DNA of 64,000 nucleotides from Magnetospirillum sp. ME-1. Lineage in GTDB: Bacteria; Pseudomonadota; Alphaproteobacteria; Rhodospirillales; Magnetospirillaceae. The stretch is from assembly GCF_002105535.1 (NCBI RefSeq), contig NZ_CP015848.1:434001-498000 (forward strand). The letters run 5' to 3'. Shown here piece after piece: positions 1-64,000 of the stretch. Each line of letters opens with the position of its first letter. The stretch's first letter is position 1. The position numbers and the translations under genes are program-made. Under the pieces are notes generated by a model. That model made no database searches, was not told the DNA's origin, and worked only from the letters and a program-made list of their open reading frames with translations.

Positions 1-690
1 ATAGGGGTCGCGGGGCAGTTCCGCCGCCGAAGCGGGGAACACCACCGATGCATCGCTGCCGCCCGCGATATGGCAGTTGATGAGCAAGACATTGCCGTCG
101 CCGGTCGTCAGCCCGGTCAGCTTGCGCGCCGTGGCCAGAAGCTCGGCATCGGAATTGACGTCGTTGGCCATGCCGTCGGTAATGTTGATGACCACCGGCG
201 GGAACGAATCCGGATTGTTGCGCACCCATTCCGCCAAGGTGGCATGGGCCAGACCGAACGCGGCGTTCATGGGGGTGCTGTCCACTCCCACCGGATCGAT
301 CCAGCGCGACAAGGTGATGCGCTCGATCAGCACCTGCCCGCGCATCTCAGTTTCGATCTCCACTTCCTCGATCTCGGCCTTGGCCGCCACTTCCGGAATG
401 GGAACCAGCCGACGACCCGCCAAGCCGCCGCGCCAGCAGAATTCCGGGCGATTGGTGCGGCCGTAGCCGATGATCCCGATGTCGAAATAATCGCGCACGC
501 CTTCATCGCGCATGCAGCGGTTGACCAGTTCCTCCAAGGTGCCGTTCAAGGCATTGGCCACCACCTCGGCGCGGCTGACCATCTTTCCCGACCGATCGGG
601 ACCGAAGGGCTTGTTCATGGATCGGGACTGATCGACCATGAACAAGAAGACTCCCTTGCACTCCCTGCTGATTTCCTGGGAATAGCTCAT
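1..690 (-). CDS. VWA-domain protein (partial, C-terminus beyond window)
   Basis: The reading frame is open for 230 codons from an ATG at 688-690 down to base 1, so the C-terminal end lies outside the window. Near the N-terminus FLFMVDQSRSMNKPFG carries the DxSxS metal-ion-dependent adhesion site (MIDAS) of von Willebrand factor A domains. A later VVINITDGMAND has the conserved 'TDG' MIDAS aspartate. No signal peptide is visible, so it is probably cytoplasmic. It is transcribed away from mamY. VWA proteins mediate protein-protein interactions, and the partner here is unknown. I see no direct magnetosome link beyond its position at the edge of the mamXY operon. Confidence 0.75.
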   Translation of the reverse strand, partial: MSYSQEISRECKGVFLFMVDQSRSMNKPFGPDRSGKMVSRAEVVANALNGTLEELVNRCMRDEGVRDYFDIGIIGYGRTNRPEFCWRGGLAGRRLVPIPEVAAKAEIEEVEIETEMRGQVLIERITLSRWIDPVGVDSTPMNAAFGLAHATLAEWVRNNPDSFPPVVINITDGMANDVNSDAELLATARKLTGLTTGDGNVLLINCHIAGGSDASVVFPASAAELPRDPY

Positions 691-994
691 GCTTGCCTCC
701 TGCCCGCCGATCACCGTCGCTGGCCCATCAAGGACCGGACAAACCCTGATTTCGGGCGATAGCATAATGCCGCCGCCATGTACACCGCCATGTTCAACAA
801 TGCAGCATCGTGTTGACGAAGCATAGGATTGTGATAATCATACGCAATTTCAGTCATTGACGCATCGACGCCCAACCCATATCAATGGATTGTTTCGAAG
901 GTATCCCGCCGTTCGCCTTGCTGTTACTATAAGGGGAACGCCTGCGGGGCGGCGCATTGGGATGGCGATTGCGGCCATCATGGGAGATGTCCTT
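691..994 (+). promoter_or_regulatory. Divergent intergenic region upstream of mamY
   Basis: This 304-bp non-coding stretch separates the divergent VWA gene from mamY and should hold the mamXY operon promoter. A TTGACG hexamer at 813-818 is followed 16 bp later by TAATCA (835-840), a weak sigma70-like candidate. A mamY ribosome-binding site GGGAG lies at 983-987. I see no clear operator. Short open frames extend into it from mamY (to 857), but lack a good ribosome-binding site. Confidence 0.35.
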
Positions 995-2131
995 ATGTTG
1001 ATGGGGTTTAACAAGGCAGCCTTCGGCAAGTTGAATTCCGCCTCCCGCGCGGCCTTGATCGGCGCGGTCATTTGGGCTGTCCTGTCCATCGTCTATCTGA
1101 CCATTTTCAATGGTTGGAAAAATCTCTTCACCATGCTTCCCCATGAATTCTTCATCGTGCTGCTGTCCATCGCCTTGCCGATCGGACTGACCGTCCTGAT
1201 TCTCATGCTCTCGCGGATCGTGAAAAGCGTGGACACCTTGAAATCCGAGGTGACAACCCTGTCCCGGAACGATGTGTCGTCGGAGGGCTCCGTGGCCATG
1301 CTGGCCGACCTGTTCCGCGAGCATCGCGCCGCCATCGTCGCCCAGGTGGAGGCCCAGGTGGAAGCGACCACCCAGCTGATCCGGCTGAACCAGGAGGGCC
1401 GCGCCCTTGCCGCGCCCGCGCAGGCATCCGGCACCGACGAGGCCATGACCTTGCTGGCCCAGCTGTTCCGCGAGCATCGCGAGGCGGTGGCCGCCCAGTT
1501 GGAGGCCCAGGCATCGGCCACCGCCCAGCTGGTCCAGGTGACCCGCGACAGCCGCGACGGCATCGTCGATGAGCTGCGCTCCCAGCGGGTGCTGTCGCAA
1601 GAGATCACCCAGGAATTGTCCCAGATCACCCAAAGCCGCACCGTCGCGCCAGCGCCCCCCGGCCTCGACCCGTCGCAGCGGATCGACCGCATGCGGGCCT
1701 TGGCCGAGGTTCTGGGGCTGGCCCTCAACGATCTGTCCATGACCGCCACCCAGGTGCTGACCGAACATCTGAACGCCGCCCATGGCGACCGGGACGGAAC
1801 GCGGAAATTCATCTCGACCCTGACCACCGCCTATTTCGCCGGCGACAAGAACGTCTTTTTCCGCAGCTTGGTCCAAGAAGCAGTCAACCGCTCGGAACAG
1901 CTGCGCCGTTGCGCCGAGGACACCGAAAGCGTCCGCCAGCAGATTTCCAAAATCTTGCGCGAAGCCCGCGAGATCCGCTCCCTGGTGGCCGCCTGCGATC
2001 CCAACGACCTCGTCCGTATCGTCTTCGAGGACGGCGAGTTGTGGGCCTTGGAAAAAGCCCTAGCCGAACACTTCCTGATCGACGGAAGCCCCGTCTGGAC
2101 GGAAACCGCGCCCGATTCCGGCATGGACTGA
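995..2131 (+). CDS. mamY: MamY, magnetosome membrane protein
   Basis: First gene of the mamXY operon. The protein has two N-terminal transmembrane helices (about residues 15-35 and 45-65: AALIGAVIWAVLSIVYLTIF and FFIVLLSIALPIGLTVLILM). A long, mostly helical cytoplasmic part follows, with an imperfect internal repeat (LADLFREHRAAIVAQVEAQ and LAQLFREHREAVAAQLEAQ). In Magnetospirillum MamY is a magnetosome membrane protein linked to vesicle constriction and size and to positioning the chain along the geodetic axis. I chose the ATG at 995 because it follows a GGGAG motif and directly precedes the first membrane segment. The frame is open further upstream to 857. mamX follows after 135 bp. Confidence 0.88.
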   Translation: MLMGFNKAAFGKLNSASRAALIGAVIWAVLSIVYLTIFNGWKNLFTMLPHEFFIVLLSIALPIGLTVLILMLSRIVKSVDTLKSEVTTLSRNDVSSEGSVAMLADLFREHRAAIVAQVEAQVEATTQLIRLNQEGRALAAPAQASGTDEAMTLLAQLFREHREAVAAQLEAQASATAQLVQVTRDSRDGIVDELRSQRVLSQEITQELSQITQSRTVAPAPPGLDPSQRIDRMRALAEVLGLALNDLSMTATQVLTEHLNAAHGDRDGTRKFISTLTTAYFAGDKNVFFRSLVQEAVNRSEQLRRCAEDTESVRQQISKILREAREIRSLVAACDPNDLVRIVFEDGELWALEKALAEHFLIDGSPVWTETAPDSGMD

Positions 2132-2266
2132 TGGGCTATGGTCATTCCATTCCGAACCGGGATATGAGAAACTTCCGCCTCGACAGTTTGGAGCCGTTCT
2201 TATAAGCGGCCACCCCCGACGCCAAAGCACAAACCGGTTAAACACTTTGCCATCGATCGAGTCCCC

Positions 2267-3082
2267 GTGAGCAGTAAGGCCGTTGCACATCCCAATATCG
2301 CGGTTTGGATCATGGCGCTGGGCATTGCCTTCAGCATGGCCCTGGTCCTGACCGCCGTGTTCAACGCCAATCCCTGGGAGGACCACACCTACGATCTGGC
2401 CCCGCCCATCGTCGCCGGAATGCCCGCCCCCCATCGCGACGGCCGCGAGAAGATGGTCTGCTCCAGCTGCCACATCGTCACCCCCCCGGCCATCGGCACC
2501 GGACCGGGATCGGGAACCCTGCCCATCGTCCAGGGAACCCCGGCGCCCCATGTGGACGGCCGCGAAAAAATGCCCTGCGCCAGCTGCCACACCATCGTGA
2601 AGAAAGGCAGCGTCGCCAAGGGCGCCAAGGCGGCGCCGCTTCCGGCGGCGGTCACACCGGGCATGCCCCTGCCCGAGGCGGTGAGCGTGGCCCTGGCGGT
2701 AGCTCCGGCCCCCGCCGCCGTCCCCCTGGGCAATGAAGCCCACGAACGGATGGTGCCCTTCCGCTATCAGGGCAAGGTCGTGAGCATCGCCGGAGCCGGA
2801 GCCCGCTCAGTCTGGGGCGACATCTACATCCAGATCAACGACGGCATCAATCCGCCCATCTGGATCGACCTGGCCCCGCGCTGGTATCTGCAGGCCGAGG
2901 GCTGCGTGGTTCGTCCCGGCATGTTCGTCAAGGGCACCGCCTTCCGCGATCCGACCCAAGCCGCCGCAGGACTGGATTACGCCATGAGCGTCATGGCCAA
3001 CGGCGAAATCTGCGCCTTGCGCGACAATCACCTCAACGGCCTTTGGGCGAATGCGGGAGGCATGGATGCCGAGGAACGCTGA
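2267..3082 (+). CDS. mamX: MamX, double-heme magnetochrome protein with MamS-like domain
   Basis: The 271-aa protein starts at GTG (2267). One transmembrane anchor spans about residues 11-33. Two c-type heme motifs sit in repeated 'magnetochrome' units, each preceded by P-H-x-D-G-R-E-K-M: CSSCH at residues 65-69 and CASCH at 104-108. The C-terminal 110 residues (KVVSIAGAGARSVWGDIYI onward) resemble the C-terminal domain of MamS in this window. MamX takes part in redox control of iron during magnetite maturation together with MamZ. Its last codons overlap the start of mamZ (3051), indicating translational coupling. Confidence 0.92.
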   Translation: MSSKAVAHPNIAVWIMALGIAFSMALVLTAVFNANPWEDHTYDLAPPIVAGMPAPHRDGREKMVCSSCHIVTPPAIGTGPGSGTLPIVQGTPAPHVDGREKMPCASCHTIVKKGSVAKGAKAAPLPAAVTPGMPLPEAVSVALAVAPAPAAVPLGNEAHERMVPFRYQGKVVSIAGAGARSVWGDIYIQINDGINPPIWIDLAPRWYLQAEGCVVRPGMFVKGTAFRDPTQAAAGLDYAMSVMANGEICALRDNHLNGLWANAGGMDAEER

Positions 3083-5000
3083 GGCTCCGGCCAAGGGGAC
3101 GACGGCGGACGACTTCGCCCCCACCCAATGGAACATCATCTATCTGCTGATGACCGTGGGCGCCCTGATGGCGGCGCTTTCCATTTCCATCCAGCCCCTG
3201 CTGCTGGACAAGATCTTCGGCATCGCCTTCGAAAAGGAAGGCGCCGTCAACGCCGATATCCAGGTGGTGGCGGAAATCGTCTCCATCGTCTGTGTGGGCT
3301 GGTTCGGCCTGCTGTCCGATCGCATCGGCCGGGTGCGGATCATCGCCCTGGGCTTCCTGATCGCCGTGGTCGGCGCGGCGGTATCGCTGCTCAGCCTTCA
3401 GGTAGGACTGGCCTTCGGCGCCGCCGGTCTGGTGCTGTTCTATCTGACCCGGGTGCTGCTGACCGTGGGCGCCGATACCGTCCAGTTGCAGCTGTCCACC
3501 CTGGTGGGCGATGTGTCGTCGCGCGCCAACCGGCCGCGCCTCATGGGGAATCTGGTCTTCATGATGGTGTTCGGCGGCACCATGCTGGCCGCCATCGTCA
3601 TGCAGATGGCCGATTATCCCGGCGGCGTCTTCCTCATCATGTGCCTGCCGCTGCTGGCCGGAATCGCCGGTTTCCAGCTGACGCGGCGCAATCTGCGGGA
3701 CGTGGCCCCGCCCCAGCCGGCCTCGGAAGACGACGAACATCCGCTGCGGCAGGTCTGGACGGTGATCACCAGCGATCCGCGCATGCAGCTGGCCTTCGCC
3801 GCCGCCTTCTACACCCGCGCCGACGTGATCATCCTCAGCCTGTTCTTCTCGCTGTGGTGCATTTCCGTTTCCGATCTGGTGGGGGTGACCCGCACCTTCG
3901 CCACCGCCCATGCCGCCGTGATGATCGGCCTGCTGGGGCTGGCGGTGCTGGCGGCGGTGCCGCTATGGCGCAGCTTCATCGAACGGCACAGCCGCATTTC
4001 CGCCATCGGCGCCAGCCTGTCCCTGGCGGCGCTGGGCTATATCTGGCTGGGCATGTTCGCCAATCCCTTCAACTGGCTGGTGGCGCTGCCGCTGCTGATG
4101 GTGGGAATCGGCCATGCGGGATGTTTCGTGACCCTTCAGGTTCTGACCGTGGACGCCTCGCCCAAGCCGATCCTGGGGGCCATGGTGGGAGCCGGTTATC
4201 TGGTCGGCGGCCTGGGAACCGTCATGCTGGTCCAAAGCGGCGGCTATTATTTCGACGCCCTCGGCCCCCGCGCCCCGTTCATCTTGATGGGAACGGGCAA
4301 GATGCTGGTGACCCTTTACGCCGCCTGGCTGCTGGCCAACGGCATCGACGAAACCTGCGACCATCATCTGAAATCGGCCCGCACAGTGGATTGGAAGCCG
4401 CTGGTATTCCTGACCGCCGCACTGCCCTTCGTCTGGCTGGTGGGACGCAGCGTCATCGAGGGCTATATCTCCAACGGGTCCCTGGGCGAGGCCCCCGTCG
4501 GCTTCGTCAACCGCTATCTCGGCGATTGGGCCTTCACCTTCTTGATTATTTCCCTGGCCATGCGTCCGGTCCAGGAAATCACCGGCATCAAGACCCTGGC
4601 CAAATACCGGCGCATGATCGGGCTGTTCGCCTTTTTCTACGCGGTGATGCACGTCTTGGCCTATGTCGCCTTGGAATGGGCGCTCAATCTGGGCGACATG
4701 ATGGGCGACATCTACAAGCGGCCGTTCATCTTGCTCGGTCTGGTGGCGTTCGCGCTGCTGATTCCACTGGCCTTCACCTCGGCCAACAGCCAGATCAAGC
4801 GGATCGGCGGCAAGCGCTGGAAGAAACTGCACAGTGCTACTTATGTGATCAACGCCCTGGTGGCGCTCCACTTCATCCTTGCCGCCAATCACGAAAACGG
4901 CGAACCCTATGTCTATGCGGCGGCCGTCATCGTTTTGCTGTGGTATCGCTTTCACCAGTGGCGGGGCGGGAACGTGCTGCGCGCCCTGCGGATCGGCTGA
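3051..5000 (+). CDS. mamZ: MamZ, MFS transporter fused to ferric-reductase-like domain
   Basis: The 649-aa polytopic membrane protein has two parts. Residues 1-450 form a major-facilitator unit with the loop motif [11 protein letters not shown] and are clearly related to MamH (shared 'GAVNA.[IV]QVV.E' and '[10 protein letters not shown]'). Residues 450-649 form a six-helix ferric-reductase/YedZ-like transmembrane domain with candidate heme-ligand histidines in AVMHVLAY, KLHSATYV and ALHFILAANH. MamZ with MamX is thought to adjust magnetosome iron redox state and transport. The gene overlaps the 3' end of mamX by 32 bp. ATG 3051 is used; ATG 3066 in the same frame is an alternative start. Confidence 0.92.
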   Translation: MREAWMPRNAEAPAKGTTADDFAPTQWNIIYLLMTVGALMAALSISIQPLLLDKIFGIAFEKEGAVNADIQVVAEIVSIVCVGWFGLLSDRIGRVRIIALGFLIAVVGAAVSLLSLQVGLAFGAAGLVLFYLTRVLLTVGADTVQLQLSTLVGDVSSRANRPRLMGNLVFMMVFGGTMLAAIVMQMADYPGGVFLIMCLPLLAGIAGFQLTRRNLRDVAPPQPASEDDEHPLRQVWTVITSDPRMQLAFAAAFYTRADVIILSLFFSLWCISVSDLVGVTRTFATAHAAVMIGLLGLAVLAAVPLWRSFIERHSRISAIGASLSLAALGYIWLGMFANPFNWLVALPLLMVGIGHAGCFVTLQVLTVDASPKPILGAMVGAGYLVGGLGTVMLVQSGGYYFDALGPRAPFILMGTGKMLVTLYAAWLLANGIDETCDHHLKSARTVDWKPLVFLTAALPFVWLVGRSVIEGYISNGSLGEAPVGFVNRYLGDWAFTFLIISLAMRPVQEITGIKTLAKYRRMIGLFAFFYAVMHVLAYVALEWALNLGDMMGDIYKRPFILLGLVAFALLIPLAFTSANSQIKRIGGKRWKKLHSATYVINALVALHFILAANHENGEPYVYAAAVIVLLWYRFHQWRGGNVLRALRIG

Positions 5001-5045
5001 TGAGGCTGGACACGCGGCGCATGTCTTATCGGCGGTGATGGTGCG

Positions 5046-5981
5046 ATGACGATAGTCCGTCCGAGAATAGTGGTGATCGGCGTCGGCGGAGCCGGCGGCA
5101 ACGCCGTCAACAACATGATCCAGTCCAAGATCGAGGGCGTGGAATTCATCATCGCCAATACGGACGCCCAGGCGCTGGGGCTGAGCCTGACCGAGCGACG
5201 CATCCAACTCGGCGGCCGGGTCACCCAGGGATTGGGCGCCGGTTCGCGCCCGGACGTGGGCCGCGCCGCCGCGGAAGAAAGTCTCGAAGACATCCAAGAC
5301 CTGATCGGCGACGCCCATATGGTGTTCATCACCGCCGGCATGGGCGGCGGCACCGGGTCGGGCGCGGCACCGGTCATCGCCAGGGCCGCCCGCGAACAGG
5401 GGATCCTTACCATCGGCGTGGTGACCAAGCCGTTCCACTTCGAAGGCAAGCACCGCATGCACACCGCCGATCTCGGCATTGAAGCCCTGCAAGAAGAGCT
5501 CGATACCCTGATCATCATCCCCAATCAGAACCTGTTCCGCGTCGCCACCGAGCGCACCACCTTCGCCGACGCCTTCAAGATGGCCGACGGCGTGCTCAAT
5601 TCCGGGGTGCGCAGCGTCACCGATCTGGTGGTGATGCCCGGCCTGATCAACCTGGATTTCGCCGATATCCGCATCGTCATGAGCGAAATGGGCAAGGCCA
5701 TCATGGGCACCGGCGAGGCCGCCGGCGAAAAGCGCGCGATCGACGCCGCCGAGGCCGCCATCTCCAACCCGCTGCTGGGCGACACCTCCATAAAGGGGGC
5801 CAAGGGCGTCCTGATCAACATCACCGGCGGCATGGACATGACCTTGTTCGAGGTGGACTCGGCCGCTAACCGCATCCGCGAGGAAGTGGCCGCCGAGGCC
5901 AACATCATTTTCGGATCCACCTTCGACGACGCCCTGGCCGGCAAGATGCGGGTTTCGGTGGTAGCCACCGGAATCGCCTGA
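5046..5981 (+). CDS. ftsZm: FtsZm, truncated FtsZ-like GTPase
   Basis: The 311-aa tubulin-family GTPase carries the nucleotide loop [14 protein letters not shown], the tubulin signature [13 protein letters not shown] and the T7 loop [15 protein letters not shown]. It ends soon after the core fold ([10 protein letters not shown]). It therefore lacks the long linker and the C-terminal peptide that housekeeping FtsZ uses to bind FtsA/ZipA/MinC. In Magnetospirillum FtsZm is not the division FtsZ; it affects magnetite formation under particular redox or nitrogen conditions. It lies 45 bp after mamZ and is the last gene of the mamXY operon. Confidence 0.93.
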
Positions 5982-6016
5982 CGAAACGCCCCGCCGCCCT
6001 GCGGCCGATTACGGCA

Positions 6017-6343
6017 TCACTCGCCGCGGGGGGCGAAAATGATCACCAGGGCGCCCGCCAGGCAGAAGGCGGCGCCCAGAACGTCCCACCGGTCCGGCGG
6101 GCTCTCTTCCACCGCCCACATCCACACCAACGACGACAAAATGTAGATGCCGCCATAGGCCGCATAGGCGCGACCGGCGAAATCGGCATCGACCCGGGTC
6201 AAGGCCCAGGCGAACAGGGCCAGACTGGCCATCCCCGGAGCCAGCCAGAAGGGCGATTTGCCCAGCCGGAGCCAGGCCCAGAACGCGAAGCAACCGCCGA
6301 TCTCGGCGAAAGCGGCCAGAAGGTATGTCGGAATGGCCCACAT
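6017..6343 (-). CDS. ynfA: UPF0060/YnfA-family small membrane protein
   Basis: The 108-aa protein has four predicted transmembrane helices and family landmarks: [19 protein letters not shown] at the N-terminus, then [18 protein letters not shown] and a C-terminal hydrophobic helix ending IIFAPRGE. YnfA proteins are small-multidrug-resistance-like inner-membrane proteins of poorly defined efflux function. The ATG at 6341-6343 is chosen because the minus strand has a GGGGA ribosome-binding site about 9 bp upstream; the frame itself is open to 6409. It is convergent with ftsZm. Confidence 0.85.
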
Positions 6344-6454
6344 CCTGATTTCATCCCCTTTTTCCCGGAAATTATAGCCGGACCACAGCACCGCCCGCCC
6401 CCGCGGCAAGCCGGATGAAGGCCGATTGCCATGAGCCGATCGGGAAGCCCCCCT

Positions 6455-6593
6455 AAAGCCTTTTGCGTCGAATGTGACGCAAAAGGCTATAATCTTATGT
6501 ATGCCCTCGCCGGGCCCAAACCTACGGTTTGCTTGGCCGCTCGCTCAATGCTCGCCAAAGCGGTTTGCGCCAGATAAAGCGCAAACCGCTTTA
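6455..6593. repeat. Dispersed palindromic repeat, copy 1 (variant) with two hairpins
   Basis: Two strong inverted repeats lie here. AGCCTTTTGCGTC (6457-6469) pairs with GACGCAAAAGGCT (6477-6489), and AAAGCGGTTTGCGC (6557-6570) pairs with GCGCAAACCGCTTT (6579-6592). Between them TTGGCCGCTCGCTCAATGCT (from about 6532) matches, in inverted orientation, the core of the repeats at 20603, 32275 and 42163. The second hairpin directly abuts the stop codon of the dmeF-like gene and may end its transcript. Confidence 0.7.
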
Positions 6594-7547
6594 GCCGCAA
6601 GACGCCCCGTCGCAGGGATGGACCTCCACCGTGACATGGCTGAGTTCGTGAACCTCGGCCAGCAGCGTCTTGTAATGGCCCGGCTCGCGCGGGGTGTGGG
6701 TCACCAGCGAGACGATGGCCCCCCAATGGCCCGGCCCGATCTGCCAGAGATGAAGATCGGACAGCCGGTTGTCGGCATCGCCCTCGATGGCGGCGCGGAC
6801 TTCCTCCGGCAGCTCCCGGTCGTCGCTGTGATCCAGCAAGACCGAACCGGTCTTGCGCATCAAGCCCCAGGCCCATTTGCCGATGACGGCGGCCCCGACC
6901 AATCCCATCATGGGATCCATCCACCACCACCCCAGATATTTCCCCAGCAGCAGGGCGGCGATGGCCAACACCGAGGTGAGGACGTCTGCCAGGACATGGA
7001 TATAGGCGGCCTGGAGATTGTGGTCGTGATGGTCGCGATGATGGTCGTGATCGTGGTGGTGGCCGCAGTGATCATGGTCGTCGCCGAGGCCGTGTCCGCC
7101 CAAAATCCCGGCGCTGACCACGTTGACGACCAACCCGATGACGGCGACCATCAGGGCCTCGTCGAAGGCGATGGCTTGGACCGTCATCAGGCGGTTTGCC
7201 GATTCCCACACCATCAGCAGCGCCACCATGCAAAGGATAATGGCGCTGGTAAAGCCGCCCAGCGTCCCGACCTTGCCGGTGCCGAAGGTAAAGCGCTGGT
7301 CGTCGGCGTGACTGCGGGCGAAGGTATAGGCGAAGGCGGCGATTCCCAAGGCCCCGGCATGGGTGGACATATGCCAGCCGTCGGCCAGCAGTGCCATGGA
7401 GTTGAAGATCGTGCCCGCCGCGATCTCGGCCACCATCATGACGATGGTCAGAGCCACCACGATCTTGGTCCGACGTTCGGCGGATGCTTCCAGGCCCGAT
7501 TGGAAATGGTGGCTGTGTTGCCATGACGACAGATTGTGAACATGCAT
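6591..7547 (-). CDS. dmeF: DmeF-like cation-diffusion-facilitator metal exporter
   Basis: The 318-aa CDF transporter has six transmembrane helices. The transmembrane metal site shows as LLADGWHMSTHA and YIHVLADVLTSVLA. A long cytoplasmic histidine/aspartate loop (DDHDHCGHHHDHDHHRDHHD) lies between helices 4 and 5. This architecture is typical of DmeF/CzcD-type Co/Ni/Zn exporters, not of MamB/MamM. The start at 7545-7547 follows GGAGGGG on the minus strand. The gene lies 16 bp after cadA and is almost certainly co-transcribed with it, forming a metal-efflux cassette. The exact metal cannot be read from sequence. Confidence 0.85.
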   Translation of the reverse strand: MHVHNLSSWQHSHHFQSGLEASAERRTKIVVALTIVMMVAEIAAGTIFNSMALLADGWHMSTHAGALGIAAFAYTFARSHADDQRFTFGTGKVGTLGGFTSAIILCMVALLMVWESANRLMTVQAIAFDEALMVAVIGLVVNVVSAGILGGHGLGDDHDHCGHHHDHDHHRDHHDHNLQAAYIHVLADVLTSVLAIAALLLGKYLGWWWMDPMMGLVGAAVIGKWAWGLMRKTGSVLLDHSDDRELPEEVRAAIEGDADNRLSDLHLWQIGPGHWGAIVSLVTHTPREPGHYKTLLAEVHELSHVTVEVHPCDGASCG

Positions 7548-7563
7548 GATCGCCCCTCCATCC

Positions 7564-9837
7564 CTAGGCAAGCCTCTGTTTCAAGGTATTCGACGACGAG
7601 GATAAGCCCATGCCGTCCTCGGACCTCTGAGTAACGCCGGCCTTCAGCAAGCGCAATCCATTGAAGGCCACCAGAAGGGCCGCTCCCATATCCGCCGCGA
7701 TGGCTCCCCACAGGGTCGCGATGTCCAAAATCGCCAGCACCATGAACACCGCCTTCAGGGTGATGGCGAAACCGATATTCTGGCGGATGACCGTCATCAT
7801 CCGGCGGGAATGGCCGATCAGCCAGGCCAACCTGGTCAGATCGTCGGACATCAGCGCCAGATCCGAGGTTTCGATGGCGGTATCGGTTCCGGCGGCCCCC
7901 ATGGCGATACCCAGGGACGACCGGGCCATGGCGGGGGCGTCGTTGACTCCGTCTCCCACCATGGCGACGGTTCCGAATTGCCGGGCGAGATCGTCCATGG
8001 CCTCGCTTTTGTCCTCGGGCAGCAGTTCCGCCAGGACGAGATCGAAGCCCAGGGCAGCGGCTACCCGCTCGCCGGTGGCGGCGTTGTCTCCGGTCAGCAT
8101 GATCAGTTTGCCCACCCCGGCCCGGCGCAGGCCCGCCAGCGCCGTCGCAGCTTCCGGACGAATGGGATCGGACAGGGCGATCAGCCCGCGTACCCCGGCG
8201 GCATCCCCCACCGCCACCACCGACCGCCCCCCTTCCGCCAAGGCCAGGGCCGCCTCGCGCACGGCAGGCGTCTCGGCACCCCGCTCCATCGCGTAACGAT
8301 GGGAGCCCAGCCACACCGCCTCGCCATCGACGACCCCGCACATCCCCTTGCCGGGCAGGGACTGGACGGATTCGGCCGGAGTCGGAGCAATGCCCCCGGC
8401 GGCGGCGTGATCGAGGATGGCCCGGCCCAGCGGGTGGGTGCTGCGCGCCTCCAGCGCCGCCGCAAGCCGCAAGATGCGGCCCTCGTCGCCGCCGTCCAGC
8501 GCCATCACCCGTTCGACACCGGGGCGGCCCGAAGTCACGGTTCCCGTCTTGTCGAAGGCGATGGCGGACAGCCGCGACGCCGTTTCAAGATATTCCCCGC
8601 CCTTGACCAGCACACCGGCCCGCGCCGCCGAGGCCATGGCGGCCACCACCGTCAGCGGCGTCGAGATCACCAGGGCGCAGGGGCATGAAATGACCAGCAA
8701 CACCAACGAGCGGTAGATCCATTCGGACCAGTCCAGGCCGAGCGCCAGCGGCGGCAGCACCGCCACCGCCACGGCACCGGCCAGGACGACGGGGGTATAG
8801 ATCGCGGCGAAGCGATCGACCCAGCGCTCCACCTTGGATCGCTTGCCCTGGGCCTCCTCCACCAGCCGGGCCACCTTGGCCAGGGTAGTTTCACCGGCCG
8901 GCTTAAGGTTTTGCACCTCCAAGACGCCGTCGGCATTGATGGTGCCCGCGAAAACCTCCGTGCCCACGCTTTTCAGCACCGGCACGCTTTCCCCGGTGAT
9001 CGGCGCCTGATCCACCATGCTTTCGCCCACCAGGACGCGGCCGTCCAGGGGAATGCGTTCACCCGGCAGCACGACGAAGACGGCCCCCACGGGTACATCC
9101 TCTGGCGCCACCAGGGATTCGGCTCCGTCGGTTCCCTTTACCCGCGCCATGGGCGGGGTGAGGTCCATCAGCGAGGCGATAGCCCGGCGGGCGCGCTCGG
9201 CGCTCCAGCTCTCCAGCGCCAGGGACAGCGCGAACAGCGCCGAAACGGTAGCCGCCTCCATCCAGTCCCCCAGTGCCATGGCACCGAAGACCGCGACGCT
9301 CATCAACAAATTCATGTCCGGCCGCAGCGAGCGAACGGCATGCAGTGCCTTGGGCAGCACCATCCACAAACCCACCGCCACGGCCACGGCCTCGGCGATC
9401 TGGGCGGGGAGCGGCACTTTGACCGCCTGGTCGAGAATCAGCCCCAGCAGCGCGGCGCCGCCGCTGAGCCCCGCCAGAACCGCCTGAAGCAACCGGCGCG
9501 AGGAATTGGCCTTGTCGCGCTCGGCCACGCTGGTGCGTTCCCACGGCTCCGCCCCCATTCCCGTGCGCGAAACGGCGGCGATCACCGCGTCGGCGTCGAT
9601 ATCGGCCCGGACGATCATCTTGCCGTTGAGCAGATCGAAGCTCAGGCGCTCGTCCCCCCCGGCCAGCGGGCCGACGGCCGCCTTCAGCGTCCGCACCTCC
9701 TCGACGCAGCACATGCCGGTGATGCGGAAGGCCCGGGACTTACCCGGCCGAGGCGGCTGGAGCGCCGCAGTGGGAAGAACCGCTGACGCGCCCCCGCCGC
9801 AACATTTGCTGGTGCAGCAAGATTTGGCTTCCGACAT
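7564..9837 (-). CDS. cadA: CadA/ZntA-type P1B-ATPase (Zn/Cd/Pb efflux)
   Basis: The 757-aa heavy-metal ATPase starts with a cysteine-rich tail (KSCCTSKCCGG). A heavy-metal-associated domain variant GMCCVEEVRTL follows, with Cys-Cys-x-x-Glu replacing the usual CxxC, as in Zn/Cd/Pb pumps. Next come the transmembrane metal site SCPCALVIS, the phosphorylation site FDKTGTVTSG, a TGDN hinge and VGDGVNDAPA. The ATG at 9835-9837 is preceded by AAGGAG. It is transcribed divergently from a MerR-type regulator through a 19-bp-spacer promoter, the classic arrangement for metal-inducible efflux. Confidence 0.92.
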   Translation of the reverse strand: MSEAKSCCTSKCCGGGASAVLPTAALQPPRPGKSRAFRITGMCCVEEVRTLKAAVGPLAGGDERLSFDLLNGKMIVRADIDADAVIAAVSRTGMGAEPWERTSVAERDKANSSRRLLQAVLAGLSGGAALLGLILDQAVKVPLPAQIAEAVAVAVGLWMVLPKALHAVRSLRPDMNLLMSVAVFGAMALGDWMEAATVSALFALSLALESWSAERARRAIASLMDLTPPMARVKGTDGAESLVAPEDVPVGAVFVVLPGERIPLDGRVLVGESMVDQAPITGESVPVLKSVGTEVFAGTINADGVLEVQNLKPAGETTLAKVARLVEEAQGKRSKVERWVDRFAAIYTPVVLAGAVAVAVLPPLALGLDWSEWIYRSLVLLVISCPCALVISTPLTVVAAMASAARAGVLVKGGEYLETASRLSAIAFDKTGTVTSGRPGVERVMALDGGDEGRILRLAAALEARSTHPLGRAILDHAAAGGIAPTPAESVQSLPGKGMCGVVDGEAVWLGSHRYAMERGAETPAVREAALALAEGGRSVVAVGDAAGVRGLIALSDPIRPEAATALAGLRRAGVGKLIMLTGDNAATGERVAAALGFDLVLAELLPEDKSEAMDDLARQFGTVAMVGDGVNDAPAMARSSLGIAMGAAGTDTAIETSDLALMSDDLTRLAWLIGHSRRMMTVIRQNIGFAITLKAVFMVLAILDIATLWGAIAADMGAALLVAFNGLRLLKAGVTQRSEDGMGLSSSSNTLKQRLA

Positions 9838-9896
9838 GACCCGAACTCCTTCGACGCGGTCCGTGATCGCGCTGGACAATCACCCGATTCAAGTGG

Positions 9897-9927
9897 AGCA
9901 TGGACCCTGGAGCCACTACAGAGTCAA
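9897..9927 (-). promoter_or_regulatory. MerR-type promoter/operator of cadA-dmeF
   Basis: On the minus strand, -35 TTGACT (9927-9922) and -10 CATGCT (9902-9897) are separated by 19 bp, the long spacer characteristic of MerR-family targets. An imperfect dyad ACTCTGTAG-TGG-CTCCAGGGT (9924-9904) fills the spacer, as in ZntR/CadR operators. It lies between the divergent cadA and merR genes, so it probably controls both. Confidence 0.75.
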
Positions 9928-9936
9928 CGGAAAATC

Positions 9937-10362
9937 ATGACGCTTCAGCCCTTCAATATCGGCGGCCTCAGCCGGCAGACCGGCGTCAACATCGAAACCA
10001 TCCGCTATTACGAGAAGATCGGGCTACTGCCGCCGCCGGCACGGAGCCAGGGCGGCTTTCGTCAATATGAGGACCACCATCTTCAGCGGCTCCGCTTCAT
10101 TCGCCGGGGCCGCGATCTGGGCTTTTCCATCGATTCCATCCGTGCCCTGCTGACTCTGGCCGAACGACCCGATTCCCCGTGCGAAGGTGCCGATCAGATG
10201 GTTCTCCTCCATCTTGACGAGGTGGAACGCAAAATTGCCGACCTCACCCTTTTGCGCGACGAATTGCGGAAGATGAAGAATTGCTGCGGACAGGTGGTCG
10301 CCCAATGCCAGATCATCGGCTCACTGACCGCCCCCGGCTCCGCACAGCAGGACGCTATATGA
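9937..10362 (+). CDS. MerR-family metal-responsive regulator (CadR/ZntR-like)
   Basis: The 141-aa regulator has an N-terminal winged helix with the MerR signature NIETIRYYEKIGLLPPPAR, followed by GGFRQYEDHHLQRLRFIRRG. A coiled-coil dimerisation helix follows, and the C-terminus carries Cys residues (NCCGQVVAQCQIIGSL) plus Cys in RPDSPCEGAD that could bind metal. Divergent orientation to cadA and the 19-bp-spacer operator between them make it the likely activator of the efflux cassette. Metal identity (Cd, Zn or Pb) is inferred from the partner ATPase. Confidence 0.88.
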   Translation: MTLQPFNIGGLSRQTGVNIETIRYYEKIGLLPPPARSQGGFRQYEDHHLQRLRFIRRGRDLGFSIDSIRALLTLAERPDSPCEGADQMVLLHLDEVERKIADLTLLRDELRKMKNCCGQVVAQCQIIGSLTAPGSAQQDAI

Positions 10363-10467
10363 CCGCGACGGCAGCGAAACGCGCGGTTGCGCTCTCGCGC
10401 TTTGCCAACCTCTCCCTTGATGGTACCGTTCCCCCTGAACCGGCAGGAAAAATCGGATGAGACGGCC

Positions 10468-10893
10468 ATGATTTCTCGAATCGAACAACGTTGCATCGAC
10501 AAGAACATGAAGATGACCGGCCAGCGCCGGGTCATCGCCCGCGTCCTGTCCGAGTCCTCCGACCATCCGGATGTGGAGGAAGTCTACCGCCGGGCGGCCG
10601 AGATCGATCCCCATATCAGCATCGCCACGGTCTATCGCACCGTGCGGCTGTTCGAGGAAACGGCCATCTTGAAGCGGCACGATTTCGGCGACGGCCGCGC
10701 CCGCTACGAAGAAGCTGACGGTGATCACCACGATCACCTGATCGACCTGAAAACCGGCAAGGTCATCGAATTCTCCAGCGAGGAGATCGAATCCCTGCAA
10801 AAGGAAATCGCCACGCGCTACGGCTACCGGGTCGTGGGCCACCGCCTGGAGCTGTTCGGAGTTCCGCTGGCCGCCGACGAAACCGCCGACTGA
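10468..10893 (+). CDS. fur: Fur, ferric uptake regulator
   Basis: The 141-aa Fur-family repressor has a DNA-binding winged helix with MKMTGQRRVIARVLSES and ISIATVYRTVRLFEE. The metal-site segment ADGDHHDHLIDLKTGKVIEF contains the typical His cluster. It lacks the C-terminal CxxC zinc site of E. coli Fur. ATG 10468 is preferred: it begins the homologous region (MISRIEQRC), although the frame is open from 10387. Its location inside the island, next to magnetosome genes, suits control of iron supply for magnetite formation; in Magnetospirillum Fur is known to influence magnetite synthesis. Confidence 0.88.
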   Translation: MISRIEQRCIDKNMKMTGQRRVIARVLSESSDHPDVEEVYRRAAEIDPHISIATVYRTVRLFEETAILKRHDFGDGRARYEEADGDHHDHLIDLKTGKVIEFSSEEIESLQKEIATRYGYRVVGHRLELFGVPLAADETAD

Positions 10894-10960
10894 GGCGGGC
10901 GCCCCCCCCTCAAGCGGCACGGCAATCCGCGCGGCTCATCGGGGGCGATGCGAATACCCA

Positions 10961-10989
10961 TTGACAATGAGTGGCAATTGCGGCTTTCT
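10961..10989 (+). promoter_or_regulatory. Candidate promoter with Fur-box-like sequence
   Basis: TTGACA (10961-10966) is a perfect -35 hexamer, with a possible -10 CTTTCT 17 bp downstream. The overlapping TTGACAATGAGTGGCAATTG resembles Fur boxes of the AATGAxxATxxNCAATT type. It lies between fur and the small protein at 11032 and could link that gene to Fur. The -10 is weak, so confidence is low. Confidence 0.35.
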
Positions 10990-11031
10990 GTAGATGCGAT
11001 TTGTTCGCAATCACAGCCGAGGAGATGCCCC

Positions 11032-11280
11032 ATGAGCCGTCAAGCCGCCACCTTCTCTCCTTCCGCCGGGTCCCGCGCGGTCGTTCGTTCCACCGTCGCC
11101 GGTGCCGGTGGCGCCGTGGCGGCGGGAACCGCCAAGGCCGCGGGCTTCCTGACCATGGGCAAGATGGCCGGTGTCGGCTTGGGAGCCCTAGCCGGCGGTC
11201 CGCTGGGCGCCGCCGTCGCCGTCGGCTTGATGGCCGGTCTGATCTTCGGATCCGCCGCCGCCCGTCACCGTCGGGTCTGA
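11032..11280 (+). CDS. Small Gly/Ala-rich hydrophobic protein, unknown
   Basis: The 82-aa protein starts at an ATG preceded by GAGGAG at 8 bp spacing, a convincing ribosome-binding site. After a short polar N-terminus it is rich in Gly and Ala (AGAGGAVAAGTAKAAG, then VGLGALAGGPLGAAVAVGLM) and ends with a basic tail ARHRRV. The GL/GA pattern recalls small hydrophobic magnetosome membrane proteins such as Mms6/MamG/MamD, but I cannot assign it to one of them. It sits between fur and the duplicated mamB. Function unknown. Confidence 0.6.
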   Translation: MSRQAATFSPSAGSRAVVRSTVAGAGGAVAAGTAKAAGFLTMGKMAGVGLGALAGGPLGAAVAVGLMAGLIFGSAAARHRRV

Positions 11281-11339
11281 ACCCCTTCCGATGGAACTAA
11301 ACTGCCCGCCGCCCATGGCGCGGGCGGCCCCTCTCTCGC

Positions 11340-12230
11340 TCAGGCCCGTGCCGCGGCGGCGGGTGCCGGGCTGACGAACAGGCGGATGTCGCGGGCGTGG
11401 GGGATTTCCTCCTGGATGCGCCGGCGTACCGCCTCGGCCACCATGGAACTGTCCTTGATGCGCAGATTGGGATCGACCCGCAGGCGGATGTCGAACTGCA
11501 CGTCCTCGCCCACATGGCGACCGCGCAGGAAATAGATGCTGTGGACCATGGGCGTGTCCATGGCCACCTGCCAGGCGGTCTGCAGCAATTCCGTATCCAC
11601 CGAGCTGTCCATCAGGCCGTGGATCGAGGTTCCGATCAGTTCCAGGCCGATGCGTCCCACCAGGGCCGAGACGCCGATGGCCGCGATGGTGTCGGCGATG
11701 GGAAAGCCGATCACCGAGGCGATCACGCCGACCATCACCGCCGCCGACGAGATGGCGTCGGACCGGTTGTCCCAGGCATTGGCGATGATGGCCGGGCTGT
11801 TGTTTTCGTTGCCCACGCAGATCTGGTAGCGATACATCAGCTCGTTGACGATCACCGTCACCGACGCCCCAACCGCCGCGAAGATGCTCGGCGCCTCGTA
11901 GGTCCCCGAGATCAGCTTCATCACCGAGCCGTACATCAAGAAGCTGGCCCCGATCAGCAGCAAGGAGCCCACGATGGACGACGAGATGTATTGGATGTTG
12001 CCGTAGCCGAACGGATAGCGCTCATCCGCTGGCTTGTTCGAAATCTTCAAGCTGAGCTGGGTCACCCCGCTGGCCACCACGTCCGCCCCCGAATGCAACG
12101 AATCCGCCACCAGCGCCACGCTGCCGCTCATCAGCCCGAGGACCCCCTTGAACAGGGTCATGCAGATGTCGGCGGTAAAGGCCCACCACACCACTTCCTC
12201 GCGGCAATCCCTGCAATTTTCGAACTTCAT
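11340..12230 (-). CDS. mamB: MamB, CDF-family magnetosome protein (copy A)
   Basis: The 296-aa cation-diffusion-facilitator protein is identical to the copy at 48835-49725. The transmembrane metal site follows the H-x3-D / D-x3-D pattern (ADSLHSGADVV and AWDNRSDAIS), and a C-terminal cytoplasmic domain follows (residues 210-296). MamB is essential for magnetosome vesicle formation and is stabilised by MamM. Its N-terminus has two Cys (FENCRDCREE). The ATG overlaps the mamR stop by 4 bp, so it is translationally coupled to the upstream copy-A genes. In this copy mamS, mamT and mamU do not follow. Confidence 0.95.
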   Translation of the reverse strand: MKFENCRDCREEVVWWAFTADICMTLFKGVLGLMSGSVALVADSLHSGADVVASGVTQLSLKISNKPADERYPFGYGNIQYISSSIVGSLLLIGASFLMYGSVMKLISGTYEAPSIFAAVGASVTVIVNELMYRYQICVGNENNSPAIIANAWDNRSDAISSAAVMVGVIASVIGFPIADTIAAIGVSALVGRIGLELIGTSIHGLMDSSVDTELLQTAWQVAMDTPMVHSIYFLRGRHVGEDVQFDIRLRVDPNLRIKDSSMVAEAVRRRIQEEIPHARDIRLFVSPAPAAAARA

Positions 12231-12481
12231 CGGTTCATGTAATCCACAAGATTGGAGCCCAGGATACGATAATTATCGCCCACCTTCTTCGCCTTGATCG
12301 TCCCCGAACGAATCAGGCCCAGCACCTCGAGACGGTCCATCCCCAGCAATTGCGAGGCTTCCGCGCTGCTGTAGATCCGGTGCGGCAAGATCTCCTCGCC
12401 GAAGATCTTGTCCACCAGCACCATGGCGCCCTGCACGAAGGTCACCAGCGCGCTCCCCTTGATCACCGCCGTCCAGATCAT
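12227..12481 (-). CDS. mamR: MamR, small magnetosome protein (copy A)
   Basis: The 84-aa protein is identical to the copy at 49722-49976. It has an N-terminal hydrophobic stretch (AVIKGSALVTFVQGAMVLVD) and a C-terminal helix-turn-helix/excisionase-like segment (SSAEASQLLGMDRLEVLGLI, then KVGDNYRILGSNLVDYM). In AMB-1 MamR influences crystal number and size; its mechanism is unknown. The start ATG at 12481 overlaps the mamQ stop, and the stop overlaps the mamB start, so mamQ-R-B form one coupled unit. The frame is open upstream, but the overlap and homology support this start. Confidence 0.9.
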   Translation of the reverse strand: MIWTAVIKGSALVTFVQGAMVLVDKIFGEEILPHRIYSSAEASQLLGMDRLEVLGLIRSGTIKAKKVGDNYRILGSNLVDYMNR

Positions 12482-13296
12482 TTCTTGATGTCCTGCGCAT
12501 GGTTGAGAGGCAACAGTTCCTGGAACAGCTGCGGCGTGATGATCGGCGTGTCGCCCGCCGGCTTTTCCTGGAAATACTCCGCCCGCTTGAACCCGGTGAT
12601 GAACGCCAGATAGTTCCACGGCCACTTGGTGATCTCGATGTTGTAGGTCGAGGCGGCGGCGTTGTAATCCTCCCGACGCGTCGCGATGCGGTCTTCCATC
12701 TCCACCAGCGACGTCATCATATGCTTGTAGGTGTCCACCGACTGGATGGTCGGATACTGCTCCACCACCGCCATCAAACGGCCCAGCGCATTGCCGAAGC
12801 CTCCGTCGGCCCCCAGCAGCGCCTTGCCGCCCCCAATATCACCCAGAAGCTTGCCGATCCCGCCCTGCTTCATCAGCTGTTCCAGCGCCGAGCCGATAGG
12901 GCCGCCCTTGCCAGCCTCAACGCCCTCGGTCCGCTTGTCCGAGGTATGCGAGAAGATCGAGTGCTCCAATGCAGCATGGTTCAGCGTCAGCTTCACAAGA
13001 TTGCCGAACAGATTGTCCCGGCGCTGGATCATCACCTCGTAATTGGACCGCTTCGCCTGCGTGTCTTCCGACATGGTCACGAAGGTGTTGTAGCGCATCA
13101 GCAACGTCGCGATGAACGCAACAACCGACAAAACCGATATGACCATAAGAGCGTGCACCGGCCCACGCCCCAAACGACGCGGCGTCTCCTCCACCACGTA
13201 CAACTGGGCAAGCAGCTCCTCCGACTGCTTCACCCGTTGCAGCGCACTGAAGTCGACCCCAGGGGCCGAACCAACATTCGCGTCGCCTAATGCCAT
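12478..13296 (-). CDS. mamQ: MamQ, LemA-family magnetosome protein (copy A)
   Basis: The 272-aa protein is identical to the copy at 49973-50791. One transmembrane helix spans about residues 47-68 (ALMVISVLSVVAFIATLLM). A long LemA-like helical domain follows (NLFGNLVKLTLNHAALEHSI, and later AASTYNIEITKWPWNYLAFI). MamQ is required for magnetosome membrane formation. It lies 49 bp downstream of mamA and is coupled to mamR. Confidence 0.94.
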   Translation of the reverse strand: MALGDANVGSAPGVDFSALQRVKQSEELLAQLYVVEETPRRLGRGPVHALMVISVLSVVAFIATLLMRYNTFVTMSEDTQAKRSNYEVMIQRRDNLFGNLVKLTLNHAALEHSIFSHTSDKRTEGVEAGKGGPIGSALEQLMKQGGIGKLLGDIGGGKALLGADGGFGNALGRLMAVVEQYPTIQSVDTYKHMMTSLVEMEDRIATRREDYNAAASTYNIEITKWPWNYLAFITGFKRAEYFQEKPAGDTPIITPQLFQELLPLNHAQDIKK

Positions 13297-13345
13297 ATCC
13301 GCCTCTCTAAGCTCGTCGTATGAAGGAAACGCCCCTCATACGGCC

Positions 13346-13999
13346 TCAGACCGAGGCCCCTTCGTCAAGTTCATTGGCCTTCTTGAAATGCGGCAAGGCT
13401 TCCTCGTGCCGGCCCATCTGCTCATAGCTGAAGGCGATGGCGCGATGCACCTTGCCTTCATTGGGACGCAGGCCCAGCGCGATCTTGAAGCTGTCGATGG
13501 CTTCGTCGAAACGGCCGAGGTTGTCCAGCGCCACGCCCAGACGGAACCGGACGTTGAAATTGATGGGATTGGCCTCGGCCACCTTGATCAGCAGCGGAAC
13601 GGCCAGATCGTACTTTTGCACCTGCACATAGGTCAGGCCGAGAACGGTCGCCACCTTCACGTTGTCGGGCGCATCGGCCAAGGAACGTTCGAGTAGTTCG
13701 GTGCCGCGATCGACGGCGCCGGTCTTCACATAGGCGATTCCCAGGTGCAGAGCCACATCCACATCGAAGGCATCGGCGTCGTAGACCTGCTCCAGCAGCA
13801 TGACGGCCTGGGAATAGCGCCCGGCCTTGGCGTGGGAGATGCCCTTGTCGCGGTAATACACCTGGCGGATGTCGTCGTTGACGGAAAAGGCCGCACGGAA
13901 CGCATCGACCATGTTCATTCCGAGCTTCTTCGCCACCGAAAGGCCGTAGTGAGCGTAAAGAGTGACCTCGTCAAGAATATCCGACGGCTTGCTAGACAT
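13346..13999 (-). CDS. mamA: MamA, TPR scaffold protein (copy A)
   Basis: The 217-aa soluble protein is built of tetratricopeptide repeats, for example KAGRYSQAVMLLEQVYDADA, KTGAVDRGTELLERSLADAP and NLGRFDEAIDSFKIALGLRP. MamA self-assembles on the cytosolic face of the magnetosome and is needed to activate vesicles for magnetite formation. Start ATG 13999 (MSSKPSDILDEV) is preceded by GGAG and gives the known 217-aa length; the frame extends four codons further. Identical to the copy at 50841-51494. Confidence 0.95.
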   Translation of the reverse strand: MSSKPSDILDEVTLYAHYGLSVAKKLGMNMVDAFRAAFSVNDDIRQVYYRDKGISHAKAGRYSQAVMLLEQVYDADAFDVDVALHLGIAYVKTGAVDRGTELLERSLADAPDNVKVATVLGLTYVQVQKYDLAVPLLIKVAEANPINFNVRFRLGVALDNLGRFDEAIDSFKIALGLRPNEGKVHRAIAFSYEQMGRHEEALPHFKKANELDEGASV

Positions 14000-14033
14000 A
14001 GTGTTCTCCAAAATCCTAATCAGGTGGCTCTGA

Positions 14034-14861
14034 TCACTTTATGACGTGGCAGGCTTCGCACGGCCCGCGCACTTCGTGAGGATTGACGCTCCGGGCGACC
14101 ATATCACGCGTGATCGTCGGCGGGGGCAGGCTTATCAAATCTGGGTCGGGGGTCAACTCGAACCCCTGGCCGATGGGGTGGCAATCGGTGCAGGCGCCGC
14201 GATAGCCGTGGGGGCGCGGATCGCCCGCCAGGATCATGGGCGCGCCTTCCAACTGGGCGAAGCCCAGGCCGCCCTCGGCCTCGCGCAGGACCACCGTCAG
14301 CTTGCGCACCACCGGAGCCCCCGGCCGGTTGTCCTTACGCAGTACGCTGATCCGCGCATCGGAGCGGTTGGCCACGGTCCGGCTGGCGGCCTTGAAACTC
14401 TCCATGTCGGTGACCGGGGTATCGTCGATCCTGACGATGAGATCGCCGGCCAAAAGCCCGGAAAACGCCGCGTTCAGCGTGACTTCGCCCAGCAAAACCC
14501 CCTGCAGGCCGCGCGGATAGTTCAGCTTGCGGGCCAGTTCCTCGGTCATCAGGCGACCGTCCATGCCCTGCCAATGCCCTTCGAACACCTTCAGCTTGCG
14601 CGGAACGAAGTTGGGCAGCGGCGATTCCGTCGCCGGCGCGGTCCCGCCGCCCGCCGCAGGATCGGGCTCCACCGGCATGGCAACATTGGCCGCCTGGGGA
14701 TACAGGGGCTGGGGAAAGGCCACAGGCGCCGCGACCGGCCCTGCTGCCACCGCCTGGGACTGCGTATTCGTGGCCTGGGGCGCGACCGGCCCCTGCCGCC
14801 CGATGACGAGCGCCAGAACAACGGCCAGTCCCACGACCAGAAGCGCCACCTTGCTATTCAT
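14034..14861 (-). CDS. mamP: MamP, PDZ-magnetochrome iron oxidase (copy A)
   Basis: The 275-aa protein has one N-terminal membrane anchor (residues 4-21). A PDZ domain follows (about 95-200; LLAGDLIVRIDDTPVTDM), then two magnetochrome heme sites: CTDCH at 224-228 and CEACH at 268-272. MamP is an Fe(II) oxidase that supplies mixed-valence iron for magnetite. Identical to the copy at 51529-52356. It lies between mamO and mamA, as in the main operon. Confidence 0.95.
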   Translation of the reverse strand: MNSKVALLVVGLAVVLALVIGRQGPVAPQATNTQSQAVAAGPVAAPVAFPQPLYPQAANVAMPVEPDPAAGGGTAPATESPLPNFVPRKLKVFEGHWQGMDGRLMTEELARKLNYPRGLQGVLLGEVTLNAAFSGLLAGDLIVRIDDTPVTDMESFKAASRTVANRSDARISVLRKDNRPGAPVVRKLTVVLREAEGGLGFAQLEGAPMILAGDPRPHGYRGACTDCHPIGQGFELTPDPDLISLPPPTITRDMVARSVNPHEVRGPCEACHVIK

Positions 14862-14888
14862 GTCCGGCCAATCCCAGCATCATGATCA

Positions 14889-16802
14889 TCACACCGAGGT
14901 CAGCATCTTGAGAGCGATAGCGGCCATGGTCGCCGCATACACGCCCTTGAGCACCCGCACCGGCAAGACCCGCATCAGGCGCGCTCCGATGATGCCGCCC
15001 ACATAGGCGCCGGGAATCATCACCAGGGCCAGGGTCACCGGCGCTTCCCAATGAATCAGACCCGTGCTGGATCCGTGGAGGAAGGCCACCACCGAACCGG
15101 CCACCGAGGCCCAGAACACCAGGACCGAACTGTTGGCGATGGCGTTTTGCAGGCTGATGCGTCCCACATAGCGCTGCAGCGGAACCTCGATGACGCCGCC
15201 GCTGATGCCGAGAATACCGCTGAACAGACCCATGGGCAGCCCCAACACCGCCGAACGGGCATGGCCTTCCGGCAAGGCAAGGCCGCTGGCCTTGGGCCTG
15301 GAGGTGCCGTCTGCCAAAGCCATCAATTCGTCCATCTCGTCTTCAGCCTCTGCGGCGGAAATGGACTCGGCCGTTTCCTCGCCGGCATTGGGCTGAAGAA
15401 TTTCCATGACCGCCTTGCCCGCCATGATCAGAGCGAACAGGCCCAGTAGAATACCCACCACAGAATCGCCGATGGCGTTGCCGATGAAATAGCCCAGGAT
15501 CACGCCGGCGATGCCCCAGGGAATCAGCGGCTTGACCTTGTCCCACTGGACCAGTTGAGCCTTGTCGTTGCGCAATGAGGCAGCACCGTACACCACCACA
15601 TTGGTCAGAAAGACCACCGGGCGGATCAGATACATGCCATAGCCGAAGAAGACCATCATGCCGGCGACCTGGAGCACGCCGCCGCCCATGGTCATCATGC
15701 CGCCGGTGACACCCGCCGCCAAGGCGAGCATGACCAGGCCGACGATATCGGCGACGGAGTATCCGCCGATCTTTGCACCCCCGACATGGTCTGTGTCGAT
15801 GAAGGGCATGCCCGAGGGAATGGACGGCGCGACATTGCCCTTGACCACATTGCCTTGCACGACGTTCATGCCCATCCCCGGAATGGCAGTCGGTCCCCCG
15901 ACCACCGCCCGGGCCTTGGACCACCAATTGGTGGAACCGGCAGCGACGGTCTGGGTCTGAGGTTGGCCGGGTGCCGTGGCGGAGCCCTTCTTGAAGCGAA
16001 CCACGTCCTGAAGATGGGACACGATCACCTGGGCCGGCACCGTGAAGCCTTCCACCTTGCCGGCGGGGCCGGTAGCGGCGATGTTGATGCCCACCAGATC
16101 ACCCTGGGCGTTGACCAGCGGGCCGCCGGTCTGTTCCCAGCTGTAGACCGCGTCCGAACGCAGCAGATGGGTGATCTGGGTCGCCCCCACCGCCAGCGGC
16201 GCATCCGCCGATTGCACCAGGCCCTGGCGCACCAGCGGCGCCCCCGCCATGTTGCGGCCGAAGGCGAAGACCTGCTGACCCGGCACCACCGTCTGGACGT
16301 CGGCCATGCGGAAATGCAGGAACTTCTCGGTGGTCTGCATCTTCAGCAGCGCCAGATCATGCCCCGGAATGGTCTTCACCACCTGGGCCGGAAAGCGCCG
16401 GATCCCACCCGTCGTCGCCACCTGGACCGAAATCTCCGGCAGATTGGACACCGAATGCAAGGTGGTGATCACATAGCCGTTGGCCCCCACGATGGCCCCC
16501 GAGGCCACCGGACCGGCATTGACCCCGCCGCCGCCGACCCCGACCACAGCAGGGGGAACCGTGTGATACAGCCGCTGCACATGCGGCATGGCGATGTTGC
16601 GCACCAGGAACTGACCCACCGACAGATCGTCGGCCCCATGGAAATTGTCGTCCTCGTCGTAATGGTCCAGGAGATAGATCCCCCAAGCGAAGGTCACGAA
16701 GATCAAGAAGGCCAGGATCGAGACAGGCGTCTTCCATGACCGTTCGCAAAACACGATCTTGTTGGTGGGCAATTCGCCCATGGTCTCGCCGACTTCAATC
16801 AT
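14889..16802 (-). CDS. mamO: MamO, degenerate trypsin-like protein with TauE-like domain (copy A)
   Basis: The 637-aa protein has an N-terminal anchor (27-45). A trypsin-like domain follows with H116 (TTLHSV) and D149 (GHDLALL), but Thr225 (WEQTGGPL) replaces the catalytic serine. H148 and H263 are the residues reported to bind metal. A C-terminal eight-helix TauE/SafE-like domain (350-637) completes it. MamO promotes crystal nucleation and activates MamE. It differs from the other copy by A107 (T107 there) and N120 (K120 there). Its 5' portion holds all visible differences of the duplication. Confidence 0.95.
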   Translation of the reverse strand: MIEVGETMGELPTNKIVFCERSWKTPVSILAFLIFVTFAWGIYLLDHYDEDDNFHGADDLSVGQFLVRNIAMPHVQRLYHTVPPAVVGVGGGGVNAGPVASGAIVGANGYVITTLHSVSNLPEISVQVATTGGIRRFPAQVVKTIPGHDLALLKMQTTEKFLHFRMADVQTVVPGQQVFAFGRNMAGAPLVRQGLVQSADAPLAVGATQITHLLRSDAVYSWEQTGGPLVNAQGDLVGINIAATGPAGKVEGFTVPAQVIVSHLQDVVRFKKGSATAPGQPQTQTVAAGSTNWWSKARAVVGGPTAIPGMGMNVVQGNVVKGNVAPSIPSGMPFIDTDHVGGAKIGGYSVADIVGLVMLALAAGVTGGMMTMGGGVLQVAGMMVFFGYGMYLIRPVVFLTNVVVYGAASLRNDKAQLVQWDKVKPLIPWGIAGVILGYFIGNAIGDSVVGILLGLFALIMAGKAVMEILQPNAGEETAESISAAEAEDEMDELMALADGTSRPKASGLALPEGHARSAVLGLPMGLFSGILGISGGVIEVPLQRYVGRISLQNAIANSSVLVFWASVAGSVVAFLHGSSTGLIHWEAPVTLALVMIPGAYVGGIIGARLMRVLPVRVLKGVYAATMAAIALKMLTSV

Positions 16803-16834
16803 GGCTGAGTTCCAAGCTCATTCGGATTCCTGTC

Positions 16835-16860
16835 CTCTATCGCCCATCCCGCGAGAACCA
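16835..16860 (-). other. Deletion scar: residual mamN 3' end fused to limJ 3' end
   Basis: Reading the minus strand, GGTTCTCGCGGGATGGGCGA immediately after the limJ stop corresponds to the last codons and stop of mamN before the other mamO (GGTTCTCGTGGGATGAGAGA). The match is divergent but clear. The limJ stop therefore abuts what was the end of mamN: mamK, mamL, mamM and nearly all of mamN are missing from this second magnetosome block. Confidence 0.75.
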
Positions 16861-17802
16861 CTAGAATTCATCACCGTTGCTTTTGGCGCCGTGGCGCGGA
16901 GCCAGCAAAGCATTGAAGCGTCCCTTGATGGAATGGACCAGACTCTGCCCCGCGACGGAAAGCTTACCGCCCAGGGACTTGGGATCCCTCAGCAGATCGG
17001 TGGAGGCGCCGATGGCGCCGCGCACGGCCGAATCCGCCACATTGAAGATCCCGGTGAACAGGTCCTCCACGGGAACCTCCTTGACCGGATTTCCGGCAGG
17101 GCCGGCAGGGGCGGCCTCTGCCGCCGTCTCCACCGCCGGGGCCGGTTCCGCCGGATAGGCATAGGCCGTCGAGTGGGAAAATGCCTGCGGCCGGGGAGAC
17201 GGCTCGATCACGGCGGGGGCCTCGACGACCTCCACATCCGAAGCAATCTCAATCTCAAGCTCAACATCACTCGTCATCATTTCGGTAACTCCCTCGGTCT
17301 CGGTCGCGGCATGATCGTGAGCCGCTTCCGGCTCGGGTTCAGGTTCGGGTTCGGGGACCGGCTCGGGCTCGGGCTCGGGCGCCGCGGCCGTCACCGGGAT
17401 TGCCGCCTCGGCGGGATTGATCTCTTCATACTCCCGATCCGGCTGCCGCCGGAAAGGAGGCGACCAGTGGGAGACAAGCTCGGTGAACGGGGCGGCTTCA
17501 GGCGGCGCATTGGCAACCGCCTCCGCCAATGCGCTCGGCATGACCGGCTTGAGCGCCGCCTCCGTCGGGCTTGCCGCTCCGGGGGAAGACCAGGGCGAAC
17601 CGCTCAGCAGCGACGCCCAGGCATCCCCTCCCACCGGCTTGATCACCGGAGCCGGAGGCGCAGATATGGGGGCGGCGGGCTCCGGCGCGGAAGATGCCGG
17701 AATCTCGGCGTCGGCAGCCGGGGCGAGCGCGGCATCGCCGCCTCCCTTCCCGAGCTTGTCGCCGGGGGTCCTCTTGGCGCGGGGCCGTCGGTTCGTCGCC
17801 AT
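16861..17802 (-). CDS. limJ: LimJ, MamJ-like acidic protein
   Basis: The 313-aa acidic protein is a diverged paralogue of MamJ. It shares the N-terminus (MATNRRPRAK against MANNRRDRDK), the WASLLSGSPWS box (WASLLESSPWS in MamJ), the LVSHWSPPFRR box (LVSRWSQPIWR), a Glu-Pro-rich centre (PEPEPEPVPEPEPEPEPE) and PVEDLFTGIFNVADSAVRG (PVEDLLGGIFGIAGSAVRS). In AMB-1 LimJ and MamJ act redundantly on MamK filament dynamics and chain organisation. Start 17802 follows GGAG at 6 bp and matches the MamJ start; the frame extends to 17820. It lies 43 bp after limE. Confidence 0.92.
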   Translation of the reverse strand: MATNRRPRAKRTPGDKLGKGGGDAALAPAADAEIPASSAPEPAAPISAPPAPVIKPVGGDAWASLLSGSPWSSPGAASPTEAALKPVMPSALAEAVANAPPEAAPFTELVSHWSPPFRRQPDREYEEINPAEAAIPVTAAAPEPEPEPVPEPEPEPEPEAAHDHAATETEGVTEMMTSDVELEIEIASDVEVVEAPAVIEPSPRPQAFSHSTAYAYPAEPAPAVETAAEAAPAGPAGNPVKEVPVEDLFTGIFNVADSAVRGAIGASTDLLRDPKSLGGKLSVAGQSLVHSIKGRFNALLAPRHGAKSNGDEF

Positions 17803-17845
17803 CTCGTGCTCCATCATCACAGAACAACCCGGAATTCTTTACCTT

Positions 17846-19597
17846 TCACCACGGCCCGTTGCCGGGCGGCGGCGTTCCCGCGGCGGCCCCGGCAATCAAA
17901 GTCATGTTGCGGACGCCTCCATCGCGCAAGACTCCCAGACGGACGGACCCGCCGACCGACATTTCCCCCATGATGGCGACCGCCTCATGGGGGAGGGCGA
18001 CGGGGCGGCCGTCGATCTTGAGCAGAACATCGCCCGGCCGCAATCCGGCGTTTGCCGCCGCCGTGTTGGGGGAAACGCCGGTGATCAGCACGCCGCGCCC
18101 GACCGGCAGACCGGTCTGCAGGCTCATCTGCGGAGACAGGGGCGCCAAGGCGGCGCCGTGCAGGCTGTGACCGGCCATTCTGGACCCGATTCCGCCGCGC
18201 GCGCCTTGGACATTGACCGCCAGACCGCCGGGCGGCTGGGCGAACTGATATCCGCCCGCCCCCGGCTGAGCGAAGGCGACCGGCCCGGCACCGGCACCGA
18301 TGATCTGATGGCAACCGGCGCAATTCATGTTCCGGCGGTTGTCGGCATGGGGATTGGCGGCATTGGCCTGGATGGGCGGCGCGGCGGGCGGCGGCGCGGC
18401 GACGGGCATCATGGGCTGAGCGAAGGCGATGGGCCCCGCCGCGGCACCGATGATCTGATGGCAGTTGTCGCAAGCCATGGCCTGTCGACCATCGGTATGG
18501 GGCGAAGGCACCCCCGCCGCGATGGCCGGACCGGCCGCCCCCACGCCGCCCGACCCCGGAGCCCGAAACGCGACGGCTCCCATGGCGGGGCCCGCGGCGG
18601 CGGCGGCGGGCAGGCCGTTCACTTCATCTTCCACGAACCGGCGGACCTGATTGCTGGGCACGGCGAAACCGATTCCGGCGAAAGCACCGCTGGGGGTGTA
18701 GATGGCGGTATTGATGCCGATCACCGTGCCGTCGGCAATCACCAGCGGCCCGCCGGAATTGCCCTGATTGATGGCGGCATCGGTCTGCAGCAGCTTGGAA
18801 TGGGTGACGCCCTCGATCACCATGGACTTGCCCTTGGCGGAAATGATGCCGCGGCTGACGGACATGTCCAGACCGAAGGGAGTCCCGATGGCGATCACTT
18901 CGTCGGCGACCAGCACCGCGCTGCTGTCGCCCAGGACCGCCGAGGTCAGCGGCGCCCTGGGAGCAATCTTCAGCAAGGCGAGGTCGAGCGCCTCGTCCAT
19001 CTTGACGATCTCAGCCGAATAGCGGGTCGCCCCCCCGTTGTCTGACACCGAGACGAGAACCGAATTGGCGCCGCGCACCACATGAAAATTGGTGACGATC
19101 AAACCGTCGTCGCGAACGATCACCCCGGTGCCGATATTTTCCACCGTGGTGGTGGTCGGATTGGCGAAACGCGGCAAGACGTAGGGACCGGGCGGCATCA
19201 GGGTCTTGGGTGCGGCGGCGCGGCCCGACGACGATGCGGTCACGCTCACGACGCTATGACGCAAAAGGGAGACGACGCGGGAAAATCCCCCGCCGCCGCC
19301 CACCTGGGCAGCCCCGGCCTCCATGACCGGCGGCAGGGCCGAAACTCCCGTCGCCGCCGGAGCCCCCGCAAGTGCGTTCGCAGGAAGGGGAAGCACCGGA
19401 GCGGTGACGGCGCCGTGACCCAATTGCCGGATCAGGGTTCCAAGGCGGTTGCCGCCCGCCTGCTGGCGAAAAATGAAGGCGCCGAACAGCACGATCAAGG
19501 CCACCACGCCCATCAGCATGAGGTAGCGCTTCAAATCCTTGCTGCGAGGGACTTTGGGGCGCCCCCCGGTGTTCGCGTCGCCATCAAGCATCGTCAT
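17846..19597 (-). CDS. limE: LimE, MamE-like HtrA/DegP protease
   Basis: The 583-aa paralogue of MamE has a membrane anchor at residues 25-45 (RYLMLMGVVALIVLFGAFIF). The trypsin-like domain has an apparently intact triad H172 (TNFHVV), D205 (ALDLALLK) and S281 (GNSGGPLV). Two magnetochrome sites follow (CDNCH 376-380, CAGCH 426-430), and a single C-terminal PDZ domain (about 490-575, NAGLRPGDVLLKIDG). The second PDZ domain present in MamE is missing, which explains the shorter length. It is the first gene of the paralogous block and may share substrates with MamE. Confidence 0.93.
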   Translation of the reverse strand: MTMLDGDANTGGRPKVPRSKDLKRYLMLMGVVALIVLFGAFIFRQQAGGNRLGTLIRQLGHGAVTAPVLPLPANALAGAPAATGVSALPPVMEAGAAQVGGGGGFSRVVSLLRHSVVSVTASSSGRAAAPKTLMPPGPYVLPRFANPTTTTVENIGTGVIVRDDGLIVTNFHVVRGANSVLVSVSDNGGATRYSAEIVKMDEALDLALLKIAPRAPLTSAVLGDSSAVLVADEVIAIGTPFGLDMSVSRGIISAKGKSMVIEGVTHSKLLQTDAAINQGNSGGPLVIADGTVIGINTAIYTPSGAFAGIGFAVPSNQVRRFVEDEVNGLPAAAAAGPAMGAVAFRAPGSGGVGAAGPAIAAGVPSPHTDGRQAMACDNCHQIIGAAAGPIAFAQPMMPVAAPPPAAPPIQANAANPHADNRRNMNCAGCHQIIGAGAGPVAFAQPGAGGYQFAQPPGGLAVNVQGARGGIGSRMAGHSLHGAALAPLSPQMSLQTGLPVGRGVLITGVSPNTAAANAGLRPGDVLLKIDGRPVALPHEAVAIMGEMSVGGSVRLGVLRDGGVRNMTLIAGAAAGTPPPGNGPW

Positions 19598-19940
19598 CCA
19601 GCACCACTCAACAAAATCACGCGGCCGACGCGACCAAGGTCCACGGCATTCGTCGCCGCTGTCGGCCCGCGCTTTTTAGCACAATTACTCCAGCCAGATA
19701 TAGGCGAGAGCACGCCACGCAGACGATAAAGCAGAATAAATCGCCTCGCCTGGCCGCCAATACAAGCGGTTGAGACGCAACCGCATAAAAAGCCCCCCGC
19801 CCTCCCCGCAGGCGGATCACGCGAAAAATCGGAGAGCCCCATGGGACGAGGGATGGCCTTTCCCCCCAAAATCTTGATGCTTTAGGCTGCACCTATGCTA
19901 ATCTGGAGGGACTCAGATCCGTCGATCCACACAGCCCTGC
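19598..19940. other. Intergenic region upstream of limE
   Basis: This 343-bp stretch lies between divergent limE and the small membrane gene at 19941. It probably contains promoters for both. I see no strong hexamer pair or repeat. It is less GC-rich than the flanking genes around 19725-19760 (AGCAGAATAAATCGCC). Confidence 0.3.
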
Positions 19941-20168
19941 ATGGAAGATTTTATGTTTGACACCCCCCTGGCCGGACTGAAATTAGCGGCACCGAAACTG
20001 CTCTCCGGAGCACTCCTGGGACTGCCGATCACATTAACGATCGCGCCGGGCCTGGGATTGGTCGTGGTCGGCGTGCTCGGCGCCGCCTGCGTCGGAGGAT
20101 ACATATCCGCCGTAAACTCGCTGACCCATTCCAAACCCGCCTTTTCCGTTGCCACTCCACCGATCTGA
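19941..20168 (+). CDS. Small hydrophobic protein, unknown
   Basis: The protein is 75 aa from ATG 19941, or 71 aa from ATG 19953, which follows GGAAGA. It has one or two hydrophobic segments (LLSGALLGLPITLTIAPGLG and VVVGVLGAACVGGYISAV), the second Gly-rich, so it is probably an inner- or magnetosome-membrane protein. It is divergent from limE and followed after 86 bp by another small gene. I do not recognise the family. The position beside limE suggests, but does not show, a magnetosome role. Confidence 0.5.
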   Translation: MEDFMFDTPLAGLKLAAPKLLSGALLGLPITLTIAPGLGLVVVGVLGAACVGGYISAVNSLTHSKPAFSVATPPI

Positions 20169-20254
20169 AGCGTGGGACTTCCGCCCCGGACGGACCTAGG
20201 AAAGATTAGCCAACCGCCGCAACCGGACGGCCGTTTTTGTCGGAGCTGGGGAAA

Positions 20255-20560
20255 ATGAGCGACAGCGTCAATAAGGAAGAAGCCCTGGCGATCATCAGGG
20301 GCATCGTCGGCGCCGCAACCGATATCGCCAAGATGGCGAGCGAGATGGGGCAAGAAGACGACGAGATCACCGCCCCCCCACCGCCCGTCGCATCTCCCCC
20401 TTCCCCTCCCGCATCCGCCCATTCTCCCGCCCCTGCCGAGAATGCCGCGGCGACCGAACCCGCCGAAAAAGCCGCCATCGCCCCCAAGGCTGAGGTTCGG
20501 GCAAGCTCTCAGGCCGACGTCTTGAACCAACTGCTCAATCGTAAATCAGGTAAGGCATAG
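20255..20560 (+). CDS. Small Pro/Ala-rich protein, unknown
   Basis: The 101-aa protein has a helical N-terminus (NKEEALAIIRGIVGAATDIA, then KMASEMGQEDDEI). A disordered Pro/Ala linker follows (residues 42-80), then a short C-terminal helix (QADVLNQLLNRKSGKA). No membrane segment. ATG 20255 follows a GGGGA ribosome-binding site. The helix-linker-helix layout suggests an adaptor-type protein; function unknown. A palindromic repeat lies about 40 bp after its stop. Confidence 0.55.
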   Translation: MSDSVNKEEALAIIRGIVGAATDIAKMASEMGQEDDEITAPPPPVASPPSPPASAHSPAPAENAAATEPAEKAAIAPKAEVRASSQADVLNQLLNRKSGKA

Positions 20561-20602
20561 GCGCAAATCAGGCAAGGCATCGGTCGGGCCGCATGGGAGC
20601 CG

Positions 20603-20692
20603 ATGCTTTAGAGCGCCGCGCCTCAAATGTGAGGCGCGACGCTCGGGTGAGCATTGAGTGAGCGGCCAAGCGGCCGGAGGGCCGCGCCCGAC
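20603..20692. repeat. Dispersed palindromic repeat, copy 2
   Basis: A hairpin GCGCCGCGCCTCA-AAT-G-TGAGGCGCGACGC is followed by the conserved core GAGCATTGAGTGAGCGGCCA and AGCGGCCGGAGGGCCGCGC. The same arrangement recurs at 42163 (same orientation) and 32275 (inverted). It sits just downstream of the gene ending at 20560. Confidence 0.8.
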
Positions 20693-20723
20693 GCCGAGCC
20701 CGCCCCACGTCATCGGAGACGAC

Positions 20724-20951
20724 ATGGCCCTGACACCGGCGGAAAAGCAAAGACGCTATCGGCAGCGGCATAAAGACCGCCCGACCCAGGCCCAGAAGAT
20801 CGCCATGCTGGAAGCGCGCATCGCCGAGTTGGAAGCGCAATTGAGAACGGCCACCGGCGCGGATACGGGCCAGGAACACTCGCCCCAGACAATTGACGAA
20901 AGCGTGATCGCGGAATGGGAACGGGCAATGGGGAAAGGCCGCAGCCGGTAG
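20724..20951 (+). CDS. Small basic coiled-coil protein, unknown
   Basis: The 75-aa protein starts at an ATG preceded by GGAG at 7 bp. The N-terminus is strongly basic (LTPAEKQRRYRQRHKDRPTQ), followed by a heptad-like helix (KIAMLEARIAELEAQLRT) and an acidic C-terminal helix (DESVIAEWERAMGKG). Similar short basic-helix proteins are common in proteobacteria and may bind DNA, but no function is established. It follows directly after a palindromic repeat. Confidence 0.6.
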   Translation: MALTPAEKQRRYRQRHKDRPTQAQKIAMLEARIAELEAQLRTATGADTGQEHSPQTIDESVIAEWERAMGKGRSR

Positions 20952-21193
20952 CAACCGTACAGCTCCCTCACGGGCCACGCACCGGAATAGAGGCAATCCA
21001 CCACAACCTGGTTCCTCGTCAATGACCGGAAAAAGAAGACAAGAACTTGGCAATTATTAAAGCAAAGTTAACCGTTATTGCAGCAGACCCATCCCGCTCA
21101 CTTCATCACACCGCCTGACCGGAGATAAGTTTTGAAAAATCCATGGTCTGGTGTATGATTTGAGTGTTTGAAAAGACAGATCGATTGCTTGTG

Positions 21194-22810
21194 ATGGGAA
21201 ACGTACACCACCTACAACATCTCGGCCAGGGAGCCGGCGACTGGAACGCCTGGCGCCAGCAGGAGCCCGATGTACGACCGGACCTGACCAACGCCAATCT
21301 GCGTGGGGCCAATCTCGCCGGGATGGATTTGTCCGGATCGCTGTTGTCGCTGGCAAATCTGCGCAAGGCCGTTCTGTCCGGCGCGAATCTCCGTGATTGC
21401 AACCTCCCCCGGGCCTGCCTGGAAGACGCCGATCTGTCGGGCGCCAAGCTTCAGGGCGCCAATCTGGCCGGCGCGACCTTGCTGCGCGCCAACTTCTCCG
21501 GCGCCAATATGCGCATGGCCAATCTGGCTGGCGCCAATCTGGCTGGCAAGATGGATCTGTCCGGAGTCGATCTGACCGGCGCCAATCTGGCCGGCGCCAA
21601 GCTGATGGGGGCCAATTTCTCCGGCGCCACCTTGGCCGGCGCCAATCTGGCGGGCGCCGACGCCCGCAATGCCAATTTCACCGGCGCGGATCTGACCGAT
21701 GCCGTGACCGCCGGCGCCCTCCTCGACGGCGCCAACATGTCCGGCGCGGTCATTCGCCGGACCGCAGGCCGCCCCCAGACCATCGTCGCGGATCTGGAGC
21801 CCGAGCCCGAACAGCCTCTGCCCCGCACCGTTTCCGAACGCCCGCAGCCCGTTTCGGTCGAGACCTTCGAGGCCGAGGGATTCGAAGCCCCCCCCGTTTC
21901 GGTCGAGGCGCCTTCGAACGAGATCGAACCGGTCTTCGAGACCCAACCGGAATGGGACAATTCGGCCCAGCCGGAATTGGCCGAGCCGGAGCAAGAATCC
22001 GAGCCGGAACCCATCGACACGCTGGTGGATGTACCTGCGGATATTGAGCCCGAACCCGAGCCCGAGCCGGAACTGGCCGCCGTCGAGGAGATGGCGGAAG
22101 ACGACGATTCTGCCTTCGACGCGCCCCCCATGGCGACAGCCGCTCCGATCCCGCTTGCCGAATCGCAAATTTCAGATCTTTTGGCCGATTCCGTGCAGGA
22201 CGAGGCCCTCTCGCGTTTACCTGTTCCGGTCGATGACGCCGTTGACGAGGAACCGCAAGACAGCCCCTTCTATACCTACGAAACCAAGGAATTGGCCATT
22301 CTCGCCCTGTATCTCGATCAGGTGAGCCGGAAGACCAAGGCCGAGAAGGCCATGCTGCTGGATCTACTGGTCCAGTATAACCGCAATTTCCTCGGACAAG
22401 ATGTCAGCGTCCCCATGACCACCAGCGGCAACGCCATTCTGGTCGGTTTCGGCGACCCCACCAACGCCCTGCGCTGCGGCGGCCTGTACATCAGCATGCT
22501 GCGCGACATGCAGGTCGAGTCCTATGTGGCGATCAATTGGAGCATGGCAACCGTCCGGGTCGATTCCGAAGGAAGCGAGAGCGACGAGTTGATCGCCAAT
22601 TCCATTTCGCCGTCGGCTCGTCTGATGCCGGTGGGGGTCGTGGGCGAGGTTCTGGTCTTGGAAGAGCTGTATTCCAATCCCCTGACCCAGCGCGACCTCT
22701 TCACCTTCGAGCGTGTCGCCCGGAAATGGAAAGCCGCCAACGACACCCATGGCGAAGGCATCGACGTTATCTGCTACAGCGTTCGCAGCAAGCAGCCCCC
22801 GTATCCCTGA
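21194..22810 (+). CDS. Pentapeptide-repeat protein with acidic linker and degenerate cyclase-like domain
   Basis: The 538-aa protein has three parts. Residues 25-185 contain about 25 A(N/D)LxG pentapeptide repeats (GANLAGATLLRANFSGANM). Residues 195-345 form a disordered Glu/Pro-rich linker (EPEPEPEPELAAVEEMAEDD) similar in composition to MamJ. Residues 360-538 resemble class III adenylate/guanylate cyclases: NAILVGFGDPTNALRCGGLY aligns with the 'GDxxxAxF' strand and ISPSARLMPVGVVGEVLVLE with the 'NxAARL..GE.L' motif. The metal-binding aspartates are not evident, so it is probably a non-catalytic scaffold. ATG 21194 is chosen; a GTG at 21164 is also in frame. It lies near limE/limJ. Confidence 0.8.
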   Translation: MGNVHHLQHLGQGAGDWNAWRQQEPDVRPDLTNANLRGANLAGMDLSGSLLSLANLRKAVLSGANLRDCNLPRACLEDADLSGAKLQGANLAGATLLRANFSGANMRMANLAGANLAGKMDLSGVDLTGANLAGAKLMGANFSGATLAGANLAGADARNANFTGADLTDAVTAGALLDGANMSGAVIRRTAGRPQTIVADLEPEPEQPLPRTVSERPQPVSVETFEAEGFEAPPVSVEAPSNEIEPVFETQPEWDNSAQPELAEPEQESEPEPIDTLVDVPADIEPEPEPEPELAAVEEMAEDDDSAFDAPPMATAAPIPLAESQISDLLADSVQDEALSRLPVPVDDAVDEEPQDSPFYTYETKELAILALYLDQVSRKTKAEKAMLLDLLVQYNRNFLGQDVSVPMTTSGNAILVGFGDPTNALRCGGLYISMLRDMQVESYVAINWSMATVRVDSEGSESDELIANSISPSARLMPVGVVGEVLVLEELYSNPLTQRDLFTFERVARKWKAANDTHGEGIDVICYSVRSKQPPYP

Positions 22811-22979
22811 GTCCCCCCCCCCGGTCAAGCCACCTCCGTGCCCCTTGCCCGCACGGGTGGGGCATGTATCGTGGGGATTGAACGGAACCGCTATGGCGGT
22901 ATCGGTGTGTGATGTGACGTCGAAGGCTCCCATCTGACAGGGCTGGTTTCCCGACCACCCGACAGACAGGAGGCCCACG

Positions 22980-23015
22980 ATGGCCGAGATGAGCCCCCTG
23001 CGTCGCCGCACGATC
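22980..23015 (+). pseudogene. 5' relic of a tyrosine-recombinase gene
   Basis: AGGAGG (22968-22973) and an ATG at 22980 are followed by codons for MAEMSPLRRRTI. This is the characteristic N-terminus of a common bacterial tyrosine-recombinase/integrase family ('MSPLRRRMIEDMT...'). The similarity stops after 12 codons, where sequence homologous to the region upstream of the PAS gene (26140) begins. The gene was apparently cut off by insertion of the accessory block. Confidence 0.5.
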
Positions 23016-23266
23016 CTTATCGAAATTCATAAACGGATGGGATGCCTTTATAGCAATCGGTTAGCATTCATTTATTCATTCAGTATGCTCATCAGGCCGC
23101 GTTCACCATCCATTCAATCTGGAAGAGGCGTCGGAGATGACGGGTGACCTACGTAAACGATGTGTTTTTGACGGTCAGCGGCTATACCGAATCCGAATTG
23201 TCACAGCAGTCTGAAAATCTTAGCCGCGAGGTTGATGGCTTTATCGCCCGAATTGGCGGGCGGTAA
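23016..23266 (+). pseudogene. Collapsed second copy of the PAS-MCP gene pair
   Basis: 23020-23145 matches the upstream region and start of the PAS gene (26140-26268), including CATTCAATCTGG and the ATG (23137). The gene is then cut at GGTGACC and resumes as [17 protein letters not shown] of the PAS domain. This is joined in frame, at a shared GAATT region, to the last codons of the chemoreceptor ([18 protein letters not shown], stop 23264-23266). Two deletions removed almost all of both genes. The following hemerythrin gene corresponds to the one after the intact pair. Confidence 0.85.
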
Positions 23267-23294
23267 GCGATAGAGTCCATGGAGATTTTGCTGA

Positions 23295-24674
23295 ATGACA
23301 GAAGAATGCCAGATCGCTGGATGGTCAGACGCTTTCTCTGTCGGGAATGCTGCGATTGACAGCGATCACAAGGCATTCTTTGAAATTGCCAATTTACTCA
23401 AGGGCGTCATTTTCGAGGCAGCAGAAAGCAAATTCGTAATCGAAAGTGCTTTGGCTATGCTCGAAGAATATGTCGCAGGGCACTTTCTCCGTGAAGAAAA
23501 GGCCATGGCTAAAATTGGTTTTCAACACTTTGACGATCATCGTGCAAAGCACTTTGCCTTCAATCGAAAAGTTAATGAGGTGATCAGGCTATATCGTGGC
23601 GGAAGTTTGTCAGTTGCGGAGAAACTGCACGACCTTGTACTTAAGTGGCTTGCAAGTCACATTATGAATGAAGACATGAAGTTTAAGTCATTGTTGACTG
23701 ATGACGACGTTGATCAGAGGCCGCTTGCGTATCTTGCTCTCGACGCTCTTGAGAATGAAGAGCCTGAAAAAGTAGCCGTTCCTAATGCCATTGTGCATGC
23801 CAAAGTTAAATTAGATTACTCTAAAATAACGGCATTAATTTGCGAGCCAAGCAGCACAATTCGATCTGGAATACGGTTTACACTAAATGAAATTGGAATC
23901 ACAAATATAGAGGAGTCGAATAATTTTATTGCCATTGATGAATCATGCAAAAATGGCGGCTTCCAGATTGTTGTCATGGATGCTGTGCTTGATGGGAATG
24001 ACTCGGCGTATTTCATTCGCCAAATCAGATCTTTGCAGACAAATAGCGATCCATTCGTATTGACGGTTCTTCTCCTTTCATCAAGAGATGAAGTGGCGGT
24101 TCGTAGTGCCATGTCGTCAGGAACAGATTCCGTGCTTCTTATTCCATTCTCATCAGGCCAATTACGAGATCAGATTGTTGGTCATGTAGAAAGGCGGATG
24201 CCATTTATCGTCACCCAAGATTATATTGGTCCTGAACGCCGAAATGAAAGTCGTCCTGGTTGTGCCTCGGCCCCACAAATCATAGTCCCTAATCCGGTCG
24301 AGGCGTTAGGGCGAGGCATTCCGATGGAGCAGTACGAATCCAAAAAAAATGAAGCCATTCAAGTTATCGTAAATTATCGGCTGAAAAGTCTTGCTGGAGC
24401 CATAATTTTTGAATGTAACTCTTTGGCGGCTGGCATGCGTGACGGATTAGCTACAAATGAAAGCACTTTTCGAAGCTTAACAAAGCTTGAAAATATTGCT
24501 GATGAGTTGGCGGAGAAAATTCGAAAATTCTCCGGAGCGAAATCCTATTCTGTTGAAACCTTCCGTGATAGATGTCGGGAATTGAAGGGTGGGGTGGACA
24601 AAATCACCTACGCTGATGTGGAGGAACTTTCAGTATCTGGCAAGAAGGTATCGGAAAGCTATATGTCACGCTGA
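23295..24674 (+). CDS. Hemerythrin / receiver-like / GPERR / helical multidomain protein
   Basis: The 459-aa protein begins with a bacteriohemerythrin domain (10-135) that has all seven diiron ligands: H25, H63, E67, H82, H86, H122, D127. Residues 175-300 form a receiver-like domain with a possible phospho-Asp (QIVVMDAVLDG), but the N-terminal acidic pair is reduced to one Glu (ALICEPSS). The linker FIVTQDYIGPERRNESR carries the GPERR motif shared with other genes here, and a helical C-terminal domain follows. It is probably an O2- or redox-sensing signalling protein. GGAG lies 10 bp before the ATG. Base composition is AT-richer than in the mam genes. Confidence 0.85.
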   Translation: MTEECQIAGWSDAFSVGNAAIDSDHKAFFEIANLLKGVIFEAAESKFVIESALAMLEEYVAGHFLREEKAMAKIGFQHFDDHRAKHFAFNRKVNEVIRLYRGGSLSVAEKLHDLVLKWLASHIMNEDMKFKSLLTDDDVDQRPLAYLALDALENEEPEKVAVPNAIVHAKVKLDYSKITALICEPSSTIRSGIRFTLNEIGITNIEESNNFIAIDESCKNGGFQIVVMDAVLDGNDSAYFIRQIRSLQTNSDPFVLTVLLLSSRDEVAVRSAMSSGTDSVLLIPFSSGQLRDQIVGHVERRMPFIVTQDYIGPERRNESRPGCASAPQIIVPNPVEALGRGIPMEQYESKKNEAIQVIVNYRLKSLAGAIIFECNSLAAGMRDGLATNESTFRSLTKLENIADELAEKIRKFSGAKSYSVETFRDRCRELKGGVDKITYADVEELSVSGKKVSESYMSR

Positions 24675-24828
24675 ATCGGGGGCCAGTCTCGGCATTGCTC
24701 TTTATCCAGATGACTCAACCGAGTCTATAGATTTGATTGATAAGGCGGATAGGGCGATGTACTTGGCAAAACGAACCGGTGGGGTGTGCCTCTTTCCAGA
24801 CATTTTGTGGGAAATTGAGAACTCTTGA
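24673..24828 (+). pseudogene. 3' relic of a GGDEF (diguanylate cyclase) gene
   Basis: The translated frame gives ESGASLGIALYPDDSTESID followed by LIDKADRAMYLAKRTGG, the C-terminal signature of GGDEF domains ('SIGIA.YP.D....LL..AD.AMY.AK..G'). The GGDEF active-site part and everything upstream are absent, and the fragment is fused to the end of the preceding hemerythrin gene. It ends at a normal stop (24826-24828). Not functional on its own. Confidence 0.8.
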
Positions 24829-25081
24829 GGAGGCAAATCGACGGCACATTACGCCCCACCCAATTTGGCTGAATTCGGCATTTGTTCGCTGAAAGTGGGA
24901 AATGTGCGACGGTCTTCGATATGCTTCGCCCCGGAAGCCGGTATCGTGACTTCCCTCGCCGCTGCACCGCAAAAGATCGTTGCTGCGTTAATTGTTATTT
25001 AACCCGGACTCATTCGGAGGTATTGTTTTTTTACGCCATTAGTATGGCGGTGCCCCGTGTAAGGCGGGGAAGGAGTCCGAG

Positions 25082-25294
25082 ATGTGCGACACCTTAGCCG
25101 AAGCCCCCATGGCGATCAGGGAGGCCGTAATTCCGATCCTGTATGAGATGGAATTTCCCAACATGATGGCCTGTTACGGCTACTTGCTGGAACGCGGTAC
25201 GAATCGCGGTGTGTTAACAGGCATTCGGCAATGGATAAACGAGAAATGCCATTTCTGTGATGTCTGTGGCCGACTGGAGAATCCGCCAAGTTAG
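25082..25294 (+). CDS. Small cysteine-containing protein, unknown
   Basis: The 70-aa protein starts at an ATG preceded by GGAG at 7 bp. It has a CHFCDVC motif near the C-terminus (residues 56-62), which might bind metal, and a helical N-terminus. I do not recognise it. The 253 bp upstream hold no gene. It is convergent with the Hpt-receiver gene, whose stop is only 23 bp away. Confidence 0.4.
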   Translation: MCDTLAEAPMAIREAVIPILYEMEFPNMMACYGYLLERGTNRGVLTGIRQWINEKCHFCDVCGRLENPPS

Positions 25295-25316
25295 GTGCTT
25301 GGCAGCGATCACCCGA

Positions 25317-26090
25317 CTAAATCATGAACAGGCTATCAAGGGCCTTGAACAGGTCATCCGCGAAGTTCGGGCCTTTGAAAATGACGGGAACCTTCTTCGG
25401 CAACAGCGTCAACACATCTGCGTCCCGATCCAGGCTGGTAATGACAGCGACTGCAATGTTGCGGGTTGAGGGCATGGCCGACAAGCCTATCGCGAAATCA
25501 ATTCCATCCAATCCCGGCATGACTGCCGAGATGACGATGAGGTCTGGTTTCGCCTGAACCACCATTGACAACGCCAAGACGGTATCGGGGACCACTGAGG
25601 TTCTGTAGCCACATTGGCGAAGTTCACGTTCAACGAAATGCGACTGTGCCCCATGGGGAGCAACCAGCATCACTTCGATGCGTCTGATCTCGATTTCATC
25701 CAGTGTTGAAGCAAGTTTTTGTGGGAGCCGGGAGAAATCGGGCTGGATTTCTGTGCCGCGACTACCAACCTGTTTAGATAACTCATCGATATAGGTTTCA
25801 AGATCGATCCAGATTCGCGGAGGCAGCGTTTCAGGGGCGTCCGCAAGATATTCGTCGAGCTTGTGGGCAATCGTACAGAGGGCATTCAAACCAAATCCTG
25901 CCGCCTGTCCACGCAGATACAGGGCGAGCCGCCGAAAGCTTCCAATCAATTCCGAGCGGGTGATACGGCCATGGCTGCCGTTATCCAGAACGAATTCAAG
26001 GGCACGGAGCCGCTCCATTGCATCATCGAAAAATTCGTCTCGAATTTCATCGAAAACCGCGAACTGATCGTGTCCACTTCCTCGGCTCAT
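25317..26090 (-). CDS. Hpt domain fused to pseudo-receiver
   Basis: In this 257-aa protein, residues 12-110 look like a histidine phosphotransfer domain (EFFDDAMERLRALE and the candidate phospho-His in LCTIAHKLDEYLAD). Residues 135-257 form a receiver fold (RIEVMLVAPHGAQS, DLIVISAVMPGLDGID, VIFKGPNFADD). Ser occupies the place of the usual phospho-Asp ('VISAVMPG' for 'VLDVMMPG'), so the receiver probably cannot be phosphorylated. Hpt-receiver proteins relay phosphate from hybrid kinases; the partner is unknown. It is divergent from the PAS-MCP-hemerythrin genes. Confidence 0.78.
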   Translation of the reverse strand: MSRGSGHDQFAVFDEIRDEFFDDAMERLRALEFVLDNGSHGRITRSELIGSFRRLALYLRGQAAGFGLNALCTIAHKLDEYLADAPETLPPRIWIDLETYIDELSKQVGSRGTEIQPDFSRLPQKLASTLDEIEIRRIEVMLVAPHGAQSHFVERELRQCGYRTSVVPDTVLALSMVVQAKPDLIVISAVMPGLDGIDFAIGLSAMPSTRNIAVAVITSLDRDADVLTLLPKKVPVIFKGPNFADDLFKALDSLFMI

Positions 26091-26257
26091 TGTGCCCCCA
26101 ATTTCACTATGTCTACGGCTTGTCGCCGCTCAGAACCCTATCGATATTCACAAACAGATGCGATACCTTTATGACAGTCGTTTACCATTCATTTATCCAT
26201 TCAGTATGCCCATGAAGCCGTGTTCACAATCCATTCAATCTGGGAGAGGTGTCGGAG

Positions 26258-26797
26258 ATGGCGGGTGACCGTAAAACTCCATCAGGCCGTGAGCGAACTT
26301 TTGCTCATGACGAACTGATCGTCAGTAAGACCGATCCCAAAGGAAGGCTGACCTACGTCAACGACGTGTTTTTGACAGTCAGCGGCTATGCCGAATCCGA
26401 GGTGATGGGGAAACCACATTCGGTCATACGGCACCCCGAAATGCCACGATGCGTCTTCAAACTGCTTTGGGACACCATAGCCGATGGTCGGGAGATATTC
26501 GCCTATGTGAACAACATGGCGAAGAATGGTGACAACTACTGGGTATTCGCCCATGTCACCCCGAACTTCGACGCGGCCGGTCAGATCATCGGATATCACT
26601 CCAATCGACGGGTGCCCGAGAAGGCCGCATTGGAGACGATCAAGCCGCTTTACTGTTCGCTGATGGAAGAAGAACGCCGCCATCAGGATTCAAAGGTTGG
26701 TCTTGAACGATCATGGAAAATGTTGAACGACGCCGTAGCAACGGCGGGATTCGATAGCTATGACCGTTTCATCTTCACCATTACGCCAGAAAATTGA
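26258..26797 (+). CDS. Aer-like PAS-domain protein
   Basis: The 179-aa soluble protein has a single PAS domain of the Aer aerotaxis type: [40 protein letters not shown] and [16 protein letters not shown]. In Aer this domain binds FAD and senses redox or oxygen. The HAMP and signalling parts of Aer are missing, but the next gene is a chemoreceptor starting 15 bp later. The two together therefore resemble a split Aer. ATG 26258 follows GGAGAGG at 8 bp. Confidence 0.88.
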
Positions 26798-26811
26798 TCA
26801 GAGGCAGCCAC

Positions 26812-28122
26812 ATGGAAACGACCCTCGGCTCATATGCCCGAACCTTATCCCTTGGGATGCTGGTTCCTTCGGCGATCTGCTTACTGGCGGGAACATTCGG
26901 GCTGCTTGGTGGTTCGAGCATCGCCCTTTGGGTCGTGATCGCGGTATCCCTGCTTGGCGTTGTCGGAGGCGTCAAGATCGGTGGTTCTGCTCGACGAATG
27001 GCAGGTGATCTGTCCACTGCGATCCACGTGCTCAGCCGGTCCGCCAGTGGTGATCTCAACGCTCGGATTCTGGACGTTCGAGGCAGCGATGGCATTGGAG
27101 CCTTGCAACACAGCATCAACCGTTTGCTGGACCTCGCTGAAGCCTTTGGAAAAGAGGCGTTTGCCGCCGTCGAGTCCGCCAATCATGGTCGGTATTACCG
27201 CCGGATCATCACCACGGGTTTGCGTGGCGATTTCGTTCTGTACGCCAAGACCATCAATCAAGCTTTGAAGCGAATGGAAGCCAGAGACGCAGAGTTCATC
27301 GCCTTTGCCAACAATCAGGTAAAGCCGGTCGTGAACGCCGTGGCTGCCGCAGCGACAGAATTGGAAGCATCTTCGGGGGCCATGTCGGCACAGTCCACCG
27401 ACACCAGCCACCAAGCCATGACGGTTGCCGCAGCGGCAGAACAAGCCTCGGTCAACGTCCAGGCCGTGGCCTCTGCCGTGGAGGAGTTCTCCGCCTCCAT
27501 TAAGGAGATCAGTGCCCAGGTCCACCGTGCTGCCGCCGTAGCCTCCGAAGCAGCCGGTGTCGCGTCTCGTACCGATACGACGGTCCATGGCCTCAATGAG
27601 GCCGCCGAACGAATTGGTGCCATTGTCAGCTTGATCAATGACATTGCCGCCCAAACCAATCTTCTGGCTCTCAATGCCACAATCGAAGCGGCTCGTGCCG
27701 GTGATGCCGGGAAGGGCTTTGCCGTGGTGGCGAATGAGGTCAAAAACTTAGCGAACCAAACGGCCAGAGCAACCGAAGACATCACCTCCCAGGTGGCACA
27801 TATCCAGCAGGTCGCCGCCGAAGCTATCCAGGCGATTGATGAAATCACTCGAACCGTATCCCAGATCGAGGAAACATCCTCCGCCGTGGCCGGTGCCGTG
27901 GAAGAGCAAAATGCGGTCACCTTGGAAATCGCACGTAATGTCGCGGAAGCTGCAACCGGAACGTCCGCAGTATCCTCAGCGATCATCACGGTTCAAGCGA
28001 CTGCCGCTGAAGCTACCGAATCCGCTGGTCAGGTTGCTGATGCTGCATCAGAATTGTCACGGCAGTCTGAAAATCTTAGCCGCGAGGTTGATGGCTTTAT
28101 CGCCCGAATTGGCGGGCGGTAA
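26812..28122 (+). CDS. Methyl-accepting chemotaxis protein (Aer-type partner)
   Basis: The 436-aa receptor has two closely spaced N-terminal hydrophobic segments (about 10-55: [17 protein letters not shown] and [16 protein letters not shown]) and no large periplasmic domain. A cytoplasmic linker follows, then a methyl-accepting signalling domain with the conserved hairpin tip [20 protein letters not shown] and [20 protein letters not shown]. It presumably receives the signal from the PAS protein encoded just upstream. ATG 26812 follows AGAGG. Its last 60 bp recur at 23200-23266 in the collapsed copy. Confidence 0.9.
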
Positions 28123-28144
28123 ACGATTTTGGTTTTCAATGTGA

Positions 28145-28660
28145 ATGGGTATTTCTATGCCAAGTGAACAAGCCAATGAACCGGGTATAGCCGTAAATAG
28201 ATCGAACATTTCAATTTTTGAATTTTCACCAGAAATGTCTGTTGGAAATGAAACAATTGATGCAGATCACAAGGCATTCTTCGAGCTTGCAAAATTACTA
28301 CACGGTACCTTGAGTGGCGGCGAACGAGGCGTGATCGTATTAAGCTCATTGGCGATTCTTGAAGAGTATGTCGATGGTCATTTCCTTCGCGAAGAAAAAG
28401 CTATGCGTAAGGTCAGTTATTCGAATTTTGCTGAACATCGCCTCAAGCACAATCAATTCCGTGCCCGGATCAAGGCGATTTCAGAGGTTTTCCAGCAAGG
28501 CATTACATCCGCAGCCGATGACCTTCCGCCCTTGGTTGTCCACTGGCTACGCAGCCACATTGCAAATGAAGACCAGAGATATAAACGTTGGATAAATAAT
28601 TCCGCTGTTGATAATCGCCCGCTGGTCTATCTGGCGATGGAAGCCGAGCATGAAACCTAA
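28145..28660 (+). CDS. Bacteriohemerythrin
   Basis: The 171-aa single-domain hemerythrin has all seven diiron ligands: H42 (DADHKAFF), H79 and E83 (HFLREEKAM), H98 and H102 (EHRLKH), H138 and D143 (SHIANED). Such proteins bind O2 reversibly and serve in oxygen sensing, storage or delivery. The domain is close to that of the protein at 23295. It follows the chemoreceptor by 22 bp, suggesting one operon for oxygen-directed behaviour. ATG 28157 is an alternative start. Confidence 0.9.
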   Translation: MGISMPSEQANEPGIAVNRSNISIFEFSPEMSVGNETIDADHKAFFELAKLLHGTLSGGERGVIVLSSLAILEEYVDGHFLREEKAMRKVSYSNFAEHRLKHNQFRARIKAISEVFQQGITSAADDLPPLVVHWLRSHIANEDQRYKRWINNSAVDNRPLVYLAMEAEHET

Positions 28661-28677
28661 AAGTAAAGGAAATGTGG

Positions 28678-29529
28678 ATGCTTGAGCTAACCGACGACCT
28701 TCGCATCGGGCACCCCATCATTGATGCTGATCATCAACGTCTTATAGACATTATTAATGAATTCAACGACCACTCGGCGTCGCTAAACAATGAAAAGTTG
28801 ATGCATGAAACTCTTAAGGCATTGCTTTCTTATGGCCGGGAGCATTTTGCCAGGGAAGAGAAGATTCAGCGGGAGTGCATGTATCCCTACCACAATATGC
28901 ATTTTCATGAGCACAAGGCCCTGTTGGAGCAGGTTCAGGACATTGCCAGGACATATTTTATCGCAAAAACACGGCCACTTAATGAGCGATCGATTTCGGA
29001 ATTAAACGAGTTTCTAAAGACTTGGCTTATTGGACATGTGAAAAAGTTTGATACAAATTTGCGGGAGTGGGTGGCCCCTTCAAATGAATGCCTGGAACCT
29101 GACGGTGAGCAGAAATTGTTCCGCCTGCCGTGTTCGGACGTGGCGGCACTCGTAATTGATGACGATGCAACAAGCAGAACATTGTTGGTTAAGTTGTTAT
29201 CTGTGATGGGGGCTTCCGTCGTGCTTGAGGCGTCCAATGCAATTGAAGGGCTTCAATTGGCATTCAGTGATCCTGTCCCGGATATCATAATAACGGACCT
29301 GAATATGGAGCCAATGGACGGATTTTCCGTTGTTGCCGCGGTTAGAGCAAGTCAGAAAGAATATATTTCTTGTATTCCAGTTATTATATTTTCAGCTACG
29401 GATGACAACGATCTAATGGCAAAGTCGATGGCTATTGGTGCAACAGGGGCATTTAAGAAGCCATTTAATCCAAGAGATTTATCGAAGTTCTTGTTCCATG
29501 TTCTAAAAAAGCGGCCCGATAAATCGTAG
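28678..29529 (+). CDS. Hemerythrin-receiver response regulator
   Basis: This 283-aa protein combines an N-terminal hemerythrin (1-135; H19, H56, E60, H75, H79, H120, D125) with a complete C-terminal receiver (155-283). The receiver has the acidic pocket VIDDDATSRT, phospho-Asp in IIITDLNMEPMDG, and the conserved Thr/Ser and Lys positions (IIFSATDD, AFKKPFNP). It joins O2 binding to phosphorelay. AAAGGA (28665-28670) supports ATG 28678; ATG 28672 is also in frame. The hemerythrin resembles the one at 31136 (both contain EEKIQRECMYPY). Confidence 0.9.
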   Translation: MLELTDDLRIGHPIIDADHQRLIDIINEFNDHSASLNNEKLMHETLKALLSYGREHFAREEKIQRECMYPYHNMHFHEHKALLEQVQDIARTYFIAKTRPLNERSISELNEFLKTWLIGHVKKFDTNLREWVAPSNECLEPDGEQKLFRLPCSDVAALVIDDDATSRTLLVKLLSVMGASVVLEASNAIEGLQLAFSDPVPDIIITDLNMEPMDGFSVVAAVRASQKEYISCIPVIIFSATDDNDLMAKSMAIGATGAFKKPFNPRDLSKFLFHVLKKRPDKS

Positions 29530-29542
29530 CTGGACGCCGCAT

Positions 29543-31105
29543 ATGGCAATCGTAGCCTCGTCCTCATTTGACGTTAATGCACTCGTCGCCATCGAAAATG
29601 CCGCGACAAGAAAGCTTATTGTTTCTGTGATGCGTGAGTGTGGCTTTGTCGTTCAGGAAGAAACAAAAGACATTAGTCACACGATGCTGCACCTTGAGCA
29701 TGGAAACGCATCAAACATAAATATCATCCTGTGCGATAAGCTTGGTGGAACTGGGCATCTAAAGGTTTTGAAGCATGTCCGCTGGGGAGAAGGGCCCCCC
29801 CCTCAATCCCTTCCCGTAATCGCCCTGGATAACCAGTGGACCGCCGATGAGCTAATCGCGGCAAGAGACGGGGGCATATCCGCTTCGCTCACCCTACCCA
29901 TAACCCGACATTCGCTTCAAATGGCGATCACGGCTGCAATGACTACGCAGAAGGCTTTTATTTCTTCTCCGGCCTTCCATGGGCCGGACAGACGCTCGGC
30001 GATTATGAAGGGCTACAAAGGGCCGTTTAGACGGGCGGATGATACCCTGACCCGCCGTCAAGAAGGCTCCCCTGTGATTGCTCCTTCCGCAGATCAGCGG
30101 CAGGTCAAGCCGCGAGGTAAGCCCCGAGAGGCAATAGCCCCTTCATCTTCGGTCGATATGAAGGCTGAAATTGGTTGGTCTACGGCGATTGCCACTGGCC
30201 GGGACGACATCGATGATCAACACCGCAAAATTATCGATTTCCTGAAAATACTCGGGGCAACTTCAAGTGCGGAGTATGAAAATAAGGCCGTCGATGACGT
30301 CATCGATGGGCTTTCAGATTATGTGAAAATGCATTTTAAGCACGAAGAGTCTCTCATGGACTCCTTTGATTATGATGAAAGAGATAAGCACAAACGTATT
30401 CATGCGGGCTTCGTTGAGAAGCTTGACGGAATCAATCGCGATGACCTTCATAATGGCAGCGGAAGTGAGAAACTATTCTTTATAATATATAATTGGCTTG
30501 TCACGCATATTGTTAGCATTGACCGCATCATGATCGCCAAGATGAATGGCGAATATGATGATGGCATTGGCAGCGAGACTGTACACAAGCAAACTGGCAT
30601 CGTGATAGAAAATGCGTATGAGTTAGCGGCAAGAATTATGAACGTCAACCTCCAGACAAGCTCAACGACAGATGATAGTCATAAAAAAAGGATACTGTAT
30701 GATATTTCGACATCAACAGAGAGATTGATTAACCTTATGGAGCTTGCGGATTCTCGTGTACAGGTGAGCGGATGCTCTAATTTTCAGCTTAAACGACTGG
30801 GCGAGATACGGCATGCACTGACGAAAAGTGCGGATTCTCTGGCCGTGACGGCTGCAAAAAAAATTGTACGGCTTTGCAGTGATATTTTGTCCGGCAAGCA
30901 GGGCATTCCCCTTGGGATCGGGGATATCTTGCGGCGACAAATGGGCCGGGTGGCAAGCTTGGCTGCGGTAATCGGTGGATTGGACGCTATGAGTTCCACC
31001 GCAAAATCAGCAGCCATCGAGGCAAATGAGTTGGCCGGGAAAATCTTGGAAATGGAACTCGGATCAGCCGCGTCTTTGCAGGACTTTGATATTGTCGAAA
31101 AATAG
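29543..31105 (+). CDS. Pseudo-receiver / GPDRR / hemerythrin / helical-domain protein
   Basis: The 520-aa protein starts with a receiver-like domain (10-135; NIILCDKLGGTGHLK at the phospho-Asp strand). A linker with paired GP-x-RR motifs follows (FHGPDRRSAIMKGYKGPFRR), then a hemerythrin (208-335; DDQHRKI, HFKHEESLM, DKHKRIH, THIVSIDRI, all ligands present). The C-terminal helical domain carries RLINLMELAD. The same linker and C-terminal domain occur at 40271, 42795 and 44352. It lies 13 bp after the hemerythrin-receiver gene, same operon. Confidence 0.82.
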   Translation: MAIVASSSFDVNALVAIENAATRKLIVSVMRECGFVVQEETKDISHTMLHLEHGNASNINIILCDKLGGTGHLKVLKHVRWGEGPPPQSLPVIALDNQWTADELIAARDGGISASLTLPITRHSLQMAITAAMTTQKAFISSPAFHGPDRRSAIMKGYKGPFRRADDTLTRRQEGSPVIAPSADQRQVKPRGKPREAIAPSSSVDMKAEIGWSTAIATGRDDIDDQHRKIIDFLKILGATSSAEYENKAVDDVIDGLSDYVKMHFKHEESLMDSFDYDERDKHKRIHAGFVEKLDGINRDDLHNGSGSEKLFFIIYNWLVTHIVSIDRIMIAKMNGEYDDGIGSETVHKQTGIVIENAYELAARIMNVNLQTSSTTDDSHKKRILYDISTSTERLINLMELADSRVQVSGCSNFQLKRLGEIRHALTKSADSLAVTAAKKIVRLCSDILSGKQGIPLGIGDILRRQMGRVASLAAVIGGLDAMSSTAKSAAIEANELAGKILEMELGSAASLQDFDIVEK

Positions 31106-31135
31106 CGAAACAGCAACGCCAGCCTTCGAGATGCC

Positions 31136-31576
31136 CTAATTACCCTTTGGGCAAACCCAGTCTCTGTAGTTCATGTCAAACTTCATAATATGATTAAACA
31201 GCCACATTCTTAAAAATTCGCTCATTTCGTTAAGTGATTGACGGTTGACCTTCCTCGACTTCGTGATGAAATAGGCTGATGCCATTTCCTCAAGCTGAGT
31301 CTTCAAAACGCGATGTTCTCTGGCGTGCATGTCGAAATATGGATACATGCACTCTCTTTGTATTTTTTCTTCTCTCTCAAAGTGCTCATGTGTGTAGGCG
31401 ATTAGCTGCTTCAGCGTCACATGCATCGCAGCTTCATTCTGCCCATTAACCTCCCCCTCTAATGTTTCGCATATTTTCGCAGTTACCAAGAATTGATTTA
31501 TTATGCTGATGAGCTTCTTATGATCGGCGTCAATAATCGGGTGTCCGATCATCATATCTTGCGTGAGCTTGAGCAT
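31136..31576 (-). CDS. Bacteriohemerythrin
   Basis: The 146-aa single-domain hemerythrin has diiron ligands in DADHKKL, HFEREEKI, MHAREHRVL and NHIMKFDMNY, all seven present. It is closest to the hemerythrin half of the protein at 28678. ATG 31576 is preferred because GAGGA lies just upstream; the frame is open to 31597. It is convergent with the operon ending at 31105 and downstream of a CheY-like gene on the same strand. Confidence 0.88.
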   Translation of the reverse strand: MLKLTQDMMIGHPIIDADHKKLISIINQFLVTAKICETLEGEVNGQNEAAMHVTLKQLIAYTHEHFEREEKIQRECMYPYFDMHAREHRVLKTQLEEMASAYFITKSRKVNRQSLNEMSEFLRMWLFNHIMKFDMNYRDWVCPKGN

Positions 31577-31643
31577 ATCGTCCTCGCTGCCGATCAAGCC
31601 GACATTCGCTGCGGTGTTCTATGCCCTACAGTCTTTTCGATCA

Positions 31644-31664
31644 CTTCCCTTTTTAAAGGGGAAG
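31644..31664 (-). terminator. Hairpin downstream of CheY-like gene
   Basis: CTTCCCTTT and AAGGGGAAG form a short near-perfect stem directly after the stop codon (31665-31667) of the minus-strand receiver gene. A T-rich run is incorporated, so it may act as a terminator. Confidence 0.45.
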
Positions 31665-32105
31665 CTACGCCAGCACCTTCTGAGGTGTTTTGGTCAGGGC
31701 TTCAGCAATTCCGGCGGAAAGTGAGCGAAGTGAGACGGGTTTCTTGACAAAAACGGTGACGCCCGCATCCAAAGCCGTTCTCTCGCATTCATCTTCTGTC
31801 CTGGCCGTAACCATGACGATTGGAACATCGGCATTAAAGCCATCAAGCCCGCCTGAACGGATCAGCTTGGTGCAGGCTATGCCGTCAAGCATGGGCATCA
31901 TCCAGTCGAGGAAAACGATATCCGTGCTGCCATCAGTCAATTCGCCGTCTTCAAGGCTGACGATGTTGGCGGCACCGAATGCGAGCGTACCATCCTCCAC
32001 TTCGATGACATCGAGGCAATGAAAGGAACCCAGAGCGATTCTGATCAGTTCCCGCATCGGCTTAGCGTCATCAACGACCAAGGCCCTTCTGATTCGTGGA
32101 AACAT
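31665..32105 (-). CDS. CheY-like single-domain response regulator
   Basis: The 146-aa protein is a lone receiver with a complete active site: acidic pocket ALVVDDAKPMRE, phospho-Asp in DIVFLDWMMPMLDG, the Thr in VMVTARTEDE, and Lys in VFVKKPVSLR. There is no output domain, so it probably signals by protein contact, as CheY does to the flagellar motor. It lies among oxygen-sensing and chemotaxis genes, but no CheA or CheW is visible in the window. Confidence 0.88.
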   Translation of the reverse strand: MFPRIRRALVVDDAKPMRELIRIALGSFHCLDVIEVEDGTLAFGAANIVSLEDGELTDGSTDIVFLDWMMPMLDGIACTKLIRSGGLDGFNADVPIVMVTARTEDECERTALDAGVTVFVKKPVSLRSLSAGIAEALTKTPQKVLA

Positions 32106-32473
32106 GGTTTTCTCACTTTCATCTTGGTTACGTTATACCAATCTGCGCTGACCGGAACCGATCATCGCAGAGCCCTCAAACGGCGGGCGGGCGCGAGCGC
32201 CCCAATCTTGCAGTCGCAGGGCCTTCCCCGCGCCGTAAGGCGCGCGCCCCCTTCCTTGGGCCTTATGTACGCCCTCCGCCTGAGCGTGGCCCTCCGGCCG
32301 CTTTGGCCGCTCGCTCAATGCTCGCCCGAGCATCGCGTCTCACATTTGAGGCACGACGCTCTAATTTGCGGCCATCAATCGGCACTTACCAATGAGTACC
32401 ACGTGCCCCAGAACAACAGCCAAGATATTCCATTATTGCTATTGAATGACTTCAATTGGCAGGGGGACGCCCC
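32106..32473. other. Intergenic region containing a palindromic repeat
   Basis: This 368-bp stretch has no convincing coding frame. It contains a full copy of the dispersed palindromic repeat (listed separately) and probably the promoter of the divergent CheY-like gene. The remainder shows nothing I can assign. Confidence 0.5.
32275..32376. repeat. Dispersed palindromic repeat, copy 3 (inverted)
   Basis: On the minus strand it reads AGAGCGTCGTGCCTCAAATG, TGAGACGCGATGCTC, then the conserved core GGCGAGCATTGAGCGAGCGG and AAGCGGCCGGAGGGCC. It is therefore an inverted copy of the elements at 20603 and 42163. The hairpin arms here carry a few mismatches. Confidence 0.8.
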
Positions 32474-32728
32474 TTACTTGTTTCCGAGAATCTTTCCCAT
32501 GGACACCAGGGTGAAGGGCCAGAGACGGACCAGCGGCACGACCGGCTTCAAACGCCCCTGCCGCGACCTTCTTCCCTGATTTCCACGCCACGTCTCAGGT
32601 TCAGGTCCAACTTGGCGAATTCAGATTCGACGATGGCGTGGCGGACCTCTGGTGGACCGGCCAGTCTTCTTGGCTTCCTTGGCAGGCTTGGGGGCGGTTG
32701 CGGGCTTGGAAGCCTTACGTGGCGGCAT
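32474..32728 (-). pseudogene. Degenerate short gene, possibly frameshifted
   Basis: An ATG at 32728 with a strong upstream AGGGAAGGGA starts MPPRKASKPATAPKPAKEAK and ends after 35 codons (stop 32621-32623). Other frames continue with protein-like sequence: PPEVRHAIVESEFAKLDLNL (about 32545-32655), and RLKPVVPLVRLWPFTLVSMG ending at a stop at 32474-32476. This pattern suits one gene broken by frameshifts, but chance open frames in GC-rich DNA are possible. Confidence 0.3.
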
Positions 32729-32748
32729 GACTATCCCTTCCCTGTTCA

Positions 32749-33161
32749 TCAGGTGGCTGATTTGGGCTTCCGGTTCGTCCGGGAATAGCCCAGCCCAACA
32801 GCTTTCGCAAACTCCGATCTGCGTGCGGCGTATTCCGGGGCGACGAGAGGGTAATCCCTGGGCAAAGCCCACTTGGCCCGGTACTCGTCGGCAGTCAGCC
32901 CATGCCCAGTCGTGAGGTGTCGCTTAAGCATCTTTTGCCGATCACCACATTCCAAACAGACAATGTAATCGGGGGTCACCGACCGCTTCACCGAAACGGC
33001 AGGTTGCTGCCGTTCAGCCGGTGCTGAAGCAGGGTTGTCCGTAGCGGCTAAAGTCGAATAAACGGACTTGATCAGGGTTGGGTTTCAGTGGCCGCCAAGG
33101 TGCTGCTGCTCAGGTAGGCGGCCACAATCTTAGTGGTCAGAGCCTTGATGTCATCGGCCAT
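32749..33161 (-). pseudogene. MucR/Ros-family zinc-finger regulator, frameshifted
   Basis: The N-terminal frame (ATG 33161) gives [20 protein letters not shown] followed by LAATETQP and a stop at 33072. The C-terminal frame, shifted by one base, continues LIKSVYSTLAATDNPASAPA and SVKRSVTPDYIVCLECGDRQ, then KMLKRHLTTGHGLTADEYRA, the Ros/MucR zinc-finger core, and ends at 32749. Joined, they make a normal-length MucR repressor (about 137 aa). A one-base loss in the ACCCAACCCTGATC region explains the break. Its start overlaps the end of the HU gene by 11 bp, so the two were co-transcribed. Confidence 0.82.
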
Positions 33162-33429
33162 TGATGGTGTCCTTGAGGCTCTTTCCGGCGGTGAATTTGG
33201 CAGACTTGCTGGCCGCGATGGTGAGGGTCTTGCCAGTCTGCGGATTCCTGCCTTCACGTGCAGGACGGGCAGAAACCGAGAAAGTTCCGAAGCCAACCAG
33301 ACGCACATCATCACCGGACTTCATGGCGGTGGTGATGGCTTCAAATACGGCGTCGATAGCACTTCCCGCGTCGGCCTTGGTCATGTTGGCACCATCGGCG
33401 ACGGCATTGATCAATTCAGACTTGTTCAT
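33151..33429 (-). CDS. HU/IHF-family DNA-binding protein
   Basis: The 92-aa histone-like protein has typical HU features: [40 protein letters not shown] and [20 protein letters not shown]. It binds and bends DNA as a dimer. Start ATG 33429 follows GGGGAG; the frame is open to 33489. It lies immediately upstream of, and overlapping, the broken mucR. Both are nucleoid or regulatory proteins often found on mobile regions. Confidence 0.93.
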
Positions 33430-33499
33430 GTGCTCCCCCCTACAAAAAGCATGGCTATAACGAATGGCACGACGAATAGGCATCGTCAACCAAACGGTT

Positions 33500-33588
33500 T
33501 TACTCAGGTGTCAGCAAGGTAAACAGGAAAGTCGAGCCGCCTGAAGGTGATTGCTCAACCCAAATCTCGCCGCTATGCGTTCCCAAAT
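33500..33588 (-). pseudogene. C-terminal relic of a second histidine kinase
   Basis: Directly after the stop of the intact kinase, the minus strand encodes VDLGTHSGEIWVEQSPSGG followed by [11 protein letters not shown] and a stop (33500-33502). This is the extreme C-terminus of a HATPase_c domain ('HGG.IWVES.PG.GSTF.FTLP'). It is the last 30 codons or so of a different kinase whose body is gone. Confidence 0.75.
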
Positions 33589-34884
33589 CTACACCGGCAG
33601 TGTGAACCTGAAGGTGGCTCCATGCCCAGGTTCTGACTCCACCCAAATTTGCCCACCATGCTGCGTGATGATCCGCTTGCAGATCGCAAGTCCAACGCCA
33701 CTTCCTGGATATTGATTTCCAGCATGGAGCCGCCGGAAAATCTCAAAAATATCCTGGGAGGTGTCTGCAATGCCGATGCCATTGTCGCGGACAGCAATCT
33801 GCCATTTGCCGTCTTTCTGCTCAGCTTCAATGGATATTACAGGCTTACGGTCAGGATGGCGGAACTTGACAGCGTTGCCGATCAGGTTCTGAAACACCTG
33901 CATCAATTGGACATCATCGCCGATCACCTCGGGAAGCTGGCCCACAGTGATTTCCGCGTGATTCTGGGCAATGACCTCTCTGAGATTATCCTGTGCCGCT
34001 GAACATGCAGCCGTCAGTGAGATGCGGGAGAACGAGACACCTTTTGCCGAAACTCTGGAAAATGCCAAAAGGTCGTTGATCAGCAGCCCCATCCGCTTTG
34101 CTGCACCTACGACGAATTCAAAATTTTCTCGGTCTTCCGGTGGAAGCTTGTCGCCCAGATGGCGATCCAGCAATTGTGCAAAAGAGACGATGGTTCTCAG
34201 TGGCTCTTGGAGGTCATGAGATGCGACATAGGCAAAGCGTTCCAATTCCGTATTGGATGCCATCAAGCGTTCGACCAGTTCTTTCTGCTCGGCTTCGTGC
34301 TGACGATGACTTGCCTCCAGGTCCATTCGGTCCAAGGCAAATGAAATTTCATCGGTCATCTCCGTCAGAAGTTCGATGAGGTCGTCAGTAAAGAATTCCG
34401 GAACATCTGAGTAAAGTGACAATGTACCAATAGTTTTTCCCTGATTTTTTAGTGGAAATGCGGCCGATGAATTAAAATTAAAGAACGCCGCTCTCTTCTG
34501 CCAAGGTGCTGTTATCTGGGTTCCAAAGAAATTTTCAGCAACGCGGTGCTCGCCAGCACGAATGCATTGTCCTGATGGCCCTTGCCCATAAGGACTATCA
34601 GCATCAGCGGACACTTTCAGGCCATCTAAATAGGCAATCCCCTCACCAGCCCAAGCTACTGGAACTATTGCTCGGCTCGCGTCATCGACCACGCCAATCC
34701 ACGCCATGCGAAAATGCCCGAAATCCACCGAGATTCGAACGATGGCATCAAAGAGTTCCTGGCGGCTTTTGCTGCGAATGATGGCCTTGTTGGTTTGGCT
34801 CAAAGCCGCATAAATATCCGTCAAGTGAGCAATCTTAACTGTGGCCTCCTTGTGCGAACTCATATCTCGACCGACATTTCCCAT
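33589..34884 (-). CDS. GAF-domain sensor histidine kinase
   Basis: The 431-aa (from ATG 34884) soluble kinase has an N-terminal GAF domain (about 30-165; RMAWIGVVDDASRAIVPVAW). A HisKA dimerisation domain follows with phospho-His in YVASHDLQEPLRTIVSFAQL. The HATPase_c domain shows the N box (NLIGNAVKFRHPD), G1 (VRDNGIGIADT) and G2 (YPGSGVGLAICKR). No membrane segment. The longer frame (to 34989) would begin inside the adjacent IS element, so the native start is 34884 or 34863. The IS may have removed its promoter. Confidence 0.88.
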   Translation of the reverse strand: MGNVGRDMSSHKEATVKIAHLTDIYAALSQTNKAIIRSKSRQELFDAIVRISVDFGHFRMAWIGVVDDASRAIVPVAWAGEGIAYLDGLKVSADADSPYGQGPSGQCIRAGEHRVAENFFGTQITAPWQKRAAFFNFNSSAAFPLKNQGKTIGTLSLYSDVPEFFTDDLIELLTEMTDEISFALDRMDLEASHRQHEAEQKELVERLMASNTELERFAYVASHDLQEPLRTIVSFAQLLDRHLGDKLPPEDRENFEFVVGAAKRMGLLINDLLAFSRVSAKGVSFSRISLTAACSAAQDNLREVIAQNHAEITVGQLPEVIGDDVQLMQVFQNLIGNAVKFRHPDRKPVISIEAEQKDGKWQIAVRDNGIGIADTSQDIFEIFRRLHAGNQYPGSGVGLAICKRIITQHGGQIWVESEPGHGATFRFTLPV

Positions 34885-34916
34885 ATGGGCGGCGTATTCG
34901 CCCCTGACTGACGTCA

Positions 34917-36490
34917 GAATAGCCAAATTCCGGCCCAACCGGAAGGCGTGATGGCGCGGTGATAGCCGCCACCGCAGCAAAATCGCCACCTTGACCGCCA
35001 GGGTCGGCTCCTGCGGCGCGATTCCAGCCCATTTTGCAACGTAGCGGGCGCATTTCGCCTGCCTTCCGCCCCGTGCCGTCTCTCCCAGTCGTCAGCATGG
35101 CGCTGGCTCTCTTGGTCGCAGAGCGTCGATCATGTCGAGGATGCGCCGGAACAGGTCGCGCGGCACAGTGACCTCGGCCATCTGGAAGATGGCGTAGCGG
35201 GCGTGGGCGATCACCTTCGCGCCGATCTTGACCACCTTTTCGCGGATGGTGGTCAGTGACCAGCTTTCCATTTCGTCCGGCAGGGCCAGGGTGCGCAGGA
35301 AGTTGGACAGGTTGTAGGCCAGCGCGTGAAGCTGGAGCCGGACGGCGTTGGCCTTCATGGTGCGACAGGACAGGCGGGTCCACTTCACCGCATTCTTGCC
35401 CTCCTTGATGTACTGCTCCGCCGTGCCACGCTGGTTGTAGAAGGCGACGACACGAGGGGCCGGGCGGGTCAGGTTGGTGACGATGAAGCCGACGCGGAGA
35501 TACAGTTCGCCGGGATGCCATTCGACCTTGGCGACCACGCGGCGTTTCCGGTTCCATGACTTGGCCTGATAGCTGAAGCTGGCGTAGAACCGCTGGACAT
35601 GCTTGGGTGGACGACCGACCGGACGCTTGAGCAGATGGGCGACGTGGCCCTGGAGGACCGCGTTGGCTTTGAGGCGGATAGTGTACTTGTAGCCCTCGGC
35701 CTCCAGGTAGTCGTACAGGTCGGGCAGGGCGAAGGCCGCATCGCCCCGGAAGAATCGCCGCTTGGTCCTGTCCCGATACCGCCCCACCACCGGCTCCAGC
35801 ACCGAGCGCCAGTCGTCGGCGCTGTGGACGTTGCCGGAGCGAAGGGCGCAGCGTTCGAGGTCGCCGAACTGGTTGAAGACGAACAGCGGGTGGTAGCAGG
35901 TGCAGCCGAAGTGGCCGTTGTAGGCGGTGCCCTCCTGCTCGCCGTGGGTGGGACTGACGCTGCTGTCCATGTCCAGCACCACCACATCGGTCGGGCGGCG
36001 GGCATGAACGGCGTCGATCCATTGCCCCGAAAGGTCGGCCAGGGCGGTGAGGTTGGCCTTGCCGGTCAGCACCTCGATCTCGAACCGCCCCATCTGGCTG
36101 GTGGACGCGGCTTCCTTGGTCACTGCCCGACCGCCGACGATCCAGCGCATCGCCGGATCATGGCCGAGGCGGTCGGCGTCGTTGACATCTTCGTACCCGG
36201 CAAGCCGACCGAACACTGACTGCCGGAACTGGGCGATCATGGTGTGGCGGTGGTTCTTGCCGGTCCTGCTGTCGGCCAGCACCTGCCCGGCCATCTCGGT
36301 CAAACCGAGGGCATCATCGAGTTCACGGAAGGCGAGCAACCCGGCGTCGGACGTGACCTTGGAACCGTGGAATTCCAGCTTCAGACGGCGGTCGAAGGCG
36401 ACCCGAAGATCAGCCGATTCCGCTTCACCCGCCGCCATCTCCATATCCAGCCACTCCATCAGCCGACAATACGTTGATTTGTATAGCAGA
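34917..36490 (-). mobile_element. IS1380-family insertion sequence
   Basis: A GC-rich segment encloses the IS1380-type transposase (35092-36459). Boundaries are approximate: the left end lies near 34917, just upstream of the kinase start, and the right end near 36487, just before the stop of the PAS sensor gene. AGAAT occurs at both proposed edges (about 34915 and 36488) and may be a target duplication, but I could not define terminal inverted repeats with certainty. Confidence 0.7.
35092..36459 (-). CDS. IS1380-family transposase
   Basis: The 455-aa DDE transposase has IS1380 features: the N-terminal KLEFHGSKVTSDAGLLAFRE, the first catalytic Asp in VVLDMDSSVSPTHGEQEGTA, the FFRGDAAFALPDLYDYLEAE region with the second Asp, and a C-terminal region AVRLQLHALAYNLSNFLRTL. 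It appears intact. The element splits a group of sensor genes on the same strand. Confidence 0.93.
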   Translation of the reverse strand: MEWLDMEMAAGEAESADLRVAFDRRLKLEFHGSKVTSDAGLLAFRELDDALGLTEMAGQVLADSRTGKNHRHTMIAQFRQSVFGRLAGYEDVNDADRLGHDPAMRWIVGGRAVTKEAASTSQMGRFEIEVLTGKANLTALADLSGQWIDAVHARRPTDVVVLDMDSSVSPTHGEQEGTAYNGHFGCTCYHPLFVFNQFGDLERCALRSGNVHSADDWRSVLEPVVGRYRDRTKRRFFRGDAAFALPDLYDYLEAEGYKYTIRLKANAVLQGHVAHLLKRPVGRPPKHVQRFYASFSYQAKSWNRKRRVVAKVEWHPGELYLRVGFIVTNLTRPAPRVVAFYNQRGTAEQYIKEGKNAVKWTRLSCRTMKANAVRLQLHALAYNLSNFLRTLALPDEMESWSLTTIREKVVKIGAKVIAHARYAIFQMAEVTVPRDLFRRILDMIDALRPREPAPC

Positions 36491-36497
36491 ATCGCGT

Positions 36498-37622
36498 TCA
36501 GACGTCACGAGACTGGGAGGTCATCTGGGAAATCCGGGCTCGAACAAAAGCCACATCAAATTCCTGCCCCTCATGGGAGAGGTAGTTTGCCGATATTTCG
36601 ACCGGAAGCGTCGATCCGTCTTTGCGTTTCAAAGTTGCATCAAATCGCAGGAATCTTTCTTCTTTTAAAGAACGCCAATGCTCCGCCCATTTTTCACGAG
36701 GGTGGTCCGGATTTAATTCAGATGCATGTAGATTCAACATCTCTCTCTCATCATAACCTAAAAGCGAACATGCAGAATCATTCACATATGAAATCAACCC
36801 AGATTCATTAATCCAGTAAACAGGTTCCTCCGCTCGCTCTATTGAGAATTGAGTTATTAAATGCCGTATAGTTAATAATTCATGCTTCCGAATATGTGAT
36901 TTACCTATGCCCCACATCAAGCCAATTCCAGACATCACCAGAGCCCAGAAGATTGCATGGTTTAAAGCTAATCTTTTGATCTCCGTTGACGCAATTTCAT
37001 TGGATTTCTCCAATGGAATGGTGACATCAATACCTCCTCGCAGGTCGCCAACCTTGTAGCCCTGATCGCCGTGACAAGTTAGGCAGGATTGCTCGACGCG
37101 GATTGGTGCCATAACACGGACAGCCGCTTTTCCGTTGCTCAGAACCTTTTCAGTTACCTCTGTCTCACCCTGCTCCAAAAGCAGAAGAGCCTGATGCTCC
37201 CATTCATCCGGGGCGTTCTCCGGATTGAGGGGCTTCATGCTCGTAATTCGTCCCTTGGCAACAAATCCCGACTGCATCAGTTGACGCAGCACGTATGCAG
37301 GATTCATCAAGGTCAGGTGTTTGCCGTTCGTGGTTACAACATCACGGTCGGGGACATTCAAATACGGGTTTGGGGAAGTTTGGGCGTCAGGAGCCACATA
37401 TACTCCACCATGAGATGCGACCCAATGGCGGAAACCAATATCTGTTTGCACGCTGGTTCGTGCCTCTTGAACTGCCAAACGCACTGCTTGCTGCCTTTCG
37501 TTTTCAGCCGCCATCCAAAACGAAAGCAAGACTGCCGCTGTCCATAATGCAGCAGACCCAACCATTAGCCTTCGAAATGATAAAACTGAAATTGCAGCAT
37601 TTGGTTGTGCAGCGGAGGTCAT
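36498..37622 (-). CDS. DUF3365 heme-sensor / PAS protein, probably truncated by the IS
   Basis: The 374-aa membrane sensor has an N-terminal helix (about 20-40) and a periplasmic DUF3365 (Tll0287-like) domain with a c-type heme site CLTCHGD (about 178-182). A second transmembrane helix lies at about 222-242 (ALNHAIFWALVMSGIGLMWG). A cytoplasmic PAS domain follows (260-370; VYWINESGLISYVNDSACSL). It stops right after the PAS domain (FVRARISQMTSQSRDV), about 10 bp from the IS1380 edge, where a kinase or cyclase output domain would be expected. ATG 37622 follows GGAG. Confidence 0.8.
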   Translation of the reverse strand: MTSAAQPNAAISVLSFRRLMVGSAALWTAAVLLSFWMAAENERQQAVRLAVQEARTSVQTDIGFRHWVASHGGVYVAPDAQTSPNPYLNVPDRDVVTTNGKHLTLMNPAYVLRQLMQSGFVAKGRITSMKPLNPENAPDEWEHQALLLLEQGETEVTEKVLSNGKAAVRVMAPIRVEQSCLTCHGDQGYKVGDLRGGIDVTIPLEKSNEIASTEIKRLALNHAIFWALVMSGIGLMWGIGKSHIRKHELLTIRHLITQFSIERAEEPVYWINESGLISYVNDSACSLLGYDEREMLNLHASELNPDHPREKWAEHWRSLKEERFLRFDATLKRKDGSTLPVEISANYLSHEGQEFDVAFVRARISQMTSQSRDV

Positions 37623-37884
37623 AGGCAAATACTCCAGCACGTAAGCCTGTCCGACTAAAGCCCTTCACGCAGCAAAGGTATCATGCCTATTTCAAAAGCC
37701 ATATACCGCCAAGTTACCTACCAAGATTTCGGCTCTGCCCTCATGCATTGATCGGCCAATGTCTCCCGGATGTGGTATTCACCTAATCAGCTATATCTGG
37801 ATGGATATTTCCCGCCCATCCCCAAAATCCGTCCAGCATGATTAGGTGGTAGAGTTCTCGCCCGTTCGCCACCGCAGATCTGTT

Positions 37885-38112
37885 TTACGGTTCGTTCCGC
37901 TTCACAGGAACGACCACGAAGAACTCTTGATCATTCAACGTTCCAACCGACACCATCAACGTCTCATGCTGGTTCACGAGCCGGGCATGGGGGACACCAT
38001 CGACCGCCGTCCAAAGGCGGGACACCTCCCAGACTTTCCTGGTGTGGTCATTTGCCTTTGTGAATCTGTCACCGACTTGGATGGGTGGAGTTTTTCGCCC
38101 GAATATTGCCAT
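37885..38112 (-). CDS. Small conserved-type protein, unknown
   Basis: The 75-aa soluble protein contains IQVGDRFTKANDHTRKVWEV and VPHARLVNQHETLMVSVGTL. This beta-rich pattern resembles short hypothetical proteins of Rhodospirillales, but has no assigned function. ATG 38112 is chosen by position; no clear ribosome-binding site is seen. The frame extends upstream to 38175. Confidence 0.45.
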   Translation of the reverse strand: MAIFGRKTPPIQVGDRFTKANDHTRKVWEVSRLWTAVDGVPHARLVNQHETLMVSVGTLNDQEFFVVVPVKRNEP

Positions 38113-38340
38113 TGTCGCCCGAAATGATTGCCTGCGTTCGTCCTGCTGTATCTCGAATCGCTTGGATTTGTCCAAAAAACTTTCGATCCTCGGACAGCGT
38201 GTGCATTGCCATCACGTCACAGGCCAGGAAATTGAACCGGGCGCCCAAGGGCCAGTTCGCCGGCACGATCGCTTAGGTTGAAATAATAGGCCACCGGCAA
38301 ACGACACATCCATCCAGGCCCCCTTGTCGGACTGGAACCG

Positions 38341-38607
38341 TCATTTGCGCCACATCCAGCCCTTCAATCGCGCGGACATTGCCGGCGGCATCCGCAACCG
38401 AATCCGGGTTCCCGGCCCCATGGCGCGCTGGACCGCATGATGAACGAAAAGTATGCACAGCGCCCCCACCGCGATCGCGACGAAAAGATGCACGAACAAG
38501 ATCGCAACCGTCAGGCCAATGGCCACGACCAAAAGCAGCCGAAGCCATCCTGCGGAATTTACCGCCCGGCGAATCTCCTCGAAGCCGAAAGCATTATTAT
38601 GCGCCAC
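38341..38607 (-). CDS. Small membrane protein, unknown
   Basis: The 88-aa protein starts at GTG 38607, preceded by GGGGAGAA. It has two adjoining hydrophobic segments (LRLLLVVAIGLTVAILFVHL and FVAIAVGALCILFVHHAV) and a basic C-terminus (RLKGWMWRK). It is probably an inner-membrane protein of unknown role. An upstream ATG (38688) in the same frame has no good ribosome-binding site. Confidence 0.5.
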   Translation of the reverse strand: MAHNNAFGFEEIRRAVNSAGWLRLLLVVAIGLTVAILFVHLFVAIAVGALCILFVHHAVQRAMGPGTRIRLRMPPAMSARLKGWMWRK

Positions 38608-39021
38608 ACTTCTCCCCTTTCGATTGCGAGCCCCGGTAAAAGCCGCATGGCCCCATGAATTGGGCCCCATACGGGCGGGGCTCGTCAAACGATTGTTGCA
38701 TCCTTGGAGATATGTTGCCGCCCATCAAATATTGCGACTTATTTTTATTCTCTGCCCTTGGGCCGATTCATGCTACAGTTAGTGATCGAATTCGAGATGA
38801 TTCGCCCCGCGGGAGACGCCGCCGATGCCGTTTCCCCAAGGTTCGGGCCGTTTCCCCAAGGTTCGGATCGGAAGCCTCGCGGCTTTGGAATGCAGCTTGG
38901 ACTTTGGCCGGATTTGCCGGCGATCCCGGTTGACTTTTGGTCGCGCTGGCTGACTATGTGACTCTGGCATGGGGTATTGCCGTAGTTGGGCCGCCCGTTC
39001 AAGCAGGTCGTGAGACGAGGA
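38608..39021. other. Intergenic region with a short tandem repeat
   Basis: This 414-bp stretch is without a convincing gene. It contains a direct repeat of CCGTTTCCCCAAGGTTCGG (about 38827-38867, two units) and an AT-rich patch near 38730-38750 that could be a promoter for the following hemerythrin gene. Nothing else recognisable. Confidence 0.45.
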
Positions 39022-39500
39022 ATGAACCAGACCAATCCGCTCCCCGAATGGACCGATGATTTATCCGTGAACGTCGAAATTATCGACGAAGATCATCAGG
39101 CGTTCTTTCGCTTGGCAGCTCTGATGAGCGACGTGACCTCCACGCCCGACAACGATCAGCCCTACCTCATCGAAACCTCCATCAATATCCTCGAGGAATA
39201 TATCGAGGGGCACTTCCTGCGCGAGCAAAAGGCCATGGCCAAGGCCGACTACGCCTATCTGGTCGAGCAATCGCGGCGCACGACGCCTTTGCCGACCGAG
39301 TAACCCGCATCATTCAGGACTACCGCCAGACGGGCAGTATCGAAAAGATCGGCACCCTGGCGCATTTGGTCACGGATTGGCTGAACAACCATATCCGGGT
39401 GGTGGATGCCCAATACAAAGGGATCTTGACCAACGCGAATGTGGATGACCGCCCCCTGGTGTATATGGCTGCAGGCCTGGACACCGAGCTTGTCTCATAG
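39022..39500 (+). pseudogene. Bacteriohemerythrin, frameshifted
   Basis: The first frame encodes the N-terminal half (IDEDHQAFF, HFLREQKAMAKADYAYLVE) and stops at 39301-39303. The second half (AHDAFADRVTRIIQDYRQTG, NNHIRVVDAQYKGIL, VDDRPLVYMA) continues in another frame to the stop at 39498-39500. The break lies at about 39266, within GTCGAGCAATCGCGGCG, near the third/fourth-helix ligand histidines. Restored, it would be a normal 158-aa hemerythrin similar to 23295 and 28145. Confidence 0.85.
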
Positions 39501-39654
39501 CCAAAGGCAAGAAAGCCCCCCGTCGGCATATGCTCCTCCTTCGGGCTTGGGGATAAGCCGGGCCGTCGTGCGCAAGGACGGCCCGGATGGGATTGCCGAT
39601 CCCGACGGGTTCAGACAGAATGGGCCTGTCCGCGTCAGCACAAGGTCCTGAGAG

Positions 39655-40221
39655 ATGGCGCATCCTTCGATACTGTCCGTAGCGCTGGCGAACCTGCAGA
39701 AATCCCATGAATTTCTGCTGAAAATTCTGGACGCCTGCGGCAACATCCCCGGAGCCCCCGGCGCGGCGTCCGATCAGGAAATGATGGCCGCTATCGCCCA
39801 TCTGGCGCATTTGACCGAATCCGTGATTCAGGAGGGCGAATTTGCCCGCGAGAACGGCGGCGACTTCGTGGCCGCCGACATCTTTTCCGAAACAGCCCGC
39901 GACACCCAGGCTTCCCTTGTCCAGGCGCCACCCGCCGACAATAAAATGCTCCGCCTCCAGGTCATCTTGCAGATATGCCTGGAACAAAGCGAACGGAACT
40001 GGCTCCAGGCCAAGCGGCTGAAATCCGAAAACGCCGCCCTGCGGCGCGGCATGAAGCAGGTCGCCGCCGATGTGGCCGCCGCCCGCTCGATGCTGCCGCC
40101 GGTCGCTGCCGCCGCCCCCCGATCAGCCCCGGTCCCCATCACGGCGGCAAGACCGTCGCCCGCGGCAACGCCCGTGACGGTGACGCGGCTGGCCGGACAG
40201 CAGAAACTTCGGCTGAAATAG
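39655..40221 (+). CDS. Helical protein with Ala/Pro-rich tail, unknown
   Basis: The 188-aa soluble protein is predicted mostly helical (NLQKSHEFLLKILDACGN, LQVILQICLEQSERNWLQAK) and ends in a disordered Ala/Pro/Val tail (AAAAPRSAPVPITAARPSPA). No membrane segment. It lies between the broken hemerythrin and the split pseudo-receiver gene. I do not recognise the family. Confidence 0.6.
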   Translation: MAHPSILSVALANLQKSHEFLLKILDACGNIPGAPGAASDQEMMAAIAHLAHLTESVIQEGEFARENGGDFVAADIFSETARDTQASLVQAPPADNKMLRLQVILQICLEQSERNWLQAKRLKSENAALRRGMKQVAADVAAARSMLPPVAAAAPRSAPVPITAARPSPAATPVTVTRLAGQQKLRLK

Positions 40222-40270
40222 GGGCTCGGCGCCGAACTCGCCGACCGCCCCGCCCCGCCCACGGCCCTGA

Positions 40271-41524
40271 TCAAGCCTTCTCCCCCCCCCTCTCCCCACG
40301 CGAACGCAAAAGATCGGCAACCCCGTTCTGGCTTGCCACCCCGTCATTCGCCTCGGCGGGCGGACGAAACCGGCTCGCCCCGCGCTTGCTGCGCTTGTTG
40401 CGCGTCAGATCGGCCAATTCAAAATGTTCCGCCTCCATTTTCTGGAGCTTCCCGATTCCCTCCCAGGCGGAATCCAGCTTTCGCTTCATGGTTTCGTCGG
40501 CTTTGCGTCCGCCCAGAACCGCGACGATTTCCTCCACCGAGGCCAATCGCTCCTGCAGAAGGTCGCCGCCTCCCAGGGCGATTTCTCCGCCGTTCAGATA
40601 CTTCTCCATATCGGCGATGATCGCATCCAGCCTACCGACGGACATTTGCCGCAAGATGCCGATGAACAAAGCCTTCATCGCCCCGATCTTCTGCCGCAGC
40701 GGATTGTCCTGGCCGCGATGGGAACCTTTGTTCAAATCCACCAGGGTGACGAGGTTCACCAGCCTATCTGCCGCCTCCATGATCTCGGCGCGCACGACCT
40801 TGCGCGTCCGTTCATCATCGGTGGCATGCAGGGCTTCCTTCAGATGCTCGATTCTGGCGGCGATTTCGCTCACGCCATTGAAGATGATGGATGCCTGGGA
40901 ATTGGGATCCTCCCCCACGACGGCCGGCGCATGCGGTCGGCGCGGGGCCAGGCCCAGCTCCCCGGTATGGCCCTTGGCGGCAAGCTTGCGGGGGGCCGGA
41001 GACGGAGACGGCAATTGCGTCGCGCCGTCCTGGCGGTCGGCAGCGCGACGGAACGGCCCTTCGTAAAGGCCCGGAGCGAGATTGCGGCGGCAAGGCCCCC
41101 GAAAGGTCGGGTTGGCGATGAACTCGCGCTTTTCATTCAAGGCGCGATTGACGTTTTTCAGCATGCTGCGCGTGCTGATGGGCAGGGTCATGACTCAATT
41201 GGCCCCGGAATTGCGCATCATGGACAGATTGCCGACATCCATGTGACTGATGACGCAAATCATCGGCCCGGTCACGACGCCTTCGGGGGTTTCCATTCTG
41301 ATGCGCCGAATCATGTCGAGCGGTTCGTCGATATCGGTACCGGCGCAAACGATCAGGTCATAGATGCCGGACGCGGCGAACTTGATCGCTTCGGTCAGGA
41401 TGCCCGACTTCAAAACGTCGGCAAATCCAATCTGATGCAAGGATGTCGCGATCAAGCTGCAAAGCGAATCGTCCGAGGCCACGACCATGCATGCCTTGCC
41501 TAAGAAGGAGGTATTCAATGACAT
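40271..41524 (-). pseudogene. Pseudo-receiver / GP-x-RR / helical protein interrupted by in-frame TGA
   Basis: From ATG 41524 (AAGGA upstream) the frame encodes a receiver-like domain (KACMVVASDDSLCSLIATSL, YDLIVCAGTDIDEP) and stops at TGA 41197-41195. The same frame resumes with VMTLPISTRSMLKNVNRAL, then IANPTFRGPCRRNLAPGLYE with GPFRR, and the helical C-terminal domain (ADRLVNLVTLVDL), ending at 40271. Paralogues at 42795, 44352 and 29543 read through this point (AGASGFATLPLTLRG in one). A single nonsense codon therefore splits an otherwise intact 417-codon gene; an internal ATG at 41191 could start a shorter protein. Confidence 0.82.
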
Positions 41525-41754
41525 TCCACGATCCTTGGCCCCACGCGCGCTCCGCATCCCAGGAAATAAAGAACCAGCCGATGAAAACGGAAAAAGCCAT
41601 TCCGTGCTAGCCTGTATCCGATAAATAGGCATTGAAGCATGGTTATGGCCGGGTTATCAAACCCCTTGCGAATTGAAGGGGGCATACGGCAACCTTAACG
41701 CCTGGGGCCGAGGCTTACGCCAAGTCCGGTATTCGGCCAAGACAGGAGACAAGG

Positions 41755-42165
41755 ATGGGCACGGAAAAGGGGGTGCCTTCACCGGAAACGGACAGTGCGC
41801 GGGACGCCAAGATGGCGGAAATTCTCGAAAAGATGCGCGTCCTGCTGACCGGGGAGCAGCCGCAGGCGGCACCGCGCGCGCCCGAACCTCCGAAGTCCAC
41901 CCCCGTTGCCGAGCCCCCAAAGCCCTGCGCCCCCGCCGCCGTGAGCGATCGGGATCAGTTCCCCCACACGGTGGCGGACCGGTTGATGGCCGGGCAAAGC
42001 CCGGTCCAAGTCTATCGCGAATACCGCGGCATGACCCGCGAGTCCCTGGCTCGGACGGCGGGAATCAGCCTCGAAACGCTGGCCGCCCTGGAAGCCGGGT
42101 TTGACATGATCGTGCTGCGCAAGATCGCCGAAGCCCTGAAGATCAACGTCCGGCGGCTGCTTTAG
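41755..42165 (+). CDS. XRE-type helix-turn-helix protein
   Basis: This 136-aa protein has an N-terminal helix (AKMAEILEKMRVLLTGEQPQ) and a Pro-rich linker. The C-terminal helix-turn-helix of the Cro/C1 type spans about residues 75-136 (YREYRGMTRESLARTAGISL, LAALEAGFDMIVLRKIAEAL). It probably binds DNA or acts as an antitoxin-like regulator. No toxin partner is visible nearby. The hairpin of a palindromic repeat begins at its stop codon. Confidence 0.8.
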   Translation: MGTEKGVPSPETDSARDAKMAEILEKMRVLLTGEQPQAAPRAPEPPKSTPVAEPPKPCAPAAVSDRDQFPHTVADRLMAGQSPVQVYREYRGMTRESLARTAGISLETLAALEAGFDMIVLRKIAEALKINVRRLL

Positions 42166-42247
42166 CGTCGTGCCTCAAATATGAGGCACGACGCTCAGGC
42201 GAGCATTTAGCGAGCGGCCAAGCGGCTGGAGGGCCGCGCTCAGGCAG
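42163..42247. repeat. Dispersed palindromic repeat, copy 4
   Basis: A perfect hairpin AGCGTCGTGCCTCA-AATA-TGAGGCACGACGCT begins at the stop codon of the XRE gene. The core GGCGAGCATTTAGCGAGCGG and AAGCGGCTGGAGGGCCGCGC follows. It has the same orientation as the copy at 20603. The hairpin could also serve as a terminator. Confidence 0.82.
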
Positions 42248-42274
42248 AGGGACGGACACTAGCCGCCGCCCCCC

Positions 42275-42628
42275 TCAAGACGGATTCTTGCGGTGCGGCA
42301 CCACCGCCGTATTGGGGCGGCGGCGGATCATCAGGGCGAAACCATCGCGCACCCGGGTCAGGACGCGAACCGTCGCCCGCTCGGCCCCCGCCATCCGCTT
42401 GAAGACCTGATAGGCTCGCCGCCGTCCGCTGCCCGGCCCTACCTGGGCATAGGTTCTGAACCGTGCGTTCCGGACCACGCGACGCCCGAAACGGGTCCGG
42501 AGAAAGGCCAGCAGCAGGCCGTTCTTGGCCAACCAGGCGACGAGAATCACCATGGCGTGCGCGAACACGCCTTTGATGAGAACTCCGAACAGAAACAATA
42601 AAATACCGGCGATGATCGCTGTCAGCAT
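42275..42628 (-). CDS. Small membrane protein with basic tail, unknown
   Basis: The 117-aa protein begins with one or two hydrophobic helices (LTAIIAGILLFLFGVLIKGV, FAHAMVILVAWLAKNGLLLA) and continues with a strongly basic region (RFGRRVVRNARFRTYAQVGP, MIRRRPNTAVVPHRKNPS). ATG 42628 follows GGAAAG. It is probably an inner-membrane protein with a cytoplasmic basic tail. Function unknown. Confidence 0.55.
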   Translation of the reverse strand: MLTAIIAGILLFLFGVLIKGVFAHAMVILVAWLAKNGLLLAFLRTRFGRRVVRNARFRTYAQVGPGSGRRRAYQVFKRMAGAERATVRVLTRVRDGFALMIRRRPNTAVVPHRKNPS

Positions 42629-42794
42629 AGCCGCTTTCCAAACCCATGGGCCGCGCCGAGATCCCCGGGCGAAAGCACCCGGTCTCCATAGGCCGGGGCA
42701 AACCGTCGGCAATCATAGCCGAAGGGGAAAAATACGTCATCTTCTATGGTTCGGAAACGGGGCCGATCGCGCCGAATTCGGCGCCGAAACCGGA

Positions 42795-44024
42795 TCAGCG
42801 GCCCGCAGGCCCAGAACGGCCGGACGTCTGCGACTTCGGCGAGCGGGCGGTGTCGAACTGCGGCAAGGGCAACACCCCTGCCTCGATTTCCTTCACCTGG
42901 GCCACGATGCCTTGGGCTTTCTTGACCGCGTCCTTGACCTCGCTGTCGAGCATGTCGATGCCGCCGCGGACATTGATCAGGAATTGGGCATAGCTCATGC
43001 GAGCCTGCATGGCGCGACCGATATTGAAAGACAGTCCGGCACGCCCGGACAAAATGTCCTCGCCGGACTTGATCAGCCGGGAAAGGTGGGCGCGCAGAAG
43101 CGATTCCGCGCTGGCATCCACCGATTTGCGGATAATGCGCAGACGCTCGATATCCGCCGCGGAGCAGCCGTGCTGCTCGATGCGCATCTGCGCCAGCGCC
43201 ATGAGGTTGATAAGGCGCTCTTCGGCATCGGCCACCGCCGTGGTCAGAGCCCCCTGCGCCTCGGCGCCGGTGGTGGTCACCAACCGCGCCAGAAGCTGCT
43301 CGATCAGGCGGGCGGTGACGAAGGCCTTGTCGATCACCGCGCGGGTCTGGCGGTCGCCCCCTTCGTCCTCCTCGGCCTCATCCGCCCTGGGACGCGCTGG
43401 CGCCGCGAAAGAGCCCCTCTGCGGCGCGGCCGCCGCCATTCCGGGCACCGGCGGCAAGGAACGCTCTCCCTGCAATTCCTGCCGGATGGCCCGCCGTTCC
43501 GATTTCTCGACCGCCTGATTTAGCTGCTCGGCGATGCGGTCCTCGGCCCGGCGGAACGGTCCCTGGTGACCCTTGGATGACCGGCGACGACGACAGCCGC
43601 CGCGATAGGTGGCGGTGGAAATGAAAGGCCGCTTGCCGTCCATGGCGGATAAAAGCTTCGCCTGCACCGCCATCAGCGAGGTCGGCATGGCGATGACCTC
43701 GCAGATTCCGGCCTCGCGGGTTTCCTGAAGCAGTTCCGGCGTCCAGTCCCGGCCCAGGCTGATGATGGGAAGCGTATTGGCGGGAGCGGACATTTCCCAA
43801 CGGACAAAGCGAGCGATGGCAATGCTCCCGCCGCCCGGTACGTCGTTTTGGGAGATGATCAGGTCGATAGAGGGATTGGCGCGAAGGGCATGCGCTACCC
43901 CTCCGACATCGGAAAGATATTCGACATCATGCATCTTTACCCCAAGCAACAACTCACGCAGCACCCTGCGCAGGCCGCCGTCTGCGATAACAACAAGGCC
44001 CTTACAGGCAGCAAATGGCTTCAT
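42795..44024 (-). CDS. Pseudo-receiver / GP-x-RR / helical-domain protein
   Basis: The N-terminal receiver-like domain (1-125) of this 409-aa protein lacks a phospho-Asp at the expected strand (DLIISQNDVPGGGSIA). The paired linker motif STATYRGGCRRRRSSKGHQG-PFRR comes next, followed by a variable linker and a helical domain with ERLINLMALAQMRIEQHGCS and KSGEDILSGRAGLSFNIGRA. The C-terminal domain aligns with the one at 29543 (RLINLMELADSRVQVSGCSN, SDILSGKQGIPLGIGDILRR). No hemerythrin here. Role unknown; probably a signalling or scaffold protein of the same system. Confidence 0.78.
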   Translation of the reverse strand: MKPFAACKGLVVIADGGLRRVLRELLLGVKMHDVEYLSDVGGVAHALRANPSIDLIISQNDVPGGGSIAIARFVRWEMSAPANTLPIISLGRDWTPELLQETREAGICEVIAMPTSLMAVQAKLLSAMDGKRPFISTATYRGGCRRRRSSKGHQGPFRRAEDRIAEQLNQAVEKSERRAIRQELQGERSLPPVPGMAAAAPQRGSFAAPARPRADEAEEDEGGDRQTRAVIDKAFVTARLIEQLLARLVTTTGAEAQGALTTAVADAEERLINLMALAQMRIEQHGCSAADIERLRIIRKSVDASAESLLRAHLSRLIKSGEDILSGRAGLSFNIGRAMQARMSYAQFLINVRGGIDMLDSEVKDAVKKAQGIVAQVKEIEAGVLPLPQFDTARSPKSQTSGRSGPAGR

Positions 44025-44351
44025 CTTGAGGATCTACCCCTTTTCGAACGCCACCGATCAGGTGTGTATCGAAGCATTGCCAAGGCCGCAGCACAACCCT
44101 CGAATTATGAGATTTACTGGCTATTTTTGCGCCGAGGTTGAGCTGGCCAGCCGGGCCATTCCATCTTTCGAACACGATTTCCTCGCCTCCCATGGACTCG
44201 GCACATCATACGGAATAAGCTTGCCACCAAGCGACCCCTCCTTCGGCGTACCGAGAGATGAGGGCGAGGGAATGGGGCAGACACACCGAATTCTCCACTG
44301 TATCTACCACCCCTTCATTAAATACAATTCCGCCGTCTTATGAGTTAATGC
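44025..44351. other. Divergent intergenic region between two pseudo-receiver paralogues
   Basis: This 327-bp AT-richer region presumably holds the promoters of the divergent genes at 42795 and 44352. I see no repeat, operator or small gene that I can support. Confidence 0.4.
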
Positions 44352-45647
44352 ATGTTGACTCTACCATCACTTAAGAACCTTGCATGCCTTCTGATTTCAT
44401 CAGACAAGAAAAAGCGCCGTCTACTGGCCGACGTTCTTAATCAGATTGGAATTAGTGTAATTCACGAAACTGATACGGTTGAACATGCCACTTTACAGCT
44501 TCGTTACACCACCATCGATCTCGTCATTTGGGCGGAGGCCGGCGATGGTCACATCGACCTGCTGAAGCATATCCGGCGCGACTTGTCCCCCAGAGCCCGG
44601 ACGGTTCCCTTCCTGTGCGTCACGGAAGGATGGGATAATGAGCGTCTGACCCGAGCCCGGGATGCCGGTGCCTCCGGCTTCGCCACCCTCCCCCTCACTC
44701 TGCGGGGGATGCTGAAAGCCGTCTCGGCGCTTCTCACCGACTCGCGCGAATTCATCAATTGCGGCGGCTATGCCGGTCCCGACCGCAGGCGGAACGATCT
44801 TCCCAACTACCAGGGACCGCGTCGCCGCGCCACCGATGGGACGGCCCCGCGCCCGGCGGCGGAAACCGCGCCGCCGAAACCGTCCGCCGCCGCCCGGCCC
44901 GAAAATGCCGCCGAGGCGCCGAGCGGCGCGACCGCCGAGACGCCAAGCCGGCCGCCGTCCAAAGCCACCGCCGGAATCGGCATGGCCGCAACATCCGGCG
45001 GCGGCCGAGGCCCCGATATCGAGCATCTGCCACCGTCCAACCGCCGCGTCCAGGTTGTCCAAGAGGCCCTGCGCATCTCTCAAGAGCTTCAAGCCCTGCT
45101 TCACGACCCCGCCGAGGAAAACGCCAAGGCGAAGATCAGCGACCATTTCAATCGTCTGATGAACCTCATGGGGCTGGTCCACGGCTATTGCCGGGAGGAA
45201 GGCGAGGCAGGGTCCTTCTTCAAGAAGAAATACGCCGAGATCATGCGGACCGTCAGTAAGTTCTCGTTGGGAATCCTGGCCTCCGGCCTCGAACGGACCG
45301 TCCAGGAATCGTCTCGGATCGTCGATGGAACCACCCCCGCCGCATTGGGAGCGTCGTCGAAGATCTTTTACAAGATGTCCGAATTCGACACCTTGATCAC
45401 AATGCTCGGCGGCTACCCCTCGCTCTCCCTCGACCTGTTGGAGATGATCAAGACCGGATGGCAGAACGTGCTGTCGCTGACGGCCCGAGACAATACCCTC
45501 AGCGAGCTGGAAAAGGATGACGCCGCACCGCTGAAGCTTGTGGCCGCCAAGCGACTGAACGATGCGGATGTAATCTTGCAAGAGCGCCGCGCCGCCGATT
45601 CCCAAGAGGCCGCCTTCCAGCGCCTCAACCAATCGCCAACAGCGTAG
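44352..45647 (+). CDS. Pseudo-receiver / GPDRR / helical-domain protein
   Basis: The receiver-like domain (8-125) of this 431-aa protein has ACLLISSDKKKRR at the first strand and LVIWAEAGDGHIDLL in place of the phospho-Asp strand, so it probably cannot be phosphorylated. The linker NCGGYAGPDRRRNDLPNYQG-PRRR has the paired GP-x-RR motif. A disordered Ala/Pro stretch (160-225) and a helical domain with NRLMNLMGLVHGYCREEG follow. It is divergent from its paralogue at 42795 and is the last gene before the mamAB operon end (mamV, convergent). Confidence 0.78.
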   Translation: MLTLPSLKNLACLLISSDKKKRRLLADVLNQIGISVIHETDTVEHATLQLRYTTIDLVIWAEAGDGHIDLLKHIRRDLSPRARTVPFLCVTEGWDNERLTRARDAGASGFATLPLTLRGMLKAVSALLTDSREFINCGGYAGPDRRRNDLPNYQGPRRRATDGTAPRPAAETAPPKPSAAARPENAAEAPSGATAETPSRPPSKATAGIGMAATSGGGRGPDIEHLPPSNRRVQVVQEALRISQELQALLHDPAEENAKAKISDHFNRLMNLMGLVHGYCREEGEAGSFFKKKYAEIMRTVSKFSLGILASGLERTVQESSRIVDGTTPAALGASSKIFYKMSEFDTLITMLGGYPSLSLDLLEMIKTGWQNVLSLTARDNTLSELEKDDAAPLKLVAAKRLNDADVILQERRAADSQEAAFQRLNQSPTA

Positions 45648-45696
45648 CGGCCCCGGTCCCTATAGCGGCGAGCGCCAAATCCGGCGCACGCCGCGA

Positions 45697-46683
45697 TCAG
45701 CCGCCATTGCGGCTGTGGCCAAGCGGCCGGAGGGCCGCGGACGCCTCGACCAGATAGGCGAATTCATCCACCGCCGCCGCCGTCTCGATGACGGCGGTCT
45801 TTGCCGCATCCCCAGATTGGGGAATAAACCGGATGCGGATGTGACAGGCGTGCGGCTCTTCCCGGGCGATCCTGCTTTCCAGTTCCCGGGTCAGGGCATG
45901 GCACTCCTCGACCGTGACCTGGCTTGAAATGGAAAGCTGCAGATCCACTTCCCAGGTTTCCCCCATGCGGCGACCGCGCAGGTCCACGACGCTGACGCCG
46001 GGATGGTGGGCGGCCAGCAATTGCCGGATGCCGTCGATGCGATGGGAGGGAACGCTGCCGTCCATCAAGCCGTGGATGCTGTCCCAGGCGATCACCGCGC
46101 CGATGCGCAAAACCAGCAGCGACACCAAGATGGCGGCCAGATGATCCGCCGCCACCCATCCCAGGATGGACAAAACGATGCCCGCCAGTACCGCCAGAGA
46201 CGAATAGGCGTCGCCCCGATTGTCGGCGGCGGCGGCCATTATGGCGGGACTGTTGGTGTGTTCGGCCACGCAGCGCAGATAGCGATGCACCAGTTCGGCG
46301 GTTCCGGCGGAGATCAGGGCGCCGAACACGGCCCAGACCTCGGGGACCTGCACATGGCCGGAGCCGAGATGGGTGACGTTGTACCACAGCATGGCGGCGG
46401 CCCCGGCCATCAAGCTGATGCCGATGAAATTGGCCGACAGGAATTGAACCTTGCCGTAGCCGTAGGGAAAGGCGGAATTGGCCGGTCGGCTGGACAGCTT
46501 GACGCTGGCCAGATTGATGCCCTTGGTCAGAAAATCGCCGAAGGAATGCAGGGAATGGGCCTGAAGCGCCATGCTGCCGCTCAGCACCCCCAAAGCGGTC
46601 TTGAACACGGCGAGAGCCAGGGCGGTGAACATGTCCAGCCAAGCCGCTCGGTCACGACATTCCTGGCATTTGCTTGGTTTCAT
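45697..46683 (-). CDS. mamV: MamV, third CDF-family magnetosome transporter
   Basis: The 328-aa cation-diffusion-facilitator protein is related to MamB, including its N-terminal Cys pair (KPSKCQECRDRAAW against FENCRDCREEVVW). The transmembrane metal site keeps H-x3-D and D-x3-D (AHSLHSFGDFL, AADNRGDAYSS), and a C-terminal cytoplasmic domain follows. It is the last gene of mamAB in AMB-1 and is absent from several other magnetotactic strains. ATG 46683 matches the MamB start; the frame is open to 46710. The substrate is assumed to be iron or another divalent cation, unproven. Confidence 0.88.
   Translation of the reverse strand: MKPSKCQECRDRAAWLDMFTALALAVFKTALGVLSGSMALQAHSLHSFGDFLTKGINLASVKLSSRPANSAFPYGYGKVQFLSANFIGISLMAGAAAMLWYNVTHLGSGHVQVPEVWAVFGALISAGTAELVHRYLRCVAEHTNSPAIMAAAADNRGDAYSSLAVLAGIVLSILGWVAADHLAAILVSLLVLRIGAVIAWDSIHGLMDGSVPSHRIDGIRQLLAAHHPGVSVVDLRGRRMGETWEVDLQLSISSQVTVEECHALTRELESRIAREEPHACHIRIRFIPQSGDAAKTAVIETAAAVDEFAYLVEASAALRPLGHSRNGG
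45712..45742. repeat. Partial palindromic repeat (core fragment)
   Basis: GGCCAAGCGGCCGGAGGGCC is identical to part of the core of the repeats at 20603 and 42163. It lies inside the 3' end of mamV, so this copy is translated (residues near ALRPLGH) and may have extended or replaced the original C-terminus. Confidence 0.55.
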
Positions 46684-46781
46684 CGGCCTTCCCAGCATCG
46701 GCGACGCCAATGCGCACCGTGGTTTATTCTATAGCAGTTGCCTGCCGTCCATGGCAACTGCACCACCTTGCAAGGCCGCGA

Positions 46782-47675
46782 TTATTTGGGCACCAGCATG
46801 GGTAGGACGCCGGGCAGGATGTCGAAGCGGAAGGGGGCTTCCATCTTTTCCACCTCGCCGTCGATGGAGACCAGCGGCTTGCGCTGCCGGGTCCGGATTT
46901 CCAGCCAGGGCAAGGAGCCTCGGATGAGGGCCTCGTTGCTGGCCCAGCGCCCCATGGCCACCTGCAGGCCCAGATCCATGAGGCTGAAGGGCCCCGCCCC
47001 CTGCCCGATATAAACCCCCAGGGTAGCGCCATCCATGCGCTCGCGCTCCAGCTGGAACGGATCGGAATCCCGGCACATATTGTTGGACACCATAAAAAAG
47101 GAAGTGGCGATCCGGGCTTGGACGTCGGGTCCGATCAACTCCGCTTCGATCAAGCGATGCCCCCGGGCCAGGCCGGTCAGCCCGGCCAGGGCTCCGTCCA
47201 GAAAGCTCCCTCCTTTGCGGCGGGCCTCGTCGCGAGAACGGATGAATTCAGGAAATGCGCCGAGACAGGCACGAATCAGGAAGAAACGGTCATTGACCCG
47301 CCCCAAATCGGTGGGGGTGGGAACCGCATCGGCCAAGGCCACCGCCGCCCGGTCAAGGTCGAACGGCACTCCGAACTGGCGGGCGACATAATTCATGGTT
47401 CCCAGCGGCAGGACACCCAGGGACTTGCCGCTTCCCACCACATGCTTAAGCGATCGGGACAAGGACCCGTCGCCGCCGCCGATGATGACCGCATGGACGG
47501 CGGGATCACGGCACGCCTTGCGAATTGCGCGCCCCATGTCCTTTCCCTCGGCCAGGGTGACATGGGCCTGATGGCCCAGCGAGGTCCAGATGGCCGACAG
47601 CCGGGCGGCGACGACCGGGGGCGACAGGCAGGCGACGGTTCCCGCACGTTCATTGATGATCGCCGCGATGCGCAT
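46782..47675 (-). CDS. mamU: MamU, diacylglycerol-kinase-like protein
   Basis: This is a 297-aa soluble protein of the diacylglycerol/sphingosine lipid-kinase family. The glycine-rich nucleotide motif [18 protein letters not shown] and the substrate-region motif [17 protein letters not shown] are present. MamU is encoded in the magnetosome operon, but deletions have shown little or no effect. It could modify magnetosome membrane lipids, which is inference from the family. It lies 98 bp upstream of mamV. Confidence 0.9.
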
Positions 47676-47722
47676 CGCTCCGCCCCGTCCCGTCCCTGGT
47701 CAGCGGGGAATGGCGCCCGCGA

Positions 47723-48247
47723 TCATAATTGCCATCTCATGCCGCCTTTCTTGTCCACCGGCACCTTGACCACGATGTCGTGGCATTTGATGCATCGTCC
47801 GGCCGGCGGATGCGGCTGGCGGGAGGTCGGCAGAATGGGCGGTCCCAGCTTGCGGACCCGCGAGAGATTTTCCAAAACGGCGCCATAGGGCGTCTTGAAC
47901 TGGGAGCCGGCGGCCGGGCCGCCCACCATCAGGTGGCACTGGATGCAATCGCCTACATAGGGATGCGGCATTCCGGTTCCTGGCTTCACCGGCGGGATAT
48001 GGCGGATGGTCATCAGCTTGTAGCGGAGCGGCGGTTCCAGCAGCCGCTCCAACGGCGACAGCAGCGATGGCTCCATGGGCAGCGGTAGACGCCCCAGCAG
48101 CAGCCCCTCCGCCCGTCGGGGCGAGGTGGCGGGCGTTATGCCGGACGGCGTGGACAGCTGGTCCCAATAGAGTCCCAGCCCGATCGCCGCCAACAAGGCG
48201 ATCATCCCCAAGCTTACCCAGCGACGGCCGCGCCGCGGCGCCTCCAT
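47723..48247 (-). CDS. mamT: MamT, magnetochrome protein
   Basis: The 174-aa protein has an N-terminal membrane anchor (residues 11-28). Its two c-type heme sites, CIQCH (101-105) and CIKCH (152-156), are each preceded by the magnetochrome P-H-P element. It is placed in the periplasm-like magnetosome lumen side and takes part in electron transfer during magnetite maturation; mamT mutants make small crystals. It lies 25 bp after mamS. Confidence 0.93.
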   Translation of the reverse strand: MEAPRRGRRWVSLGMIALLAAIGLGLYWDQLSTPSGITPATSPRRAEGLLLGRLPLPMEPSLLSPLERLLEPPLRYKLMTIRHIPPVKPGTGMPHPYVGDCIQCHLMVGGPAAGSQFKTPYGAVLENLSRVRKLGPPILPTSRQPHPPAGRCIKCHDIVVKVPVDKKGGMRWQL

Positions 48248-48272
48248 GCTCACCTTCCCCGTCTCCTCGGAC

Positions 48273-48815
48273 TCACTGCACCACCATCCACAGTGCCAGT
48301 CCCTCGTCATCGCGCAACTTGCAGGTCCGCCCGCCGACCTGGATCGACTTGACGTAAAGCTCGGCATTGGGCCGCCCCGGATCGAAAATGAATCCGACGC
48401 CGCTGACCCGCGCTCCGTCGAAGGACGGGCAGCCGATCTGGGTAAGATATGCCTGCGGCGCCACCGAAATCTCCTGCAGGGCGCCGGTGCCGTTGTCGAT
48501 CCAGATATGGACCTGCCCCCAGCCGACATCGTTGCCGATGCTGGCCACCTGGGTGACACGGCCGCTGAACTGCAAAGGCGTCGCCGGGGTAAAGGGCGAC
48601 AGACCCGGCAGGGCGGCGGGAAGCGACAATGCCTGGCTTTGGGCCGTGACGCCGCCGCCGGTTTTGCCGCCGCCTGTGAAGCGGTCGGGAAGCATGGCGC
48701 TCACAACCAGCCCCAGGATCAGGACGACCCCGAGGCCGAGCACCAGCTGGGGCGAGACGGCGCCTTCGGCCATCTGCCGAATACGGCTCAACATACGCTC
48801 TGGCCGGATGTCCAT
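48273..48815 (-). CDS. mamS: MamS, magnetosome protein
   Basis: The 180-aa protein has one N-terminal transmembrane helix (residues 23-42) and a C-terminal globular domain (about 82-180: RVTQVASIGNDVGWGQVHIW, CKLRDDEGLALWMVVQ). This domain aligns with the C-terminal domain of MamX. MamS affects crystal size and morphology. ATG 48815 lies just inside the duplication's flank: the repeat begins at 48822, so mamS itself is not duplicated. Confidence 0.92.
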   Translation of the reverse strand: MDIRPERMLSRIRQMAEGAVSPQLVLGLGVVLILGLVVSAMLPDRFTGGGKTGGGVTAQSQALSLPAALPGLSPFTPATPLQFSGRVTQVASIGNDVGWGQVHIWIDNGTGALQEISVAPQAYLTQIGCPSFDGARVSGVGFIFDPGRPNAELYVKSIQVGGRTCKLRDDEGLALWMVVQ

Positions 48816-48834
48816 GACGCCGCCCCTCTCTCGC

Positions 48835-49725
48835 TCAGGCCCGTGCCGCGGCGGCGGGTGCCGGGCTGACGAACAGGCGGATGTCGCGGGCGTGGGGGAT
48901 TTCCTCCTGGATGCGCCGGCGTACCGCCTCGGCCACCATGGAACTGTCCTTGATGCGCAGATTGGGATCGACCCGCAGGCGGATGTCGAACTGCACGTCC
49001 TCGCCCACATGGCGACCGCGCAGGAAATAGATGCTGTGGACCATGGGCGTGTCCATGGCCACCTGCCAGGCGGTCTGCAGCAATTCCGTATCCACCGAGC
49101 TGTCCATCAGGCCGTGGATCGAGGTTCCGATCAGTTCCAGGCCGATGCGTCCCACCAGGGCCGAGACGCCGATGGCCGCGATGGTGTCGGCGATGGGAAA
49201 GCCGATCACCGAGGCGATCACGCCGACCATCACCGCCGCCGACGAGATGGCGTCGGACCGGTTGTCCCAGGCATTGGCGATGATGGCCGGGCTGTTGTTT
49301 TCGTTGCCCACGCAGATCTGGTAGCGATACATCAGCTCGTTGACGATCACCGTCACCGACGCCCCAACCGCCGCGAAGATGCTCGGCGCCTCGTAGGTCC
49401 CCGAGATCAGCTTCATCACCGAGCCGTACATCAAGAAGCTGGCCCCGATCAGCAGCAAGGAGCCCACGATGGACGACGAGATGTATTGGATGTTGCCGTA
49501 GCCGAACGGATAGCGCTCATCCGCTGGCTTGTTCGAAATCTTCAAGCTGAGCTGGGTCACCCCGCTGGCCACCACGTCCGCCCCCGAATGCAACGAATCC
49601 GCCACCAGCGCCACGCTGCCGCTCATCAGCCCGAGGACCCCCTTGAACAGGGTCATGCAGATGTCGGCGGTAAAGGCCCACCACACCACTTCCTCGCGGC
49701 AATCCCTGCAATTTTCGAACTTCAT
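48835..49725 (-). CDS. mamB: MamB, CDF-family magnetosome protein (operon copy)
   Basis: Protein-identical to the copy at 11340-12230, which describes its domains. Here it is in the native order mamR-mamB-mamS, with mamS starting 20 bp downstream. Because the two copies are identical, loss of either alone may not give a phenotype in this strain. Confidence 0.96.
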   Translation of the reverse strand: MKFENCRDCREEVVWWAFTADICMTLFKGVLGLMSGSVALVADSLHSGADVVASGVTQLSLKISNKPADERYPFGYGNIQYISSSIVGSLLLIGASFLMYGSVMKLISGTYEAPSIFAAVGASVTVIVNELMYRYQICVGNENNSPAIIANAWDNRSDAISSAAVMVGVIASVIGFPIADTIAAIGVSALVGRIGLELIGTSIHGLMDSSVDTELLQTAWQVAMDTPMVHSIYFLRGRHVGEDVQFDIRLRVDPNLRIKDSSMVAEAVRRRIQEEIPHARDIRLFVSPAPAAAARA

Positions 49726-49976
49726 CGGTTCATGTAATCCACAAGATTGGAGCCCAGGATACGATAATTATCGCCCACCTTCTTCGCCTTGATCGTCCCC
49801 GAACGAATCAGGCCCAGCACCTCGAGACGGTCCATCCCCAGCAATTGCGAGGCTTCCGCGCTGCTGTAGATCCGGTGCGGCAAGATCTCCTCGCCGAAGA
49901 TCTTGTCCACCAGCACCATGGCGCCCTGCACGAAGGTCACCAGCGCGCTCCCCTTGATCACCGCCGTCCAGATCAT
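49722..49976 (-). CDS. mamR: MamR (operon copy)
   Basis: Identical 84-aa product to 12227-12481. Overlaps by 4 bp with both mamQ (upstream) and mamB (downstream), so translation of the three is coupled. Confidence 0.9.
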   Translation of the reverse strand: MIWTAVIKGSALVTFVQGAMVLVDKIFGEEILPHRIYSSAEASQLLGMDRLEVLGLIRSGTIKAKKVGDNYRILGSNLVDYMNR

Positions 49977-50791
49977 TTCTTGATGTCCTGCGCATGGTTG
50001 AGAGGCAACAGTTCCTGGAACAGCTGCGGCGTGATGATCGGCGTGTCGCCCGCCGGCTTTTCCTGGAAATACTCCGCCCGCTTGAACCCGGTGATGAACG
50101 CCAGATAGTTCCACGGCCACTTGGTGATCTCGATGTTGTAGGTCGAGGCGGCGGCGTTGTAATCCTCCCGACGCGTCGCGATGCGGTCTTCCATCTCCAC
50201 CAGCGACGTCATCATATGCTTGTAGGTGTCCACCGACTGGATGGTCGGATACTGCTCCACCACCGCCATCAAACGGCCCAGCGCATTGCCGAAGCCTCCG
50301 TCGGCCCCCAGCAGCGCCTTGCCGCCCCCAATATCACCCAGAAGCTTGCCGATCCCGCCCTGCTTCATCAGCTGTTCCAGCGCCGAGCCGATAGGGCCGC
50401 CCTTGCCAGCCTCAACGCCCTCGGTCCGCTTGTCCGAGGTATGCGAGAAGATCGAGTGCTCCAATGCAGCATGGTTCAGCGTCAGCTTCACAAGATTGCC
50501 GAACAGATTGTCCCGGCGCTGGATCATCACCTCGTAATTGGACCGCTTCGCCTGCGTGTCTTCCGACATGGTCACGAAGGTGTTGTAGCGCATCAGCAAC
50601 GTCGCGATGAACGCAACAACCGACAAAACCGATATGACCATAAGAGCGTGCACCGGCCCACGCCCCAAACGACGCGGCGTCTCCTCCACCACGTACAACT
50701 GGGCAAGCAGCTCCTCCGACTGCTTCACCCGTTGCAGCGCACTGAAGTCGACCCCAGGGGCCGAACCAACATTCGCGTCGCCTAATGCCAT
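49973..50791 (-). CDS. mamQ: MamQ, LemA-family protein (operon copy)
   Basis: Identical 272-aa product to 12478-13296: one transmembrane helix and a LemA-type helical domain. It is required for magnetosome membrane biogenesis, and its function is redundant between the two copies. Confidence 0.95.
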   Translation of the reverse strand: MALGDANVGSAPGVDFSALQRVKQSEELLAQLYVVEETPRRLGRGPVHALMVISVLSVVAFIATLLMRYNTFVTMSEDTQAKRSNYEVMIQRRDNLFGNLVKLTLNHAALEHSIFSHTSDKRTEGVEAGKGGPIGSALEQLMKQGGIGKLLGDIGGGKALLGADGGFGNALGRLMAVVEQYPTIQSVDTYKHMMTSLVEMEDRIATRREDYNAAASTYNIEITKWPWNYLAFITGFKRAEYFQEKPAGDTPIITPQLFQELLPLNHAQDIKK

Positions 50792-50840
50792 ATCCGCCTC
50801 TCTAAGCTCGTCGTATGAAGGAAACGCCCCTCATACGGCC

Positions 50841-51494
50841 TCAGACCGAGGCCCCTTCGTCAAGTTCATTGGCCTTCTTGAAATGCGGCAAGGCTTCCTC
50901 GTGCCGGCCCATCTGCTCATAGCTGAAGGCGATGGCGCGATGCACCTTGCCTTCATTGGGACGCAGGCCCAGCGCGATCTTGAAGCTGTCGATGGCTTCG
51001 TCGAAACGGCCGAGGTTGTCCAGCGCCACGCCCAGACGGAACCGGACGTTGAAATTGATGGGATTGGCCTCGGCCACCTTGATCAGCAGCGGAACGGCCA
51101 GATCGTACTTTTGCACCTGCACATAGGTCAGGCCGAGAACGGTCGCCACCTTCACGTTGTCGGGCGCATCGGCCAAGGAACGTTCGAGTAGTTCGGTGCC
51201 GCGATCGACGGCGCCGGTCTTCACATAGGCGATTCCCAGGTGCAGAGCCACATCCACATCGAAGGCATCGGCGTCGTAGACCTGCTCCAGCAGCATGACG
51301 GCCTGGGAATAGCGCCCGGCCTTGGCGTGGGAGATGCCCTTGTCGCGGTAATACACCTGGCGGATGTCGTCGTTGACGGAAAAGGCCGCACGGAACGCAT
51401 CGACCATGTTCATTCCGAGCTTCTTCGCCACCGAAAGGCCGTAGTGAGCGTAAAGAGTGACCTCGTCAAGAATATCCGACGGCTTGCTAGACAT
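50841..51494 (-). CDS. mamA: MamA, TPR scaffold protein (operon copy)
   Basis: Identical 217-aa TPR protein to 13346-13999, with the same start choice (GGAG before ATG 51494). It lies between mamP and mamQ. Confidence 0.95.
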   Translation of the reverse strand: MSSKPSDILDEVTLYAHYGLSVAKKLGMNMVDAFRAAFSVNDDIRQVYYRDKGISHAKAGRYSQAVMLLEQVYDADAFDVDVALHLGIAYVKTGAVDRGTELLERSLADAPDNVKVATVLGLTYVQVQKYDLAVPLLIKVAEANPINFNVRFRLGVALDNLGRFDEAIDSFKIALGLRPNEGKVHRAIAFSYEQMGRHEEALPHFKKANELDEGASV

Positions 51495-51528
51495 AGTGTT
51501 CTCCAAAATCCTAATCAGGTGGCTCTGA

Positions 51529-52356
51529 TCACTTTATGACGTGGCAGGCTTCGCACGGCCCGCGCACTTCGTGAGGATTGACGCTCCGGGCGACCATATC
51601 ACGCGTGATCGTCGGCGGGGGCAGGCTTATCAAATCTGGGTCGGGGGTCAACTCGAACCCCTGGCCGATGGGGTGGCAATCGGTGCAGGCGCCGCGATAG
51701 CCGTGGGGGCGCGGATCGCCCGCCAGGATCATGGGCGCGCCTTCCAACTGGGCGAAGCCCAGGCCGCCCTCGGCCTCGCGCAGGACCACCGTCAGCTTGC
51801 GCACCACCGGAGCCCCCGGCCGGTTGTCCTTACGCAGTACGCTGATCCGCGCATCGGAGCGGTTGGCCACGGTCCGGCTGGCGGCCTTGAAACTCTCCAT
51901 GTCGGTGACCGGGGTATCGTCGATCCTGACGATGAGATCGCCGGCCAAAAGCCCGGAAAACGCCGCGTTCAGCGTGACTTCGCCCAGCAAAACCCCCTGC
52001 AGGCCGCGCGGATAGTTCAGCTTGCGGGCCAGTTCCTCGGTCATCAGGCGACCGTCCATGCCCTGCCAATGCCCTTCGAACACCTTCAGCTTGCGCGGAA
52101 CGAAGTTGGGCAGCGGCGATTCCGTCGCCGGCGCGGTCCCGCCGCCCGCCGCAGGATCGGGCTCCACCGGCATGGCAACATTGGCCGCCTGGGGATACAG
52201 GGGCTGGGGAAAGGCCACAGGCGCCGCGACCGGCCCTGCTGCCACCGCCTGGGACTGCGTATTCGTGGCCTGGGGCGCGACCGGCCCCTGCCGCCCGATG
52301 ACGAGCGCCAGAACAACGGCCAGTCCCACGACCAGAAGCGCCACCTTGCTATTCAT
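51529..52356 (-). CDS. mamP: MamP, PDZ-magnetochrome iron oxidase (operon copy)
   Basis: Identical 275-aa product to 14034-14861: anchor, PDZ domain and two CXXCH heme sites. It lies 27 bp downstream of mamO. Confidence 0.95.
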   Translation of the reverse strand: MNSKVALLVVGLAVVLALVIGRQGPVAPQATNTQSQAVAAGPVAAPVAFPQPLYPQAANVAMPVEPDPAAGGGTAPATESPLPNFVPRKLKVFEGHWQGMDGRLMTEELARKLNYPRGLQGVLLGEVTLNAAFSGLLAGDLIVRIDDTPVTDMESFKAASRTVANRSDARISVLRKDNRPGAPVVRKLTVVLREAEGGLGFAQLEGAPMILAGDPRPHGYRGACTDCHPIGQGFELTPDPDLISLPPPTITRDMVARSVNPHEVRGPCEACHVIK

Positions 52357-52383
52357 GTCCGGCCAATCCCAGCATCATGATCA

Positions 52384-54297
52384 TCACACCGAGGTCAGCA
52401 TCTTGAGAGCGATAGCGGCCATGGTCGCCGCATACACGCCCTTGAGCACCCGCACCGGCAAGACCCGCATCAGGCGCGCTCCGATGATGCCGCCCACATA
52501 GGCGCCGGGAATCATCACCAGGGCCAGGGTCACCGGCGCTTCCCAATGAATCAGACCCGTGCTGGATCCGTGGAGGAAGGCCACCACCGAACCGGCCACC
52601 GAGGCCCAGAACACCAGGACCGAACTGTTGGCGATGGCGTTTTGCAGGCTGATGCGTCCCACATAGCGCTGCAGCGGAACCTCGATGACGCCGCCGCTGA
52701 TGCCGAGAATACCGCTGAACAGACCCATGGGCAGCCCCAACACCGCCGAACGGGCATGGCCTTCCGGCAAGGCAAGGCCGCTGGCCTTGGGCCTGGAGGT
52801 GCCGTCTGCCAAAGCCATCAATTCGTCCATCTCGTCTTCAGCCTCTGCGGCGGAAATGGACTCGGCCGTTTCCTCGCCGGCATTGGGCTGAAGAATTTCC
52901 ATGACCGCCTTGCCCGCCATGATCAGAGCGAACAGGCCCAGTAGAATACCCACCACAGAATCGCCGATGGCGTTGCCGATGAAATAGCCCAGGATCACGC
53001 CGGCGATGCCCCAGGGAATCAGCGGCTTGACCTTGTCCCACTGGACCAGTTGAGCCTTGTCGTTGCGCAATGAGGCAGCACCGTACACCACCACATTGGT
53101 CAGAAAGACCACCGGGCGGATCAGATACATGCCATAGCCGAAGAAGACCATCATGCCGGCGACCTGGAGCACGCCGCCGCCCATGGTCATCATGCCGCCG
53201 GTGACACCCGCCGCCAAGGCGAGCATGACCAGGCCGACGATATCGGCGACGGAGTATCCGCCGATCTTTGCACCCCCGACATGGTCTGTGTCGATGAAGG
53301 GCATGCCCGAGGGAATGGACGGCGCGACATTGCCCTTGACCACATTGCCTTGCACGACGTTCATGCCCATCCCCGGAATGGCAGTCGGTCCCCCGACCAC
53401 CGCCCGGGCCTTGGACCACCAATTGGTGGAACCGGCAGCGACGGTCTGGGTCTGAGGTTGGCCGGGTGCCGTGGCGGAGCCCTTCTTGAAGCGAACCACG
53501 TCCTGAAGATGGGACACGATCACCTGGGCCGGCACCGTGAAGCCTTCCACCTTGCCGGCGGGGCCGGTAGCGGCGATGTTGATGCCCACCAGATCACCCT
53601 GGGCGTTGACCAGCGGGCCGCCGGTCTGTTCCCAGCTGTAGACCGCGTCCGAACGCAGCAGATGGGTGATCTGGGTCGCCCCCACCGCCAGCGGCGCATC
53701 CGCCGATTGCACCAGGCCCTGGCGCACCAGCGGCGCCCCCGCCATGTTGCGGCCGAAGGCGAAGACCTGCTGACCCGGCACCACCGTCTGGACGTCGGCC
53801 ATGCGGAAATGCAGGAACTTCTCGGTGGTCTGCATCTTCAGCAGCGCCAGATCATGCCCCGGAATGGTCTTCACCACCTGGGCCGGAAAGCGCCGGATCC
53901 CACCCGTCGTCGCCACCTGGACCGAAATCTCCGGCAGCTTGGACACCGAATGCAAGGTGGTGATCACATAGCCGTTGGTCCCCACGATGGCCCCCGAGGC
54001 CACCGGACCGGCATTGACCCCGCCGCCGCCGACCCCGACCACAGCAGGGGGAACCGTGTGATACAGCCGCTGCACATGCGGCATGGCGATGTTGCGCACC
54101 AGGAACTGACCCACCGACAGATCGTCGGCCCCGTGGAAATTGTCGTCCTCGTCGTAATGGTCCAGGAGATAGATCCCCCAGGCGAAGGTCACGAAGATCA
54201 AGAAGGCCAGGATCGAGACAGGCGTCTTCCACGACCGTTCGCAAAACACGATCTTGTTGGTGGGCAATTCGCCCATGGTCTCGCCGACTTCAATCAT
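52384..54297 (-). CDS. mamO: MamO, degenerate trypsin-like/TauE protein (operon copy)
   Basis: The 637-aa protein has the same architecture as 14889-16802, including Thr225 in place of the catalytic serine. It differs at residue 107 (Thr, not Ala) and residue 120 (Lys, not Asn); both lie in the trypsin-like domain close to H116. Three further silent differences lie nearer the start. It follows mamN by 40 bp. Confidence 0.96.
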   Translation of the reverse strand: MIEVGETMGELPTNKIVFCERSWKTPVSILAFLIFVTFAWGIYLLDHYDEDDNFHGADDLSVGQFLVRNIAMPHVQRLYHTVPPAVVGVGGGGVNAGPVASGAIVGTNGYVITTLHSVSKLPEISVQVATTGGIRRFPAQVVKTIPGHDLALLKMQTTEKFLHFRMADVQTVVPGQQVFAFGRNMAGAPLVRQGLVQSADAPLAVGATQITHLLRSDAVYSWEQTGGPLVNAQGDLVGINIAATGPAGKVEGFTVPAQVIVSHLQDVVRFKKGSATAPGQPQTQTVAAGSTNWWSKARAVVGGPTAIPGMGMNVVQGNVVKGNVAPSIPSGMPFIDTDHVGGAKIGGYSVADIVGLVMLALAAGVTGGMMTMGGGVLQVAGMMVFFGYGMYLIRPVVFLTNVVVYGAASLRNDKAQLVQWDKVKPLIPWGIAGVILGYFIGNAIGDSVVGILLGLFALIMAGKAVMEILQPNAGEETAESISAAEAEDEMDELMALADGTSRPKASGLALPEGHARSAVLGLPMGLFSGILGISGGVIEVPLQRYVGRISLQNAIANSSVLVFWASVAGSVVAFLHGSSTGLIHWEAPVTLALVMIPGAYVGGIIGARLMRVLPVRVLKGVYAATMAAIALKMLTSV

Positions 54298-54337
54298 GGC
54301 TGAGTTCCAAGCTCATTCGGATTCCTGTCGTCATCTC

Positions 54338-55651
54338 TCATCCCACGAGAACCGCGATATAGACGGTCCCCAGAACCAAGAAGATCCCCATCAGTGGCAT
54401 GCCCCAGCGGACATATTCCCGATGGGTGAATTGCAGACCGGCGGCGGCTGCGGATGCCAGTTCCGGATGCCGCTTCACGAAGCCGGAATATTGAGTCATG
54501 GCCAGGGATCCCGCCGTGGCGCCCGGCAGCGCAGCCACCGACCCCGCCATGATGCCCAGCGCCAGCGCCCACCAAGCCGCCTGACCGTCCCCGTCCAGGC
54601 GAAGCGTCGCCGCCACCGGGGCGAAGACCGCCGCCGAGGTGCCGCCGCCCACGAAAATAGTGACGGCGGCTGCCATCCACATCAAAAGGATGGCGCGGAC
54701 GCGGTCATGGGCGGCGGTAATGCCTTCGAGCCAGTTCACCGCCCAGTCGAGAATCCCCACCGAGGTCAAGGCCCCCACCATCACGAACAGGCCGCCGTAG
54801 AACAAGATGTCGGTGCCGCCGCAGGCCGAGAAGAACTCGTCATCCTTGAAGCGGCCCAGACCCAGCGCCGTCACCCCGGCGACAAAGGCGATCCAGCCCG
54901 GCCGCACCTTCAGCGGCCCCGCCAGAATCAAACCGGCGACGGTGACGCCGAAAATGATCAGTCCATAACTCAAAAGCCGACGGTCGATGGCACTGTGACG
55001 CAGCGCCTCGCCCCGGGCCCAGACCGGATCCACCGGAATTTCCGAGCCTTTCCAGTCGCCCAAACGCCGCTCGAAGAATACCAGCATCACCGCCAGCAAG
55101 ATCAGGCAGACAGGCATCATCCCGGCGATGAAATCGTTGAAGTGAAGCTTGCCCGCCGAGGCCAGAATCATGTTGGGGAAGTCGCCGATCATGGTCGAGG
55201 CCCCGCCCAGATTGGCGGCGATAATCTCGGCGATGATGACCGGCACGGGGTCGATGCCGGTGCGAAAGCACACCGTCAAGGTCACCGGAACCACCACCGC
55301 CACCGTCACCAAGGAGTTGCTAGCCAGCGAAATCCCGTAGGTCACCAGCGCCATCATCACCAAGATCCAGCGCCCTTGGCCCTGGGACAGTTCCGCCGTT
55401 CCGGCCGCCAGATAGGCATAGACGCCGGAGCGGGCCAGGAGGGCGGAAATGGCCGCCATGCCGAAGATCAGGGCCAGAGTCTCGAAATAGACGGAGCGCA
55501 GCGCCATGACCGGCGTGTAGCTGCCGCTGATGGTTCCGATCACCACCAATGCCGCCGCCCCGGCCAGAACGGCCAGATGGCTGCCCTCCGCCCACCGATA
55601 GATAACGGCGAACGTCGCGACGAACACGGCAAGGGTGAGAAGTCCGATCAT
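54338..55651 (-). CDS. mamN: MamN, ArsB/CitM/NhaD-type transporter
   Basis: The 437-aa polytopic membrane protein (about 11 helices) belongs to the ion-transporter superfamily (ArsB/CitM, Na+/H+ antiporter-like). Family-typical helix-breaking segments are visible (IAANLGGASTMIGDFPNMIL, VGGGTSAAVFAPVAATLR). MamN is essential for crystal formation in AMB-1 and has been proposed to export protons released by magnetite precipitation. Its ATG immediately follows the mamM stop (TAGATG), so the two are translationally coupled. Confidence 0.93.
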   Translation of the reverse strand: MIGLLTLAVFVATFAVIYRWAEGSHLAVLAGAAALVVIGTISGSYTPVMALRSVYFETLALIFGMAAISALLARSGVYAYLAAGTAELSQGQGRWILVMMALVTYGISLASNSLVTVAVVVPVTLTVCFRTGIDPVPVIIAEIIAANLGGASTMIGDFPNMILASAGKLHFNDFIAGMMPVCLILLAVMLVFFERRLGDWKGSEIPVDPVWARGEALRHSAIDRRLLSYGLIIFGVTVAGLILAGPLKVRPGWIAFVAGVTALGLGRFKDDEFFSACGGTDILFYGGLFVMVGALTSVGILDWAVNWLEGITAAHDRVRAILLMWMAAAVTIFVGGGTSAAVFAPVAATLRLDGDGQAAWWALALGIMAGSVAALPGATAGSLAMTQYSGFVKRHPELASAAAAGLQFTHREYVRWGMPLMGIFLVLGTVYIAVLVG

Positions 55652-56608
55652 CTAGTTATCCACCTTCGACAACATGACTTCATCGTAAGTCAGCGGTTCT
55701 TCCGAGAATGTCGGCTTGCTTGTATCTCCGGCTTCTCGCGCCTCGGCGCTGACATGCAGCGATTCGATACGGCGCATCTTGCCGCAGACCGCGGCCTGAA
55801 CCGCCTCGCAAATGTCGTGGGCCTGCTCCACCGTATGCTCGGGATCGACGCCGATGATCATGTCGGCCCAGATGTCTTGGCCCACATAGCGGGCGCGCAG
55901 ATGGATCACGCCGCGCACGCCGGGGACCCGCTCCGCCGTATCGACGATGCGGTTCTGCACCGCCTCGCCCGCGGTATGGTCCATCAGGCCGCGATAGGCA
56001 TCCATGAAGACGACCTTGCCCAGCAGCAGCAGGTCGATGGTTTCCCACAGGGCGACCGCCGGATCGATCCACGGCATGTTGAGGTAATGGGCGCCGATGA
56101 TGCCCAGCGCCACGGCCCCCGAAGCGGTGGCGTCGCCATGGTGATGCTTGGCCATGGTCTTGATGATGGGACTGTTGGTCTCGATGGCGACGCAGCGGGA
56201 GTAGAAATACATGGCCACATTGACGCCGACGGAAACCAGCGCCGCCCACAGCACGATCAGATGCGGGGTGCGGTGCATGCTTTCATCCAACAAGATCTGG
56301 ACGGCGTGGACCAGCAGATAGCCGGTCAGTCCGATGAAAACGACGCTGACCACCATGGACAGAATGAATTCGACCTTGCCGTGGCCGTAGGGATGCTCCG
56401 CGTCAAGGGGCTTGCTGGAGATGGTGGTCCCGATGACCACCATCAGCGCATTCAGCATGTCCTTCAGCGAATACATGGCATCGGCGAGCATGGCCTGCGA
56501 TCCGCCGATCAGACCGACGAACGCCTTCATGACCATCAGTACGGTGTTTACAGCCAGGCCGACCCAACCGATGCTCCTGCTGCAGACCGTGCAACCGCTC
56601 TTCCTCAT
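55652..56608 (-). CDS. mamM: MamM, CDF-family iron transporter
   Basis: The 318-aa cation-diffusion facilitator has a transmembrane site that is Y-x3-D and H-x3-D (LADAMYSLKDML, AKHHHGDATAS), the arrangement known for MamM. The C-terminal cytoplasmic metal-sensing domain (215-318) includes the conserved VIHLRARYVGQDIWADMIIG. MamM transports iron into the magnetosome and stabilises MamB. GGAG precedes the ATG. It lies between mamL and mamN. Confidence 0.95.
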   Translation of the reverse strand: MRKSGCTVCSRSIGWVGLAVNTVLMVMKAFVGLIGGSQAMLADAMYSLKDMLNALMVVIGTTISSKPLDAEHPYGHGKVEFILSMVVSVVFIGLTGYLLVHAVQILLDESMHRTPHLIVLWAALVSVGVNVAMYFYSRCVAIETNSPIIKTMAKHHHGDATASGAVALGIIGAHYLNMPWIDPAVALWETIDLLLLGKVVFMDAYRGLMDHTAGEAVQNRIVDTAERVPGVRGVIHLRARYVGQDIWADMIIGVDPEHTVEQAHDICEAVQAAVCGKMRRIESLHVSAEAREAGDTSKPTFSEEPLTYDEVMLSKVDN

Positions 56609-56658
56609 CCTTACTCACTCCAAAGCCCCGACCCCGCCTTCAACCCAAGCGAAGGGAT

Positions 56659-56895
56659 TCAGCGCTTGATGACGATGCTCTTCCCCGGCGACTTCTGCTT
56701 GCGCCGCGTCATGACGTTCGCCAGCACCGAGACGATGCCGATGGCGAAACCGAGAAAAAACGTTATGCCCAGAACAACGAAATGCGGCGCAATCATCGCC
56801 AGTGGTCCCAGGCGGGTTTCGACCATATGCGCGTTGGACGACGCCAACAGCACGATCAACCCGCCGAACACCAACGATCCGATCAATCTTACCAT
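56659..56895 (-). CDS. mamL: MamL, small two-helix membrane protein
   Basis: The 78-aa protein has two transmembrane helices (VRLIGSLVFGGLIVLLASS, APHFVVLGITFFLGFAIGIV). The strongly basic cytoplasmic tail (TRRKQKSPGKSIVIKR) may insert into and bend the membrane. MamL is one of the minimal set (MamI, L, Q, B) needed for magnetosome vesicle formation. Confidence 0.93.
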   Translation of the reverse strand: MVRLIGSLVFGGLIVLLASSNAHMVETRLGPLAMIAPHFVVLGITFFLGFAIGIVSVLANVMTRRKQKSPGKSIVIKR

Positions 56896-56950
56896 GCCAC
56901 TGTCCTAGACTGCCGCGTATCCCCGTCCCGCATATCGAACTCTCCCCCCG

Positions 56951-57994
56951 TCACGAGCCGGAGACGTCTCCAAGCTGACGCCAATACTGCGGCGGAAGCT
57001 CTTCCGCCAGACGCAAGGCGCCCCGGCAACCGTCGAAAGTGGGGTCCTTGACGCAGGTCACGTTCGCATCGCCGAAGGGACGCAGCTTTTCCTTGACGTA
57101 GGCCGCCAATCCGCGAATGCGCGAGCCGCCGCCGGCAAACACGATGTTTTGAAGCACGGTGGCCTGATATTCGGGCTGGAACGAACGCAGCAGCGTCTCG
57201 ATGCTTTCGATAATGTCGGGCATCAGCGCCTCGCAGGCGATCTTCACCGGCTCGGTCACGTCAGCGCGCACGGGCTTGCCGGCGGCGCGGAACTCGAACG
57301 AGGCAACCTCGGTGGGGGTGCCGACGAAGGAGAACTGCTCTTTCACCGCGCAGGCGACATTCACGTTCATCTGCAGTTCGGGATGACGTTCCAAGATGGC
57401 GTTCTGGAGCCGCTCATCCACATAGTTGCCAGCCTTGGTCAGGGTAACCTGATCTTCGGGGCCGGGAACAGTGCCCTTCAGGGCGCAGATATCCGTGGTT
57501 CCGGCGCCGATATCGACGATGATGGTGTTGATCAGCTTGTCCAGGCCGTAGCCGACCATGAACGGTTCGGACACCACTAGGGCGGTATGAACCACCTCCT
57601 GAGCCATCTTGAGCAGCAGCGCCTTGTTGGCCGCCGACGCCCGCGCCGGCACGCCGATGACGGCGCAGATCTCGTCGTTGGGGCCGGGCTCGGCCGACTT
57701 CACCACATGGGTCAGCAGATGCCGCGCCACTTCGATGTCGCGGTCGCTGATCTCGCTCAGCACGCCGTCCTGGAGCGGATAGCGGATGTCCAGGTAGGAG
57801 CGCATCTCGAAAGCCTCGTCGCCGACCACATAGGGGCGGCCGAGCAGCTTCAAACCGATGACGTCCTTCGGGTATCCAACCACCGACTTCAGCAGGAACT
57901 TTTTGCCCCGGCTCGACATCACCGCAGTATGGGAAGTCCCAAGGTCGATGCCAAGGAACAATCTGTTCTTGGCCTGGCCTTCACCTTCACTCAT
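56951..57994 (-). CDS. mamK: MamK, actin-like filament protein
   Basis: The 347-aa bacterial actin has phosphate-1 loop LGIDLGTSHTAV (residues 14-25), phosphate-2 NTIIVDIGAGTTDICAL, the adenosine motif VFAGGGSRIRGL and the ATPase-region Glu in VVSEPFMVGYG. MamK forms the cytoskeletal filament that aligns magnetosomes and is regulated by MamJ and LimJ. ATG 57994 follows GGAG at 8 bp and gives the established 347-aa length; three extra codons are open upstream. No second mamK occurs in the paralogous block. Confidence 0.97.
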   Translation of the reverse strand: MSEGEGQAKNRLFLGIDLGTSHTAVMSSRGKKFLLKSVVGYPKDVIGLKLLGRPYVVGDEAFEMRSYLDIRYPLQDGVLSEISDRDIEVARHLLTHVVKSAEPGPNDEICAVIGVPARASAANKALLLKMAQEVVHTALVVSEPFMVGYGLDKLINTIIVDIGAGTTDICALKGTVPGPEDQVTLTKAGNYVDERLQNAILERHPELQMNVNVACAVKEQFSFVGTPTEVASFEFRAAGKPVRADVTEPVKIACEALMPDIIESIETLLRSFQPEYQATVLQNIVFAGGGSRIRGLAAYVKEKLRPFGDANVTCVKDPTFDGCRGALRLAEELPPQYWRQLGDVSGS

Positions 57995-58041
57995 TTTTGT
58001 CACTCCGTTCGCGTGCTAAATGACCAATTGACGGCTGCCAG

Positions 58042-59412
58042 CTATTTTTTCTTGCCCACCGTATCGCATTGAGACGTGGAGCAGGTCCCGCAACTTCCCT
58101 CGGCGGACCCCGTAAGCCGACGCGCACCGGCGACGACGTTGTCCCCAATGACACGTCCCCCCTTGACCACGCCGCCGACGACCCCGGCACCAAGACTGAG
58201 GACACTACGCACCGCCGAACCGGCGATCCCGAAAATTCCACCGAGAAGGTCTTCGACGGGAACGTCCTGAACCGTGGCGACCTTCTTTCTGACCGGCGGA
58301 GCCTTCCTCTTCTTCGCGGGCTCTCGGACGGGCTTGGCCGCTGGGGCAACGGAAGGGGGAGAGGCCAAAACCGGGGCCATGGCCGCAGCCGCCTGCATCA
58401 GTTCGGCAAGACCGAAATTAGTCGCCGGGGCGGGAACCGCCACCGCGTCCTCGATGCTTTCGGCCACCGGCTCGGAAACAGCCGCCTCATGAACCAATTC
58501 GGGCTCGGCCACCGGAAGCTCGGGCTCCGGCTCGGCTTCGGCCACAACGTCCACCGGCACGACTTCGGGCTCGGGCGCGGCCACCGGAAGCTCGGGCTCC
58601 GGCTCGGCTTCGGCCACAACCTCCACCGGCAAGACTTCGGGCTCGGGCGCGGCCACCGGAAGCTCCGGCTCCGGCTCGGCTTCGGCCACAACCTCCACCG
58701 GCAAGACTTCGGGCTCGGGCGCGGCCACCGGAAGCTCCGGCTCCGGCTCGGCTTCGGCCACAACGTCCACCGGCACGACTTCGGGCTCGGGCTCGGTCAC
58801 CGGAAGCTCCGGCTCCGGCTCGGCTTCGGCCACAACGTCCACCGGCACGACTTCGGGCTCGGCCACCGGAAGCTCCGGCTCCGGCTCGGCTTCGGCCACA
58901 ACGTCCACCGGCACGACTCCGGGCTCGGGCTCGGCCACCGGAAGCTCGGGCTCCGGCTCGGCTTCGGTGGTCTGGATCGGCTGAACCTCGATCACCAGAT
59001 CGGAGACGGACACCGTGATATCCGAAGTGATCGGCTGGGACGCCTCCAACTCGATGACGAAATTGCTCTCCGGGGTCTCGACCTCTTCCACGCGGCTGGG
59101 GGTCCGCCAGATCGGCTGCGACCAGCGGCTGACCAGATCGCCGACGGACGGGGATTCCGTGGGGCGGGTAGGGGCGGGGCTCGGCTGAACCGGCTCGATC
59201 CGGCCGCCGTGATTGGCCGACCAGGGCGAGCTTTCCAGCAAACTGGCCCAAATATCGCCTTGCTGCGCCGGCTTCAGCGACACGGCCAAAGTTGGCGTGG
59301 GATGGACCGTCACCGAGACGATCTCGGGCTCCGACGGCATTCCGCCGCCCGCCGACAAGCCTTCACCCTGGCTCCCGTCGCCTTTGTCGCGATCTCGCCG
59401 GTTATTCGCCAT
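58042..59412 (-). CDS. mamJ: MamJ, acidic repeat protein linking magnetosomes to MamK
   Basis: This 456-aa highly acidic protein has an N-terminal region with WASLLESSPWS and LVSRWSQPIWR boxes. The central repetitive acidic domain (about 155-310) has seven copies of EAEPEPELPV separated by VVPVDVVA-type spacers. Near the C-terminus lies an Ala/Val-rich segment, and PVEDLLGGIFGIAGSAVRS is shared with LimJ. It ends with a Cys-containing tail (GSCGTCSTSQC). MamJ tethers magnetosomes to MamK filaments; repeat length varies between strains. Confidence 0.95.
   Translation of the reverse strand: MANNRRDRDKGDGSQGEGLSAGGGMPSEPEIVSVTVHPTPTLAVSLKPAQQGDIWASLLESSPWSANHGGRIEPVQPSPAPTRPTESPSVGDLVSRWSQPIWRTPSRVEEVETPESNFVIELEASQPITSDITVSVSDLVIEVQPIQTTEAEPEPELPVAEPEPGVVPVDVVAEAEPEPELPVAEPEVVPVDVVAEAEPEPELPVTEPEPEVVPVDVVAEAEPEPELPVAAPEPEVLPVEVVAEAEPEPELPVAAPEPEVLPVEVVAEAEPEPELPVAAPEPEVVPVDVVAEAEPEPELPVAEPELVHEAAVSEPVAESIEDAVAVPAPATNFGLAELMQAAAAMAPVLASPPSVAPAAKPVREPAKKRKAPPVRKKVATVQDVPVEDLLGGIFGIAGSAVRSVLSLGAGVVGGVVKGGRVIGDNVVAGARRLTGSAEGSCGTCSTSQCDTVGKKK
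58500..58975 (-). repeat. Tandem repeats within mamJ
   Basis: Seven near-identical units of about 60-72 bp encode EAEPEPELPV plus a spacer such as AEPEPEVVPVDVVA. The units differ by the presence of a PE pair and by A/E/T and D/E exchanges. High DNA identity makes the block prone to slippage and recombination. Confidence 0.92.
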
Positions 59413-59427
59413 TATCCAGCTCCACCA

Positions 59428-61614
59428 TCAAAGGACAATCCAGAACTCTTGGCCATTGCGGTTGACCTTCAGCAAAATCTGCTGCCCGGCATTCGTCGCC
59501 CCCTTAATGGCGGCGTCGAGACGAGCCGGACCGGCCACCGGCCGATTATTGACCTCGAGGATGAGGTCATTGGCCTGGAGCCCCGCCACGGCGGCCCGGG
59601 ACCCGACCAGAACCTCGGCCACCTGGGCACCCTTGGCTCCGGGAACCGGAACGGCGCCCGGCACACCGGTGATCGGACGCGGCGCCTGGAAGGTTTCGAT
59701 CTCCATGCCCAGCCAGTTGAACTCGGTCGGAGGCTTCGGCATGACGGCCGGACCACCGGGAACCGCGACCATGCCGGGTGCAGTGGGGGCCATGCCGCCC
59801 ATGGGCGGCTGCGCCATGTCGGCAATGGCCGGAGCCTGGACCGCTGCGGCGGCCAGACCGGCGGGTCCCGCGACCAGGGTCATGTTGCGCACATCGCCAT
59901 CGCGCAGGACGCCGAGCCGCACCGACCGTCCGGCATGCATCTCGACCATGATGGCGGAGACTTCTTCCGGCAGGCGGACAGGACGGCCGTCCACCTTGAG
60001 CAAGACGTCGCCGGGCCGCAGCCCCGCCGTCGCCGCCGGAGTATTGGGCGTGACGCCGGAGATGAACACTCCGCGTCCGACCGGTACGCCGGTCTGGGCG
60101 CCAAGGCGCTGCGACATGGGGGTCAAGGCGGCGCCCAAAAGCGTGACCCGGCCGGTTCCGGCGGCGGTCGACTGCCCGCCGCGCGGCCCCTGAATATTGA
60201 TGGCCAGGCTTCCCGGCGGCTGCGCGAAGCGGTAAGCCCCCCCGCCGAGTCCCGGTGCGGCGATGGGCGCGGCACCGCCCAGCATCTGATGGCAATTGGC
60301 GCAGTTCATGTTCTGACGGCCGTCGGTATGGGGCGAGACGGCGCCCATGGGAATCGGCGGCGGCGGAATCGGGGCGGCGATGGGCATCATCGGCGCGGGC
60401 CGCCCGTTTCCGGCCGGAATCAGATCGTGGCAGGTGGTGCAATCCATGTTCTGGCGGCCATCGGTGTGGGGCGCCCTAGTCCCGGCGAAAATGGCCGGAC
60501 CCGCCGCGCCCACGCCGCCGCCCATGGGGCGCTGCATGGCCACCAGGCCCATGGAGGCCCCCTCGGCGGTGGAGGTCGGCAGCCAGCCCACTTCATCCAA
60601 GATGAACAGGCGGGCCTGATTGCTGGGCACGGCGAAGCCTATTCCGGCAAAGGCGCCGTTGGGGGTGTAGATGGCGGTATTGATGCCGACCACCGTCCCG
60701 TTGGAAATCACCAGCGGACCGCCGGAATTGCCCTGGTTGATGGCGGCGTCGGTCTGCAGCAGGTTGGAATGGGTCACGCCCTCGATCACCATGGACTTGC
60801 GCTTGGCGGAAATGATGCCGCGGCTGACGGTCATGTCCAGACCGAAGGGAGTCCCGATGGCGATCACTTCGTCGGCGACCTGCACCCCGTCGCTGTCGCC
60901 CAGAACGGCGGCTGTCAACGGCGTCTTGGGGGCGACCTTCAGCAAGGCGAGATCCAGAGCCTCGTCCATCTTGATGATTTCGGCGGAATAGCGGGTCGAG
61001 CCCACGTCGTCCTGCACGGTAACGAACACCGAATTGGCGCCGCGCACCACATGATAGTTGGTGACGATGAAGCCGTCGTTACGGACGATCACGCCGGTGC
61101 CGATGTTTTCCACCGACCGGGTGGCGGGATTGGCGAAATGGGGCAGTCCGTCAGGGTTGGCCAAGCCCAGGGGATCGGGCATGGCCTGCCCGTTGGCCGA
61201 TGACGCGGTCACGGCGACGACGCTGTTGCGCAGCAAGGTGACGACGCTGGAGAACGGCCCCCCGGCCCCAATGGGAGCCGGTCCGAAATCCACCATGGGA
61301 GGCATGGTCGCTATAGCACCGGCGGCCGAGGGCGGCGCCACGCGGGCACCAGCCGGAACCGACATGGCCGGATTGACGGCTGCCGACGGCCCGCCCTGCT
61401 GTACCGGAACATTGACGGCAGGGCCGGTGCCCCGCCCCATCTGCTCCAACATGGCGCCGAGACGAAGACCGCCCGAGGACTGCCGGTAAATGAAGGCGCC
61501 AAATAGGACGACCAGGGCAACCACGCCCATGAGCATCAGATAGCGCTTCAGATCCTTGCCGCAGGAAGCATCGCCGCGCCCGCCGTCTTCTACGTCACCA
61601 TTGAACATGGCCAT
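59428..61614 (-). CDS. mamE: MamE, HtrA/DegP-type protease with magnetochrome and two PDZ domains
   Basis: The 728-aa protein has a membrane anchor (25-43) and a trypsin-like protease with triad H188 (TNYHVV), D221 (ALDLALLK) and S297 (GNSGGPLV). Two magnetochrome heme sites (CTTCH 392-396, CANCH 438-442) and two PDZ domains (about 510-600 and 640-725) follow. MamE directs magnetosome protein localisation and, by regulated proteolysis (including of MamO and MamP), crystal maturation. The start overlaps the mamI stop (TGATG). The product resembles LimE but has an extra PDZ domain and a longer Gly/Met-rich linker. Confidence 0.97.
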   Translation of the reverse strand: MAMFNGDVEDGGRGDASCGKDLKRYLMLMGVVALVVLFGAFIYRQSSGGLRLGAMLEQMGRGTGPAVNVPVQQGGPSAAVNPAMSVPAGARVAPPSAAGAIATMPPMVDFGPAPIGAGGPFSSVVTLLRNSVVAVTASSANGQAMPDPLGLANPDGLPHFANPATRSVENIGTGVIVRNDGFIVTNYHVVRGANSVFVTVQDDVGSTRYSAEIIKMDEALDLALLKVAPKTPLTAAVLGDSDGVQVADEVIAIGTPFGLDMTVSRGIISAKRKSMVIEGVTHSNLLQTDAAINQGNSGGPLVISNGTVVGINTAIYTPNGAFAGIGFAVPSNQARLFILDEVGWLPTSTAEGASMGLVAMQRPMGGGVGAAGPAIFAGTRAPHTDGRQNMDCTTCHDLIPAGNGRPAPMMPIAAPIPPPPIPMGAVSPHTDGRQNMNCANCHQMLGGAAPIAAPGLGGGAYRFAQPPGSLAINIQGPRGGQSTAAGTGRVTLLGAALTPMSQRLGAQTGVPVGRGVFISGVTPNTPAATAGLRPGDVLLKVDGRPVRLPEEVSAIMVEMHAGRSVRLGVLRDGDVRNMTLVAGPAGLAAAAVQAPAIADMAQPPMGGMAPTAPGMVAVPGGPAVMPKPPTEFNWLGMEIETFQAPRPITGVPGAVPVPGAKGAQVAEVLVGSRAAVAGLQANDLILEVNNRPVAGPARLDAAIKGATNAGQQILLKVNRNGQEFWIVL

Positions 61615-61823
61615 CAACCATCGATGTCAGGGTCTGAAGCGGTCCCCTTGTTGGAACGAGGCAACCGCACGGATTGCACCCCGGAGGCCAACGCGACCAA
61701 GCCAAGGATGAGCAGGGCCACCGGCACCGCTCCGCGCAGGAACTCGGTCACCGACCACCACCATGCCGTCACCCCCAGCAATCCGAGGGCAAGCGCCAGC
61801 AGTCCGAAAATCACGCTTGGCAT
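61614..61823 (-). CDS. mamI: MamI, small membrane protein for vesicle formation
   Basis: The 69-aa protein has two transmembrane helices (VIFGLLALALGLLGVTAWWW, AVPVALLILGLVALASGV) and a short charged cytoplasmic tail. It is one of the minimal proteins needed to form magnetosome membranes and is also implicated in magnetite nucleation. GGAG lies before the ATG. Its stop overlaps the mamE start by one base. Confidence 0.93.
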   Translation of the reverse strand: MPSVIFGLLALALGLLGVTAWWWSVTEFLRGAVPVALLILGLVALASGVQSVRLPRSNKGTASDPDIDG

Positions 61824-61859
61824 AAACGTTACTCCAGTCTTGATGCAGAGCGAATGGCG

Positions 61860-63155
61860 CTACGCCACCCCGTCGTCCCCTGGGGCGTCGTCGCCGCCGC
61901 CGTCACGCGCCTCGCGTTTTAGCAGGCGCAATGCATACGCCGATATAATCAAGTTTCCAACACCAGTAAAGACAAAAGGTGCCGGCGGGCCAACATAATC
62001 AAATAAAAACCCGCCGACCTGAACAAAGAAAATAATACCAATGCACCCAATAACATTAAATGCGCCAAGCACAGACCCAAGCAAATCCCTAGGCGCGTAG
62101 TCAACTGTTAATATTTGAGGCGCCACAAAACAACCAGCCTGCCCGGACGCAATCAACAAGATGGGCAGTACGATGAACCAGTCGAACGGATTGATGATGA
62201 AACCCAACATTATGAATCCCAGGGCGGAGAGCACCATCCCGAGCAGAACCGCCTGAATGCGGCCGAAATGCTCGATAAACGACCGCCAAACCGGGATCGA
62301 GAGCATGACCACCGCCCCCATCAGCCCGATCAAGATTCCGGCCCGCGCCGCCGCCTCGGCCTGCCCGACCTTGATCAGATCGGCAAAGTAGATGAACCAC
62401 AGCATGAGGAAGAGCCCTACGAACACCATGTCGCTGCGGGCGAACAGCGAACTGGCGAAAGCCAGGCGCAGGCGGGGCTCCGCCTTCACCAAGCTCCAGA
62501 CCGCCCGCCAGGGAACCGAGGTTTCCTGGGTGCGCGGAGCGACATCCACCAGGAATTTCCCCGCCAGCCAAGCACCGGCCAGGGAGACCGCCGCCGTCAG
62601 CAGCATGGTCACGGCGATGCCCGCATGGGCCGGGATCTGCATCAAAACAGCGTAGACCAGCGTCACCCCGAAGGCCATCATGAACGCGGTATTGGACATC
62701 AGGCGCGCCCGGGTGTCGTCGTCGCTGAAATCCCCGGCCAGGGCCGACAATTGAGGCCATACCGCGCCGCTGCCCGCCGACATGATGACCCGCGAAACGT
62801 AATAGACGACCAGCGCCCCGATGGAGGCACCGCCGATCCAGGGGCTGAGCGGCGCGATCACCGCACCGATGGCGGCGACCAGAAAACCGGCCACGATGAT
62901 CCTGACCCGCCCGATCCGATCCGACAGGTAGCCGAGATAGGCGAAGATGAAGAGATCCAGAACCTCGGTCACCACCTGCACATTGGCATTGACGGCGCCG
63001 GCGGTTTCGAATGAGATATTAAGAACGTTTCGCAAGAATAGCGGCTGAATAGCAACCACCAGGGTCATGAAAACCATGCACAACGCCGACAGCAAATAAA
63101 GGGCGTTGTGCTGGCGCACTTTAACTTCTGCCGCAGCCGCTTCCACTCGAGACAC
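61860..63155 (-). CDS. mamH: MamH, major-facilitator iron transporter
   Basis: The 431-aa MFS protein has about 12 helices and the signature loop [19 protein letters not shown]. It is related to the N-terminal half of MamZ. MamH is the first gene of mamAB and contributes to iron transport for magnetite together with MamZ. It starts at GTG 63155, supported by a strong GGAGGTGA ribosome-binding site. The 3' region (61940-62110) is noticeably more AT-rich than the rest of the gene. Confidence 0.94.
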
Positions 63156-63177
63156 CCGTCACCTCCGATTCGGTCAG

Positions 63178-63208
63178 ACTATAACAGCGAGTCGGGGGCG
63201 GTTGACAA
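63178..63208 (-). promoter_or_regulatory. Candidate mamAB operon promoter
   Basis: On the minus strand, TTGTCA (63208-63203) and TATAGT (63183-63178) are 19 bp apart, placing a transcription start near 63171, about 16 bp before the mamH GTG. The hexamers match sigma70 at 5 of 6 positions each, but the spacer is long. In related strains the operon promoter lies just upstream of mamH. Confidence 0.5.
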
Positions 63209-63272
63209 CACATAAACACAGGGTTCATACGAAGGTACCCCGTAATCCGCCGCTGCAGCGGATTGCGTATAT

Positions 63273-64000
63273 ATGCTCGAAACAAAAAGTCTCGATTTCC
63301 TGCCGCCGCCCTCGGATTCGGATCAGATGCTCTCTTCACCAGAAGATAACGATAATCGAACGCAACATGCCGGACTTTCCCGCATGCGGACTTATGCTAC
63401 GGCTTTGCTTGCCTTGATCTCCGCTGTGTTCGCATTCTCCGTTTGGGGCGAGAAAGCCTGGCCCTGGCTGGCGCCGGTTCGGGCCTTCGCCGAAGCCGCC
63501 CTGGTCGGCGGCATCGCCGATTGGTTCGCGGTTACCGCCCTGTTTCGCCATCCTTTCGGACTTCCCATCCCCCACACCGCCGTCATTCCCCGCAATCACG
63601 GCCGGATCGCCGCCGCCATCGGCCGGTTCGTCGCCGACAACCTGCTGGCGTCGCAGGCCCTGGCCCAACGGCTGGAGGAACTCGATACCGCCGGACGGCT
63701 GGGGCGCTGGCTGGCCCGGCCTGAGACGGCGGCCATGATCGCCGCCCGGATCGCCGGATCGCTCCCCCCCATCGTCGATACAATCGGCGAGCAACGGTGG
63801 CGCAGCACCATCGGCGGCGGTCTGCGCAAGGTGGTCGATACCGCCATCACCGCCCCGCGCATGGCCAACATCTTGTCCTACATGGTGGGGCGCGGCTATC
63901 ACCACGCCATCTTGGATCATCTGGTGACCGAGGCCCGCTCCTTCGTCGCCCAGAACCGTTCATTCATCCGCGCCAAGGTCGCCAAGGAATGTCCGGAATG
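63273..64000 (+). CDS. DUF445-family membrane protein (partial)
   Basis: The frame is open from ATG 63273 (or ATG 63327/63384 in the same frame) to the window end. It has a hydrophobic N-terminal helix (ALLALISAVFAFSVW) and the DUF445/YjiN signature FAEAALVGGIADWFAVTALF followed by RHPFGLPIPHTAVIPRNHGR. These are inner-membrane proteins of unknown function. It is divergent from mamH and lies outside the operon. The best start is uncertain because no candidate has a strong ribosome-binding site. Confidence 0.82.
   Translation, partial: MLETKSLDFLPPPSDSDQMLSSPEDNDNRTQHAGLSRMRTYATALLALISAVFAFSVWGEKAWPWLAPVRAFAEAALVGGIADWFAVTALFRHPFGLPIPHTAVIPRNHGRIAAAIGRFVADNLLASQALAQRLEELDTAGRLGRWLARPETAAMIAARIAGSLPPIVDTIGEQRWRSTIGGGLRKVVDTAITAPRMANILSYMVGRGYHHAILDHLVTEARSFVAQNRSFIRAKVAKECPE

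Follow-up and report, generated by a model that had tools for sequence, protein, structure and literature searches.

Gene content of the locus

The window analysed here, a stretch of 64,000 nucleotides from Magnetospirillum sp. ME-1 (NZ_CP015848.1, positions 434,001 to 498,000), harbours four proteins with a common layout, in which a CheY-fold N-terminus is followed by two GP-x-RR motifs and a helical C-terminal domain (CTD). The features concerned are given below in window coordinates.

23295..24674, + strand: hemerythrin-receiver-GPERR protein, associated with the CTD family but outside it
26249..26797, + strand: PAS protein (Pfam PAS), Amb0995/CetB-like, first of five genes in a run closed by member 1; 4-bp overlap with the next gene
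26794..28122, + strand: MCP, Amb0994/CetA-like, with a signalling domain (Pfam MCPsignal); Pfam detects no sensory domain in it
28145..28660, + strand: bacteriohemerythrin (Pfam), same run, gap 22 bp
28672..29529, + strand: hemerythrin with an intact receiver (Pfam; D, D, D, S, K pocket), same run, gaps 11 and 13 bp
29543..31105, + strand: member 1 (520 aa), pseudo-receiver, two GP-x-RR motifs, hemerythrin, CTD
30170..30538, + strand: hemerythrin domain of member 1 (TIGR02481, E 1.4e-28), complete diiron-ligand pattern (H, HxxxE, HxxxH, HxxxxD)
30575..31090, + strand: CTD of member 1
40271..41632, - strand: member 2, pseudo-receiver, two GP-x-RR motifs, CTD; in-frame TGA at 41195-41197, probable start 41524
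40433..40912, - strand: CTD of member 2
42795..44024, - strand: member 3 (409 aa), pseudo-receiver, GG-x-RR and GP-x-RR, CTD
42873..43370, - strand: CTD of member 3, five predicted helices
44352..45647, + strand: member 4 (431 aa), pseudo-receiver, two GP-x-RR motifs, CTD; adjoins mamV, divergent from member 3
45012..45506, + strand: CTD of member 4

The original prediction that the proteins at 29543, 40271, 42795 and 44352 form a paralogous family was confirmed, since the N-terminal fold, the paired motifs and the CTD are common to all four, which are thus true paralogues. One of the linker motifs departs from the pattern, being GG-x-RR instead of GP-x-RR in member 3, and the two-motif linker as a whole was modelled with low confidence and is probably flexible. 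The protein at 23295, which had been considered a possible fifth copy, failed the test of CTD motif and profile. It was also observed that the reading frame of member 2 is open at locus L104, unlike the window copy with its TGA, and that the member-1 orthologue at L092 is broken over two frames.

Gene neighbourhood

Member 1 is the last of five closely packed genes, among them those for a PAS-MCP receptor that resembles Amb0995/Amb0994. As far as the bipartite CetBA / Amb0995-Amb0994 chemoreceptor is described in the accessible portions of PMC12442639 and PMC6056624, the PAS-MCP pair heading the member-1 run is alike, whereas the family proteins are extra downstream components, none of which was found described there. 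Linkage to PAS-MCP receptor genes was seen again at other loci, and the expected co-occurrence with hemerythrin and PAS-MCP genes was found. Many of the family copies are located within mam clusters or close to them. In the window, members 2-4 are placed near mamV and none of them beside a receptor gene; members 3 and 4 adjoin mamV in seven loci (the window, L098-L102 and L104), and at L106, from another family, a receiver-CTD/hemerythrin-CTD pair is found ~3.5 kb beyond mamT-like ORFs.

The hemerythrin of member 1

The original prediction had not assigned a hemerythrin to the protein at 29543, in which a complete one, scoring 99.5 bits against the TIGR02481 cut-off of 51.75, precedes the CTD. 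Like bacteriohemerythrins (TIGR02481/PF01814), this domain exceeds the cut-off with the full ligand pattern, but it is flanked by a probably dead receiver on one side and the CTD on the other, and members 2-4 are without any. Hemerythrins are very abundant in the ME-1 genome: a search with member 1 gave 63 matches at E<=10, ~50 of them over this domain.

The complete ligand pattern, together with the family genes beside mam genes, could be taken to mean that hemerythrin members supply or sense O2 or Fe for magnetite formation, and several MSR-1 hemerythrin genes are up under anoxia according to the available text of PMC9549626. This reading is very unlikely, as ~73 kb of the magnetosome island (MAI) proved irrelevant to magnetosomes in a complemented MSR-1 deletion (PMC7908775, in the part available) and two MAI hemerythrin-like genes were reported in PMC3197154, as excerpted, to give no phenotype, for which 23 homologues elsewhere could compensate according to its authors; neither result necessarily covers all family members.

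The receiver pocket

Predicted models give the family receivers a CheY fold. In the MAFFT alignment, the conserved Lys (Lys109 position) is missing in 33/33 aligned family copies and the first acidic residue (Asp12 position) in 34/34, while the Asp57 position is kept only in the hemerythrin subfamily, member 1 included, and lost in the three other subfamilies. The acidic-pair result is alignment-dependent: sequence inspection located an Asp one position beyond the Asp13 column in members 2-4, and a one-residue shift would give back one acidic residue in these members, not the Lys. The acidic pair, phospho-acceptor Asp and conserved Lys of a phosphorylatable response regulator were therefore not found together in the family. 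Because the conserved Lys is absent in all 33 aligned copies, the receiver is probably dead, its pocket lacking, by alignment, the residues needed for phosphotransfer. The earlier suspicion of a dead pocket was in this way supported, though one subfamily keeps its Asp; the claim of an altered phospho-Asp strand held for three subfamilies but not for the protein at 29543, which retains that position. Compared with CheY-like receivers (PF00072), the family thus has the Lys109 and Asp12 positions replaced in every aligned copy, has lost Asp57 in three subfamilies, and is joined to an unnamed helical domain.

The C-terminal domain

The CTD comprises ~170 residues and is helical, and that of member 3 is predicted to be all-helical, with helices of 18-37 residues. 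The R-L-x-N-L motif by which the domain had originally been recognized is invariant in the four members, which also share profile similarity, and R, N, L and G are invariant across 20 diverse CTDs. The family tree comprised 67 rows, with near-copies (>90%) and partial CTDs left out, and contained 22 open forks and long branches for L139, L128, L029, L137 and L134.

The statement that no named family covers this domain stood at the Pfam and NCBIfam cut-offs, which no family exceeded, and at the level of PDB sequences, among which a profile search returned no significant match; its best hit, eIF2B delta (E 0.12), is chance-level. Weak matches were set aside: RMI1_C in L111 (18.2 bits, Pfam cut-off 27), Baculo_VP39 in L021 (15.8 bits, cut-off 25), PF01717 in 1/23 members (E 0.0011), and other scattered Pfam matches to CTD proteins (E 0.04 or worse). 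Profile comparison with hhalign also argued against a degenerate hemerythrin (probability 0.2%), the C-terminus of the 23295 protein (0.1%) and CheZ (0.2% against three CheZ proteins of the ME-1 genome). The CheZ phosphatase (PF04344) is likewise a chemotaxis protein, with four matches elsewhere in that genome, but the CTD has no profile similarity to it. The matches listed by Foldseek and VIA for member 3, and by Foldseek for member 1, with the whole protein as query, were all to receivers and are therefore uninformative on the CTD fold, the CheZ fold included. The family thus joins a probably dead receiver to a new, unnamed helical CTD, in one member together with a hemerythrin.

Distribution across genomes

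Multi-domain CTD proteins were identified in 24/36 MamK-positive and 1/281 MamK-negative genomes of the order, the exception (G011) being 80% complete, and even samples of the class and phylum yielded none outside the family. On these sequence counts, the multi-domain family appears almost confined to magnetotactic bacteria. The narrow distribution anticipated for the family was borne out, and its multi-domain forms track MamK; stand-alone CTDs occur also in 11 MamK-negative genomes, so that the CTD as such is not tied to magnetotaxis. Because 12/36 MamK-positive genomes are without multi-domain forms, the module is neither general to magnetotaxis nor generally needed for it.

The association with MamK, the long predicted helices of the member 3 CTD and the positions next to mamV and near the mamT-like ORFs of L106 would suit a magnetoskeleton scaffold, in which MamK or the magnetosome chain serves as the base for assembly of the CTD helices, the dead receiver acts as a structural cap and taxis is not the point. 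Such a role is improbable: the hemerythrin fusions and the receptor gene run suit sensing better, the twelve MamK-positive genomes manage without multi-domain forms, and an MSR-1 ~100-kb MAI deletion supplied with a mam cassette reportedly regained wild-type-like magnetosome biosynthesis (PMC7908775).

The main rival explanation holds that these are passenger genes, which ride the magnetosome island, are lost or gained with it and serve an ordinary role in oxygen or redox signalling that has nothing to do with magnetotaxis. It is consistent with the many copies in or near mam clusters, the lesions in window member 2 and L092, the abundance of hemerythrins in ME-1, the two MAI hemerythrin-like genes without phenotype, and aerotaxis unaffected by loss of amb0994-0995, the last as given in the accessible part of PMC12442639. 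We nevertheless consider it somewhat unlikely, as the family sequences are under clear constraint and copies distant from mamK also occur in MamK-positive genomes (AMB-1 at 2.38 and 3.62 Mb, MSR-1 at 2.75 Mb, XM-1 at 2.96 Mb) and in just one MamK-negative genome (G011); in AMB-1 the copy at 3.62 Mb, with 38% identity to member 2, is an old paralogue, though the 2.38-Mb copy is recent (97%).

Proposed function and significance

Our tentative preference (probability about 0.4) is that the four proteins are phosphorylation-independent, partly O2-binding adaptors alongside chemoreceptors in magneto-aerotaxis, rather than in biomineralisation, a function that we infer, as the signalling or scaffold role first suggested for the family had also been. 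The member 1 hemerythrin would bind O2, or report redox, and alter the neighbouring CTD, which would drive self-assembly or docking onto the receptor array; the dead receiver would offer a chemotaxis or magnetoskeleton partner a permanent site to dock, and members 2-4, which have no hemerythrin, would join member 1 as partner subunits in one complex.

Several observations run counter to an adaptor role. As far as PMC12442639 was accessible, the AMB-1 delta-amb0994-0995 strain is reportedly without aerotaxis disruption, and no MCP deletion harmed magnetic alignment in MSR-1. Moreover, members decay, those at 40271, 42795 and 44352 lie near mamV rather than beside a receptor, and the distribution shows both MamK-positive genomes lacking the multi-domain forms and MamK-negative ones bearing stand-alone CTDs.

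A bolder version of the adaptor reading, which we hold to be unlikely, is a phosphorylation-free, lineage-specific layer of signalling in magneto-aerotaxis. The Amb0995/Amb0994 receptor and the MamK filament would then form a single complex with a hemerythrin-CTD protein gated by O2 and its dead-receiver partners, and this complex would sense both the oxygen state and the position of, or torque on, the chain before CheA comes into play.

Searches of the open-access literature, within the text they reach, returned no description of the family. Mgr4109/4115/4152 of MSR-1, possible members of the family, are described in the available part of PMC3197154 as expressed and magnetospirilla-specific. 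The dialogue between magnetosome chain and chemotaxis is disputed in the sources at hand, AMB-1 Amb0994 work favouring active sensing and MSR-1 deletions not. The family adds conserved genes that share a run with an Amb0994/0995-type receptor and could account for part of this sensing function, and insertional deletions of amb0994 might affect them. This undescribed domain has a defined distribution, with clear paralogues present in two tractable strains, and the family may help steer magnetotactic bacteria by oxygen.

A helical domain joined to altered receivers

The original prediction knew of no named family for the helical C-terminal domain (CTD), which was confirmed insofar as no Pfam or NCBIfam family exceeded the cut-off and no PDB sequence matched significantly. 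The CTD proteins form a real domain family that the searched libraries do not describe; its distribution is narrow and informative, its function unproven. CheZ, hemerythrin and the C-terminus of the hemerythrin-receiver-GPERR protein at 23295 were also considered, and profile comparison showed no relationship to the CTD.

AlphaFold2 models were of modest overall confidence for both 29543 (member 1; pLDDT 71.2, pTM 0.40, 23 sequences) and 42795 (member 3; pLDDT 75.2, pTM 0.42, 17 sequences). In the latter, the receiver (1-130) reached pLDDT 81-90 per ten-residue block and the CTD (219-384) formed five helices, mostly at 83-95, the linker being low. Structural hit lists were filled by receiver matches, and the family receiver is, as modelled, a CheY fold. 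Its pocket was examined by aligning 34 family receivers (30 from the named-genome scan loci, four of the window) to E. coli CheY and other window receivers. Asp was found in 0/34 at the Asp12 column and Lys in 0/33 at the Lys109 column, of which the split member 2 stops short. The Asp57 column held Ala in the 44352 (member 4) and 40271 (member 2) groups, Gln in the 42795 group and Leu in one divergent copy (L097:7843-9006). Since members 2-4 have an Asp one position beyond the Asp13 column, the finding on the acidic pair is alignment-dependent. Judged from these altered residues, phosphorylation is unlikely, 29543 being the least certain case: as the original name of pseudo-receivers suggested, the pocket looks dead, with Asp12, Lys109 and, in three groups, Asp57 replaced, though the hemerythrin group (member 1 type) retains Asp57. 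The 29543 hemerythrin has the complete H, HxxxE, HxxxH, HxxxxD pattern, matched at strict spacing by 17 of 20 relatives (all except L091, L096 and L115).

Two hemerythrin-CTD proteins (L025:919-2535 and L026:690-2231) carry an extra C-terminal stretch of ~190 aa, in which Pfam identified nothing for L025. At L043:964-2010, a canonical-looking receiver with GPDRR precedes a probable cNMP-binding domain (by eye), and the GP-x-RR linker is therefore more general.

Distribution in magnetosome-bearing and other genomes

A CTD match (E<=0.001) was found in 37/317 genomes of the order, a count that may miss weak copies, as at most 11 first-look candidates were scored per genome; the magnetosome protein MamK (E<=1e-30) was found in 36/317. 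Among fetched sequences, multi-domain forms, in which the CTD is joined to a receiver and/or hemerythrin, occurred in 25 genomes of the order, 24 of them MamK+; the other, G011, is an assembly 80% complete, which has no MamO match either. This association (Fisher P 4e-26 over the order; 8e-13 within the family, 20/21 MamK+ vs 1/34 MamK-; 6e-7 stratified by genus) has optimistic P values because the genomes are related and the genes physically linked. The narrow magnetotactic or microaerophilic distribution originally named as support describes the multi-domain forms, but 11 MamK- genomes have stand-alone CTDs only (open frames of ~190-300 aa), with weak protease-like MamO matches at most (E 6e-15 or worse), and multi-domain forms are missing from 12 MamK+ genomes: G012 (stand-alone CTD only; assembly 89% complete) and eleven without any CTD match.

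In even samples, the CTD was present in 2/385 genomes (class) and 2/398 (phylum), namely only the window genome and one of its family. Two further families of the order have CTDs (G175, G185, G186, G191; G313, G314, G316). The named-genome scan, based on one peptide pattern and not a census, yielded 21 loci. Records of Paramagnetospirillum, Magnetospirillum and 'Terasakiella sp. PR1' that carry strain names account for 14, and metagenome assemblies for seven, of which two are labelled uncultured Magnetospirillum. In MamK- genomes, the stand-alone CTD genes of L033 and L034 lie near ORFs labelled by eye as ABC-transporter and cytochrome oxidase subunit II-like. Genomes G039, G021 and G043 are presumably AMB-1, MSR-1 and XM-1. 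For G039, the position of its second MamK-like gene, 424.8 kb, agrees with the AMB-1 islet given at 421600-450000 in the available part of PMC2818848.

Gene neighbourhood

The window spans bases 434001-498000 of a 4,551,873-base contig; the accessible text of PMC5571398 places the ME-1 magnetosome island (MAI) at 422080-519743 and already reports a mamEJOPAQRB duplication. A nearly identical second copy of a mam block, comprising mamB, Q, A, P, O and a mamE/mamJ-like pair, lies at 11340-19597. G+C was 47-58% in the 2-kb bins of 22000-40000 vs 60-69% in the remaining bins. An insert (34871-36538) with a transposase-like ORF (35092-36459, by eye) interrupts a sensor kinase gene, whose halves (36498-37640 and 33589-34989) are a single 792-aa ORF in the AMB-1 island, and a hemerythrin (38986-39303) is shortened to 105 aa, the AMB-1 copy having 171 aa (99% identity over the first 95).

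Member 1 closes a run whose PAS-MCP pair is of the Amb0995/Amb0994 type:

Genes of the five-gene run (start, strand, description)
26249, +, PAS, first gene
26794, +, MCP, -4 bp from PAS
28145, +, hemerythrin, 22 bp after MCP
28672, +, hemerythrin-receiver, 11 bp after hemerythrin
29543, +, member 1, 13 bp after hemerythrin-receiver

This order recurs in L105 (AMB-1) and L083, and an alternative order, PAS-MCP-23295-29543, is found in AMB-1 at 2.38 Mb (L110), XM-1 at 2.96 Mb (L113), L084 and L087. An 81-bp near-copy (23191-23271) of the MCP 3' end (28047-28127) immediately upstream of 23295 is apparently a rearrangement scar, in keeping with an earlier presence of the alternative order in the window. 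The Amb0995-like PAS gene forms two overlapping ORFs, possibly by frameshift, at L083:931-1468 and L084:1914-2481. According to the portions available, Amb0994 adjoins the PAS protein Amb0995 (PMC12442639) and the AMB-1 island covers 997403-1095895 (PMC2818848); its position inside this island suggests that amb0994/0995 is the very pair found in L105.

In seven loci (the window, L098-L102 and L104), members 3 and 4 stand side by side in divergent orientation next to mamV, and in L106, from another family, a receiver-CTD/hemerythrin-CTD pair lies ~3.5 kb beyond mamT-like ORFs. Small hemerythrins occur near family members in L106, L108, L109, L118, L119, L120 and L121, in genomes where hemerythrins abound: in ME-1, some 50 of the 63 matches to member 1 (E<=10) fell over its hemerythrin. 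Of the co-occurrences foreseen, those with the PAS-MCP pair and mamV recur, and that with hemerythrin is also seen but may reflect this abundance.

Selection and decay

A quick tree built from 67 CTDs, rooted by midpoint only, split 17 stand-alone forms from 50 others (47 multi-domain) with SH-aLRT 98, and architecture labels changed 8 times on it vs a shuffled mean of 34. It can be read that a stand-alone gene was present in Rhodospirillales and that fused forms expanded in magnetospirilla.

The dN/dS values were 0.11-0.13 for 29543 (third pair saturated), 0.14-0.28 for 42795, 0.18-0.27 for 44352, 0.23-0.32 for 40271 and 0.11-0.15 for mamT/U/V, with dS above 1 in several pairs. They show purifying selection on family genes, members 2-4 being looser than mam genes. 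That the family genes are passengers of the magnetosome island is a serious rival to the adaptor reading given below, though a less probable one, and decay speaks for it: member 2 has its TGA in ME-1, and the member-1 orthologue of PR1 (L092:6007-7559) is broken, its halves forming ORFs of 258 aa each that are not in the same frame. On another PR1 contig, the L084 copy is 93% identical to that of the window, so the Terasakiella label may be doubtful.

Possible role in magneto-aerotaxis

The best-supported reading, with a probability of roughly 0.4, makes the family a set of magneto-aerotaxis adaptors that act independently of phosphorylation. What the sequences show is the changed receiver pocket, the full set of hemerythrin ligands, the run with the receptor genes, the association with MamK and the purifying selection. 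The member-1 hemerythrin would gate by O2, the CTD would dock, and family proteins may have some contact with MamK. The sections available of PMC6056624 report an interaction of AMB-1 Amb0994 with MamK, and there amb0994 deletion, made by gentamycin cassette replacement and with a complemented strain reported, altered U-turns and not magnetosomes. The cassette might also affect genes further downstream, among them the orthologue of 29543.

Within the excerpts of PMC12442639, the adaptor reading is favoured by CetBA2, which gave the strongest oxygen-taxis phenotype, CetA2 being 42.1% identical to Amb0994, but a delta-amb0994-0995 strain without disruption of aerotaxis and magnetic alignment impaired by none of the MSR-1 MCP deletions argue against it. 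A ~100-kb MAI deletion removed a putative aerotaxis-related gene and, with a complementing mam cassette, had wild-type-like magnetosomes; other deletion strains were slightly impaired in motility, as were their parents (PMC7908775, available part). In the extract of PMC3197154, no phenotype was seen for two hemerythrin-like genes of the MAI, for which homologues may have compensated. These deletion results speak against a biomineralisation role and do not settle taxis. The novelty of the family is that dead-receiver and hemerythrin signalling proteins carry a new helical domain.
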